From Streptomyces sp. Mut1 (GTDB lineage Bacteria > Actinomycetota > Actinomycetes > Streptomycetales > Streptomycetaceae): a stretch of 64,000 nt of DNA. Location: the NCBI RefSeq assembly GCF_030719295.1, contig NZ_CP120997.1:6086001-6150000 (forward strand), read 5' to 3'. The notes beneath the pieces are model-generated. The model was given only the letters and a program-made list of their open reading frames with translations. It did no database searches and had not been told where the DNA came from. Made by a program: the position numbers and the translations under genes. Below are positions 1-64,000 of this stretch, one piece after another. How positions within the stretch are numbered: the first letter of the stretch is position 1; every line of letters begins with the position of its first letter.

Positions 1-248
1 ACGTCTGCCGTGCCGTCGGGCAGCAGCGCGATGTTCTCCGGCATCTGGCGCGCGTCCAGGTCGAAGTGGGTGGCGATCCGCACGTCGCTCAGGAACCCCG
101 GAGACGCCGCGGCGCTGTGGGCGGGCGGTGCGGCGTAGGTCGTCGCCGGTGCCGCATGGGCGGGCAGGGCCAGTGCGGAAGCGGTGGCGGCCATCAGAGC
201 GACCGCCGTGATGATCTTGCTGCTTCGTCGGCTGATTCGCTGGGACAT
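1..248 (-). CDS. Secreted SMP-30/gluconolactonase-like protein, N-terminal part (truncated by window edge)
   Basis: The reading frame starts at the ATG at 248 and runs off the left edge, so only about 82 residues are visible. Residues 1-32 form a clear Sec signal peptide: a basic start (RISRRSSK), a hydrophobic run (IITAVALMAATASALAL) and an AHA cleavage site. The mature part reads FLSDVRIATHFDLDARQMPENIALLPDGTAD, whose MPENI...PDG stretch resembles the first blade of secreted SMP-30/YvrE-like beta-propeller lactonases. The family call rests on that short stretch only. It is transcribed in the same direction as the XRE regulator behind it. Confidence 0.6.
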   Translation of the reverse strand, partial: MSQRISRRSSKIITAVALMAATASALALPAHAAPATTYAAPPAHSAAASPGFLSDVRIATHFDLDARQMPENIALLPDGTAD

Positions 249-331
249 GGGTTCCTTCACTCTCACTGTTTTCGGGCAGGCGGTAGCCGCGACGCGGCGG
301 TGCCGGGGTGATGGTGGTCGAGGGGGCCGGT

Positions 332-1237
332 TCAGATGGTGTCGGCGCTCGCGTCGGCGTCCGTGCGCGGGGAGGCCGCTTCCCGTGACGCGGTGCCGTG
401 GGCGAGCAGCTTCAGCGCCGTCTCGGAAGGGGAGCCGGGGACCGTTGTGGCGATCACCACGGCCGGACCGCTCCCCTGCGGGCTCTGGAGCGTCTGCTGA
501 GTGACGGTCAGGGTCCCGACCGTGGGGTGGTGCATCTCGTAATCGGCGACGTCGCAGGCCAGGATCCGGTGATCCGCCCACATGGTGGCGAACTCCGGGC
601 TGCGCATGATCAGTTCGCCGACGAGCCCGGCCAGCAGCGGATCGTCCGGGTACCGGCCGGCGGTCAGGCGCAGGTTGCCGACCACGGCCTTGGCCTTGGC
701 GGGCCAATCGGTATAGAGGTCGCGGGTGTGCGCGTCGAGGAACACCAGCTTGGCCATGTTCGGCCGACAGCCCGGTTCCGCGGGGGCGCCCTGGTCGAGA
801 TGGCCGGCGAACAACGCATGACCTTGGGTGTTCCAGGCCAGAACGTCACTGCGCCGGCCCAAGGCGATGGCGGGAGTGCCTCCCAGTGCTGTCAGCAACG
901 CGCTGGTAGCCGGGGTGATGCGCTCAGGACGGGGACGGGGTGCGGCCTTGCCTCGCTTCGGTGCACGGGCGAGCTCGTGCAGATGGGCCCGCTCGGACTC
1001 ATCCAGACGCAGGGCGGACGCGATGGCATCGAGCACCTCGCGGGAGGCGTTGCGCGACTGGCCCTGTTCAAGCCGGGCGTAGTACGGCGCACTGATGCCC
1101 GCGAGCATGGCCAGCTCCTCCCTCCGCAGCCCCGGCACCCGGCGCCGCTCGCCGTAGGTCCGCAGCCCGACGTCGTCGGGTCGCAGAAGGCTCCGGCGTG
1201 CGTGGAGGAAGTCGGCGAGCTGCCCGTGCTTGTCCAT
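332..1237 (-). CDS. XRE/MmyB-type helix-turn-helix regulator
   Basis: A 301-residue protein with an N-terminal XRE helix-turn-helix (about residues 30-85; RREELAMLAGISAPYYARLEQG) followed by an MmyB-like ligand-binding domain (VLAWNTQGHALF ... DWPAKAKAVVGNLRLTAGRYPDDP ... HHPTVGTLTVTQQTL). This is the usual size for the family. I chose the ATG at 1237 because the open frame upstream lies over the divergent SRPBCC gene and has no domain content. It is divergent from that gene across 153 bp, so it probably controls that gene and itself. The effector ligand is not predictable from sequence. Confidence 0.9.
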   Translation of the reverse strand: MDKHGQLADFLHARRSLLRPDDVGLRTYGERRRVPGLRREELAMLAGISAPYYARLEQGQSRNASREVLDAIASALRLDESERAHLHELARAPKRGKAAPRPRPERITPATSALLTALGGTPAIALGRRSDVLAWNTQGHALFAGHLDQGAPAEPGCRPNMAKLVFLDAHTRDLYTDWPAKAKAVVGNLRLTAGRYPDDPLLAGLVGELIMRSPEFATMWADHRILACDVADYEMHHPTVGTLTVTQQTLQSPQGSGPAVVIATTVPGSPSETALKLLAHGTASREAASPRTDADASADTI

Positions 1238-1390
1238 GGAAACGAGTATGCGCGGCACCACTGAGCCGCGCCTCACCCTGCTGGGGTGCGGATCCGCAGG
1301 GTCTGGCTGCTCCCCGTACCCGGCCCCCAGGATGAGCCGGCAACAGGCTCGTCCGCCGACGGGCCAGGGCGAACAACTTATGGAGCAGTC

Positions 1391-1918
1391 ATGAGCGCCA
1401 CCACGTCCAAGAGCCTCACCCCCGGCCCGCGGAATGCGCCGGCCGATTTCGACCTGACGCCCTTTTCCTTCGTCAGGCGGTGCTGGGTCGCCCTGCCGCC
1501 GGACTCCGTCTACCGCCTGATCAGCGACGTCTCGCTGATCGAGACCTGGAGCCCGAGCGCCAGCGCGGTGCACTACGAGCCGGGGGACGGCCCCTGGGTC
1601 GGTGCACGGTTCAGTGGCAGCAACCGTCGGGACGGACGCGAGTGGGTCACCCGCTCCGAGGTGGTGCGAGCCGATCCGGGTTCCGCGTTCGCCTTCGTCG
1701 TCGGCGGGGCCGAGGACGGCATCGTGCGCTGGGACTGGCGATTCCATGAGCAGGGCACCGGCAGCATCGTCGAGCAGGCCTGGCGACTGCTGCGTACCGA
1801 CCCGGTCCTGGGCGACACTCCTGAGGACCTCCTTGCCCTGCGGGATCACATGGCGCAGAGCGTGGAGTCCACCCTGGTCGCCCTGGCGGAGTGGACCGCG
1901 GGCCACGGCACTCGGTAG
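1391..1918 (+). CDS. SRPBCC (START/Bet v1-like) family protein
   Basis: A 175-residue protein with an SRPBCC-type hydrophobic-pocket fold. The opening FVRRCWVALPPDSVYRLISD and the SLIETWSPSA segment are typical, followed by GARFSGSNRRDGREW and a C-terminal helix (LRDHMAQSVESTLVALAEW). Relatives are described as polyketide cyclase-like or coenzyme Q-binding-like proteins and bind small hydrophobic ligands. The start is the ATG at 1391, because the upstream in-frame codons have no ribosome binding site. It lies divergent to the MmyB-type regulator and is its likely target. Confidence 0.85.
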   Translation: MSATTSKSLTPGPRNAPADFDLTPFSFVRRCWVALPPDSVYRLISDVSLIETWSPSASAVHYEPGDGPWVGARFSGSNRRDGREWVTRSEVVRADPGSAFAFVVGGAEDGIVRWDWRFHEQGTGSIVEQAWRLLRTDPVLGDTPEDLLALRDHMAQSVESTLVALAEWTAGHGTR

Positions 1919-2196
1919 GAGAGCCGGTGGCCCGCTGGGACGGGCGGATCCGCGCGGAGAGTGGGCGGCAGAAGGGACCATCCCCATGGGGCGCGGCTCG
2001 GTGCGCACGGGGTCGGAGCGGTCCCAGCCGGCCGGACGGTGCGGGCACAGGTCGGTCACGGTCGGGAGGCAGTCGAGGTCCGTGCCGTCCGGAGCGGTCC
2101 GACCTCGGTCGCCCCAACTGGTGTTCAGCACAACGAGATGCCTCGGCTCGTGTTCAGCTCAACGAGATGCTTCCGCATCGGATACCGCTGTGCACG
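1919..2196. other. Intergenic region with a short direct repeat, no gene supported
   Basis: This 278 bp stretch lies between the convergent SRPBCC and DUF3500 genes. Frames open here on both strands are extensions or shadows without domain content. The only structure I see is the pair of 21-bp direct repeats listed separately. Confidence 0.5.
2121..2170. repeat. Two 21-bp direct repeats, 29-bp period
   Basis: GTGTTCAGCACAACGAGATG (2121 onward) recurs at 2150 as GTGTTCAGCTCAACGAGATG. Each copy continues with one more C, and the two differ at one base. They lie in the convergent intergenic region, just downstream of the end of the DUF3500 gene. Confidence 0.6.
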
Positions 2197-3456
2197 TCAG
2201 TGGTCGCTGTCCGGCGTGTGGTGGGTGGCGTAATGCTGGGCGAGGAGGCTCTTGCCGTAGTCGTTGCCGCCCGGTTCGCGGACGATCGTGTGGACGTGGT
2301 GGCGTGCGGGTTCTTCGTTACTGAGGAAGACACCGGGGTGGTTGTCGTATTCCACGAGCAGGATCGGGGAGTGGATGCGGTAGTAGAAGGCGCAGACGTC
2401 GTCGTGGCCGCCGCGCCAGACGAAGTGGGTGTCGTCGAGATGGCGGGCGACCTCTTCGAGCTTGCGCTCCGCGTGGAGTGCGGGGAGCCGGCGCAGGTAG
2501 ACGCGGACGAGGTCGAGGAGGAGGTCCTGTTGGTCTGCGGAGAGTTCGCCGCCGTTGATCCCTTCGGCCGGCAGGATCAGGTTGTCGCTGCCGGCGCCGG
2601 CGAGGTGCCGGCCGTTCCAGGATCCGGCCGGGTCGGGGGCACTGATGGAGCGGCTGAGCAGGAAACTGCTCTCCTGCTGCTCCGTGAGGGACCGGCGGAA
2701 TGTCAGGCCGTGTCCGGTCTCGTCGTCGAACGCGTGGACACCGGCGTAGCGTCCGGTGTCACAGGAGGTCGGTTCAGCGCCGAGGAACACGGGGGCCATG
2801 ACGAGTTGGCTGCCGATGAAGACACAGTGCACGTCGATGTGATGTCCCATGAGCTGCCAGCCCCACGGCTGTCCTGAGGTGGGGTCGCCGAAGATCGTGA
2901 ACCAGTAGGTGAACTCGGTCAGGGTGTCGCGGTAGTCGTCGATCAGCTCGCCCAGGGCGCCGTTGAGCTGCATCGCGGCGCGGATGAGGTCGAACCCCTC
3001 CCGGCTGAGGCTCGCCTCGATGACGGCCAGGGCCAGTTCGCGTTGGGTGACTGTCAGGCGTTCGAGCCGCATTCCCTTGGGTGTCCAGGTGGGGATGGCG
3101 TTGGTCCAGAGCCGCCAGTCGGGCGAGTTCATCGGTAGCCGGGCAACGGTCCGCTCGAAGGGCATGAGGGCGTCGAGGTAGGCGTCAGCCGCGTCGACCG
3201 CCGCGGTCGGCCGGTTCCCCGTGTCGGTCAGCCGGTAGAGGCCGGGGGCAGGGGCACCGTCCGCGGTGATGCCGACGTAGGGCTCGCGGTAGGCGCGGAT
3301 CGGCGCCGTCAGTTCGAAGGTGATCTCCGGTGGAAGCAGGTCGGCGTGGAGGATGCCGTCGACCACCGGCATGGTGCCCTTCGCCTTCGGAAGCGGCAGG
3401 GAAGTTGGTGTGTGCTGCCGGACCGGGGTGGCGCATTGCGTGTTGTCGGCATTCAT
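2197..3456 (-). CDS. DUF3500 family protein
   Basis: A 419-residue protein of the DUF3500 family, recognised by the C-terminal block HFVWRGGHDDVCAFYYRIHS followed by ILLVEYDN and by the central DYRDTLTEFTYWFTIFGDP ... GWQLMGHHIDVHCVF region. The reaction is unknown; the conserved His/Asp-rich segments (GHHIDVHC, HDD) would fit metal binding, which is inference. The ATG at 3456 has an AAGGA ribosome binding site (GCGAAGGACCCGGC before ATG). Upstream in-frame codons lack one. No signal peptide is visible. Confidence 0.8.
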   Translation of the reverse strand: MNADNTQCATPVRQHTPTSLPLPKAKGTMPVVDGILHADLLPPEITFELTAPIRAYREPYVGITADGAPAPGLYRLTDTGNRPTAAVDAADAYLDALMPFERTVARLPMNSPDWRLWTNAIPTWTPKGMRLERLTVTQRELALAVIEASLSREGFDLIRAAMQLNGALGELIDDYRDTLTEFTYWFTIFGDPTSGQPWGWQLMGHHIDVHCVFIGSQLVMAPVFLGAEPTSCDTGRYAGVHAFDDETGHGLTFRRSLTEQQESSFLLSRSISAPDPAGSWNGRHLAGAGSDNLILPAEGINGGELSADQQDLLLDLVRVYLRRLPALHAERKLEEVARHLDDTHFVWRGGHDDVCAFYYRIHSPILLVEYDNHPGVFLSNEEPARHHVHTIVREPGGNDYGKSLLAQHYATHHTPDSDH

Positions 3457-3673
3457 GCCGGGTCCTTCGCTGGAGAGGAGCGGTGGCGGAAAGACGGCCG
3501 GAACATTTCCCCTGGGCGGAATTCGGGAGGGCCGGGTGAGGGAACCGTCTTCTAGTGCGGTGCTCCGGTTGTTCCTCGCGACCCGTTCGAAGAGCGGAAA
3601 GCTGCTATCAGGGGGGAACATGTCAACGTTGGGTTTTCTCGGTCAGTCCCGGGAGACTTCCGAAGTCGTCCAC

Positions 3674-4321
3674 TCAGTGGCCGAGGTTGACCTGCGCCCG
3701 GTGGTGATCGCCCTTCTCGATCAGGTCGACGAACCCGAGTGCGTAGTCCGCGGCGGAGATCGCGCCGCCGTCCTCGGGCTGGACCGCGACGTCGTCGCCG
3801 AGCCGATATCGGCCGAGTCGTTCGCCGGGCATACGTGAGCCGAACCTGAGCGCCGGGCTCACGAAGACCCAGTCGAGTGTCGCGGGCGTGGCCGGGAGGT
3901 CCTCGATGATGAGCGCCGCACCGGCACGGATCTCGTCGTGGAGCTCCGCGGGGATGTGGCTGAGGTCGGTGACGAAGCGGTCCGCCCCGGGCGCAGGGCG
4001 CAGCGACGAGTAGCCGCCGACGACGAACAGACGTACGCCTGAGGCATCGGCCAGACGCGCGACGGTGCTGTAGGCGTCGCGGAAAGTGCCGGCCAGCGGC
4101 CCGCGTGGGGCGAGTGCGCCCACTACGACGTCCGCACCCTCAATGGGCGCCGAGAGCGTCGCTTCGTCGGTGGCGTCGCCCTGGACATAGGCCACGTTCG
4201 GGATGGGAGCTTCGGGGAGTGAGCGGCTCAGCGCGGTGACCTGGTGACCGCGAGCGGCGGCCTCCGCGACAATGGCCGAGCCTGCGTAGCCGGTGCCGCC
4301 GATGACGGTAATGCGAGACAC
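3674..4321 (-). CDS. NAD(P)H-binding (atypical SDR) protein
   Basis: About 215 residues with an N-terminal Rossmann motif (ITVIGGTGYAGSAIVAEAAARG, i.e. GGTGYAG) and the layout of atypical SDR/NmrA-like proteins: VQGDATDEATL, then ADVVVGAL, LFVVGGYSSL and DWVFVSPALRF. The YxxxK catalytic pair of classical SDRs is not evident, so a redox sensor or reductase are both possible. The GTG at 4321 has AAAGG about 10 bases upstream; an in-frame ATG lies 15 bases further up. It is divergent (86 bp) from an HxlR regulator, a common pairing in which the regulator represses the oxidoreductase. Confidence 0.85.
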   Translation of the reverse strand: MSRITVIGGTGYAGSAIVAEAAARGHQVTALSRSLPEAPIPNVAYVQGDATDEATLSAPIEGADVVVGALAPRGPLAGTFRDAYSTVARLADASGVRLFVVGGYSSLRPAPGADRFVTDLSHIPAELHDEIRAGAALIIEDLPATPATLDWVFVSPALRFGSRMPGERLGRYRLGDDVAVQPEDGGAISAADYALGFVDLIEKGDHHRAQVNLGH

Positions 4322-4407
4322 GAGGTGCCTTTCCACGGGAGGTGGCGTCGGACGACGCCATGCGATTACCGTAGGAGTGCAGCTCTCTTATCGGAAGAAG
4401 GCACTTT

Positions 4408-4791
4408 GTGGTAACCACTCAGTCCGATTCGGTGCTCCACGGCAGCCCCTATCGCGCGGACTGCCCGACTCGCCACATCCTGGATCGCATTGGCGACCGT
4501 TGGACGGTGCTCGTAGTGGGCGCCCTCTGGGACGGCAGTGCCCGCTTCTCGGAGTTGCGCCGACGCATCGAGGGCGTCTCGCAGAAGATGCTCACCCAGA
4601 CTCTCCGCGGGCTCGAACGGGACGGGCTCGTTCGCCGTACCGTCCACCCCCAGGTTCCGGTCCGCGTCGAGTACACGCTCACCGAGGCGGGCCGCACCCT
4701 GCGTGCGCCGCTGCGCGCGCTGGAGGAATGGTCGATCGCGCACCTCGGCGACGTGACAGCGTCGCAGGAAGCCTACGACCGCGCGGACTGA
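4408..4791 (+). CDS. HxlR-family winged-helix regulator
   Basis: A 127-residue HxlR/MarR-like regulator: CPTRHILDRIGDRWTVLVVGAL is the family signature with a single N-terminal Cys. It is followed by the recognition helix region FSELRRRIEGVSQKMLTQTL and the wing VRRTVHPQVPVRVEYTLTEAG. The GTG start is preceded by GGAAGAAGG at 6-nt spacing. Members of this family often sense electrophiles or oxidants through the N-terminal Cys. Divergent from the NAD(P)H-binding protein, its probable target. Confidence 0.9.
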   Translation: MVTTQSDSVLHGSPYRADCPTRHILDRIGDRWTVLVVGALWDGSARFSELRRRIEGVSQKMLTQTLRGLERDGLVRRTVHPQVPVRVEYTLTEAGRTLRAPLRALEEWSIAHLGDVTASQEAYDRAD

Positions 4792-4869
4792 CCTCCTTCT
4801 GACTCCATGGACCGCGACCGGCTGTGCCGAGCGGCCTGGCCGCGGCCGTGGTCGCGCTCACCGGGCCGG

Positions 4870-5229
4870 TCACCCTTCTCGGCCACGCGCGCGCGGAGCA
4901 GCCGGCGGCGCTGGACGATCTGCCGGCCGATCTCGGGTGAGGGGAGGAGGCGGGGCCTGCGCCCCATCCGGAAGCAGCCGCGGCGACGTCCGTACGTCGC
5001 ACACACGGAGGCCGGTACGGCTGCGGGCGTTGGCCTCGGCGACGCGGGCGCTCAGTAACTCGGAGGGGCTGAGCGTCCGCAGGCGGGCCGGGTCGGCTTC
5101 CCACTCGCGGCCACCGCCGAGGGGGCGGAGCCGGAAACACAGACCCTTGTGGCCCACCACCAGTCCCACCCGGTCGCTCCCGCCGTCGTGCACGGTCGTC
5201 CCGACGCGAGGGAGGCCGCCGTCGGTCAC
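4870..5229 (-). CDS. Small Streptomyces hypothetical protein linked to the DUF5753/DUF397 module
   Basis: The recognisable part is residues 1-70: VHDGG...VGLVVGHKGLCFRLRPLGGGREWEADPARL, then SPSELLSARVAEANARSR. It matches a small, uncharacterised protein type commonly found beside XRE-DUF5753/DUF397 pairs. The GTG start overlaps the stop of the upstream gene (GTGA at 5226-5229), so the two are translationally coupled. The roughly 45 residues after ANARSR are low-complexity Pro/Arg-rich, and I suspect the family normally ends there; a lost stop codon or frameshift may have extended this copy. Confidence 0.6.
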   Translation of the reverse strand: MTDGGLPRVGTTVHDGGSDRVGLVVGHKGLCFRLRPLGGGREWEADPARLRTLSPSELLSARVAEANARSRTGLRVCDVRTSPRLLPDGAQAPPPPLTRDRPADRPAPPAAPRARGREG

Positions 5230-5519
5230 CCGGTCGCTCCGCCCCTGATCACTGCGGCGAGGGCGTGCGCCACGGGGGCGGAGCAGACACCGAGGTGGAC
5301 GAGCGCGTAGTCGGCCGGCCGTGCGCCGCCTTCGTCCCCGGCGTCTCGCCACGGGGTGCGTACGTCCATCGCGGGCAGCTGGATACCCGCGGCCGTCAGG
5401 GCGGCGGCGAGGTCGTCGCGGGCATCGACGGCCTCCTGGACCTTGGCCGTTGGCGCGTTTCCCGCCTGGGGGACGGACGGGTTCACCTGGGGCGTCCTGC
5501 GGGGGAGGGACGGCTTCAT
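5226..5519 (-). CDS. Small Streptomyces hypothetical protein, partner of the preceding gene
   Basis: A 97-residue protein. The C-terminal half (DDLAAALTAAGIQLPAMDV ... YALVHLGVCSAPVAHALAAVI) has the alternating pattern of a small uncharacterised Streptomyces family that sits divergent to DUF5753-type regulators. The N-terminal 30 residues are Pro-rich and variable. The ATG at 5519 has GAAGGAAGC upstream. No catalytic motif or membrane segment is visible. It is divergent to the regulator at 5696 and may be under its control. Confidence 0.6.
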   Translation of the reverse strand: MKPSLPRRTPQVNPSVPQAGNAPTAKVQEAVDARDDLAAALTAAGIQLPAMDVRTPWRDAGDEGGARPADYALVHLGVCSAPVAHALAAVIRGGATG

Positions 5520-5695
5520 GGGGCTGCTTCCTTCGGCTGTTCTTTCGCGGATTCCTCTGCCTCGCCACACGCCCGGTCGTACCGTGCGTGAGGGGCTCGT
5601 TACGAGAATGGCCCCGTCAGAGGGGTGACACACCGAGGGTGGAGGGTGCCTCCCCAGCGGGCGAGCCACGTTCCACACGTTCCACGGAGGGCGCG

Positions 5696-6538
5696 ATGCC
5701 GACGAGGCGGGCGGTATCAGGCCGCAGCAGGGAACCACGGGCACGGTTCGCGGAGGAGCTGCGGCACCTGCGTACCGCGCGCGGCGACAGCCTGCGGCAG
5801 CTCGGTGAACGACTGGGCTGGGACTGGTCGTTGTTCGGGAAGATGGAGAAGGGCGAGACGGTCGGCGGCCCGGAGGTGGTGCAGGCGCTTGACCAGCACT
5901 ACGGGACACCGGGACTGCTGTTGGCGCTGTGGGAACTTGCCATCAGCGACCAGACGCAGTTCAAGGAGCGCTATAGGCGGTACATGGGCCTGGAGGCGGA
6001 GGCGACGAGTCTGTGGCACTTCGCGGTGAGTATCGTTCCCGGTCTCTTGCAGACACCGGGGTACGCACGGGAGTTGCTCGCGGCAGGAGGTCTGCGCGGT
6101 GACGCCCTGGATCAGCAGGTTGAGGCACGGATGGGGCGCCGGGAGCTACTGGTGGGCGAATCCGCGCCCCAGTTCCGCACCATCCTGTCCGAGGCAGTTC
6201 TCAGGACCCCTTTGCGGAACACCGACGAGTGGCGGCAGCAACTGAAGTACCTGTGGGAGGTGGGAGAGAGAGACGGGGTAACGGTGCAGGTGGCGCCGTT
6301 CGGCGTGGGGCTCCACGCCCTGACCAACACTGACGTGATGTTCCTTCGCCTGGCGGATGGGCGTGCGGTGGCCTACGCGGAGAACGGGTACCGCGGAGAA
6401 CTTATCGAGGAAACAGGCCCGGTTGAGCAGCTGCAACGCGTATATGATTCGGTACGCGACCTGGCGTTGCCCCCTGCCGAGTCGCGGAATTTCATTCTGC
6501 GCCTTCTGGAGGAAGTGCCGTGCGACCCCTCGACCTGA
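5696..6538 (+). CDS. XRE-family regulator with DUF5753 domain
   Basis: A 280-residue protein with an N-terminal helix-turn-helix (FAEELRHLRTARGDSLRQLG ... WSLFGKMEKGE) and a C-terminal DUF5753 domain (FKERYRRYMGLEAEATSLWHF, IVPGLLQTPGYAREL, and the closing VEQLQRVYDSVRDLALPPAES). The ATG at 5696 has GGAGG at 5-nt spacing. This family forms regulatory pairs with DUF397 proteins in actinomycetes; the last 19 nt overlap the downstream DUF397 gene, which fits that pairing. Confidence 0.93.
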   Translation: MPTRRAVSGRSREPRARFAEELRHLRTARGDSLRQLGERLGWDWSLFGKMEKGETVGGPEVVQALDQHYGTPGLLLALWELAISDQTQFKERYRRYMGLEAEATSLWHFAVSIVPGLLQTPGYARELLAAGGLRGDALDQQVEARMGRRELLVGESAPQFRTILSEAVLRTPLRNTDEWRQQLKYLWEVGERDGVTVQVAPFGVGLHALTNTDVMFLRLADGRAVAYAENGYRGELIEETGPVEQLQRVYDSVRDLALPPAESRNFILRLLEEVPCDPST

Positions 6539-6729
6539 CCGTGGCGACTTGGCGCGCGAGCAGTTACAGCAATCAGGACGGCGGACAGTGCGTCGAGGTC
6601 TCCGATGATTTCGACGCGTTCATCCCTGTTCGGGACAGCAAGAACCCACACGGCCCCGCCCTCGCCTTCCCGGCTGGCGACTGGTCCTCCTTCGTGTCCG
6701 CCGTGAAGGGCGGAACCCTGGGCGCCTAA
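6520..6729 (+). CDS. DUF397 protein
   Basis: A 69-residue DUF397 protein. WRASSYSNQDGGQCVEV, then VRDSKNPHGPALAF and the closing WSSFVSAVKGG give the complete domain. The GTG start lies inside the end of the upstream regulator, with a GGAGG ribosome binding site 7 nt before it, so expression is coupled. DUF397 proteins act as partners (often antitoxin-like or antagonist-like) of XRE-DUF5753 regulators; that role is known for the family and inferred here. Confidence 0.93.
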   Translation: MRPLDLTVATWRASSYSNQDGGQCVEVSDDFDAFIPVRDSKNPHGPALAFPAGDWSSFVSAVKGGTLGA

Positions 6730-6746
6730 GCCGCCCCGCCGTGCGA

Positions 6747-6784
6747 GACGGCCCCGTCGACGGCGACCCGCCGGCGGGGCCGTC
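6747..6784. terminator. Hairpin between convergent genes
   Basis: GACGGCCCCG at 6747-6756 pairs perfectly with CGGGGCCGTC at 6775-6784. It sits between the DUF397 gene (+) and the P450 (-) and can serve both strands. Confidence 0.7.
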
Positions 6785-6814
6785 GGCATTCCGGCGTGAA
6801 CGCCCCGCGCCCTC

Positions 6815-8062
6815 TCACCCCTTCAGCCGTACCGGAAGCTTCTGCACGCTGTTTCCCACGAACGAGGCGTGGCGCGGCAGTTCCGGCTCGGGGACCGCGA
6901 GGTCCAGGTCCGGGAAGCGGGTGAAGAGCTGTTCCAGGGCCGTGGTGCTCTCCAGGCGGGCCAGGGGTGCGCCCATGCAGTAGTGCGCGCCGTGTCCCAG
7001 GGAGAGGTGGCGGGACGTGCCGGTGCGGGTGATGTCGAAGTGTGCCGCGTCCGGGCCGTGGGCGCGGGTGTCGCGGCCGGCCGCCGAGTAGCCGGCGAGG
7101 ACCGGGGTGCCCTGGGGGATCACGGTGCCGTCCAGGGTCAGATCGCGGGTGGGGTAGCGGAAGGGGAAGTAGCTGACCGGGCTGTCCCAGCGCAGGGTCT
7201 CCTCGACCACGTCCGACCAGCTCGCCTTGTCGGAGAGGACCAGGTCGAGCTGGTCCCGGTGGGTGCACAGGGCGCGTACGGCGTTCGTGATCAGGTTCAG
7301 CGTCGTCTCGTGCCCCGCGATGATGGTCAGCATCAGCGTGCCGATCAGCTCGTGCGGGCTGAACCGGTCGCCGTTCTCCTCGCGGGCCGCGATCATCGCG
7401 CTGGTCAGGTCGTCGCCGGGGGCGGCGGTCCGGGCCCTGGCCACCTCGGTCAGCGTCTCCACCATCTCCCGGTTGGCCGCCATCGCCTCGGCCGGACCGA
7501 TGTCCGTGGCCACGATCTGGTTGGAGAGGTCGTGCAGCCGGTCCTGGTGGGCCTCGTCCACGCCCAGCAGCTCACAGATGACGCCCATCGGCAGTGGCAG
7601 CGCGAAGTGCGTACGCAGGTCGACGACACCGTCCTCCGTCGCGGCCGACTCCAGGCCGTCCAGCAGGCGCAGCGTCAACTGCTCGATACGGGGGCGCAGT
7701 TCCTCGACCCGGCGGGCCGTGAACGCCTTGCTCATCAACGACCGCAGCCGCCGGTGGTCGGCGCCGTCCGCGGTCGTCATCCCCTGCACCGTGGCGAACG
7801 TCTTCAGCGGCCAGCCGTCGGCGATCTCCCCGGCCTGGAGCGCCGTGAAGTGCTGTGCGTTCTTGGCGACGTCGGGGTGCGCGAGGAATTCCTTCAGCGC
7901 GTCGTGGCCCAGCACCGCCATCCCCCGCACCTCGCCGGGGAGGACGACCGGGGTGACCGCCCCCTGGGCCAGCAGCCGGGCGTTGGCCGCGTGCGGGCAG
8001 CCACCCGCCGGGTCGAGGCGGTGCGGAAGGTCGGCCGCGGGGTTCACCGGTGACGTGTTCAA
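6815..8062 (-). CDS. Conservon 1 cytochrome P450, CYP154-like
   Basis: A 415-residue soluble bacterial P450 with every canonical element: I-helix AGHETT, K-helix EETLR (intact ExxR) followed by WDSPVSYFPFRY, and heme loop LSLGHGAHYCMGAPLARLE with the thiolate Cys. The first loop residue is Leu rather than Phe. It is the last gene of conservon 1, 90 bp behind the CYP157-like gene, matching the CYP157-CYP154 tandem known from S. coelicolor conservons. Its substrate is unknown and its electron partner is not encoded here. Confidence 0.93.
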   Translation of the reverse strand: MNTSPVNPAADLPHRLDPAGGCPHAANARLLAQGAVTPVVLPGEVRGMAVLGHDALKEFLAHPDVAKNAQHFTALQAGEIADGWPLKTFATVQGMTTADGADHRRLRSLMSKAFTARRVEELRPRIEQLTLRLLDGLESAATEDGVVDLRTHFALPLPMGVICELLGVDEAHQDRLHDLSNQIVATDIGPAEAMAANREMVETLTEVARARTAAPGDDLTSAMIAAREENGDRFSPHELIGTLMLTIIAGHETTLNLITNAVRALCTHRDQLDLVLSDKASWSDVVEETLRWDSPVSYFPFRYPTRDLTLDGTVIPQGTPVLAGYSAAGRDTRAHGPDAAHFDITRTGTSRHLSLGHGAHYCMGAPLARLESTTALEQLFTRFPDLDLAVPEPELPRHASFVGNSVQKLPVRLKG

Positions 8063-8087
8063 CGGGGCTCCAGCTCTTCGGAGGGTC

Positions 8088-8123
8088 GGAAGGGAGGGAA
8101 GGGAGGGAGGGGGGAGGGGGAGG
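8088..8123 (+). repeat. 36-nt uninterrupted purine tract (GGA/GGGA repeats)
   Basis: On the plus strand every base from 8088 to 8123 is purine, mostly GGGA units with runs of up to six G. It lies between the two conservon-1 P450 genes, so their mRNA carries a C/T-rich spacer. A G-quadruplex on the non-template side is possible. Confidence 0.7.
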
Positions 8124-8152
8124 CGTGCCGCGGAAAGGTCGCTTCGGGCGGG

Positions 8153-9502
8153 TCAGTGCGGGCGGGTCTGTGGCCGCGCCGCGTTCCGGTGCGGCCATGC
8201 CGGGGCGGGGGCCTCGGCCGTCCGGGAGGGCACCGGGCCCTGCGGCAACTGCGGTGAGGTGAAACGTACGGGCAGAGTGCCCAGGCCCTTGCTCCAGGGC
8301 GAGTTGACCCACTTCAACTCGCTCTCCGGGACCGACAGTTCCAGGTCGGGCAGGCGGTGCCGGATCGTGTCGACCGCGGTCCGGGTGATCAGCCGGGCCG
8401 GGTCCTGGGCGGGGCAGGTGTGGGGGCCCGCGCCGAATGCCAGATGGGAGCGGTTGCCGACCACGGGGGTGCCGTCGTCCGGCAGCACCTCCGGGTCCGC
8501 GTTGGCCGCCGCCAGGCCCAGGATCAGCATGTCGCCCGCCCGGACGTCCTGGCCGCCGAACGTCATGTCGCGGGTGGCGTAGCGGGCCGGGAAGTTCTGG
8601 GTGGGCGGGAAGCGCCACAGGACCACGTCGAGTGCGTCGTCCACGCTGAGGTGGCCGCCGCTCAGTGAGGAGCGCAGAGCGGGGTCGCAGAGCAGGATGC
8701 GCAGCGTGGTGGCGATCCAGTTCACCGTGGTCTGGTTGCCCGCGACGAACATGACCACCAGGTTGTGCAGCACCTCCTCGTCGGTGAGCCGCGCCGGGTG
8801 GTGCAGCAGCGCCGAGACGATGTCGTCGCCCCTCACCCGCCGCTTCTCCTCGATCAGTCCGTGCAGGATGGCGCCCATCCTGCGGCTCGCGTCCCTTGCC
8901 ACGCTGCTGGCCGACACGAGGCCCGCCACCGCCTCCACCAGCTCCCCGCCGGTCCGGTCGTCCAGCCCGAGCAGCCCGGCGATCACCCGCATCGGCAGCA
9001 GGCGCGCGTACGCGGAGACGAGGTCGGCCTCGCCGTGCGCCGCGAATCCGGCGATCACGGCCTCGGCGGTGGCCCGGACGCTGCGGCGCAGCTCGTGTCC
9101 GTTGATCCCGGCCAGCGCGTCGGAGACGGCGGTGCGCATTCTGCGGTGCTGCTGCCCGTCCGCGAAGAGCAGCGCCGGGCGCCAGCCGACCATCGGCAGG
9201 ATCGGCGAGTCGGCCGGCACCCGGCCTTCACGCAGCAGGCTCCACCGGCGCGGGTCGTGTGAGAAGTCCTGCTCCTCGCGGGTGAGCCGGAGCAGTTCGC
9301 GGTGGCCCAGGACCAGCCAGGCGTCGATGCCGGGGGCGACGGACACCGGCGCCACCGGGCCGTGTGCGCGGCGCAGTTCCTCGTACAGCGCGGGCATCGT
9401 CATGCCGTCGAGGTCGGGCCCGTACAGCGCGGCCGTCGCGACGGAGGCGCCGGTCACGGGGCAGCCGACGGCCGGCCCGGTCGTGGGGTGCGGCGTGCTC
9501 AT
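8153..9502 (-). CDS. Conservon 1 cytochrome P450, CYP157-like, lacking ExxR
   Basis: A 449-residue P450 with I-helix AGNQTT and heme loop LAFGAGPHTCPAQDPARLI. The K-helix reads ALDVVLWRFPPT, so the ExxR positions are Val and Trp. Loss of ExxR is the published hallmark of CYP157 enzymes of conservons, whose helix reads like EQSLW. The ATG overlaps the CvnD stop (ATGA at 9499-9502), so it is coupled to the GTPase gene. The last 45 residues are a Pro/Arg-rich tail. A structural or regulatory role instead of oxidation is possible. Confidence 0.92.
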   Translation of the reverse strand: MSTPHPTTGPAVGCPVTGASVATAALYGPDLDGMTMPALYEELRRAHGPVAPVSVAPGIDAWLVLGHRELLRLTREEQDFSHDPRRWSLLREGRVPADSPILPMVGWRPALLFADGQQHRRMRTAVSDALAGINGHELRRSVRATAEAVIAGFAAHGEADLVSAYARLLPMRVIAGLLGLDDRTGGELVEAVAGLVSASSVARDASRRMGAILHGLIEEKRRVRGDDIVSALLHHPARLTDEEVLHNLVVMFVAGNQTTVNWIATTLRILLCDPALRSSLSGGHLSVDDALDVVLWRFPPTQNFPARYATRDMTFGGQDVRAGDMLILGLAAANADPEVLPDDGTPVVGNRSHLAFGAGPHTCPAQDPARLITRTAVDTIRHRLPDLELSVPESELKWVNSPWSKGLGTLPVRFTSPQLPQGPVPSRTAEAPAPAWPHRNAARPQTRPH

Positions 9503-10131
9503 GAGGACTCCGTGGCGACGTGGATGAGGTGACGGATCAGGGCGATCAGCGCCCGGATCGATGAGGCCCGGTCCCGTGCGTCGCAGGTCACCAGGGGAGT
9601 TTCGGGCAGCAGATCGAGGGCCGTACGGATGTCGTCGGCGTCGTAACGGGGGCCGGACGGGAAGACGTTGACGGCGACCGCGAAGGGCAGGTCCAGATCC
9701 TCCAGATTGCCCAGCGCGTCGAAGGAGGCCGCCAGGTCCCGGGTGTCCACCAGCGCGAGCGCGCCGAGCGCCCCCTTGGCCAGGTCCTGCCAGGCCGGCA
9801 GGAACCGCTGCTGTCCGGGAGTGCCGAACAGATACAGGACCAGGTCGCCGTCGATGGTCAGCCGGCCGAAGTCGAGGGCGACCGTGGTGGTCTTCTTGCC
9901 GCTGTCCACGTCCGGGTCGACCCGGACGCCCGCCTGGGTCATCGACGCCTCGGTGGAGAGCGGTTCGATCTCCGACACCGTACCGATCAGCGTCGTCTTG
10001 CCCACCCCCAGCGGGCCGACGACCAGGATCTTCGCCGCGCCCGACACGCTTGAGTCGAGGTACTTCCCGCCGGCCGCGGCGGGCGGCGGGCCGGCCGGGG
10101 CCAGAGTTTCAGAGGCGACTTTCGAGACCAT
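9499..10131 (-). CDS. cvnD: Conservon 1 small Ras-like GTPase (CvnD)
   Basis: A 210-residue GTPase: P-loop GPLGVGKTTLIGTV (about residues 34-47), switch region with VALDFGRLTIDGDLVLYLFG followed by TPGQQRF (G3-like), and the NVFP and CDARDR segments of the CvnD/MglA-like group. It follows CvnC with a 23-nt overlap and overlaps the P450 behind it by 4 nt. In conservons this protein forms a membrane-associated complex with CvnA-C resembling G-protein signalling; that is family knowledge. Confidence 0.95.
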   Translation of the reverse strand: MVSKVASETLAPAGPPPAAAGGKYLDSSVSGAAKILVVGPLGVGKTTLIGTVSEIEPLSTEASMTQAGVRVDPDVDSGKKTTTVALDFGRLTIDGDLVLYLFGTPGQQRFLPAWQDLAKGALGALALVDTRDLAASFDALGNLEDLDLPFAVAVNVFPSGPRYDADDIRTALDLLPETPLVTCDARDRASSIRALIALIRHLIHVATESS

Positions 10132-10471
10132 GGAGGACCTTTCTGAGCATGGTCACATCGGCGTGTTCGGCCTGCGGGATGGGCGGCCGGGTCACGATCA
10201 GCCCCCATCGGAGGAGATCGGAGAGCAGCACCTGCGCGACCGACGGCGGCTGGCCGAGGTGAGCGGCCACCTCCGCGACGGAGATGAGCCCCTCGCAGTG
10301 CTTGAGGATGGCGAGGTGCTCCGGCTGGAGCGTGGCGGGGAACGCCGCCTCCGCCGTCATCACCAGGGACTCCCAGGACAGCGGCTCGCCGTCGGACTCC
10401 GTGCGGCCGCGGGTGATGACATACGGGCGGATCGCCGAGGCCCTCGGCACCTCAGGCCGCTCCGTCGTCAC
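10109..10471 (-). CDS. cvnC: Conservon 1 DUF742 protein (CvnC)
   Basis: A 120-residue DUF742 protein: IRPYVITRGRTE, then LQPEHLAILKHCEGLISVAE, a winged-helix core with LGQPPSVAQVLLSDLL, and the closing MLRKVLHGLESRL. The GTG at 10471 overlaps the stop of the roadblock gene (GTGA at 10468-10471). It probably acts as an adaptor in the CvnA-D complex. Confidence 0.95.
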   Translation of the reverse strand: MTTERPEVPRASAIRPYVITRGRTESDGEPLSWESLVMTAEAAFPATLQPEHLAILKHCEGLISVAEVAAHLGQPPSVAQVLLSDLLRWGLIVTRPPIPQAEHADVTMLRKVLHGLESRL

Positions 10472-10911
10472 GTTGCGGCGGCCTCGTCCCGGGGCATGCT
10501 GCTCAGGTGTGCGCCGATCTTCGCGACCAGCAACTGCATCTGCTGGGCCACCAGGCCCACGTCGGCGTCCGGATCGGTGGCGACCCCCAGGTGCGCGCCG
10601 ACCCCGGCATGGGTGAACAGCACGAACCCCTGGTCGGTCTCCAGCATCAACTGGCGTGTCCGGGCGTCCCGCCCGAACAGCAGCGCGCTGGTGGACCGCC
10701 CCGTCATGGTCATCGCCGCGCAGGCCGCCGACAGCGATTCCGCCTCGGCGACGCTCAGGCCGGCCACCGGACCCGTGAGGTTCTCGGCGGAGGCGTGCCC
10801 GAGACGCAGTCCGTCCTCGGACACCACCACGGAGTGCCGGACGCCGGGAATCTCGGTGAGTGGGCGGAGCATCCACCCCAAGTCGGGGAGTCGAGCGATG
10901 GTTCCGGTCAC
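10468..10911 (-). CDS. cvnB: Conservon 1 roadblock/LC7 protein (CvnB)
   Basis: A 147-residue roadblock/LC7 protein: LGWMLRPLTEIPGVRHSVVV with SEDGLRLGHAS, then the helix ESLSAACAAMTMTGRS and the GVATDPDADVGLVAQQMQLL C-terminal segment. The GTG at 10911 overlaps the CvnA stop (GTGA at 10908-10911). Roadblock proteins bind and regulate small GTPases, here presumably CvnD. Confidence 0.95.
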   Translation of the reverse strand: MTGTIARLPDLGWMLRPLTEIPGVRHSVVVSEDGLRLGHASAENLTGPVAGLSVAEAESLSAACAAMTMTGRSTSALLFGRDARTRQLMLETDQGFVLFTHAGVGAHLGVATDPDADVGLVAQQMQLLVAKIGAHLSSMPRDEAAAT

Positions 10912-12428
10912 GGTCGGCCTCCGGCGTGCTCGTGCGGGGTACTGGGCAGGGTCTGTCCGCCGTGCGGGGGCGACGCCGGTTCGGTGTCGCCGTTCGCGTC
11001 GACGGCCGCCCGGCCACGCAAGGTTCCGGACACCACGCTGGTGATCGAGGCGCGTGCCGCCTCCGGCGTCCAGGGTTCGGCGGGTTCGGCACCGGGCAGC
11101 GGGCCGGGCGCCGAGTGCCGTGCGGCGCTCGTGGCCCGGGTGGCACCGCGCCGGCTGCGCCGCCGGGGCAGGCCGGCCGTCGTCGGGGCGGGTGCGCCGG
11201 CCGGCTCGGGGGCGTCGTCGCGCACATCTGCCGGGGAGACGACAGGCCCGACGTGTTCGGCCGGTTCGACGGCCGGGCGGCGGTGTGCGGCGGCCCTCGG
11301 CAGCGGCTCGGTCAGCAGCCGGAACGGTACGAACATCACCGCCCGGGTGCCGCCGTACGCCGAGGACGCGCTCAGCTCCACGTTGAAGCCCAGCTCCCGG
11401 CTCCAGCGCCCGACGCACGCCAGGCCGAGCCGCGGCACCGCGCCCAGGCGGGTCAGGTCCAGGTCGTCGCGAAGCTGGCCGAGGGCCTGGTGCAGGACGT
11501 CCGGCGGCATCCCGAGCCCGGCGTCGTCGATCTCGATGACCGCACCGGCGCCCACCTCCCGCACGCTGACGACCACGGGGGAGCTGGACGGTGAGAACAC
11601 CGCGGCGTTCTCCAGCAGTTCGGCGATGGAGTGCATCAGCCCCTCCACCGCCGGGGGCACCGCGTACAGGGTCTGTCCGCCGTGCACCTCGATCCGTCCG
11701 AACTCCACGATCCGGGACTGGGCGCCCCGTACGCAGTCGTAGAGCGAGACCGGCCGGGTCTCGCGACGGGCGGGCCAGATCCCGCACATCACCAGAAGCG
11801 TCTGCGCCTTGCGGGTCATCTGCGAGGCCGCGTGGTCGGCCTTCATCACGTTCGCCATCAGAAGGGGGTCTTCGATGGAGCGCTCGACCTCGTCCAGGAC
11901 CTGCTGCTGCACGGTGGCCATCACATGCATGGTGCGCGCCACGGATTCGAAGGCGGCCTGCACCGAGTCGCGCAGCGCACGCTCGCGGTGCACGGCCGTG
12001 TCCGAACCGAGCGCGACGACGACCGAGTCCAGCGCTCGGGCGAATTCCTCACCGGTCTCCTCCGGCGACGCCAACGGCCCCGGCACACCATCCAGCCGCT
12101 GTCCGGTCCGCAGCCGCTCGGCGATGGCCGGGACGCGTACCGCGGCCAGACGCGCCACCTCGGAGCCCCGGGCGGTGGCGACTTCGGCCTCCCGGGCCCG
12201 GTGCGCGCGTTCGGTGGACAGCCGCCGGGCGAGGAAGAGTACGCAGGCGAGCAACAGGACGACCGCCGCGGCACAGGCTCCCGCCAGCGCCCGGTGCCGC
12301 TCGGCGTCCGCGGTGACGACGACCCACCCCGCACCGGCGGCGGCCGACAGCGTGACAGCCCATCCGGCGACGGCGACGGCGGCGCTCGCACCGGGGCCGC
12401 GTCCTGGCTCTCTCGACGGTCGGCTCAC
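10908..12428 (-). CDS. cvnA: Conservon 1 sensor histidine kinase-like protein (CvnA)
   Basis: About 506 residues: one or two N-terminal membrane segments (AVAVAGWAVTLSAAAGAGWV, then ACAAAVVLLLACVLFLA), a helical linker, and a HATPase domain with N-box SIAELLENAAVFSP, G1-like DDAGLGMPP, and the end YGGTRAVMFVPFRL. A disordered Pro/Arg-rich tail follows. The start is uncertain. I prefer the GTG at 12428 (MSRPSREP); the ATG at 12530 lacks a ribosome binding site, has TTGACC just upstream and a 7-bp hairpin (12504-12522) inside its first codons. Confidence 0.9.
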   Translation of the reverse strand: MSRPSREPGRGPGASAAVAVAGWAVTLSAAAGAGWVVVTADAERHRALAGACAAAVVLLLACVLFLARRLSTERAHRAREAEVATARGSEVARLAAVRVPAIAERLRTGQRLDGVPGPLASPEETGEEFARALDSVVVALGSDTAVHRERALRDSVQAAFESVARTMHVMATVQQQVLDEVERSIEDPLLMANVMKADHAASQMTRKAQTLLVMCGIWPARRETRPVSLYDCVRGAQSRIVEFGRIEVHGGQTLYAVPPAVEGLMHSIAELLENAAVFSPSSSPVVVSVREVGAGAVIEIDDAGLGMPPDVLHQALGQLRDDLDLTRLGAVPRLGLACVGRWSRELGFNVELSASSAYGGTRAVMFVPFRLLTEPLPRAAAHRRPAVEPAEHVGPVVSPADVRDDAPEPAGAPAPTTAGLPRRRSRRGATRATSAARHSAPGPLPGAEPAEPWTPEAARASITSVVSGTLRGRAAVDANGDTEPASPPHGGQTLPSTPHEHAGGRP

Positions 12429-12617
12429 CACAGCGGTCCCGATCTGACGACCCTGTAGATATTGGTGCCAGCCACGAGAAGCGAAACCTTTCACGACACG
12501 TCGAACCCCCGTGCGGGGGGTTGGGAGCATGCAGAGCGTAGGTCAACCGGCCGGAGTTGTCGGGGCACCGATTCGTTTCAGTCACACCAGGCGGCCGGGA
12601 ATGGCGTGTTGACGCCC
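12429..12617. promoter_or_regulatory. Probable conservon 1 promoter/leader region
   Basis: The strand leading into cvnA contains a TTGACC element near 12545 and a hairpin with stem AACCCCC/GGGGGTT at 12504-12522 ahead of the preferred GTG start. No complete gene is evident. Transcription start is not determinable by eye. Confidence 0.35.
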
Positions 12618-12959
12618 ATGCGCCGTCGGTTCCGGTGCGTGAGGACCTGGGGGCCACATGTCCGCCCGCGGACCGGCACCGCCCTGTGGCTGGCCCGTTC
12701 CCTGTGGCCTCTGCAACTGAAGGCGGGGTACTGGGACGAGGTGCTTCCCGCGCTGCGGGACGCGGCCCGGTGCGCCGACGAGAGCCGGGCGGACGAGCGG
12801 ATGGCGGCGGCCCTCCACTTCCAGCCGGCCCACTGCCTGGGGGAGACGGGGCGGTGGGAGCAGGGGAACGCCGAGGCGTTGTTGCCCGCCTCCGCCGCCC
12901 CGCACCGGGCCTACCTCGCCGGTCTGCGGCGTCGCTGCGAGGCGGCCATCGACCGGTAG
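12618..12959 (+). pseudogene. TPR-like protein fragment, probably decayed
   Basis: The frame from the ATG at 12618 encodes about 113 residues. The last 85 (ALWLARSLWPLQLKAGYWDE ... ADERMAAALHFQPAHCLGETG ... YLAGLRRRCEAAIDR) have the paired-helix look of tetratricopeptide repeats, as at the C-terminus of large SARP/STAND or sigma-associated TPR proteins. No ribosome binding site and no N-terminal domain are present, so I read it as a remnant. It ends one base before the convergent glycosyltransferase-like gene. Confidence 0.35.
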
Positions 12960-12960
12960 C

Positions 12961-14664
12961 TCAGCCGGCGGTTTCCACGCGGAACGGATGTACGCCGCCG
13001 GCGCTGTGCATCCGGAGCACGATTCCGCGCTCGGGGACCGCGCCGCCGTACGCGAGCCAGACGTGGAAGGCGCAGGCGTACGCCGCCGGGTCCGCGTCCG
13101 CCCCGGTGCTCGTGTCGGCGGACAGCCGGAACGTGCGTCGGCGCCCCCGAACGCGTACGACACAGGTGTGCGGTCCCGTCAGGTACACGGCCGTCGAGCA
13201 GTGGGGGTGGAGCCGCAGCACCTCGTCGGTCCACGTGTCCGGACCGCCCAGCCGCGGATCGTCCGCCCGCGCCTCTCGCGTGATCACGTCGGCCGTGTCC
13301 AGGTCGCCGGGGTGACGGGTCTCCTCGTGTACGCACAGATGCGCGTCGCCGGCCGCCCCTGCGGGGTGGCCGGCGGACCGCTCGACGGCGATGTCCGTCC
13401 CTTCCACACGGGTCCGTACGTGCAGCGGTGACGTCACCTTCCGCGGACGGTACGCGGGGAGCGGCAGCGGCTCCAGGGATGCGGGGCCCGGCGGCTCGGG
13501 AAGGTCCATCTGCGTGTAGAAGTGCCGCCGCAGCAGTTCGGCCGATCGGCCCGGTTCGGAGGTGACGGACCCGGCGGCGTCCGGGTCCGGGCGATGGGCG
13601 GCGATCTCCCGCTCCACTTGGGGGAGGAGCGGGGCGTGGGGGGGGGCGAGTCGGGGCGCACGGCGGACGAACTCCGCCAGCGGTGCCTCGGGATCGAGTA
13701 CCCCCGTCCCGTCGGCGGCCAGGAGGACGGGCGTGCCCAGGGCGGCGGCGTAGTAGGACACCGCGCCGAAGTCCCCGAGGACGAGGTCGGAGGCGAGCAG
13801 GGCCTGCCGCCACTCGTGGGCGGGATCGATCAGGGTCAGCCCGTCGCGCACGGCCCTGTCCAGCCATGCCCGGATCTGGCCGGGGCCGTGGCCGTACCAG
13901 ATGTTCGGGTGGAGAACGGCCGCCAGGCGGTAGTCATCGGCCGGCAGTTCGGCGGTGAGCCGGGGCAGCAACCCGGGCAGGATGTCCTGCCCGCCACCGG
14001 TGCCGAAGAACCCCTCCGGGTTCCAGGTCGAGTTCAGGACGACGAGTCGCTGCCCGCTGCGGACTCCGAGCGCTCGCCGGAATCTGTCCCGGTACGGGCG
14101 CGCCGCGAGCATGCGGTCGAAGCACGGGTCCCCGGCGAGTACGGCTGAGGGCACCGCGTCCTCGCAGACCCGGGCCAGCCGCTCCAACTGCTCGGGGTGG
14201 GAGAGGACGAGCCCGTCGACAAAGGCCCGCCCGTCGGACAGCAGCCACTCCGGCGACAGCCCGAACGTAGGCGTCCCGGATCCCGGCTTGCCCAGTTTCT
14301 TAGTGTATCCGACCCCGTGTGACAATACTGACAAATTACCCTGAATCAGGTTGAGTTCGCCACCGAGGCTTGCTGAGACCGCCAGGTCCACCGGAGTCGC
14401 GAGGGCCTGCTTCCAGGGCAGTTCCGGAAGCTGCAGATCGCGGAGCAACTCGCGGATGCCGTCCTGGAAAGCCGAGGAGCCCGTCGAAGTGACCAGTACC
14501 TGGACGCGGAAGTCGTCGTGGAACAGCGGAACCAGGTCCAGCAGGCGGCCGGCCGAGGTGACGTTGTGGATCACCAGTAGGACTCGTCGCTGAGCCGTCC
14601 GGCTCGTCCACCGGTCGGACCCCTCCCCGACCGGTACGCGAATCGCCGGGGGTCGTGGCCCCAC
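12961..14664 (-). CDS. Putative GT-B-fold glycosyl- or glycerophospho-transferase-like protein
   Basis: A 567-residue protein. The first 380 residues look like a GT-B scaffold: Rossmann-type RVLLVIHNVTSAGRLLDLVP at the N-terminus, a hinge near DRFRRALGVRSGQRLVVLNS, and the nucleotide-binding-like segment LLASDLVLGDFGAVSYYAAA followed by LGTPVLLA. Similar actinomycete proteins are often labelled glycosyl/CDP-glycerol transferase-like or misannotated as initiation factor 2. The C-terminal 180 residues are of unknown type. No membrane segment. It follows the antitoxin gene on the same strand after 96 bp. Confidence 0.5.
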   Translation of the reverse strand: MGPRPPAIRVPVGEGSDRWTSRTAQRRVLLVIHNVTSAGRLLDLVPLFHDDFRVQVLVTSTGSSAFQDGIRELLRDLQLPELPWKQALATPVDLAVSASLGGELNLIQGNLSVLSHGVGYTKKLGKPGSGTPTFGLSPEWLLSDGRAFVDGLVLSHPEQLERLARVCEDAVPSAVLAGDPCFDRMLAARPYRDRFRRALGVRSGQRLVVLNSTWNPEGFFGTGGGQDILPGLLPRLTAELPADDYRLAAVLHPNIWYGHGPGQIRAWLDRAVRDGLTLIDPAHEWRQALLASDLVLGDFGAVSYYAAALGTPVLLAADGTGVLDPEAPLAEFVRRAPRLAPPHAPLLPQVEREIAAHRPDPDAAGSVTSEPGRSAELLRRHFYTQMDLPEPPGPASLEPLPLPAYRPRKVTSPLHVRTRVEGTDIAVERSAGHPAGAAGDAHLCVHEETRHPGDLDTADVITREARADDPRLGGPDTWTDEVLRLHPHCSTAVYLTGPHTCVVRVRGRRRTFRLSADTSTGADADPAAYACAFHVWLAYGGAVPERGIVLRMHSAGGVHPFRVETAG

Positions 14665-14760
14665 CCGTAACCTCCTGAGCGAGCATGGTGTGTCGTCGCT
14701 CGAACACCCTATCCGCGTCCGGTGCGTGACCGGGGCCGCGTCGTGGGCGTGAGGTCCGGG

Positions 14761-15156
14761 TCAGAGGTCACCGCGCTGGAAGGACCGTGCGGCGGCCATC
14801 GCTTCCTTGAACCTGCCTTCGGCGATGGCCTCGATCGGGGAGTCGTCGTCCAGTTGGGGGTTCATCCCCAGCATCCAGGCACGGGCGATGTGCTGGTTCT
14901 CGCAGTCGGAGATGAAGGCGAAGACCTGGCAGGCGGCCCGCATCCGGTTCTCGGAGTCGATGCGTGGCGTGTTCTGGCTCCGCGCCCAGCGCCCGACCTG
15001 CTTCGGGTCCTCGATCCCGGCGATGAGGGCCGCGACTCTCTGGCTGAACGTGTCCTGGAGAAGCTGAGCCATCTGATCGGGCCGCAGTTCGGTGGTGGTC
15101 CGCAGCGCGCGGCCCTCCGCCTCTGCCGATGTCTCTCGTTGGGTCTGCATCTGCAT
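14761..15156 (-). CDS. MbcA/ParS/Xre-like antitoxin, probable partner of the RES toxin
   Basis: A 131-residue protein with an N-terminal helical/HTH region (LIAGIEDPKQVGRWARSQNT is the recognition-helix-like part) and a C-terminal antitoxin domain (AWMLGMNPQLDDDSPIEAIA, then EGRFKEAMAAARSF). This closely follows the pattern of mycobacterial MbcA and other DUF2384 antitoxins, where the NP..L...SP motif precedes the toxin-blocking helix. The ATG at 15156 has GAGGAG upstream. The cognate RES toxin lies upstream on the same strand but 466 bp away, an unusual distance and order. Confidence 0.8.
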   Translation of the reverse strand: MQMQTQRETSAEAEGRALRTTTELRPDQMAQLLQDTFSQRVAALIAGIEDPKQVGRWARSQNTPRIDSENRMRAACQVFAFISDCENQHIARAWMLGMNPQLDDDSPIEAIAEGRFKEAMAAARSFQRGDL

Positions 15157-15242
15157 GGTCTCCTCGATTCCTCGCCCCGGGTGTGCGCGTGGGCGAAGCA
15201 GTGCTGGCGCTTCGACGCGCCGGGGCCGGATGGCGGTGCGGG

Positions 15243-15401
15243 TCAATACGGACAGGGCCCGTCCGGCTCATGGGTCGGGGCGGCACACCACGTCGGCTGG
15301 GAGGAGGCATTCATGTTCGCGTACGCCAGCTGTGCGGCCGGCGACGGCCGCCAGGGCGGTGCCGGTAACAGCCGTGCTGTGTGCGGTCTGTGCTTCAACA
15401 T
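15243..15401 (-). CDS. Possible 52-residue small protein between toxin and antitoxin
   Basis: An ATG at 15401 is preceded by CGAGGAGCAACC, a strong ribosome binding site at good spacing, and opens a 52-codon frame (MLKHRPHTARLLPAPPWRP ... PDGPCPY). No similarity is recognised; it is Pro/His-rich with three Cys (one WC, two in the PC tail). It lies 86 bp before the antitoxin. It could be a real small protein, a leader peptide for the antitoxin gene, or chance. Confidence 0.4.
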   Translation of the reverse strand: MLKHRPHTARLLPAPPWRPSPAAQLAYANMNASSQPTWCAAPTHEPDGPCPY

Positions 15402-15622
15402 GGTTGCTCCTCGGGTGAGTTACCTGAAGACTACCCGTTTAGGGATTCCTTACTCCATCGCTTTGCCGCTCAAAAACACACCTGAATCCCACCATTGGGT
15501 GAGAGGGGACGGCTCCCATCTGGGTATTCACCCCGGGATGGGTAAGTTGTTCGACCGAGTGGGCCGTTGAGGCAGACGACCTGAATGGGCGACACGTTGT
15601 ACGGCCGGACGACGCAACGGCG
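15402..15622 (-). promoter_or_regulatory. Probable promoter/operator region upstream of the antitoxin
   Basis: This 221-bp gap behind the RES gene is markedly less GC-rich than its surroundings, as promoters in this genome are. It holds three short related segments on the plus strand: TTGGGTGA near 15494, CTGGGTAT near 15520 and ATGGGTAA near 15538. These could be half-sites for the Xre-like antitoxin, which in related systems autoregulates. Confidence 0.35.
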
Positions 15623-16297
15623 TCACCGCACGGTGATCCCGTATTCCTCGGCCACCTCACGCAGTGCGACGTCCTCCTGCCTGATGGGCCTGCGTTCCTG
15701 CTCTTCGAGTTCGGCGTCGCGCAGGATCGCCCAGCAGCGGTATCCGCCGTAACCGGACCGGTAGGTGATGCCCTGCATCAGCTGGTGCCCCGCCTTGTTG
15801 CGCTGGGTGACGGCCCAGGCCGCGATCTGCCGGGCGACTGTGCGGTCCTTGCCCCGGATGTCCTTGTCGGTCAGCACGCCCTCCACGCCGAAGGCCCGTA
15901 AGTCCTCTCCCAGCGCTTCCGTGAGGGCGATACGGGTCCGGTCGTCCTCCAGGTCCAGGAACTGGGCCTGGGGAGACGCGGTCAGCCGGACGAGGATGCG
16001 CAGATCGCGCCAGCTGGAGGGGATGTCTCCCACGGACATGTGGCCGTGACCGGCGGGCGCGTCCCGCATCAGGGACCGCATGAAGGGGGAGACCCGGTAC
16101 AGGGCGAGCGCCTCGGCGTAGCAGCCGGCCGGGCTGGACGCGCAGTACAGCGTCTCGTACGAGAACAGGCTGAAGCGGCCGGCGGAGGAGCCGTCGAACG
16201 TCTCGGGTTCCACCTGGTTGTACTTGATCGGGTCGTGCGCCCAGCCCAGGCGCCAGACCCCCTCGGCGGGTGCGGGAATCAGGTGGGGAACGGTCAT
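15623..16297 (-). CDS. RES-domain toxin (probable NAD+-degrading enzyme)
   Basis: A 224-residue RES protein. The family's conserved residues are visible: Arg16 in VWRLG, GRF at 40-42, Tyr51 in ETLYCASSPAG, Glu62 in GCYAEALALY, and Ser181 in GITYRSGYGG. Characterised RES toxins (such as MbcT) destroy cellular NAD+ and are neutralised by Xre/MbcA-like antitoxins; a matching antitoxin is encoded downstream. The ATG at 16297 has GAGGATCA upstream. It follows the WD40 gene by 65 bp on the same strand and is probably co-transcribed with the caspase-STAND/WD40 pair. Confidence 0.85.
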   Translation of the reverse strand: MTVPHLIPAPAEGVWRLGWAHDPIKYNQVEPETFDGSSAGRFSLFSYETLYCASSPAGCYAEALALYRVSPFMRSLMRDAPAGHGHMSVGDIPSSWRDLRILVRLTASPQAQFLDLEDDRTRIALTEALGEDLRAFGVEGVLTDKDIRGKDRTVARQIAAWAVTQRNKAGHQLMQGITYRSGYGGYRCWAILRDAELEEQERRPIRQEDVALREVAEEYGITVR

Positions 16298-16362
16298 TGA
16301 TCCTCGTCCGTGGTCGGTCGGTCGGGCCCGTACAGGCCGGTCGAGTGGAAGCGCACAGCGGG

Positions 16363-18666
16363 TCACAGCAGGTTGTGGTGCAGGCGGACCGCCATCGGTC
16401 CTGCTTCGCCGGAGGCCAGGAGGATGGACGAGGTGCCGTCATCGGTGTCCTGGACGGTCTTGAGCGAGGTGATCGGCGAACCCGTGACTATCTGCAGCAA
16501 GGGCTGTGCCGTCGTGGCGTCCCACAGGTGGACGCTGGTCTTGCCCGCCGCGGCCAGCGCCGTGCGCCCGTAGCGGAGCTGTACGGAGGTGACGGCGCTG
16601 AGCTCACCGTCGCCGCAGGCCAGCGTGCGCACCGGTTCCCGGGTTTCCGCGTCCCACAGTTTCAGGGTGCCGTCCCGTCCTGCCGCGGCGATGATCAGCC
16701 CGCCGTCGTCCGGGGTGACAAAGGCCAGGTCGTTGATCAGGCCCTGGTCGCACTTGATGGTGGGGGAGTGCTGCTCCAGCGTGTCCGCGTTCCAGATTCT
16801 GATGTTGCCGTCGCTGCCGCCGGACGCCAGCAGGCGGTGCTCGGCGTTCTGGTGGGTGGCCAGGCACCGCACGGTGAGGTCGTGGTCGTCGAAGAGGGCG
16901 AGACGCTTGCCCGTCGCCGGCTCCCAGACGCAGACACGCCCGTCCGCGCCGGCGCTGGCAAGTCGCTCGCCGAGCAGGGTGGGCAGCGTGACGAGTGTGC
17001 GGATACGCAGGTTGTGGCCGGTCATCGGGGGGCCGGCCTGGCGGTTGGTCTCCGGGTCCACGCAGATGATGCTGAGGTCGTCGAGTGCCACGGCCAGCAG
17101 CCTGCGGCCGTTGATCCGGAGCCATGCCAGGGCGCTGATACGGCGTCCCTTGATGCGGGTGGTCTCGGTGCCGGTGGCCAGGTCCCTGAGGATCACCCGT
17201 GACGCGCGGGCCACGGCGAGCAGATGGGGAGCCGAAGGGGACACGGCGCAGGCCGTGACCCGGTTCCAGGTCTGGGGCTCCTGGCCGAACGTGGCCTCGT
17301 CGACGGACCAGCCGCGCACGACGTGATCGGCGCCGCCCGACAGCAGCCGGTCGTGACGGCGGCCGGGCAGGCGCGTCAGGGCGTTCACCGGAGCGGTGTG
17401 CGCGGCCAGGACACCGGCGACCGGCCGCAGGTCCGGCAGCCGCCACAACCGCAGGGTGCCGTCACCCGAGGCCGACACGAGGGCCGGTCCGTCCGCGAGG
17501 ACCACCTCGTGCAGAGCCGTCACGGGTGCCGGTGAGCTTCCCGCCTGGACGGCGTCATGACGTCCGACAGCGAGCGGCCCGTCCGCTTCGAGGTCGCACA
17601 GCGTGACCCTCCCGCTCTCGTCGCCCACGACGTAGCGGCCGGCCTGCGAAAGGGCGATCAGGGCACGGACGGGCGCCTGGTGCCGGCCGTGGACCTCGGG
17701 CGTGCTCCCGTCGTAGCGGTGGACGGTGGCGCGGGCGCTGAACAGCAGCCGTTGCTCTCCGTCGGCCGTCCGGATGCCGCACAACAGCGCCGATGGGTCC
17801 GTGAGCCGCTCCAGGGGCAGCGGGTGCCGGTGGAACCGGCCCAGGTCGACGGCCTCGACCACCCCGTCGCTGAACGCGGCGAGCAGCAACAGCGGGCGCC
17901 CGTGCGGTTGGTAGGTGGTCAGAGAGCTGACCCAGGTCCTCTCCCGGCGTGCGACCTGGTGGTGGGTGAGCCGGCCGCCCTCCTCCTGGACCGCCATGAC
18001 GCGGCCGTCGGTCCCGGCGGTGACGAGCAGGCCGCCGCGCAGCGCCAGCAGGTGGGTGATGGCCCCCGAATGCAGGTGCACGGGGATGTGGGTGAGCCGG
18101 CCGTCGGTGCGCAGCAGGCGCAGTGTCCCGGTGTCGTCGCCGGTGGCGATCTTCTGCGCCGTGCCGTCCGACGTGTGCAGGGTGGCCAGCGCCGTCACCT
18201 CGGCCGGGCTGGCCGTCCAGGCGGGGGTGGGCACGACGCGGTCGCTCCACAGCGGGCTCACCGGGACGGGGGCGCCGAAGGCGGCCGTGTGTGCCGCGGG
18301 GACGATCTCGACGGGGGGCCGCAGGGTCGCGTGCCGGGCCAGTCGCAGACTGCTCAGGCGCGAGAGCGCATCGGTGTTCAGGGCGAAGGGCTCCAGGGCC
18401 GCCCAGGCACACAGCCACTGCCGCCGCTCGTTCGTCGTGTCCTGCGCGGCCAGCAGCCTGCGGACCTGCGAACTGCTCTCCCAGGCCAGCAGGCCGGGTG
18501 TCACGTGGTCGTCGTCGAAGACCTCCCCCAGCGCAGCGTGCTCGGCCAGGTGCCGGCGCAGGTAGGGGTGGGGAGGCAGGGTGGGATCGCTGGGCACCAG
18601 ATCCTTGAGCCGTTCGGCGATCTGACGGTGGATGTCGCGCTGGTACGCCTCCGACGCCTCAGTCAT
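16363..18666 (-). CDS. Large WD40 beta-propeller protein, paired with the caspase-STAND NTPase
   Basis: A 767-residue protein. After a helical N-terminal region of about 170 residues it carries roughly 13-14 WD40-type blades (ASGDGTLRLWRLPDL, GGADHVVRGWSVDE, AGADGRVCVWEPATG, GGSDGNIRIWNADT, AGRDGTLKLWDAE and weaker ones), enough for two seven-bladed propellers. The ATG at 18666 overlaps the caspase-STAND stop by 8 nt (ATGACTGA), so the two are coupled. In related STAND proteins the propeller is fused to the C-terminus and senses the trigger; here it is a separate chain. Confidence 0.9.
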   Translation of the reverse strand: MTEASEAYQRDIHRQIAERLKDLVPSDPTLPPHPYLRRHLAEHAALGEVFDDDHVTPGLLAWESSSQVRRLLAAQDTTNERRQWLCAWAALEPFALNTDALSRLSSLRLARHATLRPPVEIVPAAHTAAFGAPVPVSPLWSDRVVPTPAWTASPAEVTALATLHTSDGTAQKIATGDDTGTLRLLRTDGRLTHIPVHLHSGAITHLLALRGGLLVTAGTDGRVMAVQEEGGRLTHHQVARRERTWVSSLTTYQPHGRPLLLLAAFSDGVVEAVDLGRFHRHPLPLERLTDPSALLCGIRTADGEQRLLFSARATVHRYDGSTPEVHGRHQAPVRALIALSQAGRYVVGDESGRVTLCDLEADGPLAVGRHDAVQAGSSPAPVTALHEVVLADGPALVSASGDGTLRLWRLPDLRPVAGVLAAHTAPVNALTRLPGRRHDRLLSGGADHVVRGWSVDEATFGQEPQTWNRVTACAVSPSAPHLLAVARASRVILRDLATGTETTRIKGRRISALAWLRINGRRLLAVALDDLSIICVDPETNRQAGPPMTGHNLRIRTLVTLPTLLGERLASAGADGRVCVWEPATGKRLALFDDHDLTVRCLATHQNAEHRLLASGGSDGNIRIWNADTLEQHSPTIKCDQGLINDLAFVTPDDGGLIIAAAGRDGTLKLWDAETREPVRTLACGDGELSAVTSVQLRYGRTALAAAGKTSVHLWDATTAQPLLQIVTGSPITSLKTVQDTDDGTSSILLASGEAGPMAVRLHHNLL

Positions 18667-20779
18667 GGTCACCACCGGACGCCGGCAGATCGCTGTCGGG
18701 CCGCAGGAGTTCCGCGGCCAGCTCCTCGTGAGCGGGACGGTACACGCGGCGGTCGTCCTCGATGGACTGGGCCAGATATCCGCTCAGCCGGCCGCTGAGG
18801 AGCTTGCCGATCATCGTGTCCCACTCCTGCGGTTCCAGCTGGTCGGGGAGCAGGAAGACGCCTGCGATGGCCGGCCACACCTCGCCCCAGGGCACGCCCT
18901 GGCCCTTGGCGTAGGCGGAGGCCTTCAGCAGGGCGAGGGCGACGCGGGGGTGCAGGCCGTCGTTCTCCACGATGCGCAGATCGCGGTACAGGAGCCCGCG
19001 GATGCCCTGCGTCAGCGTCGTACGATGCCACTCCTCGTCCCTGGCCAGGGCCAACGGGTCCGGCGCGTTGCGCAGTTGGTAACCCGCCAGCCGGGCGTCG
19101 ATGAAGGACGGCCACACCGCGTCCACCACGGGCGAGATCGCGCGGACCAGTTCCTCACCCGCGCTCTCGGTGATCAGCGCGCTCAGGTACCGCTTCATGT
19201 CCTCCTTGCTGGCGGGGTTGTCCGTGCGTTCCACGAGCGCGGCCGGAAAGAGGCGGCGCAGCGTGTGCAGCAGCCCCGCGTCGTCCTCGACGGCGACGGA
19301 GCCGGCGGAGTGGGCGGGCTGACTCGAACGGACACTGATCAGGAGCCGCAGACCGGGCGAGGTGTCGCCGGCCGGCCGGTCCTGGCGCTGGCCGGGAACG
19401 CGCACACGGCACCACGGCTCCAGAGGGCCGAGCACATCACTCACGATCCGGGACTGCTCCTGGGCCTCGTCCAGGGCGTCCACCACGATCGTCACCGGGT
19501 CATCGGATTCCTCGACATGTGCGAGGAGCTGCCGTGACCAGACGGCGACCTGGTCGTCCGTGGGACCGACCGGCCGCAGTGGCAGCCCGAGGGCCGTGAC
19601 CAGGCCCGCGGCGAACTGGGCGGCGTCGAGGCTGCGGGCCAGCAGCGCCGCGCAGCGGGGGTTCTCCCCGGGAATCGTGGCCGCCGCGGAGCTGTCCTCG
19701 ATCTGCTTGTACAGCGGGTCGCCGCGGAACTCCGGGTCGCTGAGCATCACCGCCCGCGCCAGGACGGCCGACTTCCCGCTGCCCGCGCACCCCGTGACCA
19801 GCAGGACACCGCGTCGTGTGCCGGGCCCCAGGAAGTCGGCGACCGTCCTGTTCAGCGACTCGCGCCCGCGGAAGTACCAGCCCGAGTCCTGGTCATGGGG
19901 CCGGCCGCTCGCCCGGTCCAGCCAGTACTCGGCAGCCCATGGAGTGTGTCCCGCCAGGGCCCCGGGAAGCTCCGGCAGCCGGACGTACCCGGGATTGGGC
20001 AGGCAGACGGAGGGCTGAAGGGTGCCGCCCTGGACGAGGTGGTGGAGTTTGAACTTCTTCTCCTCCTCGGGCCGCAGTCCCAGCGCGTACTGCGCGATGA
20101 AGTCCGGGACGCTCAGATACGGGGTGGTGATGCCGGCGGTGCGGCGCAGCCGCTCCAGAGCGGCCCGTAACAGGGTGGGGAATCTGGTGACCTCGATCTT
20201 GGACTTGAGACCGCAGGTCACCAGGACGTCCAACTGGCAGTTGTCCCGCCGGTCCGGTCTGATCTCCTTGTGCGCGGCCGCCAGGTCCGCGGCCATGTTG
20301 CCGGCGAAACAGGTGTTGACGATCACCAGAACGTTCCTGGCGTGCGAGTCCAGGGCCGCGGACACGACATCCACGGTCCGTACGGCCGTTGCCAGCAGGC
20401 GTTTGGAATCCGTTTCGGGAAGACGCAGGAAGTGCGTGTCCGAGCTGCCCGCGATGCCGTGGCTGGTGATGAACACCACGAGCGCCTCGCCGTTCATGTC
20501 CCGCACCTTCGACGCGCGCAGGAACTCCTCGACCGCGTCCCGGTTCACCAGCTCCTGGGGCGGCTCCACCGGAGTGAACGCCAGCTCCGGATCCGGGGTG
20601 CGCCACCACCACTCGTGGACCACTTCCCGCTGCTGGTCGATGCCCCTGGCGAACTGCTCGCGCGCCGGGTCCCGAGGGTAGTCGCGTACGGCAAGAGTCA
20701 GCAGCGCACGCTCGATCGACGTGGCGTCACCCTGTAACGGAAGTGCCGTTGGCCGTACTTCGCCCCCCGTGTGTCGCAT
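18659..20779 (-). CDS. Caspase-like peptidase fused to a STAND/NACHT-type NTPase
   Basis: A 706-residue protein. Residues 20-165 form a caspase (C14-like) domain with the catalytic His in VVFITSHGIAG (His107) and Cys in VIVNTCFAGN (Cys157). After a linker comes GWYFRGRESLNRTVADFL (300-317), typical just before STAND P-loops, then Walker A VTGCAGSGKSAV (330-337) and Walker B with sensor VTIVVDALDEAQE (429-441). The C-terminal third is helical. I chose the ATG at 20779 (MRHTGG), since the frame upstream overlaps the divergent hydrolase. Such fusions act as NTP-gated proteases in conflict and cell-death systems. Confidence 0.9.
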   Translation of the reverse strand: MRHTGGEVRPTALPLQGDATSIERALLTLAVRDYPRDPAREQFARGIDQQREVVHEWWWRTPDPELAFTPVEPPQELVNRDAVEEFLRASKVRDMNGEALVVFITSHGIAGSSDTHFLRLPETDSKRLLATAVRTVDVVSAALDSHARNVLVIVNTCFAGNMAADLAAAHKEIRPDRRDNCQLDVLVTCGLKSKIEVTRFPTLLRAALERLRRTAGITTPYLSVPDFIAQYALGLRPEEEKKFKLHHLVQGGTLQPSVCLPNPGYVRLPELPGALAGHTPWAAEYWLDRASGRPHDQDSGWYFRGRESLNRTVADFLGPGTRRGVLLVTGCAGSGKSAVLARAVMLSDPEFRGDPLYKQIEDSSAAATIPGENPRCAALLARSLDAAQFAAGLVTALGLPLRPVGPTDDQVAVWSRQLLAHVEESDDPVTIVVDALDEAQEQSRIVSDVLGPLEPWCRVRVPGQRQDRPAGDTSPGLRLLISVRSSQPAHSAGSVAVEDDAGLLHTLRRLFPAALVERTDNPASKEDMKRYLSALITESAGEELVRAISPVVDAVWPSFIDARLAGYQLRNAPDPLALARDEEWHRTTLTQGIRGLLYRDLRIVENDGLHPRVALALLKASAYAKGQGVPWGEVWPAIAGVFLLPDQLEPQEWDTMIGKLLSGRLSGYLAQSIEDDRRVYRPAHEELAAELLRPDSDLPASGGDHD

Positions 20780-20797
20780 GTCATTAGTGTGACAGCC
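20780..20797. promoter_or_regulatory. 18-bp gap between divergent start codons
   Basis: Only 18 bp (around TCATTAGTGTGACAGC) separate the ATG of the caspase-STAND gene (minus) from the ATG of the LCAT-like gene (plus). Neither start has a recognisable ribosome binding site in the gap, so leaderless transcripts with promoters inside the opposing genes, or later start codons, are implied. Confidence 0.4.
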
Positions 20798-22285
20798 ATG
20801 AACCAGCCCCGGGGGCAAGTCCGGCCCGCTCCAGCTCCGCATGTCCAGCCCGGTGTGACCCACCGCATCACCCACGACGCGATCGTCGTCGTCCCCGGGA
20901 TCATGGGCAGCGAGCTGTACGACACCACGACGGGCCGGGTGATCTGGGGGATCGCCGACCCGCGCTGGCTCACCCGGGCCTGGCTGCGCCCCAACGGCCT
21001 CGCCCCCCTGCACCTCACCGACGAGGAACGCACCGGCGACCACAGCCGGGTCGAGGCGCGCAGGCTGCTCCGGACTCCGGTCTGGAGCCCTTTCCTGCGC
21101 GGCATCGAGCCCTACACCCGACTGGTGAACCTCGCCGAGCACCGTGCCGCTCACCCCGATGCCGTCATGACCTTCCCCTACGACTGGCGCCTTCCCATCG
21201 CCGTCAACGGCCGCCGTCTCGCCCGGCAGGCCCGCGACCACCTGCAGAACTGGCTCGCGCACCCGGCGCAGGGCGAAGCCCGCCGGGAGGCCCTCGAAGA
21301 CCGCCCCGCCCGTCTCGTCTTCGTCGCGCACTCCATGGGCGGCCTGGTCACCAACGCGGCCCTGACCCTCGGCGGCGACAACGACCTCGCCCCCGACACC
21401 CGAGGCATCCTCACTCTGGGCACCCCGTTCCAGGGCTCCGTCGTCGCCGCCAACATCCTCAACGCCCTCCAGGGCGCGCCCCTGCCGCTGCCGCACGCCC
21501 GTCTGGCCGCGGCGGCCGCGACCATGCCGGCCGTCCACGAACTCCTGCCCCGCTTCAGGTGCCTGGAGGACGGCATGGACGTCCACCGGCTCACCGCCGC
21601 AGACGTCGCCGCACTCGGCGGCGACAAGGAACTCTTCACCCAGGCACAGGACTTCTTCACCACTCTCTACGCCCAGAGCCTGCCGCGGCAGCAGCCCGTC
21701 GTCGGCGTACGGCAGGACACCGTCCAGTCCCTGACGCTCGACCAGGGCGTGGTGCGCGCGTCCGAGTACTGCTTCGTCACCGGCGCGGACGGCGAGCTGA
21801 GCCGCGACGCCAACGGAGTCCCGCGCCGCACGCAGGTGTGGGGGGACGGCACCGTGCACCGTGGTTCGGCCGCCGTGACCACGCCCACGATCCCTCTCGC
21901 CGCCCAGCACGGGGCGCTCGCCGCCAACAAGAGGGCGATGCCCCTCGTCGAGGACTTCCTCCTCGACCACGACGCGCTGATCAGGGGCCCGGAGCAGGGC
22001 GACGACGGTCTGGGCCTCACCGTCCCCGACTACGTCACCCCGGGCGCCGCCTGGGAGTGCGTCCTCACCGGCACCGACGAGCCCGCCGATGTGGAGTGCG
22101 GCATCACCAGCCTCGACGGGACGTGGAGCGGACCCGACTTCTCCTTCGACGTCACCGGCGACGACCGCCTCAGCGCCCACGTCACCGTGCCCGACGCCGG
22201 CCTCTACCGGATCACCGCGCGAGCCAACTACGGCCCCGAGGTCACCCAGATCGTCTTCGCCGGCGGCGACACCGCGGAGGAGTAG
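20798..22285 (+). CDS. LCAT-like alpha/beta hydrolase (lipase/acyltransferase)
   Basis: A 495-residue protein of the lecithin:cholesterol acyltransferase-like group. VVPGIMGSELYD is the oxyanion-hole region, MTFPYDWRLP the family signature and VFVAHSMGGLVT the nucleophile elbow with Ser179. GILTLGTPFQGS and a late VWGDGTVHRGSA segment (likely supplying the catalytic His) follow. The last 90 residues form a beta-rich Ig-like domain. No signal peptide is visible, so it probably acts on membrane lipids from inside. It is divergent to the caspase-STAND/WD40/RES operon and is a candidate membrane-damaging effector. Confidence 0.88.
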   Translation: MNQPRGQVRPAPAPHVQPGVTHRITHDAIVVVPGIMGSELYDTTTGRVIWGIADPRWLTRAWLRPNGLAPLHLTDEERTGDHSRVEARRLLRTPVWSPFLRGIEPYTRLVNLAEHRAAHPDAVMTFPYDWRLPIAVNGRRLARQARDHLQNWLAHPAQGEARREALEDRPARLVFVAHSMGGLVTNAALTLGGDNDLAPDTRGILTLGTPFQGSVVAANILNALQGAPLPLPHARLAAAAATMPAVHELLPRFRCLEDGMDVHRLTAADVAALGGDKELFTQAQDFFTTLYAQSLPRQQPVVGVRQDTVQSLTLDQGVVRASEYCFVTGADGELSRDANGVPRRTQVWGDGTVHRGSAAVTTPTIPLAAQHGALAANKRAMPLVEDFLLDHDALIRGPEQGDDGLGLTVPDYVTPGAAWECVLTGTDEPADVECGITSLDGTWSGPDFSFDVTGDDRLSAHVTVPDAGLYRITARANYGPEVTQIVFAGGDTAEE

Positions 22286-22295
22286 GCCGGCCGGC

Positions 22296-22324
22296 CCTGC
22301 CCGCCCCGCCGTCGGGCGGGCAGG
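22296..22324 (+). terminator. Hairpin after the LCAT-like gene
   Basis: CCTGCCCGCC (22296-22305) pairs perfectly with GGCGGGCAGG (22315-22324) over a 9-nt loop, 11 bp after the stop codon. Confidence 0.7.
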
Positions 22325-22646
22325 CGGTGGACGAGAGGCGGCGACGAGGAGCGCCGGAGTGCCTGCCGGGTGCGGGCGGACTTCGTGGCGCGTTCCGTCA
22401 GCGTGTGGCGACATCCCGACTCGTGCAGGCGCCGCGCCGCCTGCACCTATTTATGCCGTATGGGCCGTAGGTGAGGTATGCCTGCACGCTCTCCTCACGC
22501 TATACGCCTAGATTCTCCGTCATTACATGAACACTTCACGGCTTCACCCATTACCTTCATGAGATCATTGAGCGACCACAATGAGCCATCCCGGAGGCGC
22601 GTGTGGTCCCTCGATGTGTTGTTTCCGCGTGCATGGGGGGACTGGC
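22325..22646. promoter_or_regulatory. AT-richer intergenic region upstream of the LuxR-type regulator
   Basis: About 320 bp without a convincing gene. From about 22440 to 22620 the GC content drops clearly (CACCTATTTATGCCGTATGG, CTATACGCCTAGATTC), consistent with a promoter for the regulator at 22647. I see no defined operator. Confidence 0.4.
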
Positions 22647-23255
22647 ATGAGCATCCGCATCGTCGTGGCCGGAGAGTACGCATTGTCCGTCGAGGTGATG
22701 GCGAAGTACCTGGATACCGTGGCCGACTTTTCCGTGGTCGGAGCCGCAAAGCAGCATGATGATCTTCTGCCGGCCGTGGAGCGGTTAGAGCCGGCCGTCG
22801 CGGTGGTCGAGACGGGCACCGTGGACGAGGACGTGCTGGACATACTGGGCCAGTTGCGTACGACACGGCCGCAGTGCGGGGTTGCGCTGATTTCGAGTCA
22901 GTCCTCGCCGAATTCCACCGACCAGGCGATCAGGGCCGGGGTGCTGAGCGTGGTGTCCCTACAGGTCGAACTGCCGTACCTGATAGGGGCCATCCGCGGG
23001 GCCGCGGTGGGGTGTCTGACCATGGACCCGGGGCTGTTCGTCTCGCAGCCGGTGTCGCTCCACTGTCCACTGAGCGCCCGGGAGGCCGATGTGCTGCGGC
23101 TGACCGCCTCGGGCGCCTCGCTCAAGGAGATCGCCCGGGATCTCTACCTGGCGGTCGGCACCGTACGGAACCTGGCCTCGACCGCCATCAGGAAACTCCA
23201 GGCCCGCAACCGCTTCGACGCGGCGCGCATCGCCACCGAGCAGCGGTGGCTGTGA
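22647..23255 (+). CDS. LuxR-type regulator with a degenerate receiver domain
   Basis: A 202-residue NarL/FixJ-like protein. The C-terminal GerE helix-turn-helix is intact (LSAREADVLRLTASGASLKE, then VGTVRNLASTAIRKLQARNR). The receiver is atypical: the acidic pair at the N-terminus reads AGEYALS and the phospho-acceptor position in VAVVETG is Glu rather than Asp, so classical phosphorylation is unlikely. The ATG at 22647 follows a GGGGGG run. It flanks the thiopeptide cluster, convergent with its second operon, and is the only candidate pathway regulator there. Confidence 0.85.
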   Translation: MSIRIVVAGEYALSVEVMAKYLDTVADFSVVGAAKQHDDLLPAVERLEPAVAVVETGTVDEDVLDILGQLRTTRPQCGVALISSQSSPNSTDQAIRAGVLSVVSLQVELPYLIGAIRGAAVGCLTMDPGLFVSQPVSLHCPLSAREADVLRLTASGASLKEIARDLYLAVGTVRNLASTAIRKLQARNRFDAARIATEQRWL

Positions 23256-23268
23256 GGGCGGGGGCCTC

Positions 23269-24507
23269 TCAGGGTGCCGTGCTCCCCGTCAGCGGCTCCC
23301 GTGCCTCTCCCGTCGCGACGGCCTCCGCGTCATGGCCGTAGAGCCATCCCATGGCCCGCAGCCCCGCCAGGCCGTGCGGGTCCGCGGTGGCGCCGGGGTG
23401 GTGGGGGCGGTCCGGCCGGTGCAGGTACTGGGTGCTCCGGCGTGCGCCGCGCTGGATCAGCGTGGTGCGCGGCAGGCGCAGGTCCTGGTAGCGGCGGAGC
23501 GCGGCCGGGGTGTCCGCCGGCGCGGCCCGGCCCAGGCAGACGGCCAGGGTGACCGCGTCCTCGATCGCCTGGTTCGCGCCCTGGGCGAGGAAGGGGAGCA
23601 TGGGGTGGGCGGCGTCGCCGAGGAGGGCCACCCGGGCGGTGACCCAGTCGGGCAGGCTCTCGCGGTCGTGCAGGGGCCAGCGGCGTACCGTGTCGGCGGC
23701 GGCGATGAGGCGGGTGACCGTGGGGTTCCAGCCGTCGTAGGCGGCGGCGAGTTCGGCCGGGTCGCCCTCGGCCGTCCAGGACTCCTCGCCCGCCGAGGCC
23801 GCGGGGACCGTCGCGGTGAAGCTGATCTCCCGGCCCGCGGAGACCGGGTAGCACACCAGATGGCGTCCGGGGCCGGGCCAGACCCGGACCTCCGGTTCAC
23901 CGGCGGCCCAGGGGAGACGATCCGCCGGGACCAGGCCGCGGTAGGCGCTGCTGCCGGAGAACACGGGGGCGTCGCCGGCCAGCCGGGCCCGGACCGCGGA
24001 GTGCACGCCGTCCGCGCCGATCACCACATCCGCCCGGTGGCGGGCGCCCGAGGCGAAGGTGAGGTCCACGCCGCCGGGGTCCTCCGTCAGGTCCGTCAGC
24101 CGGTGGCCCGTCCGCACCTGGGCGCCGCCGACGGCTTCCCGCAGTACGCGGTGCAACTGGGCCCGGTGGACCGTGTAGTAGGGCGCGCCGTAGCCGTGTC
24201 GGCAGGCGTCGCCCAGTGCGGTGGTGTGGAGCGGGAGGTCGTCGTCCCAGCCGCGGATCCGCAGGGCGCGGGGGAGTACCGCGACCGCGCGGAGCGCTTC
24301 GGCGACGCCCAGGCGGTGCAGGAGCCTGGTGGCGTTGGGTGCCAGCTGGAGCCCGGCTCCCGCCCCGGCCGGTTCCGGGCTCCGCTCGAAGACGGTGCAG
24401 TCCACCCCTTCCCGCCGCAGGGCGAGGGCCAGGGTCAGCCCCGCGATGCCGCCGCCGATCACCGCCACGGCGGCGGCACGTGCCGGTACCTCCCGCGTCC
24501 TGGTCAC
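23269..24507 (-). CDS. FAD-dependent monooxygenase (salicylate hydroxylase-like), cluster tailoring
   Basis: A 412-residue class A flavoprotein monooxygenase: dinucleotide motif AVIGGGIAGLTLALALRREG, conserved VIGADGVHSAVR, and GDAAHPMLPFLAQGANQAIE. The closest kind is aromatic-acid hydroxylases of the salicylate/6-hydroxynicotinate type. The GTG at 24507 overlaps the stop of the dehydroquinate-synthase-like gene (GTGA), so it belongs to the operon making the aminohydroxybenzoate unit and probably hydroxylates or oxidatively decarboxylates that unit. The exact position is inference. Confidence 0.88.
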   Translation of the reverse strand: MTRTREVPARAAAVAVIGGGIAGLTLALALRREGVDCTVFERSPEPAGAGAGLQLAPNATRLLHRLGVAEALRAVAVLPRALRIRGWDDDLPLHTTALGDACRHGYGAPYYTVHRAQLHRVLREAVGGAQVRTGHRLTDLTEDPGGVDLTFASGARHRADVVIGADGVHSAVRARLAGDAPVFSGSSAYRGLVPADRLPWAAGEPEVRVWPGPGRHLVCYPVSAGREISFTATVPAASAGEESWTAEGDPAELAAAYDGWNPTVTRLIAAADTVRRWPLHDRESLPDWVTARVALLGDAAHPMLPFLAQGANQAIEDAVTLAVCLGRAAPADTPAALRRYQDLRLPRTTLIQRGARRSTQYLHRPDRPHHPGATADPHGLAGLRAMGWLYGHDAEAVATGEAREPLTGSTAP

Positions 24508-25622
24508 TGCTCGCGGCAGAACTCGTCGATGGGGTAGCCCACATGCCGGTCGGCCGTGGGGACGTAGCCCAGCAGCGTGTCGCCCGGGGCGAGTTCGGTG
24601 CAGTTCAGCACCACGCCGCCCGGCCCCAGCACCCGTACGTGCCAGTCGTCCTGGAGGATGAGGTTGACCCGTACGCCCTCCGGTGACACCGCGTCGACCG
24701 AGATCAGCGGTCTGGTCTCGACCTTGACCCGGCCCACCGGCACCACCCGGGTGCGTCCGGTGGAGTCCACCGCCAGTGCCGGGGCGCCCGCGTGGAGTTC
24801 GCTGAGGTAGTTGGTGCGGCCGTGCGGTGCGACGACGTAACTGTGCACGGCGCCGGCGTTCACCCGGAAGGGACGGGTCGGCATGTACGGCAGGGGGTGC
24901 GTCTCGCTGACGCACAGCACCATCCCCTTGGAGTAGGAGCCGACCAGCAGTCCCTCGTTCTCGCCGAGCTGGCTGCAGGTGTCGATACAGGCCCGCTCGC
25001 CCATGCCGATGTGCGTCGTGGCGGTGACGGTCAGTTCGGTCAGCGTCAGTTCACCGGCCGAGGAACGGGCCGCCTCCACCAGCGCGGTGGCGTCCCCCAC
25101 ACAGCGGCCGGGCATCATCACCCCGTCCGAGCCGAGTTCCAGCACCCCGAAGGTGATCGCCGCCTCCTCCGGGTCGCCGGCGGTGGTCACGATCGCGCCC
25201 TTGGAGCCCGCGGCGGCGGCGATGACGATCTCCAGCGGGATCTTGGTCGGATCGCGGAAGTCGAGGACGCTCCAGCGCTCGGTGCGCGCCGCGTGGCACG
25301 CCTCCTCCAGGCTCGTGGCGTCGGTGATCTCCACCAGGCGCCCGAACTCCACCTCGGGGTGGGCCTGTTCCAGCTCCGCGCGGCCGGCGAAGCCGGGCGG
25401 CAGGATGACGATGTCGGCCGCGCCGGGGAAGCACTCGTCCCGCCACCAGCCCTCACCGCTGGGCAGCAGCACCTTGCGGACGGTGGGCGGGAGGTCGGCC
25501 AGGGTCTGCAGGTCACCGGCGACGATGCCGTCGGTCCGCTGGTGCAGGGCCTCCTCGATGATCGCGGGCCGGGCGGTACCGGCGCCACGGATATCAAGCC
25601 AGCACAGCTTCTGTCCGTTCAT
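24504..25622 (-). CDS. 3-dehydroquinate synthase II family protein (GriH-like)
   Basis: A 372-residue protein of the dehydroquinate synthase II family: LCWLDIRG start, LPPGFAGRAELEQAHP, LEIVIAAAAGSKGAIVTTAG, VLELGSDGVMMPG, and the archaeal-type core TATTHIGMGERACIDTCSQL. In Streptomyces the GriH homologue converts the C7 aldol product of GriI into 3-amino-4-hydroxybenzoate. It overlaps the GriI-like aldolase by 29 nt, and the pair has no other obvious role in a non-archaeon. The ATG at 25622 follows GGGCAGTGTG, a weak ribosome binding site, as expected under coupling. Confidence 0.9.
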   Translation of the reverse strand: MNGQKLCWLDIRGAGTARPAIIEEALHQRTDGIVAGDLQTLADLPPTVRKVLLPSGEGWWRDECFPGAADIVILPPGFAGRAELEQAHPEVEFGRLVEITDATSLEEACHAARTERWSVLDFRDPTKIPLEIVIAAAAGSKGAIVTTAGDPEEAAITFGVLELGSDGVMMPGRCVGDATALVEAARSSAGELTLTELTVTATTHIGMGERACIDTCSQLGENEGLLVGSYSKGMVLCVSETHPLPYMPTRPFRVNAGAVHSYVVAPHGRTNYLSELHAGAPALAVDSTGRTRVVPVGRVKVETRPLISVDAVSPEGVRVNLILQDDWHVRVLGPGGVVLNCTELAPGDTLLGYVPTADRHVGYPIDEFCREQ

Positions 25623-26436
25623 CACACTGCCCTTCTGTCGTGTCGGCCACGAGCGGCTGGGGCTCGCCGTGCACCACGGCGGCGACCCGGGCGGCCATCC
25701 GGCGGGGATCGGCGGCCTGGAAGATGTTGCGCCCCATCGCGACCCCGGCGGCGCCGCCGAGCAGGGCGTCCCTGACGAACGCGAGCGCGTCGGTGCCCGA
25801 ACCACGGCGGGGACCGCCCGCGCACAGCAGCGGGATCGGGCAGGCGGCGACCACATCGCGCATCTCGGCCACGCTCCCCGCGTACGGGGCCTTGACCACG
25901 TCCGCGCCGAGGTCCGCGGCGAGCGTCGCCGCGTGCACCACCAGCTCCGGGGCCTGCGGATGGTCGATACCGGGGCCGCGCGGATAGACCATCGCCAGCA
26001 GGGGGAGGTTCCAGCGGTCGCACAGGTCCGCGACCCGGCCCAGGTCCCCGATCTGCTGCCGCTCGTCCGCCGAGCCCATGTTGATGTGGACGCTCACCGC
26101 GTCCGCCCCGAGCCGCAGCGCGTCCTCCACCGCCGTCACCAGGTACTTGGCGTCCGAGTCCGGCGCGTGCCGGGTACTCGCGCTGAGGTGGACGATCAGC
26201 GACATCCCGGCGAAACGGGACGGGCTGATGTGCCGCAGCACCCCCTTGTGGACGACCACGGCATCGACACCGCCCGCGGCCAGCTGGCCGGTGAGATGGT
26301 CGATGGTGCTGCCGCGAGGGACCACCGGGCCATCGGTGACGGAGTGGTCGAGCGGGGTGATCAGAAGCCGGCCGTCCCCGTGACGGAACAGCCTGCCGAG
26401 CCGCATCTCCCGCGCGAAATGCAGATATGACGTCAT
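25594..26436 (-). CDS. GriI-like aldolase (2-amino-4,5-dihydroxy-6-oxo-7-(phosphooxy)heptanoate synthase)
   Basis: A 280-residue DeoC/LacD-type class I aldolase: LLITPLDHSVTDGP, AVVVHKGVLRH, ADAVSVHINMGS, LPLLAMVYPRG, and the Schiff-base Lys candidate in GADVVKAPYAGS. GriI condenses aspartate semialdehyde with dihydroxyacetone phosphate, and GriH then aromatises the product. Both are present here side by side. The ATG overlaps the ligase stop (ATGA at 26433-26436). A 16-bp palindrome spans the junction. Confidence 0.9.
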   Translation of the reverse strand: MTSYLHFAREMRLGRLFRHGDGRLLITPLDHSVTDGPVVPRGSTIDHLTGQLAAGGVDAVVVHKGVLRHISPSRFAGMSLIVHLSASTRHAPDSDAKYLVTAVEDALRLGADAVSVHINMGSADERQQIGDLGRVADLCDRWNLPLLAMVYPRGPGIDHPQAPELVVHAATLAADLGADVVKAPYAGSVAEMRDVVAACPIPLLCAGGPRRGSGTDALAFVRDALLGGAAGVAMGRNIFQAADPRRMAARVAAVVHGEPQPLVADTTEGQCDERTEAVLA

Positions 26437-28082
26437 ATCGCTCTCCTCTCCCCGGTGGTTTCCCGCACGCCGGGTTCGCTGTCCGCCGCCTCCGCGAGGC
26501 CGCGGAGATACCGCACATCGGGCTTGCCGCTGTCGTTCGACGGCAGCTCGGGCCACCGGCTGATGTGCACCGGCACATGGGCCGAGTCCAGCCGCGCCCC
26601 GACATGGGCCCGCAGCCGGACGTCGTCGCCCTCACTCCCCGGACGCAGCGACACCGCCGCGTACACCCGCTCCACCCGGTCGTGGTCCCGTACGCCGAAC
26701 ACCACCGCCTCCCGCACCGCCGGATGCTCGGACAGGACGCGTTCCACGGCGGCCGGATGCACCTTCTGGCCGCCGCTCTTGATGACGTGGCCCAGGCGGC
26801 CGGTCAGCCGGAGCCTGCCGTACACGTCGAGACGGCCGAGATCGCCCGTGCGCAGCCGGCCGTCCGGGGTGGTGCCCTCCGCCGGGTCGCGGCCGAGGTA
26901 GCCGTCCATGGCTGTCGCGGACCGCACGCACACCTCGCCGGTCCCGCCCCTGGGGACGTCCCGGCCGGTCTCCGGGTCGCGCAGGCTCAGTTCCACCCAG
27001 GGGAACGGCCGGCCCACGGCCCCCAGCAGCTCGGGCTCCTGATGGTCCAGCCGGTCCAGGCCGCAGATGCCGCCCGCCTCCGATGAGCCGTACAGCTGGG
27101 ACAGCGGGCCGGCGAACCAGCGCAGCGCGTCGGCGATCCGGTGCGGCGCGGCCGGGGTCCCGCTGTACACCACCTGGCGCAGCGCGGACAGGTCCGGGCG
27201 GACGCCGGCCGCGGAGAGCCGTTCGGTGAGCCGGTAGAGGTGCGGCACCGCCAGATAGGTGTCCGTCACGGCGAGGCGGCCGAAGGCGTCCAGCACCTCG
27301 TCCGCGTCGAACCCCTCGTGCAGCACCACGGACCCGCCGGCGGCCAGCACCGCGTCCACCATGGAGCCCACCGTGTGGCTGACCGGGGTGACGGCCAGGA
27401 CGCGGGCGGGCCCGGTGGGGCCGGGGGCGGCCGGGTAGACGCCGACGGTCGAGTTCCAGGTCCGGTAGCTCTGGACGATCCCCTTGGGCAGTCCGGTCGT
27501 CCCGCTGGTGAAGGTGATCCGGGCGCGGACCCCGGGGGCGTACGCGGCCACGTCGTCAGGTCCGAAGCCGGCGTCCGGGGGCACCGGGGCCAGGGCGCCG
27601 CCTGCGGGTGGGGCCGAGCTGCCGGGGGCGGGCAGCAACAGGCCGGGCAGAGCGGGCGAGACCAGTGCGGCGGCCCGTACCGCCGTGGTCTCGTCGGCGA
27701 CCAGGAGGCGGCTGCCGGTGTCCCGCAGCACCTCGGCCTGGACCTCGGGCGGGAGCATCTCGGCGTCGCTGCGGGGGTTGGCCGCGCGGACCGACACCAC
27801 GGCCGCGCCCAGCAGATGCGCGGCGTAGCGCGCGAAGAGCGCCGTGGGGTGATTGGCCGCCGTGAGAAGGGCGACGGTGTCGCCCGGGGCGATCCCCCCG
27901 TCCCGTAGCGCGGCAGCCGTGTCGAAGACCAGGGACAGGCTCTCCCGCGCGGTGAGGCAGAGCCCCGACCAGTACACCGCCGGCGCGTCCGGGTGCTGTG
28001 CCCAGGTGTGCGAAAGCCGGAAGGCATAGTGCTCGTGCCGCGCCCAGGACGGGGGTATCCGCACGGGGGGACCAGCGGTCAT
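26433..28082 (-). CDS. Aryl-acid AMP ligase (adenylate-forming enzyme)
   Basis: A 549-residue adenylating enzyme with all core motifs: A3 TFTSGTTGLPKGIV, A5 QLYGSSEAGG, A7 DGRLRTGDLGRLD, A8 LTGRLGHVIKSGGQKVHP, and the catalytic Lys in NDSGKPDVRYL. It sits directly before the GriI/GriH-like genes and behind the precursor gene, so it most likely activates 3-amino-4-hydroxybenzoate or a hydroxylated derivative, as NosI does for the indolic acid of nosiheptide. No separate carrier protein was found, so AMP- or CoA-ester use is open. The ATG at 28082 has GGAGAGGAG upstream. Confidence 0.88.
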   Translation of the reverse strand: MTAGPPVRIPPSWARHEHYAFRLSHTWAQHPDAPAVYWSGLCLTARESLSLVFDTAAALRDGGIAPGDTVALLTAANHPTALFARYAAHLLGAAVVSVRAANPRSDAEMLPPEVQAEVLRDTGSRLLVADETTAVRAAALVSPALPGLLLPAPGSSAPPAGGALAPVPPDAGFGPDDVAAYAPGVRARITFTSGTTGLPKGIVQSYRTWNSTVGVYPAAPGPTGPARVLAVTPVSHTVGSMVDAVLAAGGSVVLHEGFDADEVLDAFGRLAVTDTYLAVPHLYRLTERLSAAGVRPDLSALRQVVYSGTPAAPHRIADALRWFAGPLSQLYGSSEAGGICGLDRLDHQEPELLGAVGRPFPWVELSLRDPETGRDVPRGGTGEVCVRSATAMDGYLGRDPAEGTTPDGRLRTGDLGRLDVYGRLRLTGRLGHVIKSGGQKVHPAAVERVLSEHPAVREAVVFGVRDHDRVERVYAAVSLRPGSEGDDVRLRAHVGARLDSAHVPVHISRWPELPSNDSGKPDVRYLRGLAEAADSEPGVRETTGERRAI

Positions 28083-28115
28083 GGGGCTCCTCTCCAGGAC
28101 GTGCGCGGGGACGGT

Positions 28116-28153
28116 CCCGCGTACCGGACCGGGAAGGCGGTCCGGTACGCGGG
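28116..28153 (-). terminator. Strong hairpin between precursor and biosynthetic genes (attenuator)
   Basis: CCCGCGTACCGGACCG (28116-28131) pairs perfectly over 16 bp with CGGTCCGGTACGCGGG (28138-28153); the loop is 6 nt. It lies 10 nt after the precursor stop and 33 nt before the ligase start, with no T-run. In RiPP operons such a hairpin partly terminates or protects the precursor mRNA so that precursor exceeds enzymes. Confidence 0.75.
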
Positions 28154-28162
28154 CACCTGCGA

Positions 28163-28366
28163 TCAGCAGCAGCAGCAGGTGGAGGAGGACGACGAACAGC
28201 AGAGGCTGACGTCCGCCGCCGCCTCGGAGGCGACGCTCAGGCTCGACGAGCTCGCGCCCATCTCCGGCAGGCCCACGCTGTCGGAGACCTCCAGCACCTC
28301 CAGCTCGTCGATGTCGAACGAGGCGAACAGGTCGCCGGCGGGGGTCTCGCTCGCGAGAGTGCTCAT
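28163..28366 (-). CDS. Thiopeptide precursor peptide
   Basis: A 67-residue precursor. The leader is acidic and carries FDIDELEVLEVSD followed by VGLPEMGAS, matching thiopeptide leaders (compare DLDIDDLEV- and LPE.GAS-type sequences). The C-terminus is Ser/Cys-rich: DVSLCCSSSSSTCCCC, ending in four consecutive Cys. A Ser-rich, Ala/Glu-containing stretch (SSSLSVASEAAADV) lies between the usual GAS boundary and the Cys-containing core, so the cleavage site is uncertain. The ATG at 28366 has GAAGGGATC upstream. Cys would become thiazoles and Ser/Thr dehydroamino acids or oxazoles, with two dehydroalanines forming the pyridine. Confidence 0.92.
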   Translation of the reverse strand: MSTLASETPAGDLFASFDIDELEVLEVSDSVGLPEMGASSSSLSVASEAAADVSLCCSSSSSTCCCC

Positions 28367-28603
28367 GATTGATCCCTTCCAATGCCTTGTGCAGAGGGCT
28401 TCGATGACGCGCTGATGCTGGCAGCCGCGCGTCGGCCGGGACAACGGCCGCCCGGGCCGCGCTGACATTCATCACGTTCTTTCCCCAGGGGGGTTCCGCG
28501 GGGCCCCCCGGCGTGGAACGGGGGCTAGCGTGACCACGTTTCCGGATTTCCCGGCGCGGTCCCACCCGGGCAGTCCACTCGCTCTTCGGGAGGGGAGAGA
28601 AAG
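28367..28603. promoter_or_regulatory. Divergent promoter region of precursor and FAD monooxygenase
   Basis: This 237-bp gap separates the precursor (minus) from the monooxygenase (plus). It must hold both promoters. A T-rich GTTCTTTCCCC and ATTTCCCGG patch lie within it, but I cannot assign -35/-10 elements with confidence. Confidence 0.4.
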
Positions 28604-30169
28604 TTGAGCGCTGCGCCGCCCCCGGCCTCGGAAGAGGCCCCCGCCGACGTCCTCGTCGTCGGATTCGGCCCGGTCGGCCAGGTGTTGTCGATCCTGCTCG
28701 CCCAGCGCGGCCGGCAGGTCACCGTCGTCGAACGCTGGCCCCGGCCGTACCCGATGCCGCGCGCCGTCGCCTTCGACGCCGACGCCGCCCGCATCCTCGA
28801 CGCCGCGGGGGCCGGCCCCCACCTGAGCACGTTCGGGGAACCCTCCGAGGACTACGTGGTCGCCGACGCGGCCGGCCGCACCCTGCTCCGTATCGGGCTG
28901 GGCCACGACCCCGCCCACCGCTGGCCCGCGTCCACCTCCATGTACCAGCCGGGCCTGGAGGAGGCGTTGGAGCAGCGCGCCGCGCGGATACCGAACCTGC
29001 GGCTGCTGCGCGGGCACGAGGCGGTCCGGCTGACCGCCCGGGAGACCGGCGCGGACCTCACGGTGCGCCCCGTCGCCGGGGGCCCGGAGCGGGTGCTGAG
29101 GGCCCGCTGGATCGTCGGGTGCGACGGCGCCAACAGCATGGTGCGCGAGGCGGTGGGCGCCACGCTGAGCGAGGGCGGCTTCGCACTGGACTGGATGGCC
29201 TGCGATGTGACTCCGCACCGGGCGGCGGACTTCCCGCCGTGCAACGTGCAGATCGCCGACCCCGCCCGCCCCCGCGTCGCGGTCTCGGCCGGGCCCGGGC
29301 ACCGCCGCTGGGAGTTCATGCGGCTGCCGGGCGAGGCCCCCGAGGCGTTCGGCACCGCCCGGAACGCCTGGCGGCTGCTGGCCATGTTCGGCGTCGAACC
29401 GGGCAACGCCACGCTGGAACGCCACGCCGTCTACACCTTCACCGCCCGCAACGCGGACCGCTGGCGGGCCGGCCGGGTGCTGCTCGCGGGGGACGCCGCC
29501 CACCAGATGCCGCCGTTCGCCGGGCAGGGCATGTGCTCCGGCATCCGCGACGCCGGCGACCTGGCGTGGAAGCTGGACCGGGTGCTGGCCGGTGCCGCGC
29601 TGCCGGAGCTGCTGGACAGCTACGAGGCCGAGCGCCGCCCGGACGCCCAGGCGAGCATCGACCGGTCGGTGGCGCTCGGCCGGATGATCTGCCTGACCGA
29701 TCCGGTCGCCGCGGCACACCGGGACAGGGCGATGGCGTCCCGGCCGGACGCGGACGTCGCCCGCCCCGCACAGCCCGGCGTCCACACCCCGGACGGGGGG
29801 CTGTACCACCGGGGGGCCGACGGCACGGCGGGCTTCGGCGCGGGGCTGCCGGTCCCGCCCGGGGTACTGGGCGGCGCCGGGCACCTCGGCCCGGACCCGG
29901 TGCTCCTCAGCACGGACGGCCCCGCCGCGCCGCTCGCCCCCGGGCTGCCTCGGTGCGCGGCACGCTGGCGGCTGCGGACGCGTCACCTGCGGCCCGGGGA
30001 CCCCGCCGACGCGCCGCTGCGGGGCTGGCTCGGGTCGCTCGGCGCGACGGCGGCGGTCGTCCGCCCCGACTGCCGGGTCTACGGCCTGGCCCGGAACCCG
30101 GCGGAGACCGAGGCGCTGCTGAGCGGGCTGGCCGGCCACTGGTCGCCGTCCCTGGAGCCGACCGCGTAA
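28604..30169 (+). CDS. FAD-dependent monooxygenase, MhpA/PgaE-like
   Basis: A 521-residue flavoprotein aromatic hydroxylase: VLVVGFGPVGQVLSILLAQRG, WIVGCDGANSMVREAVGATL, and GDAAHQMPPFAGQGMCSGIR; the last 120 residues are the thioredoxin-like C-terminal domain of this subgroup. The start is TTG at 28604, preceded by GGGAGGGGAGAG. It is divergent to the precursor gene and is therefore part of the cluster. It would hydroxylate the aminohydroxybenzoate unit or an aromatic position of the peptide; which one is unknown. Confidence 0.88.
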   Translation: MSAAPPPASEEAPADVLVVGFGPVGQVLSILLAQRGRQVTVVERWPRPYPMPRAVAFDADAARILDAAGAGPHLSTFGEPSEDYVVADAAGRTLLRIGLGHDPAHRWPASTSMYQPGLEEALEQRAARIPNLRLLRGHEAVRLTARETGADLTVRPVAGGPERVLRARWIVGCDGANSMVREAVGATLSEGGFALDWMACDVTPHRAADFPPCNVQIADPARPRVAVSAGPGHRRWEFMRLPGEAPEAFGTARNAWRLLAMFGVEPGNATLERHAVYTFTARNADRWRAGRVLLAGDAAHQMPPFAGQGMCSGIRDAGDLAWKLDRVLAGAALPELLDSYEAERRPDAQASIDRSVALGRMICLTDPVAAAHRDRAMASRPDADVARPAQPGVHTPDGGLYHRGADGTAGFGAGLPVPPGVLGGAGHLGPDPVLLSTDGPAAPLAPGLPRCAARWRLRTRHLRPGDPADAPLRGWLGSLGATAAVVRPDCRVYGLARNPAETEALLSGLAGHWSPSLEPTA

Positions 30170-30194
30170 CGCCCCGGCGCCCGGGTGGGTCCCG

Positions 30195-30219
30195 GCCCGC
30201 CGCTCACCTGACGGCGGGC
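30195..30219. terminator. Hairpin between convergent FAD monooxygenase and mgtE
   Basis: GCCCGCCG (30195-30202) pairs with CGGCGGGC (30212-30219), loop 9 nt, in the 93-bp gap between the two stop codons. Confidence 0.55.
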
Positions 30220-30262
30220 GGTCAGGACACGTCCCGGCGGCCGGCTCCGTCCGGTGTGCGGG

Positions 30263-31630
30263 TCAGACGCCCAGGACGGCCTTCGCGGTCAGGAAGTAGA
30301 TGATCAGGCCGGTGGCGTCCACGAGGGTGGTGACCATGGGCGCGGAGACCACCGCCGGGTCGATCCGCATCCGTCGGGCCAGCAGCGGCATGGCGCCGCC
30401 GATGGTCGCCGCCCACCCGCAGATGATGACCAGGGTGATACCGACCACCAGGGCGATCCTCGCGCTGACGAACACCGTGCCCAGCAGCAGGCCGAGCACG
30501 GCCAGCAGGGACCCCAGGACCAGGCCCACCCGGCATTCCCGCCAGATCACCCTTATCAGGTCCGAACTCCTGACCTCGCCGACCGCCAGGGCGCGTACAC
30601 AGGCGGTGGCGGCCTGGGCGCCGGCGTTGCCGCCCGCGCCGATCAGCATCGGGATGAACAGCGCGAGGGCGGCGACCTGTTCCAGGGTGGTCTCGAACGC
30701 CCGGGTCACGCCGACCGTGAGGGTCGCCGCGACCAGCAGCAGGCTCAGCCACAGCGCCCGGTAGCGGGCGAGCTGCCACACGGAGGCGGCCATGTAGTGG
30801 CCGGCCCACGGCGCGGCACCCGCCTGGCGGGCGACGTCCTCGGTGTCGGCCGCCTCGATGACCTCCACGGCGTCGTCGATGGTGAAGAGCCCGACGAGCC
30901 GTTCCTCGCTGTCGACGACGGGCAGGTTGAAGTCGTTGGTCTCCCGCATCAGACGGGCCGCGGCCTCGGCGGAGTCGGTGGCGTACGCGGAGGCCGGCTC
31001 GGTCACGACCAGATCGGAGACCATCGTGCCCGGTGCGTTGAGCACCAGTTCACGCAGTTCCACCACCCCGGTCAGCCGGCGGCCGGAGTCGACCACGGGC
31101 AGGGTGTACACGGTCTCCGCGTCCGCCCCCTTCTCCCGTACGGTACGCAGCGCCTGCTCGACGGTCAGCGCCCGCGACAGCGCCATCACCTCGGGTGTCA
31201 TGTAACGGCCTACGGAGCCCTCCGGGTAGCCGAGCAGCGAGGAGGTCATCCTGCGCTCGTTGGGACTCAGCCCGGCCAGCACCCGCTTGACGACCTTGGC
31301 CGGGGCCTCCCGGAGCATCCTGGCCCGGTCGTCCGGGGCCATGTCCTCGATGAGGTCCCGGAAGGAGCGGTCCCGCAGCCCCTCCAGGATCTGCTGCTGG
31401 TCGACCGGCTCCAGCTCCTCGAACACCTCCAGCGCCCGGTCCTTGCGCAGCAGCCGGAACGCCACCCCGGCGTCGACCGCGTCCATGCGTGCCAGCTCAT
31501 CGGCGATCACATGCGGCGGATGCGCCTCCAGCCACTCCTGGGCGGCATCCAGTCGCTGGTCGCCCACGACGTCCCGCAACGACTCGGCCTGCTCCGCGCT
31601 CGGCTCGGGCGGCGGGTTCGACTGTGGCAT
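30263..31630 (-). CDS. mgtE: MgtE-type magnesium transporter
   Basis: A 455-residue MgtE: N-terminal superhelical domain (EELEPVDQQQILEGLRDRS, MAPDDRARMLREAP), two CBS domains (MTPEVMALSRALTVEQALRT; VTEPASAYATDSAEAAARLM) and a C-terminal membrane part with about five helices, including the ion-pore motif LFIPMLIGAGGNAGAQAAT. The ATG at 31630 has GAGGACC upstream. It is a housekeeping-type gene lying between the two thiopeptide operons on their strand; nothing links it to the pathway. Confidence 0.95.
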   Translation of the reverse strand: MPQSNPPPEPSAEQAESLRDVVGDQRLDAAQEWLEAHPPHVIADELARMDAVDAGVAFRLLRKDRALEVFEELEPVDQQQILEGLRDRSFRDLIEDMAPDDRARMLREAPAKVVKRVLAGLSPNERRMTSSLLGYPEGSVGRYMTPEVMALSRALTVEQALRTVREKGADAETVYTLPVVDSGRRLTGVVELRELVLNAPGTMVSDLVVTEPASAYATDSAEAAARLMRETNDFNLPVVDSEERLVGLFTIDDAVEVIEAADTEDVARQAGAAPWAGHYMAASVWQLARYRALWLSLLLVAATLTVGVTRAFETTLEQVAALALFIPMLIGAGGNAGAQAATACVRALAVGEVRSSDLIRVIWRECRVGLVLGSLLAVLGLLLGTVFVSARIALVVGITLVIICGWAATIGGAMPLLARRMRIDPAVVSAPMVTTLVDATGLIIYFLTAKAVLGV

Positions 31631-31801
31631 GGCAGGTCCTCGGGTACAGCGGTGGATCAGGGAATCGGGTATCACCCGCCTGCGAGGACCGACCGGCACC
31701 GTTGCCGTGTCCTCCGCCCTTGAAGACGCGCTCGCAGGATAGCGCGCGTGGCCTGCCGGGGCCGACACCGCCCTTCGCGAGCGAGGGCGGAGCCGGCCGG
31801 C
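31631..31801. other. mgtE leader region, no riboswitch recognised
   Basis: This stretch upstream of mgtE carries GCTATCC (a possible -10) near 31738 on the minus strand. I looked for an M-box-like Mg2+ riboswitch and saw no recognisable core. Confidence 0.4.
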
Positions 31802-31857
31802 CGAACCGGCGGAGGGGGTGACGGTCCCCCCGGACCCTCACCCCCTCCGCCGGTTCG
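31802..31857 (-). terminator. Perfect 20-bp stem terminator of the thiopeptide/ABC operon
   Basis: CGAACCGGCGGAGGGGGTGA (31802-31821) pairs perfectly with TCACCCCCTCCGCCGGTTCG (31838-31857). It sits 16 bp after the stop of the ABC permease and separates that operon from mgtE. Confidence 0.85.
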
Positions 31858-31873
31858 CTCCACCGGGGCGGGC

Positions 31874-32719
31874 TCAGTGGAAGCGCTGGCCCTCGTCGCG
31901 CCGGTAGGCGTACACCGACAGCACCGCCAGGGCCACCGTCCACCCCACGAAGGAGATGGCCGCGACCGGGTTCAGCTGGTAGTCGCCCACAGCCGCCCAC
32001 ATCAGCTCGGCGGCCCCGCGCGTCGGCGTGAAGGGGGCGATCGTCTCGATGAAGCCGGGTGCCTGGCCCGCCCCGGAGAACAGCCCTCCGGCGAAGGCCA
32101 GCGGGAAGAACGTCAGCTGAACCACCGTCAACGCCGCCCGGATCGGCAGCAGATAGCCGATGGTCAGCCCCAGCAGGGTGAACGGGACGGAGACCAGGAT
32201 CACGACGACCACACCGGTCAGGAAGCCCAGGAGGGTGGTGGTGGCCTCGGTCGCCAGTGCGGCGATGAGCAGCAGCGGGATCATGGACAGCAGCATCGTG
32301 AGCAGCCCGGACAGCAGCCGTCCCGCGAACTTGGGGCCCGGCCCGCTGGGCAGCGTACGGGTGTAGAGGTCCCACGGGTGCTGGCGCTCCTCCGCCACCC
32401 CGATGCCGTGCCCGAAGAGGTTGCTGATCATGGTCGCGAAGACCACCATCGCGGCGGTCGCGTAGGTCGCGCCCACGGGGTCGTCGCCGGCGGCCGGGAC
32501 GACGAAGAACAGCATCGAGGCGCCCGGGAAGAACGCCGTGCCCACCAGCGCGATCGGGATGCGCAGGGTGCGCAGCAGCTGGTAGCGCGCGTGCATCAGG
32601 GACATCCTGACCTGGGTGCGCAGGGCGGCGCGTACCCCTTCGGCGGGGGGCCCGCCGGGCAGGAGACCGGCGGGGGCCGCCTCGGAGGCGCTTGCCGTCT
32701 CAGGTGTGCTTATCGCCAC
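31874..32719 (-). CDS. ABC-2 type transporter permease, thiopeptide export
   Basis: A 281-residue membrane protein with six hydrophobic segments (IPIALVGTAFFPGASMLFFVV; AMVVFATMISNLFGHG; LLSMIPLLLIAALAT; LLGFLTGVVVVILVSVPFTL; LTFFPLAFAGGLFSGAG; ISFVGWTVALAVLSVYA), the ABC-2 layout of drug and peptide exporters. The GTG at 32719 overlaps the ATPase stop by 10 nt. Being the last gene of the biosynthetic operon, it probably exports the product and contributes to self-resistance. Confidence 0.88.
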   Translation of the reverse strand: MAISTPETASASEAAPAGLLPGGPPAEGVRAALRTQVRMSLMHARYQLLRTLRIPIALVGTAFFPGASMLFFVVPAAGDDPVGATYATAAMVVFATMISNLFGHGIGVAEERQHPWDLYTRTLPSGPGPKFAGRLLSGLLTMLLSMIPLLLIAALATEATTTLLGFLTGVVVVILVSVPFTLLGLTIGYLLPIRAALTVVQLTFFPLAFAGGLFSGAGQAPGFIETIAPFTPTRGAAELMWAAVGDYQLNPVAAISFVGWTVALAVLSVYAYRRDEGQRFH

Positions 32720-33702
32720 GGGCCGTTTCCCAACTGTGTCGTCTTCGCGGGCGTGCCGGCGGGGGCGTCGTCGGCCTCCGCCTCGTCCGCGAGGGTGAGG
32801 AACGCCTCTTCCAGCGTCGCCGAACGGACTTCGAGCCCGGAGAACGGTGCCCCGCTCATGACCAGATCGCGCACCAGCGCGTCGGCGTCGGGGGTCAGCA
32901 GATGGATACGGCCGTCGACGCGCTCGGAGGTGAGGATGCCGGGCAACGGGGGCACCTCGTCGGCCAGCAGGCTGACCCGCTGGGCGCGCACCAGCCCGCG
33001 CAGCGCGTCCACCGTGTCGTCGGCGGCGACCCGGCCCCGGGTGAGCACCACCACGCGGTCGGCCAGCTGCTCGATCTCCTCCAGGTAGTGACTGGTCAGC
33101 AGCACGGTGCCGCCCTCGGCATGGAAGGCGCGGATCACCTCCCACAGGGTGCGGCGGGTCTCCACGTCGAGCCCGGTGGTGGGCTCGTCGAGGAACACCA
33201 TGCGGGGCCGCCCCACGAAGGCCAGGGCCACCGCGAGCCGGCGCTTCTCACCGCCGGACAGCCCGCCGGTCTGACGGCGCTCCTTGTCCAGCAGCCCGAA
33301 GTGGTCCAGCAGTTCGCCCCGGGGGACCGGGTTCTCGTAGTGCGCGGCGGCGAAGTCGGCCACCTCGCCGACCCGGAGCGTGGGGGGCAGCCCGGTCTCC
33401 TGCGGGGTGACACCGATCAGCCTGCGGTGCACCGCCCTGCGCGGGTCGCCGCCGAACAGCTCGCAGTGGCCCGAGGTCGGCCGGCGCAGCCCGACGAGGA
33501 GGCTGAGCAGCGTGGACTTGCCCGCGCCGTTGGGCCCCAGCAGGCCGACCAGCTCGCCGCCGCGGATCTCCAGATCGATCGGGTGCAGCGCGGTCTTGTC
33601 GCCGTAGGACCGGGACATGCCCATGGTCCGGACGGCCATCGGCGGTGCGCCGGCGGACGGGGCCGCCGCGGAGGCCGCCGGGGTGAGCAGGGTGCGTGCC
33701 AT
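32710..33702 (-). CDS. ABC transporter ATPase, thiopeptide export
   Basis: A 330-residue DrrA-type ATPase: Walker A GLLGPNGAGKSTLL, signature LSGGEKRRLAVALAF, Walker B MVFLDEPTTGLD, H-loop LTSHYLEE, and a C-terminal DUF4162-like tail. The start ATG shares one base with the preceding stop (TGATG at 33700-33704). It pairs with the permease behind it. Confidence 0.92.
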   Translation of the reverse strand: MARTLLTPAASAAAPSAGAPPMAVRTMGMSRSYGDKTALHPIDLEIRGGELVGLLGPNGAGKSTLLSLLVGLRRPTSGHCELFGGDPRRAVHRRLIGVTPQETGLPPTLRVGEVADFAAAHYENPVPRGELLDHFGLLDKERRQTGGLSGGEKRRLAVALAFVGRPRMVFLDEPTTGLDVETRRTLWEVIRAFHAEGGTVLLTSHYLEEIEQLADRVVVLTRGRVAADDTVDALRGLVRAQRVSLLADEVPPLPGILTSERVDGRIHLLTPDADALVRDLVMSGAPFSGLEVRSATLEEAFLTLADEAEADDAPAGTPAKTTQLGNGPWR

Positions 33703-34763
33703 CAGTGCTCCTTGGGTGCCGGCTGCGCGAGGGCTTCGGGCGTGCCGGGCTCCGGAGGCGGGAAGAGGTGGACCAGCCGGGCGTAGGTCTGGAGTTCCTC
33801 GGCCATGGTCAGTCCGAGGCGGTTGTGCAGCATGTGGACGTGGGAGAAGAAGACCTCCCCGGGATGTTCGGCGGTGCCTTCGGTACGGACCCGCTCGGCC
33901 AGGTCGCAGAGCAGGGTGTGCCAGGACGCGAACGGGCCGTGCTGGGCCGGGTCGACGGCGGGCGGCGCCCCTGCCGGACGTTTCCCGGCGCCCGGGCTGG
34001 ACCCGCACAGCCGGTCCAACTGCTCGGTGGAGAGCCGGAATCCGGCCCCCACCATCTGCCGCAGGGCCTCCAGGCCACGCGCGTAGAACATGGCCTGGTC
34101 GGCCGGGCCGCCCAGCGCCGTACCGGCGGACATGGCCGCCCGCAGCGCCATCGCCGAACGCGACCGCGAGTCGGGCAGCCGGGGCAGGAAGGCGCGCACC
34201 AGTTCGCTGGAGAGCTGGAACAGCCGCTCCGTGGCGGGCATCAGAGCGGGCCCGCCGTACCGTTCGGTCTCCGGGACATAGGTGTCCTGGTAGACGCCCG
34301 GGTCCCGGGGGCCGGCCGGGCGGACGCCTCGGTGCGGCTCCTCCAGCGCGGAGAGCCGCCGGGCGTGCGCCAGATACGTGTCCCGGTCGAGCGGCTCCTC
34401 ACCCTCCAGGAGCGGGGTCGCGCGGCCGAGCCGGTCCTGGAGCAGCCGCTCGGCGCGTGCCGTCTCCGAGGCGGTCAGCCCGCCGACCCGAAGCCGCAGA
34501 TGCGGCCCGTGCTGCCAGTACCGGATGAAGAACCAGGGGTGGCCGGGAAACAGGTCCACCGCGGGGCCGATGACGTCGGTGACCACCCGGTCGTGCGCGG
34601 ACCGCGCCATGGACCCGATGTGGAGGTGCCAGGAACGCCACTGGACCGCGGGGCCCAGTTCCCGGGAGGCCGCCGCCTCGGAAGCCGGCCGGTGAGCTGT
34701 CCGGGATGCCGTGCGACCGGTGGATGTGGACTGCACCGTTGTTGTCTCCGTTCTCTCATTCAC
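33702..34763 (-). CDS. LanB-type elimination-domain protein of the split thiopeptide dehydratase
   Basis: A 353-residue SpaB_C-like protein. It has the hallmarks of a glutamate-eliminating domain: WFFIRYWQHGPHLRLR with both active-site Arg (about residues 90 and 92), the RYGG motif after YVPETE, and VHMLHNRLGL near the C-terminus with the His. These match the NisB elimination site (R784, R786, H961), so I assign this protein, rather than the 388-residue paralogue at 42623, to glutamate elimination giving Dha/Dhb. The GTG start lies 16 nt after the dehydrogenase stop, next to a tandem repeat. Confidence 0.85.
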   Translation of the reverse strand: MNERTETTTVQSTSTGRTASRTAHRPASEAAASRELGPAVQWRSWHLHIGSMARSAHDRVVTDVIGPAVDLFPGHPWFFIRYWQHGPHLRLRVGGLTASETARAERLLQDRLGRATPLLEGEEPLDRDTYLAHARRLSALEEPHRGVRPAGPRDPGVYQDTYVPETERYGGPALMPATERLFQLSSELVRAFLPRLPDSRSRSAMALRAAMSAGTALGGPADQAMFYARGLEALRQMVGAGFRLSTEQLDRLCGSSPGAGKRPAGAPPAVDPAQHGPFASWHTLLCDLAERVRTEGTAEHPGEVFFSHVHMLHNRLGLTMAEELQTYARLVHLFPPPEPGTPEALAQPAPKEH

Positions 34764-34798
34764 TGCCGGAGGTCGAGCGTCACTGCCGGAGGTCGAGC
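34760..34798. repeat. 19-bp tandem duplication at a gene junction
   Basis: TCACTGCCGGAGGTCGAGC occurs at 34760-34778 and again at 34780-34798 (20-bp period). On the coding strand each copy encodes the dehydrogenase ending LDLRQ-stop. The second copy's GTGA is the start of the elimination gene, so the duplication has added 20 bp between a stop and start that originally overlapped. Confidence 0.9.
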
Positions 34799-36318
34799 AG
34801 CGGGCCGCTGAACCGCGACGTCCCGCTGATCACTGCGAGGACCACCATCTCGTCGGACGGCAGCCCGAGGATGCGGCGTGCGGGCGCCTCACGGAACGCC
34901 CGCACCGGGCGCGCGTAGAGGCCCGCGGACGCCGCTGCCAGCGTCAGTCCGTGCACGGCCCAGCCGCAGGCGTACTGCGCCGCCGTCCAGCCACTGGTGC
35001 CGAGGTGCGCGGCCAGTTCCCGGGGACGGAACGACAGGAACCACAGCACCGACGCGTGCCGTACGTCGCAGCCGTTGCCCGGTGCCAGGGGGTAGCCGTA
35101 GATCTCCTCCAGCCGGGCCGGTACGCCGGGGCCGGTGGCGCGCGGGGTGTAGGCCGAGGGGGTCACCTCGTACACCCCGTCGGGGTGGCCGGTCACCGAC
35201 TGGGTGACGGCGGTGACGCGCAGCGCCCCGGCCGCCGTCCGCGGTCCGGCGCCCGGCGGGGGCGTCAGCAGCCAGTCGCGCGCGGTGTCCAGCACCTCGC
35301 CCGGTACGGTGCGCGGCCGGGCGTTGTTCCCGAACAGGCCGCGCGGCATCCGTCCCGAGGTGCGCTGCCACAGCACCTCCGCCCAGGACCGGCCGGTGTC
35401 CGGCGCGGTGGACGCGATGGCCGTGTCCACCGGGGCCGCGGCGGCGGGGAACTCCTGGGCGCGGTTCATCTCCACCACATCGGCCATCACCCCGTCCGGC
35501 ACCGCCTCGGCCGGGCCGTGGTCCGGACCCGCCGGCCCCGCGGAGGCGTCCCCGGTCAGCTCGACCACCACCGGCAGGGTCCACTCCCAGCTGGGCGTGA
35601 GGCCGAACTCCGCGAGCCGTTGCCGGGCACCGGGCCCGGGAAACCGCACCCGCGCCGGGATTCCCAGCAGTTCGAGGGCCACGCACAGCGCGCGCAGCGC
35701 GATGCCCAGCTCCAGCTGCACCAGCGAGCCCCGGTACCAGCGGTACGTGGCGGGGAGCCGGGTGAAGCGCCCGGTGAGCAGCACCTCCCGGGCCGCCGAG
35801 GGCGCCGACGAGGCGCCGGACAGCCCGGCCAGTGCCCGCCGGTACGGGTCGAACACCTGCCGCCTGCCCCGGTCGTTGACGAGGACCTGCACCGGGAACT
35901 TGGCCCGCACCGAGGCGTAGCCCCGGTGGTCGTTGAACGGGTTCTCCGGCTCGCGGCGCTGCACCCCGAAGGCGGCGACCAGCGCGTGTGCCAGTGCCCG
36001 GTCCTCCGGTACGCCCGTGATCCGGCCCGCCGGGAAGGGGGCGTCCTCCAGCAGGTCGACCGTTCCCGGCGGCAGCGCGGTGAGGTCGTCGAACCGGGCG
36101 GTGCCGGGCAGCCGGGGGGCCACCGGCAGGGCGGAGACCGGCACGCCGGGCGGCGGCTCCGCGTCCGGCGGCATCGGCGGCTCGGCCGGCCGGTCGGCCC
36201 CGGCGGCGAACAGGTACCACATCCGGTCCCGGGCCATGGTGTCCGCGTCCTCGGGCACCGGGCCCGCACGGTCCGGCGCGGGGGCTTCCGGTACGTTCAC
36301 AGCTGCCTCCGCGGTCAC
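34780..36318 (-). CDS. SagB-type FMN azoline dehydrogenase
   Basis: A 512-residue nitroreductase-like protein of the thiopeptide/TOMM dehydrogenase type. It has two related halves: WYRGSLVQLELGIALRALCV in the first, and GWTAAQYACGWAVHGLTLAA with PARRILGLPSDEMVVLAVIS in the second. It oxidises azolines to azoles. The GTG at 36318 overlaps the YcaO stop (GTGA). It sits in the usual order after the cyclodehydratase pair. Confidence 0.85.
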   Translation of the reverse strand: MTAEAAVNVPEAPAPDRAGPVPEDADTMARDRMWYLFAAGADRPAEPPMPPDAEPPPGVPVSALPVAPRLPGTARFDDLTALPPGTVDLLEDAPFPAGRITGVPEDRALAHALVAAFGVQRREPENPFNDHRGYASVRAKFPVQVLVNDRGRRQVFDPYRRALAGLSGASSAPSAAREVLLTGRFTRLPATYRWYRGSLVQLELGIALRALCVALELLGIPARVRFPGPGARQRLAEFGLTPSWEWTLPVVVELTGDASAGPAGPDHGPAEAVPDGVMADVVEMNRAQEFPAAAAPVDTAIASTAPDTGRSWAEVLWQRTSGRMPRGLFGNNARPRTVPGEVLDTARDWLLTPPPGAGPRTAAGALRVTAVTQSVTGHPDGVYEVTPSAYTPRATGPGVPARLEEIYGYPLAPGNGCDVRHASVLWFLSFRPRELAAHLGTSGWTAAQYACGWAVHGLTLAAASAGLYARPVRAFREAPARRILGLPSDEMVVLAVISGTSRFSGPLLDLRQ

Positions 36319-38273
36319 GGGAACGGGTGGGGGTCGTAGGGCGCCTTACGGTGCTCCGCGGGGGTGCCCGCGAGCGCGGCCGCCAGCCGGGGCAGCCCGC
36401 TCAGCCGCTGCTGGGGCTGGCCGAAGCACATCGGGGTGATGCCGGGCACGACCGCCTTGGCGACCGCGAGCCCCAGGTCCCGGTGCTCACGGGTGGACTG
36501 GTCCACCATCAGGACACGTTCGAGACCGGCGTCCGCGAAGAGCCCGGCGGTGAAGTCCAGCGCCCGGCGCACATCGCCGCCCGCCGCCTCCCGCAGCCGG
36601 TGCGGCCAGGCGGGAAAGGCGTCCCGCAGGGCGACCCGGCGCCCGCCGAGCACCGAGACGACGCGCGGCAGCGCCTCCGGCAGCGAGTACAGCTTCAGAT
36701 GGTCGTGCAACTGGTCCACCAGCCACGGATCGGCGAACATCGGCTCGATGTCCTCGCGGGTCCAGGTCACCGGATCGGTGACCAGCTGCGCCAGCTCCCA
36801 CAGGGCGGTACGCGCCACGGCCACCGGGTCGCAGCCGGACCCCGCGGCGGAGAAGCTGGCCGGGAAGGGCTGTTCCCGGTTCACCGCGAGCGACCAGACG
36901 ACCGGGAGGTCGATGTCGCCCGTCGCCACCAGCAGATGGACGTCGAAGCCGTGCGCGTCGATCAGGTCCAGCAGGCGCCGCGAGGCCGGATCGGTGACGG
37001 AGGAGAGCTCGATCGTCGGCAACGGAGCCGCCCGGTGCCAGGCGTTCAGGAAGGCGTCCCGCTCCGCCAGTTCGAACAGCGAGTGCAGCACCGCCTCCTC
37101 CGGCGACGAGCCCAGGGCGCAGCCGCTGGAGGAGTCGTGGAAGTAGAAGGTGCGTGCCCGCGAGTCGCTGCGGCGCACCGTGTCGTACGCCCGCCCGAAC
37201 CGGTGGTCGTACTGGTAGAAACCGATCTCCGCCGGGACGAGCGACGACGGCCCGCCGTGCAGGTCCCGGGCCCACACCCAGTCCATCGGGGTGTCCGGGC
37301 TGTACGGCGTGACCCGGCTGCCGGGGTGGGCCAGCTGCTCCTCGGTGTACTGGCCGAGGGTGCCGGGGTCCACGGCCCGGTCGGCGACCTCGCGGTAGCT
37401 GACCGCGCCGACGACGGCCGCCTCGTGGGGGAAGCCCCCCAGCCGCTCGTACGCCTCCAGGATGGCGACCGGCTCGGCGTCGGCGAAGGTCCCCGCGCGG
37501 GCGAAGCCCATGGCCAGCGACTCCGGCAGGGAGGCCACACTCATGGCGTACGGCGGCGACGCCTCCCGCACCACCCGGTCGACCGGCCCGAACCGGGGGT
37601 CCACCGTCCGCGCGCGGAGCAGTCCGGGGCCGAGCAGTCCGGCACCGTCCGCGCCGCGCGTCGGCCCGTCCGGTCCGGCGAGTATCCGCCGCACCGGCCA
37701 CGGGGCGGGCGGGGCCGGGTCGAGCCCGGCGGGGTCGGCGGCGCAGACCCGGCAGCGGGCGCTGCGCCGGACCAGATGGCGGCGGGAGGAAGGCCCGCCG
37801 AGCGCGTACAACTCACCGGCTTCCAGGGGGCGTTCGTCCAGGCTCCGGAGGACGGGGGCCAGCATTTCCAGCAGGAACGGGCGGCGCATCGCGGGACGCG
37901 AGACCGGCCGCAGGGGGTCGGCGGCCAGGGGATGGCCGGCGACCACCCGGGAACGCAGCTCCGCACAGCCCGCGCAGCCGCCCTCCGCCCCGGGGACCCA
38001 GTACGGGCCGATCAGGACCTCACCGCCGAACAGCCGGACCGACAGATGCGGCCGGCCGCCGGCCGACGCGGCGTCCACCCGCTCCCGCTCCCAGTCCGGG
38101 TTCCAGCCGCGGTTCAGGGAGAGGGAGCCGGGCCGGGCGGCGACCAGCGGGAGCAGCGCTCGGGCCCACTCCCCGGCGGCGGGCCCGGTGAGGTCGGGAC
38201 CGGTCGCCACCTCCGGGTCCGGGCCGGCGGCGGGCTGCGGCCGGGCGGGGGCCGTCATGATCTCACCGGGCAT
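36315..38273 (-). CDS. YcaO cyclodehydratase (azoline-forming)
   Basis: A 652-residue TOMM-type YcaO. The N-terminal part has zinc-site-like CAGCAEL and CRVCAAD pairs. The YcaO domain shows ALGSSPEEAVLHSLFELAER and DAFLNAWH (ATP/Mg-binding Glu residues), SAAGSGCDPVAVARTALWEL, and the Pro-rich C-terminal tail YDPHPFP, which is diagnostic for azoline-forming YcaOs. It uses ATP to cyclise Cys (and possibly Ser/Thr) of the core. ATG 38273 has GAGGAGCC upstream and overlaps the ThiF-like gene by 11 nt; an alternative ATG lies 15 nt inside. Confidence 0.93.
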   Translation of the reverse strand: MPGEIMTAPARPQPAAGPDPEVATGPDLTGPAAGEWARALLPLVAARPGSLSLNRGWNPDWERERVDAASAGGRPHLSVRLFGGEVLIGPYWVPGAEGGCAGCAELRSRVVAGHPLAADPLRPVSRPAMRRPFLLEMLAPVLRSLDERPLEAGELYALGGPSSRRHLVRRSARCRVCAADPAGLDPAPPAPWPVRRILAGPDGPTRGADGAGLLGPGLLRARTVDPRFGPVDRVVREASPPYAMSVASLPESLAMGFARAGTFADAEPVAILEAYERLGGFPHEAAVVGAVSYREVADRAVDPGTLGQYTEEQLAHPGSRVTPYSPDTPMDWVWARDLHGGPSSLVPAEIGFYQYDHRFGRAYDTVRRSDSRARTFYFHDSSSGCALGSSPEEAVLHSLFELAERDAFLNAWHRAAPLPTIELSSVTDPASRRLLDLIDAHGFDVHLLVATGDIDLPVVWSLAVNREQPFPASFSAAGSGCDPVAVARTALWELAQLVTDPVTWTREDIEPMFADPWLVDQLHDHLKLYSLPEALPRVVSVLGGRRVALRDAFPAWPHRLREAAGGDVRRALDFTAGLFADAGLERVLMVDQSTREHRDLGLAVAKAVVPGITPMCFGQPQQRLSGLPRLAAALAGTPAEHRKAPYDPHPFP

Positions 38274-40062
38274 GTGCGGGCTCCTCGGCGTGCGCCGGGG
38301 CTTCGGGGGAAGCCGGGGGGACGGGGCTCGGGACGGGGCTCAGCGCGACCGGGCCGAAGAAGACGGGCAGGGTGCCGAGCACCGGGTCGGACCGCAGCGG
38401 TGTCCCCACGGGCTCCCCGGGGAGGAGGCCCGCCGCCGCGCGGGCGGCGATCTCCGCGCGCAGCCGCGCCAGGGCTTGCGGACCGGCCGTCCGCAGGGCC
38501 CCGGTGTGCACGGCCGCGACCCCGGCACCGGGCCGCAACCCGGCCGCGATGCGGCCGGCGAGGACCGTACCGAGGCAGCCGTGCGCGGCCTCCTCCCCGG
38601 TCGGGCCCCAGCCGTGTCCGTACACTTCGCCGGTCTCGGCGTGCACCGCCCGCGCCAGCGGCCAGCCGATCCCCGGTATCTCCAGCAGCCGCACCACGAC
38701 CGGGAGTCCGTGCTCCTCGGCCAGAGCGCGCCGCACCACCTCGGTGGCGGGCAGCAGGCGTACGGGGTCCGGCCGCTCACTCGGTGCGGCGCGCTCGGTC
38801 AGCAGCCTGAGGGCGCCGTCCAGCAGCCACTGGTCCTCGGTGATCCCGGCGGCGCCCACCGCCGGACCGCCTTCCGGGACGGCCAGTTGACGCAGGGCCT
38901 CCAGGGCGACCGCGACGGTGGCACCCTGCTGGTCCCTGGCCCAGCCGATGACCCCGGCCCCCTTCCGGCCGGGCAGCCCCGCCTCGCGCAGCGCCAGCGG
39001 CAGCTGCGGCAGGTCGCCGCCCTCGGCCAGTTCGAACAGCCCGGTCCAGGGCGCGGACAGCGGGGCGACGACGCCTTGCAGCGCCGGGTCCGTCACCGGG
39101 GCGTTCCCGCTCTCCACGGGAGCCGGAGCCGGAGCGGGCTCCGGCACGGTGGCACCCGCCGCGGTGCGCAGCATGTCCGCCGACAGGTCCTCCCCGTGCA
39201 CGACATGCGCGCCGCCCGCCGTGCCGACACCGGCCAGCACCTCGAACACCAACTGCCCGGCCAGGGCCCCCGCCAGCGCGTCGGCGCCGGGCCGGGGCGC
39301 GGGCCCGGTCTCCCGGGCAGCGGCCCAGTCCTCGGCACGGGCCGCCAGCGCGTCGGCGGTGTGCGCGCCGGACCCGCCGGTCACCACCGGGCCGGCCAGG
39401 GCGGTGGATCCGAGCCGCACCGGGACCAGCGGCACACCGTCGGGGAGCCCCAGCAGCCGGGCGGCGGCCTCCGCGACACCGGGGCCCTCGGCGCACCAGA
39501 TCACCGCGTCCACATCGCTCACGTCCAGACCGTCCACGCCGTCCGTGAGCAGCTTCGCGCCCAGCCGCCGCGCGGTGGCCACCGCGTCCTGCGGGTCGGT
39601 GGGGGCGAGCACCAGCCGGCCCGCACCGGCCCGCGCCAGCCCACGGGCCGCGGGCAGCACGGCCGCGCAGGGCCCGTGCAGCAGGACCCGGGCGGCGCGC
39701 AGCGCGCCGAAGGCGGCGTACGGGTCGTCGCTGAACGCCTCCAGATGGGCGAGCGCCTCACCGAAACGCTCCCGGGTCTCCTCGTCCGGTGCGCCGGCGG
39801 TGAACCGCTCCGGGTCCAGCAGCAGGTCGCGGGCGCGCAGTTCGTCGGTGAGCCTGCGCACGGCGGGCCTGGCCCGCTCCGAGCCGAGCGCCGTCACCAG
39901 CTCGTCCTCCGTGGCGCCCGTCTCCAGCAGCGGGACGCAGACATCCGCGACGGTGAGCAGCACCTTGGGACCCAGAATCACGAACTGGGTGCGCGGCCCA
40001 CTGAAGTAGACGCCTCCCGTGACGGGTGCGTAGTGCAGATACGGCCGTGACCTCATCGTCAT
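38263..40062 (-). CDS. Ocin-ThiF-like partner with N-terminal RRE (leader-binding)
   Basis: A 599-residue TOMM partner protein. Residues 1-85 form a winged-helix RiPP recognition element (RPYLHYAPVTGGVYFSGP ... LTVADVCVPLLETGATEDEL ... VRRLTDELRARDLLL) that binds the precursor leader. The middle is an E1-like/ocin-ThiF fold (VLLHGPCAAVLPAARGLARA), and the rest is a docking domain for the YcaO. The ATG at 40062 overlaps the glutamylation gene's stop (ATGA). It presents the precursor to the cyclodehydratase. Confidence 0.85.
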   Translation of the reverse strand: MTMRSRPYLHYAPVTGGVYFSGPRTQFVILGPKVLLTVADVCVPLLETGATEDELVTALGSERARPAVRRLTDELRARDLLLDPERFTAGAPDEETRERFGEALAHLEAFSDDPYAAFGALRAARVLLHGPCAAVLPAARGLARAGAGRLVLAPTDPQDAVATARRLGAKLLTDGVDGLDVSDVDAVIWCAEGPGVAEAAARLLGLPDGVPLVPVRLGSTALAGPVVTGGSGAHTADALAARAEDWAAARETGPAPRPGADALAGALAGQLVFEVLAGVGTAGGAHVVHGEDLSADMLRTAAGATVPEPAPAPAPVESGNAPVTDPALQGVVAPLSAPWTGLFELAEGGDLPQLPLALREAGLPGRKGAGVIGWARDQQGATVAVALEALRQLAVPEGGPAVGAAGITEDQWLLDGALRLLTERAAPSERPDPVRLLPATEVVRRALAEEHGLPVVVRLLEIPGIGWPLARAVHAETGEVYGHGWGPTGEEAAHGCLGTVLAGRIAAGLRPGAGVAAVHTGALRTAGPQALARLRAEIAARAAAGLLPGEPVGTPLRSDPVLGTLPVFFGPVALSPVPSPVPPASPEAPAHAEEPAHAR

Positions 40063-42626
40063 GCGGTCTTTCCTCCGTAGGTGAAGGGAGCACCGGCGGT
40101 CCGGGCGATCTCGACCACCCATTCCGCCGCGTGCCGGGAGTCCGCCACGGTGGGCAGGGCCTCTTCCAGATAGCCGGGGCTCCGCCGTTCCATCAGCCGG
40201 GGCAGCACCCGTACGCTCACGGCGCTCTCCAGGTCGGTGTACTGGGGCTTCTGCCGCTGCCGGTGTTCCTCGGCGCCGAAGCCGAGCGCGGCGGCGGCCT
40301 GGAGCGCCTCCGTTCCGTAGGTGTCCTCCAGCGGTGTCTTGAGGACCACTTCGGCGGGTGCGCCGTGCCGGGCGCGCCAGCGGGCGAGTGCCCGCAGCCG
40401 GTCGGTCTCCTCCCGGCCGGCCGTGACCGCTTCGGCCAGTTCCCTCCCGCCGTACCAGCGCCGCCTGGCCAGCACCGCGCGCCCCACCGAGACCCGGGGG
40501 CAGACCCGGGTGGCGTCACCCGAACCGCCCGCCGACGCGAGCCAGTCGCCGACGAAGTCCTCCATCAGCCGGCCGCCGCTGACCAGCCACGCCGCGATAC
40601 GCACCGGGGCGGGCAGGAACTCGGGGTGGCCGCTGCCCAGGGTCAGCACCCGCAGGTCGCGGCCCTCGGCGTCGCGGACGCACAGCGCGTCGGTGGCCGG
40701 ATCGTGGGCGAGGCGCAGAGTGAACCAGCCCTCCGCGTCGATGCCGTGGGGCAGCACCCGGGCGTGCGCGTTGACGTTCAGCCGGTGCAGCCCGAGGTCC
40801 TCGGCGACCCGCCGGCCGTCCGCCCCGTACTGCCGCCGCAGCCGCTGTGCCAGATACGGCAGGGCCGGGCCGTCCAGCTCGCGGTCGGCGCCGAGGAACC
40901 GGCCGTAGAGCATGCCGTGCCCGGCGTACGCGTCGTTGTAGATCAGCCGGTCCTGCCAGGGCTGCACCAGCACGCCGTAGGCCAGCGGGTCCTGGCGGAA
41001 GCGGTCCGGGAGCGCGGCGACCAGGCCGCGGGCCTCCCGCGCGGTCAGGACCACGTCCCGGGCGTCGGGGCCCGCGTCCGTGAGCCTGCTCCGCATCCGG
41101 GCCAGGACGTCCACGCGCAGTTGGTGCAGCCGGCCGAGGGAGCCGTCGGCCGGGCCGCCGTCCTGGGGGATCTCGCCGTCCAGCGAACCGCCCCGCCGGT
41201 AGACCTCGGCGGAGATCCGTTCGGCGTGCTCGGCGAGCGGCACCTCGGCCCCCGCTCCGTACCACTCCACGAAGATCGCGGAGAGCACCGCGCGGATGTC
41301 GTGCAACCGGTCGAAGACCGACAGGAGTTCCACCACCGCCGCCATGTCGTCCAGGGCGCCGTGCCAGGGGGCGGTGTCCACCGTCAGGGACGGCAGTACG
41401 TAGTCCTCCTCCACCAGGACCTGCGCGGGCCGGCCGGCGCGGTTGCTGAGGTCGGCGAGTGTGCCGCGCAGCCGGGTGAGCACGGCGGTCCGCCGCTCGG
41501 CCGGGGCGGCGGCGACCTCCGGGAGCAGCCCGTTCACCTCCGCCAGGAGCGGGGCGCTGGGCAGGCCGGGGCGGTCGAGCGCCGTACGGAAGGGCAGGTC
41601 GCCGTCCTCGGGGCCGTCGCTCAGGCAGAGGATTCCCGCACGCACGGCCCCCCGCACCGCGGTCAGCGCGTCCTCGGCCGGGCAGCCGAACTCCCCGGCC
41701 ACCTCGGCCGCGACGGCGGACACCTGCCGGGCGCCCAGGGCCACGGCGTTCAGCATCGGACGCACCGGCCCCGCGACCGAGGTGGAGAGCCGGCGGATGA
41801 GGCCCCCGGAGGGCTGAAGGAACATCAGCTTCTCGCGCCCCGGCCCGAATTCGGAGGTCGGCGGCAGCTGCACCCAGTCCTCCGGCCGCACCGCCCGCCC
41901 CGGTTCGGCCTCGTACCTGAGTCCGCCGAGGACGTAGTGCAGCATGATCCGGTCCAGCCCGACGACCGGGACCGCGCCGTCGGGGGCCACGTCGTCGAGC
42001 GCGACGCCCCGCGGGCCGGGGCGGGCCAGCCCGACCGCGGTGAACCGGGAGAGCGGGCTGGTGCGGATCATGGCGCGGGTGACGTACTGGACCAGGCCGC
42101 GTTCGGACTTGCGCAGCCGGGCGGACAGCTTCCCCCCGCCCTCCAGGGCGGCCCGGTAGCGGTCGGCGCCGGCGGCCACCTCCGGTGCGACCAGGGCGAG
42201 CGAACGTCTGAGGTCGTCATCGGCGAGGAGCCCCGCCAGCCGTTTCCGCTCCCGGCCGGCGGCCTGCGGATACTCCCGGTCCAGCGCCTCGCGCAGCGCG
42301 TCCCGCTCGGAGCGGGCCGCCCGCCAGCGGGCCACCGCGGGCACCGGCTCGTCCCCGGTGCGCGGGGCGCGGTCGTTGTGGATGTCCCGGCGCAGCGCGA
42401 TCAGCGGGCCGCGCCCGCCGGGGTCGGCGGTGGCGCCGATCAGCTGGTGCAGCTGAGCCGAGCAGACCTCCGCCGCGGCCTCGACCTCGTTCTCCGCGGC
42501 GCACACCTCGTCCAGCAGCGCGGCCAGTACGGGGTCCGCGAGCCGCGCCCTGGGCAGCGGGTTGACGCGCAGCATCCAGAGCGGTTCAGCGGCGGGGGCG
42601 TCCTCGCCCGTCGTCCCGGGCCTCAC
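40059..42626 (-). CDS. LanB-type glutamylation protein of the split thiopeptide dehydratase (TbtB-like)
   Basis: An 855-residue Lant_dehydr_N protein: RTSPLSRFTAVGLARPGPRG is the conserved tRNA-Glu-dependent LanB block, followed by LPPTSEFGPGREKLMFLQPS, VLVEEDYVLPSL, YNDAYAGHGMLYGRFLG and RVCPRVSVGRAVLARRRWY. It transfers glutamate from Glu-tRNA to Ser/Thr of the core; the separate protein at 33702 eliminates it. The true start is the GTG at 42626, overlapping the stop of the preceding gene (GTGA); the frame upstream of it has no homology. Confidence 0.92.
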   Translation of the reverse strand: MRPGTTGEDAPAAEPLWMLRVNPLPRARLADPVLAALLDEVCAAENEVEAAAEVCSAQLHQLIGATADPGGRGPLIALRRDIHNDRAPRTGDEPVPAVARWRAARSERDALREALDREYPQAAGRERKRLAGLLADDDLRRSLALVAPEVAAGADRYRAALEGGGKLSARLRKSERGLVQYVTRAMIRTSPLSRFTAVGLARPGPRGVALDDVAPDGAVPVVGLDRIMLHYVLGGLRYEAEPGRAVRPEDWVQLPPTSEFGPGREKLMFLQPSGGLIRRLSTSVAGPVRPMLNAVALGARQVSAVAAEVAGEFGCPAEDALTAVRGAVRAGILCLSDGPEDGDLPFRTALDRPGLPSAPLLAEVNGLLPEVAAAPAERRTAVLTRLRGTLADLSNRAGRPAQVLVEEDYVLPSLTVDTAPWHGALDDMAAVVELLSVFDRLHDIRAVLSAIFVEWYGAGAEVPLAEHAERISAEVYRRGGSLDGEIPQDGGPADGSLGRLHQLRVDVLARMRSRLTDAGPDARDVVLTAREARGLVAALPDRFRQDPLAYGVLVQPWQDRLIYNDAYAGHGMLYGRFLGADRELDGPALPYLAQRLRRQYGADGRRVAEDLGLHRLNVNAHARVLPHGIDAEGWFTLRLAHDPATDALCVRDAEGRDLRVLTLGSGHPEFLPAPVRIAAWLVSGGRLMEDFVGDWLASAGGSGDATRVCPRVSVGRAVLARRRWYGGRELAEAVTAGREETDRLRALARWRARHGAPAEVVLKTPLEDTYGTEALQAAAALGFGAEEHRQRQKPQYTDLESAVSVRVLPRLMERRSPGYLEEALPTVADSRHAAEWVVEIARTAGAPFTYGGKTA

Positions 42627-43789
42627 GCGACGGTCCCGGCAGGCAGGCCCGCGGCCGTCCGGGCCTGTGCCGTCCGGGCCAGGCGGTCGCTCCAGGATTC
42701 GCCCAGCACCTCGTCCACGGTCTCCGCGATGGCGTAGCACAGGTAGTAGCGGTGCATCGGGGACACGTCCAGCAGCAGGAGCTGCTGGTAGAACAGGTTG
42801 ATCAACAGGCGGTAGGACGCGAACCAGTCGGTGGTGCCGGCCACGGCCCCCGAGGCGTTCACCGCGGTGTGGAAGTCGCTGCCCCGGTGGCCGGTGACGT
42901 CCTCCTGGCCGGGCGGTCCCATGGTGCGCCGGTCGAAGCCGCCCTCCCGTTCCTCCAGCGTCCGCAGGGTCAGCGTCTCCTGCGCGACGGCCGAGTCGAA
43001 GACCCCCATGCAGTAGCCGAACGCCTGACGCCAACGGGCCGCCGAGGGGCCGCCGGTGTCCGCCAGGGTCTGCTCGACCAGGGCCCGCAGCAGCGGTGCG
43101 TCACCCGCGAGCCGGCGGGCGAAGACCGGCCGTACGTCCTTGCGGGGCGCCGCCCAGGAGAGGAACGCCTCGGCGTGACTGCGCAGCGAGAACACCCCGA
43201 ACGGGATACCGGAGTGGTGGGACGCCGCCAGCGCGACCATCGCCTCCGCCACCCGGGTGGGCAGGGTGCCCGCACCCGCGGCGGCCTCGGCGACCGCCGC
43301 CGTCAGCGGCCGGTTGATCCGGGTCAGCGCCAGATCGCACAGGGCGTTCAGCGGCTCGGGCCAGGTGGCGGTCCGTGTGGCGTCCAGCCATTCGAGCCGG
43401 CCGTGCGGGTGCATCGGCAGATAGGGCGGCTCGACCCGCTCCAGCCTGCCGAACTCCCGTGCGCGGACGAGGTAGTCCTCCTCGCTCAGCTGCTCATCGG
43501 GGACCAGCGGCCCCGCGTCCAGCTTCGCCGCGATGTCGTCCCACGGCAGCACGGCCCCCGCCTCACCCCCGGCCGGCCGGGCCACCAGGTCCACATGGGG
43601 GCCGTGCAGCCAGCCCCGCCGCAGATACAGCACCGGGGCGTTCAGCTCCTCGTCGAGCGCCCGGACGGCGGGCAGGACGGCGTTCGCCAGCCACTGGGGA
43701 TGGATGCCCCCTCGCGTGAAGAGCCGGACTCCGGTGGTGATGCCAGGGGCACGGGCCGGAATTGCAGCGGGTTCGGTATCCAGGTTCAA
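42623..43789 (-). CDS. Probable thiopeptide pyridine synthase ([4+2] aza-cyclase, TbtD/NosO-like)
   Basis: A 388-residue protein distantly related to LanB elimination domains (TIGR03891-type): GVRLFTRGGIHPQWLANAVL, LYLRRGWLHGPHVDLVAR, and a C-terminal helix pair LLINLFYQQLLLLDVSPMHR with YYLCYAIAETVDEVLG. The elimination residues are missing (GPHVDL in place of HLRLR, no HMxxNR), as expected for the paralogue that has become the pyridine-forming enzyme. It is the first gene of the operon. It would condense two dehydroalanines and release the leader. Confidence 0.78.
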   Translation of the reverse strand: MNLDTEPAAIPARAPGITTGVRLFTRGGIHPQWLANAVLPAVRALDEELNAPVLYLRRGWLHGPHVDLVARPAGGEAGAVLPWDDIAAKLDAGPLVPDEQLSEEDYLVRAREFGRLERVEPPYLPMHPHGRLEWLDATRTATWPEPLNALCDLALTRINRPLTAAVAEAAAGAGTLPTRVAEAMVALAASHHSGIPFGVFSLRSHAEAFLSWAAPRKDVRPVFARRLAGDAPLLRALVEQTLADTGGPSAARWRQAFGYCMGVFDSAVAQETLTLRTLEEREGGFDRRTMGPPGQEDVTGHRGSDFHTAVNASGAVAGTTDWFASYRLLINLFYQQLLLLDVSPMHRYYLCYAIAETVDEVLGESWSDRLARTAQARTAAGLPAGTVA

Positions 43790-44055
43790 ACCGTGTCACC
43801 TGCCGTGATCGGGGCGGTCGGGGCGAGCCGCCGCCGATCCTGCGTCGCCGCCGGGTGACCGGACAACGGCAGGGGGAGCCCGGCTGACATGCGTCACGCC
43901 TTTGATGACATTGATCACTTTCCGCAGGTGAGGAGTCGACGCGCGCGCGACCGCGGTGCATAGGATCGGCCGAACGCACCGAACCGGACCGCCCGTCGGT
44001 GAACCGGCCCCGGCCCCGGATCGGAGGCCGGGGACGTCGACGTCCTCGTGCCCTG
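43790..44055. promoter_or_regulatory. Promoter region of the thiopeptide biosynthetic operon
   Basis: A 266-bp gap. Its distal part holds the terminator at 44008-44033. The middle, near 43890-43930, is AT-richer (GCCTTTGATGACATTGATCA) and is the likely promoter for the operon starting at 43789. I see no clear operator. Confidence 0.4.
44008..44033 (-). terminator. Hairpin after the alpha/beta hydrolase gene
   Basis: CCCCGGCC (44008-44015) pairs with GGCCGGGG (44026-44033) over a 10-nt loop, 22 bp past the hydrolase stop on the minus strand. Confidence 0.5.
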
Positions 44056-44859
44056 CTACCGGGCGGCCTCGGCCAGGAACCCCGACAGCGCCCCGTACAG
44101 CGCCTCCGGCGCCTCCAGGTGTACGTCGTGTCCCGTGCCGGGGATGCTGACGGCCCTGGTTTCGGGGCGCAGGCGGAGCATCTCGGTGACCTCGTCGGCG
44201 GGGAGGAAGCCGGACCGGGCCAGGACGAGCAGGGTGGGGCACGTGACGCGGGCCCACGCGTCGTGGAAGGAGCGCTGGGCGTTCTCCGCCAGTGAGCGGA
44301 CCAGGACGTCCCGGTCGAAGCGGGGCCACCAGCCGTCGGCGCGCTGTTCCAGGCCCGCCGCCCAGCCCGCGCCGAGGCTGCCGCCGCCGAAGAAGGCTGC
44401 CGCCGCCTCGGGCGAGGGGAACGGGACCGGCCATGAGTCCAGCCAGTTGCCGATGTTCGTGGGGAGGTCCGGGTTCGGGCCGCCGAAGCCGGCTTCCACG
44501 AGGGCCAGCGCGCCGATGCGGCCGGGGTGCGCGGCTGCGGTGAGCATCGCGGTGTGGCCGCCCATGGACTGGCCGACCAGGACGGGGCGGTCCAGGGCGA
44601 AGTGGTCGATGACGGCGATGACGTCCGCGATGTACGCGGCGCGGGAGACATCGTGCGGGTGGCGTTCGGAGGCGCCGTGTCCGCGCTGGTCCACCGTGAC
44701 GACGCGGTGGCAGGAGGCCAGTAGCTCGGCCGGCGCGTCCCATTCGCCCCCGTACCCGGCCAACCCGTGCAGCAGCACCACGGGTTGGCCAGGCCCGCCC
44801 CGCTCACGGCAGGCGATCCGGGTGTCGTCCCGTACGAGCAGGTGTTCACGCCACGGCAT
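44056..44859 (-). CDS. Alpha/beta-hydrolase fold protein
   Basis: A 267-residue alpha/beta hydrolase: VVLLHGLAGYGGEW (oxyanion loop), RVVTVDQRGHGASER, nucleophile elbow VLVGQSMGGHTA, FLPADEVTEM (possible acid) and IPGTGHDVHLEAPE (His). The ATG at 44859 has GGGGG upstream; a TTG start 21 bases earlier is less likely. It lies just upstream of the thiopeptide operon on the same strand but is cut off by a hairpin, so membership is uncertain. A NosK-like acyl-transfer role is conceivable because no other aryl-transfer enzyme was found. Confidence 0.8.
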   Translation of the reverse strand: MPWREHLLVRDDTRIACRERGGPGQPVVLLHGLAGYGGEWDAPAELLASCHRVVTVDQRGHGASERHPHDVSRAAYIADVIAVIDHFALDRPVLVGQSMGGHTAMLTAAAHPGRIGALALVEAGFGGPNPDLPTNIGNWLDSWPVPFPSPEAAAAFFGGGSLGAGWAAGLEQRADGWWPRFDRDVLVRSLAENAQRSFHDAWARVTCPTLLVLARSGFLPADEVTEMLRLRPETRAVSIPGTGHDVHLEAPEALYGALSGFLAEAAR

Positions 44860-44924
44860 GACGGGCCCCCAAGTCCTCAAGGATCAGCCGGCCTCGATCA
44901 TGCCGGAGCCGTGGCGGTGGGTCT

Positions 44925-45095
44925 TCAGATTTTTGGGTGGAGCAGGCCGCGCTCGTACGCCTTGCGCAGGTGCTGCGGGACCAGGTGGGTGGCGCCGTCG
45001 ACGGTGACGGGGACCAGCGCCGGGGCGTCGGCCCGCCACTGGGCGCGGCGGTGGCGGGTGTTGCTGCGGGACATCTTGCGTTTGGGGACTGCCAT
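44925..45095 (-). CDS. rpmF: Ribosomal protein L32, cysteine-free paralogue
   Basis: A 56-residue L32: [20 protein letters not shown] start and the end [19 protein letters not shown]. The zinc-ribbon cysteines of the zinc form are absent, so it is the C-minus type that replaces the zinc protein under zinc starvation. It follows the COG0523 gene by 48 bp and belongs to the Zur-controlled operon. Confidence 0.92.
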
Positions 45096-45143
45096 GACGG
45101 CCGGTCCTTTCCAGGAGAGGGATGGGGGAGGGAAGAGGGGATG

Positions 45144-46295
45144 TCAGACGGCCGGGTCGAGCAGGTGGTCGAAACCGGTGGGCCGCGACCAGGCGTCGGG
45201 CCCGGACGTCAGCTCGTCGTCGGTGAGCAGGCAGGCGTCGAGCAGTGCGAGCAGCCTGGCCCGGTCGAGTCCCGGTGAGGTGAAGACGAGGTGCTGGCAG
45301 CGGTCGCCGTGTTCGGGGTGCCAGTCCAGCGCGGCGGCGGTACGGCGTTCGGCGGGCATCAGCTCCCAGGCGGCGTCCGGGAGCGAGGCCATCCACGGTC
45401 CCGCGTTCTCCACGCACAGCGCGCCGCCCGCCGCGTCCCAGGCGAGCAGGGAGTCCGGCCGGTCGGCGAGCCAGAACCGCCCGCGGCTCCGGGCCGCCGC
45501 GCAGCACAGGTCCTCCAGCGCCTCGTAGAGCCGGCCGGCGTGGAAGGGCCTGCGGCGCTGCCACACGAGCGTGCCGACCCCGTGCGCGTCGCAGTCGTGG
45601 GGGAGCCGGGCGCAGGCCGGATGCTGTGCGGCCGCCGCTGCCGCCACGTCGAACCCCGCCGTCGCCGCCGCGGCAAGACGGCCGGAGCGGACGGGGATCC
45701 GGGTCGCGGTGGGGTGGAGCTGGCGCAGCAGCGCGAGATCGTCCGGGCCGGTGCCGGGGCTGTCGGTGACGGCGAGTACGGGGGCGTACTCCAGCTGCCG
45801 TGCGAACGTGTCGCCCACCGTGCGCCGGTCCGTGACGGCCGCGGCGAGACCGGCCTCGGCGAGGTCGTCGCCGTTGGACAGGCAGGGCAGGACGAGGGCC
45901 GGGTCCACGGCGGTCATGACGCCGGTGAGCCGGAAGACGCCGTGGCCGTGGGCGGCGACGACCTCGGCCATGGAGCGGGGCTCGACGGAGTCCCACAGTT
46001 CCACGACCGCGAGCCGGGTCGTGCCGTCCTCGGCCAGGCGCACCAGCTCGGGCACGAGGTCCTCGCGCAGCGCGCAGCAGGCGCAGTCGTTGACCAGGGG
46101 CGTGTCGCCGCAGGCCGTCTCGCCGTGGGCGTCGCGCACGCTGCGGCGTACGGTGCCCGCCGGGCCCGCGGACAGGTCGTGGTGCAGGGCGACGCCGCCG
46201 GGGACCTCGCGCAGCAGTCGTCCGACCGTCTCGCGCCGGGCGTCGCCGTGCAGTCCGGCGACGATCACCACGGGCATCGGGTCCGTGGGCGTCAT
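45144..46295 (-). CDS. COG0523/CobW-like protein with a degenerate P-loop
   Basis: A 383-residue CobW-family protein. The metal-binding CxCC motif is intact ([13 protein letters not shown]), as are [13 protein letters not shown] and a C-terminal CobW_C domain ([20 protein letters not shown] ... [10 protein letters not shown]). The P-loop is not: [20 protein letters not shown] replaces the expected GxxGxGKT/S, and the catalytic Lys is missing. Genes of this kind beside cysteine-free ribosomal proteins are Zur-regulated and proposed zinc chaperones; whether this one hydrolyses GTP is doubtful. The ATG overlaps the L31 stop (ATGA at 46292-46295). Confidence 0.88.
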
Positions 46296-46549
46296 CGCCG
46301 GCCTCCGCCCTGTCCGTAGCGGCGCTCGAAGCGTTCGACGCGGCCCGCGGTGTCCAGGACGCGTGCGGTGCCGGTGTAGAAGGGGTGGCTCGCCGAGGAG
46401 ATCTCGACGTCGACCACCGGGTAGGTGTGGCCGTCCTCCCAGTCGATCGTCTTCTCGCTGGTCATGGTCGAACGGGTCAGGATGGCGAAGCCTCCGGCCT
46501 TGTCGCGGAAGACGACGGGGCGGTAGGCGGGGTGGATTCCGTGCTTCAT
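46292..46549 (-). CDS. rpmE2: Ribosomal protein L31 type B (cysteine-free)
   Basis: An 85-residue type-B L31: [20 protein letters not shown] and [20 protein letters not shown], with no zinc-binding cysteines. It lies between L33 and the COG0523 gene in the Zur-regulated minus-strand operon. Type-B L31 displaces the zinc-containing form when zinc is short. Confidence 0.95.
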
Positions 46550-46598
46550 GGGTGGTCGGTCCCTGGGTGTGGGTGGTCGCGGGCAGGGTGGGGCGGGG

Positions 46599-46763
46599 TC
46601 AGCGTTCCTCGCGGAAGTCGACATGGCGGCGGACCACCGGGTCGAACTTGCGCAGGACCAGCCGGTCCGGGTCGTTGCGGCGGTTCTTGCGCGTCACGTA
46701 CGTGTAGCCGGTTCCGGCGGTGGAGCGGAGCTTGATGATCGGGCGTACTTCGTTGCGAGCCAT
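46599..46763 (-). CDS. rpmG: Ribosomal protein L33, cysteine-free paralogue
   Basis: A 54-residue L33: [19 protein letters not shown] with [20 protein letters not shown]. It lacks the CxxC pairs of the zinc form. First gene of the minus-strand arm of the divergent Zur regulon; its ATG is 13 bp from the predicted Zur site. Confidence 0.95.
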
Positions 46764-46776
46764 GACGGGTAGCATA

Positions 46777-46791
46777 CGACAATGATTTCCA
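46777..46791. promoter_or_regulatory. Predicted Zur box between the divergent ribosomal-protein operons
   Basis: On the minus strand the site reads TGGAAATCATTGTCG, matching the Streptomyces Zur consensus TGAAAATCATTTTCA at 12 of 15 positions. It lies centrally in the 69-bp gap between rpmG and rpmB, where one repressor dimer could close both promoters. Confidence 0.75.
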
Positions 46792-46832
46792 TTACCGGTA
46801 AGCCGGTGACGAGAGAGAGGCAGAGCCCCCGT

Positions 46833-47069
46833 ATGTCCGCCCACTGTCAGCTGACCGGTGCCGAGCCGGTCTTCGGCAAGAAGATCTCCCATTCCCATCG
46901 GCGCACCTCGCGCCGTTTCGACCCCAACATCCAGAACAAGCGCTACTGGCTTCCCGGCGAGGGGCGTTACGTCCGCCTGCGGCTGAGCGTGCGGGCCATC
47001 AGGACCGTGGACGCCATCGGCGTGGAGGCCGCGGTCGCCCGGATCCGGGCCCGCGGGGAGCGTGTCTGA
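46833..47069 (+). CDS. rpmB: Ribosomal protein L28 paralogue
   Basis: A 78-residue L28: [39 protein letters not shown] and [21 protein letters not shown] chose the ATG at 46833 because the earlier in-frame ATG at 46782 falls inside the Zur box. Only one Cys remains. It overlaps the S14 gene by one base (TGATG). Confidence 0.95.
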
Positions 47070-47374
47070 TGGCGAAGCAGAGCAAGATCGCGAAGAACGA
47101 GAAGCGGAAGCGGATCGTGGCCCGCTACGCGCAACGGCGCGCCGAGCTGAAGGCCGTCCTGGTCTCGCCCCGGACCACGGACGACGAGAAGGCCGCCGCG
47201 CGAGCGGAACTGGGGCGCCAGCCCCGTGACGCGAGCGCCACCCGCGTACGCAACCGTGACAGCGTGGACGGGCGGCCGCGCGGCCATCTGCGCAAGTTCG
47301 GCCTGTCCCGGGTGCGCCTGCGCGAGCAGGCCCATGCCGGATACCTGCCGGGGGTGACCAAGTCCTCCTGGTGA
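47069..47374 (+). CDS. rpsN: Ribosomal protein S14, cysteine-free paralogue
   Basis: A 101-residue S14: [20 protein letters not shown], then [20 protein letters not shown] and [20 protein letters not shown]. It is the long form without the CxxC zinc ribbon. Co-transcribed with rpmB under the Zur site. Confidence 0.95.
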
Positions 47375-47384
47375 ACCGCCGGAT

Positions 47385-47418
47385 GGGGGTGCCGTGCGTA
47401 CGTTCGCACGGCACCCCC
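47385..47418. terminator. Perfect 14-bp hairpin between convergent rpsN and SDR genes
   Basis: GGGGGTGCCGTGCG (47385-47398) pairs with CGCACGGCACCCCC (47405-47418), loop 6 nt, located 10 bp after the rpsN stop and before the end of the convergent SDR gene. Confidence 0.85.
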
Positions 47419-47432
47419 GCCGGTCACCCTCC

Positions 47433-48260
47433 TCAGCTCCCGCCGTCCCGCTTCGCCCGCATCTTTCGCTGTACGCGGGCGCCCCGCGCCACCGCCCACG
47501 GCAGGGCGCGCAGGCCGAAGCGGGGGAAGGCGTCGGCCAGGCGGACCTGTACGCCCCGGCCGCGGGGGAGCGTCGTGACCGGGCGCGGGTGGTCCAGGAC
47601 CTTGCGTACCGCGGCGACCACCTCCTCCGGTTCGAGCAGCTTGCCCGAGAAGGAGAGCGCCGACGCCGGGTCGTCCAGCTTGTCGTGGAGCATCGGTGTC
47701 CAGATGCCGTCCGGGCAGACGCAGGAGATGTCGATCTCCGTGAGCCCGGCCAGGCGCAGGTCGGCCAGGGTGCTCAGGCTGAAACCGATCGCGGCGTGCT
47801 TGGACGCCGCGTACACCGCCTCGCCCGGGACCGGGGTCAGTCCCGCCAGCGACACGATGTTGACGATGTGCCCGCCCGTCCCGCGCATCGCCTCGATCGC
47901 GGTGACGGTCCCGTTGACGGTGCCGAGCGCGTTGACCTCCAGCATCAGGCGGCGCACCTCGGGGGTCTGCTCCCAGACCGGGCCCGTCACGAGCACGCCC
48001 GCGTTGTTCACCCATACATCGAGGCGCCCCGCCTCCGCGACGACTCGGTCCCGGGCCGCCGTGACCTGCGACGCGTCGCGCACATCGACCGCCGCCCACG
48101 ACACATCGGGCCCGAGGCCGGCCGCCGCCGACCGTGCCGCGGCCTCGTCCACGTCGGTGACCAGGACGTGGTGGCCGCGCTCGACCAGGGCGGCGGCGAT
48201 CAGCCTGCCGAGCCCGCGGCCCGCCCCCGTCACCACCGCGCCCGCGCGTGCCGCGCTCAC
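47433..48260 (-). CDS. SDR-family oxidoreductase
   Basis: A 275-residue classical SDR: GAVVTGAGRGLGRLIAAALV (NAD(P) motif), VNNAGVLVTG, catalytic Ser in IVNIVSLAGLTPVPG, YAASKHAAIGF (YxxxK). The Lys/Arg-rich C-terminus (ARVQRKMRAKRDGGS) is unusual. The GTG at 48260 overlaps the end of a possible 28-codon frame upstream (GTGA). It lies behind an AraC-type regulator on the same strand. The substrate is unknown. Confidence 0.9.
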   Translation of the reverse strand: MSAARAGAVVTGAGRGLGRLIAAALVERGHHVLVTDVDEAAARSAAAGLGPDVSWAAVDVRDASQVTAARDRVVAEAGRLDVWVNNAGVLVTGPVWEQTPEVRRLMLEVNALGTVNGTVTAIEAMRGTGGHIVNIVSLAGLTPVPGEAVYAASKHAAIGFSLSTLADLRLAGLTEIDISCVCPDGIWTPMLHDKLDDPASALSFSGKLLEPEEVVAAVRKVLDHPRPVTTLPRGRGVQVRLADAFPRFGLRALPWAVARGARVQRKMRAKRDGGS

Positions 48261-48454
48261 CGGAGGCCGCCCCCGGCATGGCCGGATCCCGGCACCGCCC
48301 GCTCCGGCGGCCGGGCCCCCGGCGTGGTGTCCGCTGCTGTCATGACCCACTCCCTCGCGCTCGTCGTCCGGCCCGCAGCATGCCCGCCGGGACGGGGCGG
48401 GATTTGTTCCGGCGCGACAATTCCCGGAAGACGGCGGGGCGGCGGCCCTCGGCC

Positions 48455-49474
48455 TCAGGAGGTACCGCGTGCCAGCCGGCGCACCTCGCTCGGGCTCGCG
48501 CCCCGCCAGCGCCGTACCGCGTGGCTGAGGCCGGACTGGTCGGCGAAGCCCGCCATCGCGGCCACCTGGCCGAGGGGCAGATCGGTGGTCGTGATGTAGC
48601 GCAGCGCGAGGTCCCGCCGTACGTCCTCCAGGATCTCGCCGAAGCCGGTCGACTCCGCCGCGAGGCGCCGTTGCAGAGTGCGCGGGTGCATCGCGAGGAG
48701 CCGGGCGATGTGGTCGATGGCCGGGGGAGTGATGCCCACGGTCTCGATCAGGGCGCGCCGGGCGTGCGTGGCGACCCGGTCCTCCGGGTCCGTGTGGTGC
48801 CGGGCCAGATGGTCGACGGCGAGCCGGCGGACGGCCGCGTCGCCGCTGCTGAACTCCCGCTCCAGCAGCCGCCGTTCCACCCGCAGCGCGCCGGCCTGGC
48901 TCCCGAACCGCACGTCCGCGCCGAAGAAGCCGGTGTACCGCGCGACCGGCGACAGCGGCTGGTGCGGCAGCTCCACCGACCGCAGCCCGCGCAGGCCGCC
49001 CACCAGCGCCGCCGCCACCCCGTGGAACAGCCCGATGCCCAGCTCCATGGCCTGCGGGGAGTACGGGGACTCGCGGGCGTCCTTGCGGTAGGTCAGCGCC
49101 ACCACCTCGCGGCGACCCCTCGGGTCCGGCTCCACGGCGATGCTCAGCGCCGGGCTGTGTACGAACAGGAACCGCGACGCGCACTCCAGCGCCTCGGCCA
49201 CCGTGGACGACGCCTCGATCGCGGGCGCCAGCCGGCCCAGGATGCCGATGTCCTGGGCGCGGGCCAGGCGGAGACCGAAGTCGGGGCAGCGCAGATCGCG
49301 GGCCGCCGCGTCGAGCATCGCGTCGTGCCCGGTGATCGGCACCAGCTCGTCGTCGGAGACCAGTGCCCGCAGCGGAATGGCGAACCGCCGGGCCAACTCG
49401 ACCGGTTCACCGCCCAGTTCCTCCACGAGGCGCGTGAAGCCGCGCAGACTGGCTCCCCGGATCATCGCTCCCAC
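48455..49474 (-). CDS. AraC-family regulator (ArgR/OruR-like)
   Basis: A 339-residue regulator: an N-terminal Arabinose_bd-type domain (LRGFTRLVEELGGEPVELAR; FGLRLARAQDIGILGRLAPA) and a C-terminal AraC DNA-binding domain (MHPRTLQRRLAAESTGFGEI; LPLGQVAAMAGFADQSGLSH). It reads toward the SDR gene, with 194 bp between, and is divergent from the GNAT gene; it probably regulates the SDR. Confidence 0.92.
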   Translation of the reverse strand: MGAMIRGASLRGFTRLVEELGGEPVELARRFAIPLRALVSDDELVPITGHDAMLDAAARDLRCPDFGLRLARAQDIGILGRLAPAIEASSTVAEALECASRFLFVHSPALSIAVEPDPRGRREVVALTYRKDARESPYSPQAMELGIGLFHGVAAALVGGLRGLRSVELPHQPLSPVARYTGFFGADVRFGSQAGALRVERRLLEREFSSGDAAVRRLAVDHLARHHTDPEDRVATHARRALIETVGITPPAIDHIARLLAMHPRTLQRRLAAESTGFGEILEDVRRDLALRYITTTDLPLGQVAAMAGFADQSGLSHAVRRWRGASPSEVRRLARGTS

Positions 49475-49593
49475 GAGGCGATGCTAAGGGCTGTCCGGTC
49501 ATCTCTGGTGGGCGCACGACGCGGCTACGGCACCTCGCCGCGTACGGGACCCCTGGCCGGCCGTGCCTCCTCACCGCCTGGATAATCCGTGCG

Positions 49594-50133
49594 GTGAATG
49601 ATCGTGTGCGGTTGCCGGGCGGGCTGAGTCTGCGCCCCTGGGAGATGTCCGACGCGCTCGCCGTGCGGGAGGCGTTCGCCGAGCCGGGGATGGAGCGGCA
49701 GGCCGACGCGCCGGTCGTCACGGTGTCCGACGCCGAGGAGTGGATCGGGCGGCGGCGGGACCAGTGGAGCCGGGAGGCCGCCTTCGCGTTCGCCGTCGCG
49801 GACGCGTCGGGCACCGCGCTCGGCGGCGTCTCTGTGAGCGGCCCGGATGCCCACGCCACCGGCTGGGTCTCCTACTGGACCGGTTCCGCCGCACGCGGCA
49901 GGGGCGTGGCGACCCTCGGCTGCCGGGCGCTCGCCGACTGGTGCTTCGCCGAACTGGGCCTCTTCCGGCTGGAGCTGGGGCACCGTACCAACAACCCCGC
50001 CTCCTGCCGGGTGGCGCTCGCCTCCGGGTTCGTCGCCGAAGGGCTGCAACGGCGCAAGCTCGCGTACGACGGCGTCCGCTACGACGTCGAGACGCACGCC
50101 CGGCTCGCGACGGACCCGCGCCCGGCCCCGTAG
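49594..50133 (+). CDS. GNAT-family N-acetyltransferase (RimJ-like)
   Basis: A 179-residue GNAT of the RimJ/RimL type: LRPWEMSDALAVREAFAEPG, WVSYWTGSAARGRGVATLGC (acetyl-CoA pyrophosphate loop RGRGVA) and LGHRTNNPASCRVALASGFV with EGLQRRK. The start is a GTG at 49594. It is followed after 46 bp by a methyltransferase gene and is probably co-transcribed. The acceptor amine is unknown. Confidence 0.9.
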   Translation: MNDRVRLPGGLSLRPWEMSDALAVREAFAEPGMERQADAPVVTVSDAEEWIGRRRDQWSREAAFAFAVADASGTALGGVSVSGPDAHATGWVSYWTGSAARGRGVATLGCRALADWCFAELGLFRLELGHRTNNPASCRVALASGFVAEGLQRRKLAYDGVRYDVETHARLATDPRPAP

Positions 50134-50179
50134 GAAGCGGCCCGGTAGTCTGTCCGTGGCGGGCGCTACTGTCGCCGGC

Positions 50180-50824
50180 ATGGTCGAACACGATGCCCTC
50201 CGCGCCACCCGCGACGCCTACGACGCCGCAGCCGTCCAGTACGCCCAGCTGTTCACCGACTCGCTCCGCGACGCTCCGCTGGACCGCGCGATGCTGGGCG
50301 CCTTCGCCGAGTACGTCGGCGCGGCCGGCGGTGGCCGGGTCGCGCTCGGCTGCGGGCCCGGCCACGTCACGGCCCACCTGGCGGGGCTCGGCCTTGAGGC
50401 GTTCGGCGTGGACGCCTCGCCCGCGATGATCGAGCTGGCGCGCACGGCGTGGCCGGAGCTGCGGTTCGACGTGGGGACGATGGCCGCGACGGACATCCCG
50501 GACGGGACGCTGGGCGGTGTGCTCTCGCGGTGGTCGGTCATCCACACCCCGCCGCCCGAACTCCCGGCAGTTCTCGGTGAGTTCCAGCGAGTCCTGGCGC
50601 CCGGCGGCCACCTTCTCATCTGCTTCTCCGCGACCGAAGGACCGGACCGCCCCACGCAGTCCTTCGATCACGCCGTCGCACTCGCCCACCGCTGGGCGCC
50701 CGGCCACCTCGCCGGGCTGCTGCGCGCGCACGGGCTGAACGAGGTGGCCCGGATGGTCCGCGAACCCGGGCCCGATGACCGGCGCCGGTTCCAGGAAGTG
50801 CACCTGCTCGCCCGCAAGGAGTAG
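50180..50824 (+). CDS. SAM-dependent methyltransferase (class I)
   Basis: A 214-residue methyltransferase of the UbiE/type-11 kind: RVALGCGPGHVTAHLAGLGL (SAM motif I with LGCGPG in place of LDCGCG), FGVDASPAMIELAR, DIPDGTLGGVLSRWSVIH and LAPGGHLLICF. The ATG at 50180 lies 46 bp behind the acetyltransferase gene. No substrate clue. Confidence 0.9.
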   Translation: MVEHDALRATRDAYDAAAVQYAQLFTDSLRDAPLDRAMLGAFAEYVGAAGGGRVALGCGPGHVTAHLAGLGLEAFGVDASPAMIELARTAWPELRFDVGTMAATDIPDGTLGGVLSRWSVIHTPPPELPAVLGEFQRVLAPGGHLLICFSATEGPDRPTQSFDHAVALAHRWAPGHLAGLLRAHGLNEVARMVREPGPDDRRRFQEVHLLARKE

Positions 50825-50891
50825 CGTCCGGGCGCCCCTGAACACAAAGGGGCGCCCACGGTCGTACAAGGGGCGCCTGCGGCCTCGGAAA

Positions 50892-50938
50892 TACCCCGGG
50901 GGGTACCCCTGTTACAGTGAAATATACCCCCGGGGGTA
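50892..50938 (+). promoter_or_regulatory. Two CsoR/CstR-type operators before the cstB-like gene
   Basis: TACCCCGGGGGGTA at 50892-50905 and TACCCCCGGGGGTA at 50925-50938 are near-perfect and perfect palindromes of the TACCCC...GGGGTA type bound by CsoR-family repressors. They bracket GTTACAGTGAAATATA, a likely -35/-10 region. A third copy lies before the repressor gene at 53478. Confidence 0.85.
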
Positions 50939-50982
50939 AGTCCCGGGCGGGAGTGCGCAGAGAACGATGGAGGGAGTCGACC

Positions 50983-52434
50983 GTGTTCTTCGTGGACACC
51001 CTGGAGACCGAGGGACTGGGCAACCGCAGCTACCTCGCCGGCGGGAGCGCGACGGCCGTCGTCGTCGACCCCCCGCGCGACGTGGAACGGATCGTCGCGG
51101 CGGCGGCCGCCCGGGGCGTGCGGATCGGGTACGTGGCGGAAACCCATGTGCACAACGACTACGTGACCGGCGGCCTCGAACTGGCCAGGCTGACCGGGGC
51201 CCGGTACCTGGTGCCCGCCGAGGCCCGGGTCTCCTTCGCGCGGGTGCCCGTCGCGGACGGGGACCAGGTCACCGTCGACACCGGCCTGACCCTGCGGGCG
51301 CTGGCCACCCCCGGGCACACACCGCACCACACCTCCTACGTGCTGGCCGACGACGGGCGCGAGGTCGCCGCGTTCACCGGAGGATCGCTGCTCATCGGTA
51401 CGGTCGGGCGCCCCGACCTGGTCGAGCCGAGGCTCACCGAGCAGCTGGCCCGCGCCCAGCACGCCTCCGCCCACCGGCTGGCCGCCGAGCTGCCCGACGA
51501 CGTCCGGGTGCTCCCCACCCATGGCTTCGGGAGCTTCTGCTCCTCCGCGCAGACCGAGGGCGACGCCACCACCATCGGCGAGCAGCGGACCGGCAACGAC
51601 GCCCTGACCCAGGACGCCGACGCCTTCGTCGCGCGGCTGCTCGCCGGGCTGGAGGACGTGCCCGCGTACTACGCGCACATGGCCCCCCTCAACGCCGGCG
51701 GGCCGCCGCCCGTGGACCTGACACCGCCTCGGGCCGCCGACGCGGAGGAGATCGCGCGGCGCCTGGCCGCCGGTGAGTGGGTGGTGGACCTGCGCAGCCG
51801 TACCGCGTTCGCCCGGGGGCATGTGGCCGGGACGTTCAACTTCGAGGGCGAGGGCAAGCTCGCCACCTATCTGGCCTGGCTGATCCCCTGGGGCAAGCCG
51901 CTCACCCTGCTCGCCGCGTCCGCCGGGCAGCTCGCGGACGCCCAGCGCGAGCTGGTCCGGGTCGGCATCGACCGCCCGGCCGCCGCCGCCACCGGCACCC
52001 CGGACTCCTGGCTGCGGGCGGGAGAAGTCTTCCGGTCCTTCCCCCGTACCGACTTCGCCGCCCTGAAGCGGGCCCGCGAACGCGGTGAGGACCTCGTGGT
52101 GCTGGACGTGCGCCGCGACTCCGAGCGCGCCGGCGGCCACGTACGGGACTCCGTGCACATACCCGTGCACGAGTTGCACGAGCGCTCCGGCGAGGTGCCG
52201 GACGGCGTGGTGTGGGTGCACTGCGCCGGCGGGATGCGCGCGGCGATCGCCGCGTCCCTGCTCGACGCGGAGGGCCGGCGGGTCGTCGCCGTGGACGACG
52301 GCTTCGAGGCCGCCCGCCGCGCGGGACTGACCGTCACGGCCGGGGGAGGCGACGCGGACGACCGGCCCGGTGCCGACGGCGGCTCCGGCACGGCCACCGG
52401 CCCCGGGACCGGCGGGGGCGGTCCGGCGGCGTGA
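50983..52434 (+). CDS. cstB: CstB-like persulfide dioxygenase-rhodanese fusion
   Basis: A 483-residue protein: N-terminal metallo-beta-lactamase persulfide dioxygenase domain (AETHVHNDYVTGG with the iron ligands; ATPGHTPHHTSYVL; VLPTHGFGSFCSSA), then two rhodanese domains. The first lacks the Cys (LTLLAASAGQLADA); the second has it (VVWVHCAGGMRAAI). This is the CstB architecture, which converts persulfides to thiosulfate/sulfite. The GTG at 50983 has GGAGGG upstream. The operators upstream and the TauE gene downstream fit a sulfide-stress operon. The tail after residue 450 is Gly/Asp-rich. Confidence 0.93.
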   Translation: MFFVDTLETEGLGNRSYLAGGSATAVVVDPPRDVERIVAAAAARGVRIGYVAETHVHNDYVTGGLELARLTGARYLVPAEARVSFARVPVADGDQVTVDTGLTLRALATPGHTPHHTSYVLADDGREVAAFTGGSLLIGTVGRPDLVEPRLTEQLARAQHASAHRLAAELPDDVRVLPTHGFGSFCSSAQTEGDATTIGEQRTGNDALTQDADAFVARLLAGLEDVPAYYAHMAPLNAGGPPPVDLTPPRAADAEEIARRLAAGEWVVDLRSRTAFARGHVAGTFNFEGEGKLATYLAWLIPWGKPLTLLAASAGQLADAQRELVRVGIDRPAAAATGTPDSWLRAGEVFRSFPRTDFAALKRARERGEDLVVLDVRRDSERAGGHVRDSVHIPVHELHERSGEVPDGVVWVHCAGGMRAAIAASLLDAEGRRVVAVDDGFEAARRAGLTVTAGGGDADDRPGADGGSGTATGPGTGGGGPAA

Positions 52435-53174
52435 GTACGCTGATCCTGGCCCTGGTCTGCGGGGCCGTGGTCGGCCTGGCGCTCGGCGCGCTGGGCGGGG
52501 GCGGCAGCGTGCTGGCCATCCCGGCCCTCATCTACCTGCTCGGCCTCACCCCGGCCGCCGCGACCACCGCGAGCCTGTTCATCGTCACCGCCACCTCGGC
52601 GACCGCCCTGTACGCCCACGCCCGCGCCGGACACGTCCGCTGGAAGGCGGGGGCGGCGTTCGCGGCGGCGGGCGTCGTCCCGGCGGCGGTGGCCGGCCTC
52701 GCCGCCACCCGGCTCCCGGACGCGGTGCTCACGGCGGCCTTCGCCGCGCTCGCCGCGCTCGCCGCCGTGAAGATGCTGCGCCCCGCACCCGAGCGGGAAC
52801 GGGGCGAGGTGCGGCCGTGGCGGGCCGGGGGAGCCGGGGCGGGGCTGGGCGCGGTGACGGGGCTGCTGGGTGTGGGCGGCGGATTCCTGGCCGTGCCCGC
52901 GCTGGTGACCGTCCTGGCCTTCGAGATGCAGGCCGCCGTCGGTACCAGCCTGCTGGTCATCACCGTCAACTCACTGACGTCCCTGGTCACCCGCTCCGGT
53001 GGTGCGACGGGCATGGACTGGGCGGTGACAGCGCCGTTCACGGGCGCCGCGATCCTCGGGGCGTGGGACGGCAGACGGCTGGCGGCGCGGGTCTCCGGAC
53101 GCGGGCTCCAACGGCTGTTCGCCCTCGTGCTCCTCGCGGTCGCCGCCTTCATGCTCGGCGACGCGCTGATGTGA
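52431..53174 (+). CDS. TauE/SafE-family sulfite/sulfonate exporter
   Basis: A 247-residue membrane protein with about seven helices: STLILALVCGAVVGLALGAL with GGGGSVLAIPALIYLLG, and the second repeat LGAVTGLLGVGGGFLAVPAL give the duplicated TauE motif. The GTG overlaps the cstB stop (GTGA). In CstR regulons a TauE protein exports sulfite produced by CstB. Confidence 0.92.
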   Translation: MSTLILALVCGAVVGLALGALGGGGSVLAIPALIYLLGLTPAAATTASLFIVTATSATALYAHARAGHVRWKAGAAFAAAGVVPAAVAGLAATRLPDAVLTAAFAALAALAAVKMLRPAPERERGEVRPWRAGGAGAGLGAVTGLLGVGGGFLAVPALVTVLAFEMQAAVGTSLLVITVNSLTSLVTRSGGATGMDWAVTAPFTGAAILGAWDGRRLAARVSGRGLQRLFALVLLAVAAFMLGDALM

Positions 53175-53183
53175 CGGCGGTGA

Positions 53184-53493
<310 letters not shown>

Positions 53494-53559
53494 ATCGTAC
53501 CGCGTTCGACGCGCTACGAGTCTGCCACCCGGGGCGTCCCCGTACGGCGGACACCGCTT

Positions 53560-53755
53560 GTGCGGGCCGGTGCCGTGGACCGCGCGAGCGGCGACCACGG
53601 CGGGCACCGCGCACCTGGCCGGGGGCGTCGACGGCCTCACCCGGTTGCCGGAGACCCCGGTGAAGGGCCTGTACCTGGCCTCCGCCTCCGCGCACCCGGG
53701 CGGCGGCCCCCGCTGCCGCGCCCTGTCAGCCCCGTCAGGTCCTCTCCGCCGCCCG
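53560..53755 (+). pseudogene. C-terminal remnant of a phytoene-desaturase-like FAD oxidoreductase
   Basis: The plus strand encodes TAHLAGGVDGLTRLPETPVK followed by GLYLASASAHPGGG, which is the characteristic C-terminal FAD-binding segment of NAD(P)/FAD-dependent phytoene-desaturase-like proteins (LYLASASAHPGGGVHGA). The frame is disrupted right after it, and no N-terminal part exists upstream, only 66 bp to the CstR operator. It is a truncated relic. Confidence 0.6.
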
Positions 53756-54595
53756 GCCGCCCGCGCCGAGCAGACCGGTGGCCGTGAACTGCGAGCGGTT
53801 CAGCTCCTTGCGGGTCGCCAGGGAGACCACCCCCGGCAGCGCGGCCCGTACCGCCTGCACGCCGCGCAGCCACCCCGGGACGTACACCGCCGGGGAACGC
53901 CGCTCGACCGAGGCCACCAGGCGCCGGGCCACGTAGGACGCCGGGTAGGTCCTGCGGGCGGCCGGCGGCATGTGGGCCCGCAGCTCGCGGAGCACCGGGT
54001 GCTGGTCGGCGTCCCGGATCATGTCGGTGTCGATCCAGTTGAGGTACCCGATGCCCACGGTGACGCCGCGCGGGGCGAGTTCGGCCCGCAGGGAGTGGGC
54101 GAGGGACTCCACGCCCGCCTTGGAGGCGCAGTACGCGCTCATCATCGGCGCGGCACCGATGGAGGCCAGCGAGGCGACCTGGAGGTAGTGCCCGCGGGTG
54201 TCCAGGAGCTGCGGCAGGAACACCCGCGCGGTGACCGCGCTGCCGACGAGATTGACCTCGATCACGCGCCGCCAGCTCACCGGATCGGAGTCCGCGAACG
54301 GGCCGCCCTCGGCCACGCCCGCGTTGGCGACGACGACCGAGACGGGGCCCAGCCCGCGGCGTACGTCCTCGGCGGCACGGGCCATCGCCGCGTCGTCGGT
54401 GACATCGACGGGCCAGTGCCCGGACGGCGTGGGGAGCGTGGCGGCCACCCGGGCGAGCACGTCCTCCTCCAGGCCGAGCAGGGCCACGCGCACACCCCGG
54501 GCGGCCAGCTCGCGGGCCACGGCCTCCCCGAGGCCGCGCGCCCCGCCGGTCACCACGGCCGTGCGGCCGTTCAGCGGGTGCTTCCGGTCAGTCAC
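53735..54595 (-). CDS. SDR-family oxidoreductase
   Basis: A 286-residue classical SDR: NGRTAVVTGGARGLGEAVAR, VVANAGVAEGG, catalytic SLASIGAAPMMSAYCASKAG (Ser, YxxxK) and a C-terminal hydrophobic stretch (GWLRGVQAVRAALPGVVSLA). The ATG at 54595 (MTDRKHPLNGR) is the natural start. The gene end overlaps the oxidoreductase remnant on the other strand. Substrate unknown. Confidence 0.92.
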   Translation of the reverse strand: MTDRKHPLNGRTAVVTGGARGLGEAVARELAARGVRVALLGLEEDVLARVAATLPTPSGHWPVDVTDDAAMARAAEDVRRGLGPVSVVVANAGVAEGGPFADSDPVSWRRVIEVNLVGSAVTARVFLPQLLDTRGHYLQVASLASIGAAPMMSAYCASKAGVESLAHSLRAELAPRGVTVGIGYLNWIDTDMIRDADQHPVLRELRAHMPPAARRTYPASYVARRLVASVERRSPAVYVPGWLRGVQAVRAALPGVVSLATRKELNRSQFTATGLLGAGGRAAERT

Positions 54596-54893
54596 GGGAC
54601 TCCTTCGCGGTCCGGGGAGGGAGCCGTGTCCGGCGGTTCACGGCCGGGGCCGCCCCTTGTACCGGTCATGGTCACCCGCAGGCCGGGGATGTGCGCGGCG
54701 GGAGCGGCCGGAGCCCGCCCCGGGCATCTGGGGGCGGGCCCGGGGCAGGAGGCGGGGTACCGCCGTTCGAGTCGCGGCGGGCGGTCGGCCCGTTCACCCT
54801 GGACGGGATGAGCACGCGCCGGTGGGAAGCGAGGACCTGCCTGCCCCACCCCGTACGTGTCCGCACGTGTGCGCACCCTCATGGAGGATTCGG
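54596..54893. promoter_or_regulatory. Divergent intergenic region between SDR and methyltransferase
   Basis: A 298-bp gap. It contains a 9-bp hairpin (GCCCGCCCC at 54713-54721 with GGGGCGGGC at 54731-54739). Small frames here have no ribosome binding site or homology. Promoters for both flanking genes must lie here. Confidence 0.4.
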
Positions 54894-55580
54894 ATGACGA
54901 CAGCCGTCGCACCACCCGTCGGTCTGGGAAGGCTGTGGACCCTGCCCGGCGTCTACGCACCGCAGGCCGACACCCACCTGCTGGCGCGGGCGCTGCACGC
55001 CGAAGGACTCACCGCGGACATGGACGTCCTCGACGTCTGCACGGGGAGCGGCGCCCTCGCCCTGCTGGCCGCACGGAGCGGGGCCCGCGTCCTCGCGGTC
55101 GACATCTCGCTGCGCGCCGTGATGACGGCCCGCATGAACGCCGCCCGCGCCGGACACCGCGTCCGGGTGCTGCGCGGCGACCTCACCGGGCCCGTCGCCG
55201 CACAGCGCTTCGACCTGGTGATGAGCAACCCGCCGTACGTACCGGCCCCCGGCGCGCGCCGCTCCCGCAGCCACGGTCCCGAGGTCGCCTGGGACGCCGG
55301 TCTGTGCGGCCGCCGGGCACTGGACCGCATCTGCGACCACGCCCCCGGCCTGCTCCGGCCGAAAGGCGTGCTGCTCCTCGTCCACTCGGGCCTGTGCGGC
55401 GTGGAGGAGACGCGGGACCGGCTGACGGCCAACGGGCTGCGCTGCACGGTGACGACCCGGGCCGCCGTACCGTTCGGGCCGGTCATGACCCGGAGGCTGC
55501 CCTGGCTGCGCGCCCAGGGGCTGATCGGGGCCGGCGAGGACACCGAGGAACTGGTGGTCGTCCGTGCCGAACGAAGCTGA
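54894..55580 (+). CDS. PrmC/HemK-like class I methyltransferase
   Basis: A 228-residue methyltransferase: VLDVCTGSGALALLAARSGA (motif I), VLAVDISLRAVMTARMNAAR, and FDLVMSNPPYVPAPG, whose NPPY motif marks N-methylation of amide or amine groups as in HemK/PrmC relatives. The N-terminal domain of true PrmC is missing. The ATG at 54894 has GGAGG at 6-nt spacing. It overlaps the CDGSH gene by 17 nt, a recurrent actinomycete pair. Confidence 0.9.
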   Translation: MTTAVAPPVGLGRLWTLPGVYAPQADTHLLARALHAEGLTADMDVLDVCTGSGALALLAARSGARVLAVDISLRAVMTARMNAARAGHRVRVLRGDLTGPVAAQRFDLVMSNPPYVPAPGARRSRSHGPEVAWDAGLCGRRALDRICDHAPGLLRPKGVLLLVHSGLCGVEETRDRLTANGLRCTVTTRAAVPFGPVMTRRLPWLRAQGLIGAGEDTEELVVVRAERS

Positions 55581-55779
55581 CCGCCCCCGCCGCCTGACCG
55601 TCGAGCCCAACGGCCCGGTGCTCATCGAGGGGCCGGTGGAGATCGTCCGCGACGACGGCACGATCGCCGCCTCCGACCGCTTCCTCGTCGCCGTCTGCAC
55701 CTGCCGCCGCAGCCGGACGTACCCGTGGTGCGACACCAGCCACCGCCGTCGTACGAAGCCCCCGGGCGGCCGGTCCTGA
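55564..55779 (+). CDS. CDGSH-type iron-sulfur protein
   Basis: A 71-residue CDGSH protein with the [2Fe-2S] binding set CTCRRSRTYPWCDTSH (three Cys, one His). The start is a GTG overlapping the methyltransferase by 17 nt. Such proteins are small electron carriers or redox sensors; coupling to the methyltransferase suggests a shared, unknown role. Confidence 0.9.
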   Translation: MPNEADRPRRLTVEPNGPVLIEGPVEIVRDDGTIAASDRFLVAVCTCRRSRTYPWCDTSHRRRTKPPGGRS

Positions 55780-55796
55780 CGGCCGGGCGGGTACGG

Positions 55797-55843
55797 AAAC
55801 GGACGACGGCCCGCGCCTCCCCCGAGCGGGCCGCCGTCCGTTT
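55797..55843. terminator. 18-bp hairpin between convergent genes
   Basis: AAACGGACGACGGCCCGC (55797-55814) pairs with GCGGGCCGCCGTCCGTTT (55826-55843) with one mismatch. It ends in T/A on both strands and can terminate the CDGSH operon and conservon 2. Confidence 0.85.
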
Positions 55844-55861
55844 GCGCGCGTGCCGGTGCGG

Positions 55862-57094
55862 TCAGTCCGTGGCCGGGCGGAGCCGGACCGGGAGGGCCTG
55901 GTGGCCGTTGCTGATCAGGGAGGGCAGGGGAAGCAGATCGGCCGCGGGCACGGCGAGTTCGATGCCGGGGAAGCGGTCGAAGAGCTGCTGGAGGGCCGTG
56001 GCGATCTCCAGACGGGCGAGCGGGGCGCCGAGGCAGAAGTGGACGCCGTGGCCGAAGGCCAGGTGGTCCTTGGCCGGGCGGGTGAGGTCGAAGTCGTCGG
56101 CGGTGGCGCCGTGCCAGTCCGGGTGGCGGTTGGCGACGGCGTACGAGGCGAGGATCGCCTCGCCCTCGGCGATCGTCTGTCCGTCGGGCAGCGGGATGTC
56201 GGACAGCGCGTAGCGCAGCGGCACGTGCTTGACGGCGGGCTCGTGGCGCAGGGTCTCCTCGACCACGTCGTTCCAGTCGGCGCGGCCGGCGCGCAGGTGG
56301 GCGAGCTGCTCGGGACGGGTCAGCAGGGCGGTGATGGCCTGGTCGATCACGTTGACCGTGGTGTCGTAACCGGCGGAGATCATCAGGAGCAGGGTGTCGC
56401 GCAGCTCCTCGGCGGTGAGGCTGCCGCCGTCGCCCTCCTCGTCGCGGGTGGCCAGCAGGAGCGAGGTCATGTCGTCGCCCGGCCGGGCGCGCTTGGAGTC
56501 GATGAGCTGGTCCAGCGCCTTGTACAGACCGGCCGTGTTGGCGGTGGCCTGCTCGACGGTGAGGGTCGTGTCGAAGACCCCGTCGACCACGGCGCGGAAG
56601 CCGTCGAGCTGGTCGTCGGGGACGCCCATGAGGCGGCCGATCACGGCTATCGGCAGCGGGTAGGCGAGGTGTGTGCGCAGGTCGACCGGCTCGCCGGACG
56701 GCTGTGCCTCTAGGCCGTCGAGGAGTTCGGAGACGACCTTCTCGATGGAGACGCGCAGGTCCTGGATGCGGCGGGCGCTGAACGCGGGGGCTATCATCCG
56801 GCGCAGCCGGCGGTGGTCACCGCCGTACGCGGTGAACATGTTGTTCACGGCGACCCACAGGGCGAGCGGCCAGGTGGCCACCGTCTCGGCGAAGGCCGGC
56901 CAGTGGGCGCGGGCGTCCTTGGAGACCTGGGAACTCGTCAGGAGTTCCTTGAGGAGCGCCGGTTCCGTGATCGACCACGCGGTCACCCCGAGGACGTCCA
57001 CCCGGGTGGCGGGGCCGCGCTCGCGCAGCGTCCGGTACTCGGCGTGGCGGTCGGTGCCGGCGGGGTCGAGGACGAGGATCGACTGCTCGGTCAT
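55862..57094 (-). CDS. Conservon 2 cytochrome P450, CYP154-like
   Basis: A 410-residue P450 with canonical motifs: I-helix SAGYDTTVN, K-helix EETLRHEP (ExxR intact), heme loop LAFGHGVHFCLGAPLARLE. The ATG at 57094 follows the CYP157-like stop by 11 bp. Same gene order as in conservon 1. Substrate unknown. Confidence 0.93.
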   Translation of the reverse strand: MTEQSILVLDPAGTDRHAEYRTLRERGPATRVDVLGVTAWSITEPALLKELLTSSQVSKDARAHWPAFAETVATWPLALWVAVNNMFTAYGGDHRRLRRMIAPAFSARRIQDLRVSIEKVVSELLDGLEAQPSGEPVDLRTHLAYPLPIAVIGRLMGVPDDQLDGFRAVVDGVFDTTLTVEQATANTAGLYKALDQLIDSKRARPGDDMTSLLLATRDEEGDGGSLTAEELRDTLLLMISAGYDTTVNVIDQAITALLTRPEQLAHLRAGRADWNDVVEETLRHEPAVKHVPLRYALSDIPLPDGQTIAEGEAILASYAVANRHPDWHGATADDFDLTRPAKDHLAFGHGVHFCLGAPLARLEIATALQQLFDRFPGIELAVPAADLLPLPSLISNGHQALPVRLRPATD

Positions 57095-57105
57095 GGTGTC
57101 TTCCT

Positions 57106-58317
57106 TCAGTGGGAGGCGTTGAACACGATGGGCAGGGATTCCAGCGCGCGGTGGAAGGGGCCCGGCCGCCAGCGCAATTCGGCGGCCGGAACGGCGAGGT
57201 CCATCTCGGGCAGGGCGTCCAGCAGACAGGTGACCGCGGTCTCCGCGATGAGATACGCGTGGGAGCGGGCCGGGCAGTTGTGCGGGCCGATGCTCCAGGC
57301 CAGATGGGCGCGGTTGCCCGCGATGCCGCCCGGCGACCGCGCGATCGCCGGGTCGTTGTTGCAGGCGGCCATGGAGATGAGGACCGGCTGGTGGGCCGGG
57401 AGGAGCACCCCGTCGATGTCCGCCGGGTAGGGCGGATAGGTGATGCAGTAGTTCGCCATCGGCGGGTCCGTGTACAGGACGGTGTCGAGCGCGTCCCGCA
57501 CGGTGGACTGCCCCGCGTGCAGCCCGGCGGAGAACTCCTCGTCGGTGAGGATCTTCAGCTGGGTGTTGGCGATGAGGTTGGTCAGCGGCTCGATGCCCGC
57601 CCCGTACAGCGTGACCAGCTGGTGCCCCATCTCCTCGTCGGTCAGCTGCGCCGGGTGGGTGACGAGCCGGGAGGTGATGTCGTCGGCGGGGTGGCGCCGG
57701 CGCAGGGCGACGAGATCGGCGACGGCCTGACCGAGGATCTCGTTGCCCCGCTGGGCGTCGGTGGCCTCGAAGATGCGCGACATCCCGTCGGCGATGCGCG
57801 CCCCGATCTCGTCCGGGCAGCCGAGCAGCGAGCTCAGGACGCGGAAGGCGATCGGCCAGGCGTACTGGGTGAGCAGATCGGCGCTCCCCGCGGTGATGAA
57901 GTCCCCGATGGCGTCCTCGGCCAGCTTCTCCACCCGGGCCCGCAACTCGTGCTGGTCGACGGCGTCGATGGCGGCGGTGTTGGCCGAACGGTAGCGGGCG
58001 TGTGCGGTGCCGCCGCTGCGCAGCGCGTTCGGGCGCCACTCCATCATCGGCCGCACCGGGCACGAGGCCGGCACCTGCTCCTGCCAGACGCGCGGGTCGT
58101 GCGGGAAGTAGAGCGGGTCGTTGAGGATGCGCCGGGCCTGGAAGTAGCCGATCACCAGCGTCGCCGGGACGCCCGGGGACAGGTCGACGGGCACCAGGGA
58201 GCCGTACGTCGCCCGCATCCGCGCGTACGCGGCGTGCGGGTCGGCGGCGAACTCCGGTTCGTACAGGGCGACCCGGCCCGGTCGGGCCGACGGCACGGTG
58301 CTGCTGGGGGAGGTCAT
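57106..58317 (-). CDS. Conservon 2 cytochrome P450, CYP157-like, lacking ExxR
   Basis: A 403-residue P450-like protein. The heme loop is divergent but keeps the Cys (HLAWSIGPHNCPARSHAYLI); the I-helix reads TLYGAGIEPLTNLIANTQ, without the usual acid/Thr pair. The K-helix DALDTVLYTDPP lacks both E and R of ExxR. It is thus even less canonical than the conservon 1 copy and may not be a normal monooxygenase. The ATG overlaps the CvnD stop (ATGA at 58314-58317). Confidence 0.9.
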   Translation of the reverse strand: MTSPSSTVPSARPGRVALYEPEFAADPHAAYARMRATYGSLVPVDLSPGVPATLVIGYFQARRILNDPLYFPHDPRVWQEQVPASCPVRPMMEWRPNALRSGGTAHARYRSANTAAIDAVDQHELRARVEKLAEDAIGDFITAGSADLLTQYAWPIAFRVLSSLLGCPDEIGARIADGMSRIFEATDAQRGNEILGQAVADLVALRRRHPADDITSRLVTHPAQLTDEEMGHQLVTLYGAGIEPLTNLIANTQLKILTDEEFSAGLHAGQSTVRDALDTVLYTDPPMANYCITYPPYPADIDGVLLPAHQPVLISMAACNNDPAIARSPGGIAGNRAHLAWSIGPHNCPARSHAYLIAETAVTCLLDALPEMDLAVPAAELRWRPGPFHRALESLPIVFNASH

Positions 58318-58943
58318 GGCGTGGGCTCCAGGGAGAGGGCCGCGCGGTGCGAGGCGAGGTATTCCGTGAGCGTGATCAGGGCGTACACACAGGAGGTACG
58401 GTCCCGCGCGTCGCAGGTGGTCAGCGGTGTCGCCGGGTCCAGGGCGAGGGCCTCACGGATCTCGGGGACGCCGTACTCGGGGGCGCCGGGGAAGACGTTG
58501 ATCGCGACCGCGTACGGGATGCCCTGGTCCTCCAGCAGCCCCAGCGCCTCGTGGCTCGCGTCCAGATCCCGGGTGTCGGCCAGGACCAGGCAGCCCAGGG
58601 CGCCGTGCGCCAGGTCCTCCCACAGGGGCTGGAAGCGGGCCTGTCCGGGCAGCCCGAACAGATACAGGGCGAGGGCGCCGCCGGCCAGGTGGATGCGGCC
58701 GAAGTCCATGCCCACGGTCGTCGTGGTCTTGTCCGGCGCACCGCGCAGATCGTCGATCCCGACGCTGTCCTGGGTGATCGGCTCCTCCATCCGCAGCGGC
58801 CTGACCTCCGAGACGCTGCCGATGAAGGTCGTCTTGCCGACGCCGAAACCGCCGGCGATCACGATCTTGGCGGACTGGGTCACCGTGGACGGCACGTACG
58901 AGATGCCGTTCGGTGAGTCAGACCAGTTCTCGCAGTCCATCAA
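58314..58943 (-). CDS. cvnD: Conservon 2 small GTPase (CvnD)
   Basis: A 209-residue GTPase: P-loop IVIAGGFGVGKTTFIGSVSE, switch/G3 region VGMDFGRIHLAGGALALYLF with GLPGQARF, then NVFPGAPEYG and TTCDARDRTS. It begins inside the DUF742 gene (26-nt overlap). Same role as the conservon 1 copy. Confidence 0.95.
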   Translation of the reverse strand: MMDCENWSDSPNGISYVPSTVTQSAKIVIAGGFGVGKTTFIGSVSEVRPLRMEEPITQDSVGIDDLRGAPDKTTTTVGMDFGRIHLAGGALALYLFGLPGQARFQPLWEDLAHGALGCLVLADTRDLDASHEALGLLEDQGIPYAVAINVFPGAPEYGVPEIREALALDPATPLTTCDARDRTSCVYALITLTEYLASHRAALSLEPTP

Positions 58944-59271
58944 GCACCTTCTGCAGGAGGTCGTTCTCGGGCTGGTCGTCGACGGCCGGGGCCGGACTGG
59001 CCAGATGGCCGCTGTCCATGAGGGAGGACACGATGATCCGGACGGTGGAGGGCGGCAGCTGGAGCGCCGCGGCGATGTCGGCGACGGCGAGACCGCCCCG
59101 GCCCACCGCGAACAGGCTCATCACCCGCCGCGCGTCGGGCCCCAGCTCGCCGACTGGGCCCGACGCGGCGACGACCACGCTCTCCAGGCGTACGTCCCGG
59201 TCCGGGCGGACGCGCCCGCCCGTACGGACGTAGGGCCGGACCATGTCCGGATCGTGCCGTGGTCCGCTCAT
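58918..59271 (-). CDS. cvnC: Conservon 2 DUF742 protein (CvnC)
   Basis: A 117-residue DUF742 protein: MVRPYVRTGGRVRPDRDVRL, winged-helix core MSLFAVGRGGLAVADIAAAL with QLPPSTVRIIVSSLMDSG, and the closing LLQKVLDGLRELV. The ATG overlaps the CvnB stop (ATGA at 59268-59271). Confidence 0.95.
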   Translation of the reverse strand: MSGPRHDPDMVRPYVRTGGRVRPDRDVRLESVVVAASGPVGELGPDARRVMSLFAVGRGGLAVADIAAALQLPPSTVRIIVSSLMDSGHLASPAPAVDDQPENDLLQKVLDGLRELV

Positions 59272-59696
59272 GCGGCGGGGCCCCCGTCCGGCTGGAGGAC
59301 CGGGGTGCGTTCCCTCGTGCCGAGCTGCTCGCCGAGGCGGACGACGAGCAGGGCCATGTGATGGCTGATCAGGCCGACGTCGGCGTGCGGTCCCGTCGTG
59401 ACCACCGAGAGCATCGTGTGCTGCCCCGCCGCGGTCGTCAGCCCGATCGTGGACACGGACTCGATCAGCTGCTGGCGTACGCCCTGTCCGCCGGTGAACT
59501 CGTCCCACGCGCGGCCCGACGCGCGCAGCGAGGCGGTCAGCGCGGCCAGCTTCTCGCCGTCCTCCTGGCTGATGGTGCGGGTCCGGGCCTTGAGCAGACC
59601 GTCGCCGCTCATCAGCACGGCGTACCGGACGCCGTCCACCGATCCGAGCTGCTCGTCCAGCAGCCAGCCCAGGGTGTTCGCGTGCGTGTCCGACAT
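59268..59696 (-). CDS. cvnB: Conservon 2 roadblock/LC7 protein (CvnB)
   Basis: A 142-residue roadblock protein: LGWLLDEQLGSVDGVRYAVL with MSGDGLLKARTR, the helix KLAALTASLRASGRA, and TTGPHADVGLISHHMALLVV. The ATG at 59696 is 2 bp behind the CvnA stop. Confidence 0.95.
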   Translation of the reverse strand: MSDTHANTLGWLLDEQLGSVDGVRYAVLMSGDGLLKARTRTISQEDGEKLAALTASLRASGRAWDEFTGGQGVRQQLIESVSTIGLTTAAGQHTMLSVVTTGPHADVGLISHHMALLVVRLGEQLGTRERTPVLQPDGGPAA

Positions 59697-59698
59697 GA

Positions 59699-61198
59699 TC
59701 AACGTCCTTCGTCCGTACGAGGGGGGTTCTGGTTGTCCCGGCTGCGGCGGCTGCCCGCCATCCACGCGGCGGCCACCGCGGGCCTGCCCGGCTCCACCAC
59801 CGGTTCGGGCCCGGACCGGGCCGCGGCGGGCCGCTCGCCGCGCCGGCGGACGGTGAGCCCGCTGGCCGTGGTCGTCTGCGGCGGCCGGGCGCCCGGCCGC
59901 GGGTCGGGCGCGGGTGCGGACTCGGGCGCGGGTGCCTGCTCCTCGGCCCGTGCCCGCGCGGGCTCCGCGACCGGCTCGGACGCGGGCTCGGGCATGGGGC
60001 GGGTCATGGGCTCCGGCTCCGGCAGCAGGGAGGGCAGGGGCGCGGGCGGGGCCGGCGGGACGGCCGCCGGACGGGCCGCGGGCACCGTCTGCGCGGGAAC
60101 CGGCCGGGAAGGACCGGGCGTCGTCAGCAGCTCCTGCGGGAGCACGATGATCGCGCGCGTGCCGCCGTACAGGTTCGGCGCCGTCAGCTCGACCCGGAAG
60201 CCGTACTGGTGGGCGAGGACCGAGGCGACCCGCAGACCCGTCTGCGGGTAGGCGCCCAGCCGGGTGATGTCGTCGCGCTGCTCACCGGACATCACCTCCC
60301 GGGCCCAGGTCAGCCGCTCGTCCTCCATCCGGAGACCGGCGTCGTCCACCACCAGGAACGCCGCGTTCGCCCCGTGCTCCAGGGAGACGTGCACCCGGGC
60401 GTTGGGCGGCGAGTAGCGCAGGGCGTTGTCCAGCAGCACGGCCAGGGCGTGGACGACCGCCTCCACGGCCCGGCTGCGCACGGCGAAGGACTCCAGGTCC
60501 GTGTGCTGGATGCGCTGGTAGCCCTCGACCCGGCCCATGGCGGTGCGCACGACATCGGTGAGCGTGGTGGCCGGCCAGCGGCGCGACAGCTTGTCACCGG
60601 CCAGGACGCCGTAGCCGGACGCGGTGAGCAGCATCTGCTGGGCCAGGTGGTCCATCTCGACCAGCGTCGCGTACGCCTCGTCCGAGACATGGCGGCGCAC
60701 ACCGGCGCTGATCGTGCTGCTCAGCTTCGCCGCGCGGTGCACCGTGCTGGAGGCGAATGCGCGGACCGCCGCGCGCGCCACGTCCACCGACTCCCGGCGG
60801 GCCTGGGTGACCTGACGCTCCGTCTCCGTCCAGACCTGGGCGAGCTGTTCCTCCGCCGCGTTCTGCGCGAGCCGGCTCGTCATGGTGATGGCGGAGCGCA
60901 CCTGGTTGGCCAGCGCGCTCAGCCCGTTGGCGAGCTGCGTGTGCGCCAGCTGCGGCGGAACCGCCGGGTCGAGCTGGTAGGGACGCCCGGTCTGCGCCTC
61001 CGACGCGGCCGCCTGGACGACGGTCTGCGCGATGTACGCGACGAACTGCTCGGCGGCCCGCAGCTGCTGGGCGAGCTGCTCGCGCTGCTGCTGCGACTCG
61101 TCCGCCCGCCGCTTCTCGGCGCGCGCCCGGCGCAGGAAGTGGAACGACGCGCCGGCACCGGCCGCCAGCGCGAGCAGGATCAATATCAGTTCGGTCAT
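59699..61198 (-). CDS. cvnA: Conservon 2 sensor histidine kinase-like protein (CvnA)
   Basis: A 499-residue protein: one N-terminal membrane helix (ELILILLALAAGAGASFHFL), a coiled-coil (RAEKRRADESQQQREQLAQQ), a long helical linker, and a HATPase domain with N-box LAVLLDNALRYSPP, DDAGLRMEDERLTW, GLRVASVLAHQYGF and YGGTRAIIVLPQEL. A 130-residue Pro/Glu-rich tail follows. The ATG at 61198 is the only start giving the membrane helix at the N-terminus. Unlike conservon 1 it has no extracytoplasmic loop. Confidence 0.93.
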   Translation of the reverse strand: MTELILILLALAAGAGASFHFLRRARAEKRRADESQQQREQLAQQLRAAEQFVAYIAQTVVQAAASEAQTGRPYQLDPAVPPQLAHTQLANGLSALANQVRSAITMTSRLAQNAAEEQLAQVWTETERQVTQARRESVDVARAAVRAFASSTVHRAAKLSSTISAGVRRHVSDEAYATLVEMDHLAQQMLLTASGYGVLAGDKLSRRWPATTLTDVVRTAMGRVEGYQRIQHTDLESFAVRSRAVEAVVHALAVLLDNALRYSPPNARVHVSLEHGANAAFLVVDDAGLRMEDERLTWAREVMSGEQRDDITRLGAYPQTGLRVASVLAHQYGFRVELTAPNLYGGTRAIIVLPQELLTTPGPSRPVPAQTVPAARPAAVPPAPPAPLPSLLPEPEPMTRPMPEPASEPVAEPARARAEEQAPAPESAPAPDPRPGARPPQTTTASGLTVRRRGERPAAARSGPEPVVEPGRPAVAAAWMAGSRRSRDNQNPPRTDEGR

Positions 61199-61762
61199 CG
61201 GGTCCTCGCGAGAATCAGGGGGACGGTTCCTGCGGCCAGGGCCTGTCGGGCGGCCATGCCGGTCCGCGGGCCGTCGAGGCCGAAGCACCCGCTGCCGGGG
61301 GCGTGTCGCATCGTGTCTGTACTCCGTAGTACCCGGACTTCCGGGATCTGGCTGCGCTCGGGACGGCCGCCCGGGGGAGGGGGGCGTATCGCTCGGGGCG
61401 CGTCCGCGATCAGTTGCGGACGGGAACGGCGAGGCGTCTTCGCAGCGCGTCCGGGCCGGCGCCGGAGCCGGCCGGCGCGCGGTGTTCTGAGCATGTGACC
61501 GGCGAGGGGGACATGACAGAACCCTAATCCGAAACAGTCAACGAGCGCACAGGAACCGGAGTCTGACAGAGAGTCCGCAACGAAAAGAAACGGAATCACC
61601 TGCGACGTCCGCCCGTTGTGCACCCCTCGATAGGATTCCGTTCGAGCCCCGACCGAAAGGAACGGGCCAACCAGCGGCAATGCAAGCGAACTTCCGAAAA
61701 GCCGTCCGGCGGCAGAGCGGCCGAGCGGGCATTCGGGACATCAAGTGAGTGGAGAGCCAGAC
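61199..61762. promoter_or_regulatory. 564-bp divergent intergenic region, no gene supported
   Basis: It lies between conservon 2 and a FAD monooxygenase. Frames present have no homology or ribosome binding site. From about 61510 to 61740 it is AT-richer and includes CGATAGGATTCC near 61628, a possible -10 for the plus-strand gene. No repeats seen. Confidence 0.4.
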
Positions 61763-62980
61763 ATGCGTGGAGGCAGCATCGCCGTGGTCGGCGGGAGCAT
61801 AGCGGGGTGTGCCACGGCCCTGGCCGCGACGCGCGGAGGCGCCGAGAGGGTCACCGTCTTCGAACGCGCCGACGCCGAACTCCGGGACCGGGGCGTCGGG
61901 ATCGCCCTGCAGAGCGACCGCTACAACGAGCTGAAGGACGCCGGATACGTCGCCCCCGAGATGCCCTGGGCCCCGCTGACCCGGCGGGTCTGGAGCGTAC
62001 GCGATGGCGAAGCCGCCAACGGCCGGGCCATCGGCGAACAGCCGTTCCCCTTCCGCGCCTACAACTGGGGCTCGCTCTGGAGCGAGCTGCGCCGCCGGGT
62101 GCCCGAGGACGTCGACTACCGCTCCGGCGCCGTCGTCACCGCCGTGCGGCCCGACGACGAGGGGGCGACGCTGCGGCTCGCCGACGGGCACGAGGAGCAC
62201 TTCGACCTGGTCATCGGGGCCGACGGATACCGTTCGGTGGTCCGCGAGGCCATGTTCCCCGGGGTCAGCGCCGAGTACGCCGGCTACATCGGCTGGCGCG
62301 GCGCGTCGGCGGACATCGAGGGGCTGCCGTCGGACGGCCTCGACGCGCACAACATCGTCTTCCCCGGCGGCCACTGCATGATCTACCGCATCCCGGACGG
62401 CACCGGCGGCCACCGCCTCAACTGGGTGCTCTACACCGCGCCCCCGCGGACCGACGGCCTCCACCCCGACCTGCGCACCCCCACCTCGCTGCCGCCCGGC
62501 CGCCTCAATTCCGAGCTCACCGACCACCTGCGCACCCTGGTCGCCGAAAACTTTCCGCCATTCTGGGCGGCCAAGGTCCTCGGCACGCCCGCCGAGACCA
62601 CTTTCATACAGCCCATCTACGATCTGGCGGTCCCGCACTACACCTCGGGGCGCATGGTGCTCGTCGGCGACGCCGCCAGCGTCGCCCGGCCGCACGTCGG
62701 CGCCGGCAGCGTGAAGGCGCTCCAGGACGCCACCGCCCTGGAGGCCGCCTGGATCGCCGGGGACAGCTGGAAGGACGTGCTGGAGCGGTACGACAGCGGC
62801 CGGGGCGCGGTCGGCTCCGCCATGGTCGCCCTCGCCCGCCGGATGGGCAGCACCCAGGTCGAGAACACCCCTGACTGGTCCGCCATGGGCCAGCCGGAGT
62901 TCGACGCGTGGTGGCAGGACCAGAACAGCGGCTCCGACCGCAGCAGCGGCTTCGGCGGCCACAGCCTCAAGGTCAAGTAG
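61763..62980 (+). CDS. FAD-dependent aromatic monooxygenase (2,6-dihydroxypyridine hydroxylase-like)
   Basis: A 405-residue class A monooxygenase: SIAVVGGSIAGCATALAATR, RGVGIALQSDRYNELKDAGY, LVIGADGYRSVVREAMFPGV, and MVLVGDAASVARPHVGAGSV. The sequence style is that of dihydroxypyridine/6-hydroxynicotinate-type hydroxylases. The ATG at 61763 has GGAGAG at 6-nt spacing; a GTG 18 bases earlier is possible. It stands alone, divergent from conservon 2. Confidence 0.87.
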   Translation: MRGGSIAVVGGSIAGCATALAATRGGAERVTVFERADAELRDRGVGIALQSDRYNELKDAGYVAPEMPWAPLTRRVWSVRDGEAANGRAIGEQPFPFRAYNWGSLWSELRRRVPEDVDYRSGAVVTAVRPDDEGATLRLADGHEEHFDLVIGADGYRSVVREAMFPGVSAEYAGYIGWRGASADIEGLPSDGLDAHNIVFPGGHCMIYRIPDGTGGHRLNWVLYTAPPRTDGLHPDLRTPTSLPPGRLNSELTDHLRTLVAENFPPFWAAKVLGTPAETTFIQPIYDLAVPHYTSGRMVLVGDAASVARPHVGAGSVKALQDATALEAAWIAGDSWKDVLERYDSGRGAVGSAMVALARRMGSTQVENTPDWSAMGQPEFDAWWQDQNSGSDRSSGFGGHSLKVK

Positions 62981-62987
62981 CGCCGGA

Positions 62988-63036
62988 CGCGGGAGGGGGG
63001 CGGTGACCGGAATCCGGTCACCGCCCCCCTCCCGCG
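62988..63036. terminator. Perfect 23-bp hairpin between convergent genes
   Basis: The arm at 62988-63010 (CGCGGGAGGGGGGCGGTGAC then CGG) pairs perfectly with 63014-63036 over a 3-nt loop. It separates the FAD monooxygenase from the convergent Liv operon and is the strongest hairpin in the window. Confidence 0.9.
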
Positions 63037-63056
63037 TTTCGCGCGCGCCGCGCCGG

Positions 63057-63785
63057 TCAGGCCGGCGTCGGCGCGAGTTCGAGCGCGGCGTGCAGCGCGG
63101 TGGGGTCCGTACGGGCCTCGGCCCCGTCCAGCCGCAGTCCCACCCGCCCCGACGTCAGCACCGTCAGCGTGTGCGCGCACTCGGCCGCCTGGGCCGGACT
63201 CGGCGACACCAGCAGGACGGCGATGCCCTCGTCGGCCAGCGTGGTCACCAGCTCGTGGACCTGGCGGACCAGGGCCGGGGCCAGGCCCTCGGTCGGCTCG
63301 TCGAGCAGCAGCACACTCGGCGAACCGAGCAGCGCGCGGGCCAGGGCCAGCATCTGCTGCTCGCCGCCGGACAGGTCCGTACCCCGGTTGTTCCGGCGCT
63401 CGCCCAGCCGGGGCAGCAGCTCCAGCACGCGGGCGGGCGTCCACACGCTCGGGCGCGTGGTGTCGCCCCGGCGCGGCGGGCGGTAGGAGAGCCGCAGGTG
63501 TTCGGCGACGCTGAGGTTGGCGAAGACCCGGCGGCCCTGCGGCACGAGACCGATTCCGGCCCGGGCGGTCCGGTGGGCCGGCTGCCCCGTCACGTCCCGG
63601 CCGTCCAGCCGTACGGTGCCGGAGCCGGGGCGCATCAGACCGGCGACGGTGTGGACGAGCGTCGTCTTGCCCGCGCCGTTGTGGCCGACGACGGCGTGGA
63701 CCGTGCCGGCGGGGACGGACAGATCGAGGCCGTGGAGGACGGTGCCGCCGTGGTAGCCGGCGGTCAGACCGGTGAGTTCGAGCAT
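63057..63785 (-). CDS. livF: Branched-chain amino acid-type ABC transporter ATPase (LivF-like)
   Basis: A 242-residue ATPase: Walker A VVGHNGAGKTTLVHTVAGL, signature LSGGEQQMLALARALL, Walker B VLLLDEPTEGLAP, and the LivF-type GLVPQGRRVFANLSVAEHL. The H-loop His appears replaced (LLVSPSPAQA where LVEQ/H is usual). The last 30 residues vary. The ATG is 10 bp after the LivG stop. Confidence 0.9.
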   Translation of the reverse strand: MLELTGLTAGYHGGTVLHGLDLSVPAGTVHAVVGHNGAGKTTLVHTVAGLMRPGSGTVRLDGRDVTGQPAHRTARAGIGLVPQGRRVFANLSVAEHLRLSYRPPRRGDTTRPSVWTPARVLELLPRLGERRNNRGTDLSGGEQQMLALARALLGSPSVLLLDEPTEGLAPALVRQVHELVTTLADEGIAVLLVSPSPAQAAECAHTLTVLTSGRVGLRLDGAEARTDPTALHAALELAPTPA

Positions 63786-63795
63786 CGGGAGTCGG

Positions 63796-64000
63796 TCATC
63801 CTCTCGCTTCGGTGGTGCCCGTGACGAGGTCCGTGGCCTCGTGCTCCGGCTCCTCACCGGCCATCGGGCCCGTGTTGTGGTACGCGTCGCGCACCTCGGG
63901 ATGGGCGAGCGCCTCCCGGGTCGGACCGGTGACGAGCACCCGTCCTGCCGCCAGCACGGTGACCGACGTCGCGAGCTCGGCGACCACCTCCACGTGGTGC
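63796..64000 (-). CDS. livG: ABC transporter ATPase (LivG-like), C-terminal end, truncated by window edge
   Basis: About 67 C-terminal residues remain: HHVEVVAELATSVTVLAAGR with VLVTGPTREALAHPEVRDAY, the H-loop and LivG tail (normally ...HPEVIAAYLG). The acidic tail GPMAGEEPEHEATDL is an extension. It is the gene before livF on the minus strand; the rest lies beyond the window. Confidence 0.85.
   Translation of the reverse strand, partial: HHVEVVAELATSVTVLAAGRVLVTGPTREALAHPEVRDAYHNTGPMAGEEPEHEATDLVTGTTEARG

Follow-up and report, generated by a model that had tools for sequence, protein, structure and literature searches.

Gene content of the cluster

The window, a stretch of 64,000 nucleotides from Streptomyces sp. 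Mut1 (contig NZ_CP120997.1, positions 6,086,001 to 6,150,000), holds a full set of thiopeptide genes beside a cassette for 3-amino-4-hydroxybenzoate (3,4-AHBA, or AHBA). Coordinates are those of the window.

22647..23255, + strand: LuxR-type regulator (Pfam GerE, E 1.8e-12), found with the cluster in relatives
23269..24507, - strand: FAD1, probable AHBA-tailoring monooxygenase (closest PDB protein tropone 2-monooxygenase)
24504..25622, - strand: predicted GriH-like 3,4-AHBA synthase (Pfam DHQS 351.6 bits, cut-off 22.2; NF002625 547.4, cut-off 375)
25594..26436, - strand: GriI-like aldolase (NF005556 303.4 bits, cut-off 241; MJ0400 homologue, E 2e-67)
26433..28082, - strand: AMP ligase of the amide bond synthetase group (best PDB matches 6sq8/6h1b, McbA, 223 bits)
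28096..28165, - strand: intercistronic hairpin, precursor/ligase (-40.8 kcal/mol, z -3.96)
28163..28366, - strand: thiopeptide precursor, core after GA SSSSLSVASEAAADVSLCCSSSSSTCCCC (NCBIfam thiazolyl_B 32.4 bits, cut-off 30)
28604..30169, + strand: FAD2, aromatic monooxygenase of type A clusters (Pfam FAD_binding_3, E 1.8e-61)
31874..32725, - strand: ABC transporter permease (weak Pfam ABC2_membrane match, E 5.6e-4, below cut-off, on the longer ORF 31874-33145)
32710..33705, - strand: ABC transporter ATP-binding protein (Pfam ABC_tran, TIGR01188)
33702..34763, - strand: TbtC-like elimination protein (Pfam Lant_dehydr_C, E 9.4e-36, 124.7 bits, cut-off 24.4; TIGR03891 95.6 bits, cut-off 48.45)
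34780..36318, - strand: TbtE-like azoline dehydrogenase (Pfam Nitroreductase, E 4.6e-5, 24.1 bits, cut-off 23.5)
36315..38273, - strand: TbtG-like YcaO cyclodehydratase (Pfam YcaO, E 7.8e-67)
38263..40122, - strand: TbtF/PbtF-like leader-binding protein (weak match to PDB PbtF 8t19, E 2.5e-4, residues 23-99)
40059..43034, - strand: TbtB-like glutamylating dehydratase (Pfam Lant_dehydr_N, E 8.9e-15, 54.3 bits, cut-off 28)
42623..43789, - strand: TbtD-like pyridine synthase (NCBIfam TbtD_PbtD_pyrid, E 7.6e-38, 130.6 bits, below cut-off 325)

The precursor, ligase, GriI, GriH and FAD1 genes lie where the original prediction had placed them, as profile matches and ORF positions confirm. The genes expected of a thiopeptide cluster are present: a precursor, the azole-forming YcaO, F protein and dehydrogenase, a split LanB, and homology to a pyridine synthase. 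The TbtD-like protein matches PbtD (5w98) in a profile search (E 9.1e-18), and TbtD Y334 aligns with the tyrosine that reads F in 8ejz and is invariant in the six rows of the alignment, from which the G204 protein, a match with an in-frame TGA, was left out. The TbtB ORF overlaps TbtD, and its true start is uncertain. The TbtF-like gene keeps its place in relatives, and the permease gene adjoins the ATPase gene in type A relatives too. Among the window proteins scanned there was no amidohydrolase (Pfam) and no radical SAM family (Pfam, NCBIfam), and none was recognised as a carrier protein or a NosK-like transferase. The gene next to TbtD (44056-44880) encodes an alpha/beta hydrolase, which was considered for the NosK-like role and rejected because, apart from the window, just G155 (= L089) and L090 have it; MgtE (30263-31768), which G155 alone of the relatives' loci compared shares with the window, was likewise dismissed as a pathway member.

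The aminohydroxybenzoate cassette and the precursor

The GriI aldolase and GriH synthase genes are adjacent, as in 3,4-AHBA pathways, and the lysine of the GriI AD.VK motif is invariant in 23 of 23 proteins. The stops and starts from precursor to monooxygenase had been described as overlapping; this holds for ligase/GriI (ATGA), GriI/GriH (29 bases) and GriH/FAD1 (GTGA), but the precursor is separated from the ligase by an 80-base gap with the strong hairpin within it. Hairpins of differing sequence occupy this gap in 9/9 type A loci tested. Because the hairpin lies in the gap, we only infer that the precursor shares one transcript with the ligase and the other aryl genes, and the term precursor operon suits the window's type alone, since in sister types the precursor and the aryl genes are transcribed divergently.

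The next PDB relatives of FAD1 are aromatic-acid hydroxylases, several of them decarboxylating, and 8 of 20 other GriH loci have a FAD1 homologue (46-54%) no more than about 4 kb from GriH. A FAD2 homologue (48-98%) occupies the same place in nine other type A loci of the genus and in G500 and G679; none was found in the 13 type B loci compared, where two weak matches (30-33%) lie well beyond the cluster genes.

The precursor scores 21.1 bits against Pfam Thiopep_pre, narrowly below the cut-off of 23.5. Precursors of relatives have an LPEMGAS-like leader end and a Ser-rich, Cys-terminal core, and every core read ends in Cys; these statements leave out G043, which has leader remnants without a core, and Micromonospora musae and L113, in which a motif search found no precursor. 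Between GA-S and Cys-Cys, the precursors of the window and its near kin have 11 more residues than those of G330 or G115, which makes the use of that serine uncertain.

Linkage in other genomes

Mining for co-occurrence of TbtD-like genes with GriI/GriH pairs had been suggested as a check. The close TbtD clade occurs in 22 of 392 genomes of the genus (own genome counted), and in all 22 the GriH, GriI, ligase and FAD1 genes lie within the same ~25 kb as TbtD; in one further genome, the 23rd, the contig ends inside the cluster. At a threshold of E <= 1e-30, a linked GriH was found in 22/22 genomes with a close TbtD versus 0/23 with weaker TbtD matches only, so the linkage is beyond chance. A class-wide search added the linked loci G500, G679, G443 and G553, of which three belong to other families, which brings the link to four families in all, with at least four gene orders. 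The outcome that would have spoken against the prediction, aryl genes standing apart from the precursor in all relatives, was not seen: they are linked in all close relatives whose contigs are of sufficient length, except in type D (three loci). In a tree with 21 other GriH proteins, those of the 23 thiopeptide clusters form one clade (support 100/98), and the ligases of thiopeptide loci likewise form their own. The cassette and the thiopeptide genes very probably serve the same pathway and, because close relatives hold both sets together despite reshuffled genes, the peptide is probably capped with an aromatic ring.

Type B clusters have a different gene order from the window, contain a multicopper oxidase as well as a second azoline oxidase, and lack FAD2 at that place. 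A phenoxazinone synthase role for the multicopper oxidase was rejected, because it matches bilirubin oxidase and other laccases best in the PDB. Two conserved-looking type B ORFs were also discarded: B108 is antisense, opposite an ABC-2 permease ORF (L050 17440-19020), and B301, rejected less surely, overlaps the end of that ORF. A conserved ORF between precursor and TbtD (L049 9749-10732) matched no family above cut-off. The small sister group type D keeps precursor, TbtD and ligase, has no linked GriH and no close FAD1, and no GriH was found in two of its three genomes; an NRPS condensation/adenylation fragment adjoins the ligase. C5N was rejected as the type D unit, as the stretches searched held no 5-aminolevulinate synthase. 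The type D cluster of S. hygroscopicus (L129), with a partial TbtD match and no other Tbt gene, may be decaying. The S. huasconensis cluster is broken into pieces.

The AMP ligase

After McbA, the best PDB matches of the ligase are 8pyy/8pyx/8ppp (204-208 bits), which we take to be ShABS, and the next ligase scores 143. In the ligase tree it joins McbA and six ligases of the next-best group, while the acyl-CoA ligases beside those fall apart. A 5-aminolevulinate synthase adjoins the ligase in all three scanned loci of the next-best group, and the trio of ligase, acyl-CoA ligase and 5-aminolevulinate synthase is presumably the C5N pathway, in which an amide synthetase joins various acids to an ortho-amino-enol amine. 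Since GriH is absent from the genome of one of these three loci, G286, the substrate common to the ligase group is likely the amine.

The catalytic lysine of McbA is kept in the window ligase. Of the carboxylates that lie close to the amine entrance in McbA (E221, E400, D463), E400 is replaced by G and D463 by S, and the one that is kept is not invariant across 23 ligases; D201/L202 are not conserved either. The ligase also keeps a KSGGxK loop, which is typical of CoA ligases. A homologue (43-46%) lies 9-17 kb from a GriH in G267, G189, G223 and G319, that of G267 outside the stretch examined in the GriH-neighbourhood survey. The ligase group is therefore not peptide-only, and in these four genomes an AHBA-derived acid could be the substrate.

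Proposed pathway and alternatives

The reading that we prefer, at a probability of about 0.5, is that the AMP ligase forms an amide between the C-terminal thiazole carboxylate and the amino group of an o-aminophenol derived from aminohydroxybenzoate, giving a thiopeptide with its own aromatic amine. TbtF, TbtG and TbtE would form thiazoles and oxazoles in the core in a leader-dependent manner, TbtB and TbtC would dehydrate serines, and TbtD would join two dehydroalanines, probably including that from the Ser right after GA, into the pyridine as the leader is shed. Separately, GriI and GriH would make 3-amino-4-hydroxybenzoate, which FAD1 may hydroxylate, possibly with loss of CO2. The ligase would then adenylate the free C-terminal thiazole-4-carboxylate and couple the aromatic amine, and the resulting o-hydroxyanilide cap may be oxidised or cyclised by FAD2, or by the multicopper oxidase in sister clusters. 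That the units are joined, that an amide forms, where and in which direction it does so, and what FAD1 catalyses are predictions from gene content and homology. The original prediction of a tether, cap or benzoxazole-like unit is retained as far as an aryl unit on the product goes, and is narrowed, tentatively, to a C-terminal cap because the ligase family consists of amide synthetases and the cores end in Cys. Counting against a cap are the loss of most McbA amine-side residues, the KSGGxK loop, the ligase homologues near GriH elsewhere and the NRPS fragment in type D.

The strongest competitor, which we consider unlikely, is a side ring or tether in the style of the nosiheptide indolic acid: the ligase would activate the carboxylate of (hydroxylated) AHBA, forming an ester, thioester or amide with a peptide Ser, Cys or other group. 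The AHBA carboxylate is free, the ligase and GriI genes overlap, and four loci hold a ligase homologue and a GriH 9-17 kb apart; in the available part of their paper, the authors of the ahbamycin study also propose AHBA adenylation by a ligase whose gene overlaps ahbH (PMC10179220). Set against this are the amide-synthetase character of the ligase, its retention in type D loci when two of three genomes lack a detectable GriH, and the failure to recognise a carrier protein or transferase among the proteins scanned. That the cassette instead makes a small molecule of its own (a ligase-made AHBA amide, a phenoxazinone or a siderophore), merely co-regulated with the thiopeptide, is improbable. In its favour, GriH occurs in 83 of 392 genomes of the genus, 60 of them without this cluster, and the window's own genome has a second, distant GriH; yet the linkage in all close relatives with sufficiently long contigs, across at least four gene orders and four families, the overlapping cassette genes and the separate clades of thiopeptide GriH and ligases all argue for a shared product. 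It is most improbable that the product of the GriI/GriH-like pair is, in place of 3,4-AHBA, a related aminobenzoate or some other C7N acid: the 'exception' models BagB_FevI (360.9 of 500 bits) and BagC_FevH (555.3 of 750) were missed, as was, narrowly, TIGR01949 (278.3 of 299.45), but those two are still the top-scoring models for the two proteins, and the motif residues are invariant in 23.

An extension of the C-terminal cap, speculative and itself rather unlikely, is a redox-active thiopeptide: FAD1 would convert 3,4-AHBA to 2-aminohydroquinone by decarboxylating hydroxylation at C1, the ligase, of a lineage borrowed from C5N-type amide synthetases, would cap the C-terminal thiazole with it, and FAD2 (type A) or the multicopper oxidase (type B) would yield an aminoquinone or a thiazolyl-benzoxazole.

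If the cap is real, this thiopeptide family would be present in ~6% of the sampled genomes of the genus (23/392) and in three or more further families of the class, and would draw its aromatic unit from the AHBA route and not from tryptophan. It would also give a case of a ribosomal peptide acted on by an amide synthetase lineage that elsewhere is, we presume, tied to small ortho-amino-enol amines. Our literature search found no thiopeptide with 3-amino-4-hydroxybenzoate or GriH, and a ring-capped product would probably be of a kind not yet seen.

Comparison with known systems

Thiomuracin/GE2270-type clusters (TbtA-G, PbtA-G) have the precursor, split LanB, YcaO, F protein, dehydrogenase and pyridine synthase in common with the window; to our knowledge they have no aryl acid or amine pathway. 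Nosiheptide/thiostrepton-type clusters resemble it in adding an aromatic unit (indolic or quinaldic acid) and an AMP ligase. Their unit comes from tryptophan, in nosiheptide via a radical SAM enzyme, a carrier protein and a hydrolase-fold transferase, and neither a radical SAM nor a carrier-protein family appeared in the Pfam scans of the cluster proteins. The ligase also groups with the ligases of 5-aminolevulinate synthase loci, presumably the C5N amide synthetases of manumycin-type clusters; no 5-aminolevulinate synthase was found in the thiopeptide loci searched.

We know of no RiPP substrate for McbA or ShABS. These amide bond synthetases (PMC6282839, PMC10804368) are the best PDB relatives of the ligase, which keeps the catalytic lysine and differs in the amine-side carboxylates. 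The GriI/GriH pair is common to the window, grixazone, bagremycin and ahbamycin. Grixazone and bagremycin are small molecules without a ribosomal peptide, and so is ahbamycin as described in the accessible part of PMC10179220.

A close case is the laboratory strain Streptomyces venezuelae NRRL B-65442, whose cryptic thiopeptide BGC 18 has the core SSGSIGTSSSSSSTCSAC, its product being given as 'not detected' in the available parts of two papers (PMC9769785, PMC11256431), which do not mention AHBA. PMC11256431 reports raised expression of this cluster, with the thiopeptide genes RS25565-25620, in three sigma-factor mutants. The BGC 18 core differs from that of the window and is identical to the core of our type B clusters, in which the TbtD clade, ligase, GriI, GriH and FAD1 are the same as in the window. 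By analogy, the cassette genes would lie beside BGC 18 as well, and the prediction would give chemists a mass to seek for the S. venezuelae NRRL B-65442 thiopeptide with the type B core.

Gene content and layout of the cluster

The genome comprises 7,990,879 bases in four contigs, and genes in the window were assigned by Pfam, NCBIfam and PDB scans. From position 43789 downward, the minus strand carries TbtD, TbtB, a TbtF/PbtF-like protein, a YcaO (TbtG), a dehydrogenase (TbtE) and TbtC, followed by an ABC pair, MgtE, the precursor, an AMP ligase, GriI, GriH and the monooxygenase FAD1. The last four, here called the cassette, overlap end to end and include the predicted aldolase (GriI) and synthase (GriH) pair for 3-amino-4-hydroxybenzoate (AHBA). 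The C-terminal part of the precursor reads LPEMGA/SSSSLSVASEAAADVSLCCSSSSSTCCCC.

Features around the precursor gene (genes from Pfam, NCBIfam and PDB scans)
22647-23255, plus strand, LuxR regulator
23269-24507, minus strand, FAD1
26433-28082, minus strand, AMP ligase
28096-28165, minus strand, 16-pair hairpin, precursor stop to ligase start
28604-30169, plus strand, FAD2, a second FAD monooxygenase

A hairpin is found at the precursor/ligase gap in all nine loci tested that share the gene order of the window (type A), a sample in which the window and G155 are one species and G115 and G066 are near-identical, and which does not extend to G043, G500 or G679 or to the remaining named type A loci. 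These long hairpins differ in sequence, have roughly 15–20 pairs, in some cases with a mismatch, and when each is compared with 100 simple shuffles they fall 2.2 to 5.3 standard deviations lower. This fits a putative operon with damped expression 3' of the precursor.

The MgtE magnesium transporter gene (30263-31768, minus strand) is inserted between the exporter and FAD2; among the TbtD-region loci of close genus genomes, this arrangement is limited to the window and the same-species genome G155 (TbtD identity 98%). An ARAGORN call of tRNA-Pro (42281-42368, plus strand) lies within the TbtB ORF on the opposite strand and is probably false. At 15623-22414 (minus strand), a STAND-type ATPase that weakly matches the EACC1-associated caspase model adjoins a WD40 protein and a RES-domain protein, a set that looks like a conflict or signalling system; among TbtD-region loci of close genus genomes, the ATPase and WD40 genes recur only in G155. 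The region 45144-47374 encodes a CobW-like GTPase and the ribosomal proteins L28 and S14; the group resembles a zinc-limitation set and is not tied to the thiopeptide cluster.

Linkage of thiopeptide and AHBA genes

Searching 392 genus genomes, with at most four candidates scored per genome, gave a TbtD match in 45, of which 22 (own genome included) were close, at 51% identity or above and more than 345 bits, while the other 23 had weaker matches only. The original prediction named a search for co-occurrence of TbtD-like genes with GriI/GriH pairs as a check, and such co-occurrence was seen: the ligase, GriI, GriH and FAD1 lie in the TbtD region in all 22 genomes with a close match, and the same cluster is carried by G135, where the contig begins within the thiopeptide genes. 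GriH is present in 83 of the same 392 genomes, and the 23 top-scoring examples (548 bits or more) are exactly those of the 22 genomes and G135. Among the 23 genomes with weaker TbtD only, which include a type D genome (G003, see below), GriH occurs in one (G058), some 6.8 Mb from TbtD. The relatives are not independent, so no p-value is given, and the weight of the linkage rests on rearrangement. The own genome has a second GriH (G000:C2:59730-60836; L002, L087), 50% identical and accompanied by GriI, on a 330-kb contig.

Type A accounts for 10 of the 23 genus clusters. The other 13 are type B, where the aryl genes are divergent and have moved across TbtD to its opposite side, a second azoline oxidase and a multicopper oxidase are present, FAD1 is far downstream, and no FAD2 is found within the cluster. 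In type C, FAD1 directly follows TbtC. A class search (394 genomes) gave TbtD matches in eight: the own genome, four that also have the cassette (G500, G679, G443 and G553), one on a contig of 11,799 bases (G726), and two weak matches (G711, G685). Three other families are represented (G500, G443, G553), with further gene orders in G443 and G553.

From a set of 44 named-relative loci, 36 were taken (L089-L122, L124, L125; 46% identity or more), many of them from genomes already covered by the genus search; outside these were L123 (39%) and L129 (48%, partial match), both type D, together with six loci at ~30% (L126-L128, L130-L132). In 32 of the 36, counting Micromonospora musae twice (two TbtD genes), GriH shares the contig and is no more than about 18 kb away: 21 from the locus scan, five already genus-search genomes, and six by coordinates, for which the shared contig is deduced from matching positions. 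The remaining four are L104, L105 and L117, which reach the contig end before the expected GriH, and L119, which is type D. The named species include S. pini, S. barkulensis, S. megasporus, S. tardus, S. tanashiensis, S. canus, S. olivaceus, S. sulphureus, S. anulatus, Actinacidiphila soli and M. musae.

The M. musae loci (L102, L118, L135-L137) represent one cluster in which TbtD-like and FAD1-like genes each occur twice and a second YcaO, only very distantly related (24%), is present. In the S. pini type A locus (L039 10346-12616), a methyltransferase and a multicopper oxidase are divergent from TbtD. A 327-aa ORF between precursor and TbtD in the type B locus L049 (9749-10732) has a homologue in each of the 12 remaining type B genus loci and matched no family above cut-off.

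The ligase and its genomic partners

The best PDB matches of the ligase were 6sq8 (223 bits) and 6h1b (219 bits), followed by 8pyy, 8pyx and 8ppp (204–208 bits), which we take to be the amide bond synthetase ShABS; the following ligase reached only 143 bits. Entries 6sq8 and 6h1b are identified as the amide bond synthetase McbA, as residues named in PMC6282839 land on the right letters in the chain, and 6h1b, with five chains, reads A at K483, in agreement with the description there. The window ligase conserves Lys483 of McbA; in the alignment it does not keep E400, D463, D201 or L202.

With three candidates scored in each of the 392 genomes, the 23 best ligases were those of the 23 thiopeptide clusters. 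Loci of the next-best group were taken from seven genomes, and in all three scanned (G267, G286, G275) the ligase adjoins a 5-aminolevulinate synthase (TIGR01821, 531–551 bits), with acyl-CoA ligases nearby; this trio is presumably the C5N pathway, with the divergent ligase as its amide synthetase. In a tree of 27 rows, the thiopeptide ligases (14 of the 23 included), six next-best-group ligases and McbA group together, with five acyl-CoA ligases falling outside; long branches lead to McbA and to the type D ligase.

Ligase homologues are not typical of non-thiopeptide GriH loci. Twenty such loci were examined in stretches of 9–17 kb (19 of the 60 other GriH genomes plus the second GriH of G115): 18 had no ligase match above 50 bits, and the remaining two only 29–30% matches. 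One of the 18, G267, has a ligase homologue 14 kb from GriH, beyond the stretch examined.

Type D comprises three loci, in S. hygroscopicus (L129), S. huasconensis (L123) and strain WAC06614 (L119), which have a thiopeptide precursor, TbtD and an amide-synthetase-like ligase. No GriH was found within the stretches examined around them, nor genome-wide in S. hygroscopicus (E <= 1e-30) or S. huasconensis (E <= 1e-20); WAC06614 has a 66% GriH on a separate contig and so gives no evidence on linkage either way. Close FAD1 homologues are absent from the type D loci (best 113 bits), and NRPS condensation/adenylation pieces lie beside the ligase in both loci scanned (L123, L129). These gene contents suggest that the constant partner of the ligase is the peptide, with moderate weight because frameshifts or sequencing errors disrupt the S. 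huasconensis cluster and L129 is without other Tbt genes.

FAD1

The nearest PDB relatives of FAD1 are tropone 2-monooxygenase, a decarboxylating vanillate hydroxylase, 6-hydroxynicotinate 3-monooxygenase and a 4-hydroxybenzoate decarboxylating enzyme; a more distant one is 4bjy, which we take to be 3-hydroxybenzoate 6-hydroxylase. The best NCBIfam model, 3-hydroxybenzoate 6-monooxygenase, scored far below cut-off (284.9 of 459). Eight of the 20 other GriH loci have a homologue (46–54%) no more than about 4 kb from GriH, so a role in AHBA chemistry would fit. At one non-thiopeptide GriH locus (L160), an amidohydrolase near GriI/GriH (8986-9891) is reminiscent of benzoxazole pathways.

Proposed pathway and comparison with known systems

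All cores read end in Cys. If ring formation draws on the Ser that follows GA directly, its partner Ser must come from the Ser run of 5–9 residues. Ahead of Cys-Cys, the window, its nearest kin and G391 have about 10 residues more than G330, G115 and G135; in the former the ring may therefore be larger, or another Ser may serve as the first.

In the proposed pathway, the Tbt enzymes would mature the peptide, whose C terminus is likely a thiazole-4-carboxylate because the cores end in Cys; GriI and GriH would produce AHBA, FAD1 would then oxidise it, and the ligase would join the peptide acid and the aromatic amine as an amide. Counting against this scheme are the absence of McbA's amine-side residues and the occurrence of four ligase homologues near a GriH. 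The chief rival is a NosI-like use of the AHBA carboxylate.

The open-access text searched, including PMC12224297, yielded no relevant link between thiopeptides and AHBA, and a genomic survey of azole-containing ribosomal peptides (PMC4603692) had no match for the terms searched; subscription papers and supplements lay outside the search, and a supplement on thiopeptide genome mining may already mention such a link. Searching text for the core sequences led to two papers on S. venezuelae NRRL B-65442 (PMC9769785, PMC11256431), for which both list the type B core as a thiopeptide core; one describes the product as 'not detected', the other as 'cryptic'. All 13 type B genus genomes, as well as G443 and G553 of other families, share this core unchanged, and from the identical core we infer that the S. 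venezuelae cluster carries GriI/GriH. As to the proposed amide, the amino group of 3,4-AHBA is acylated in asukamycin by another enzyme type, AsuC2, according to PMC11213898, and the AHBA amine is thus a known acceptor.
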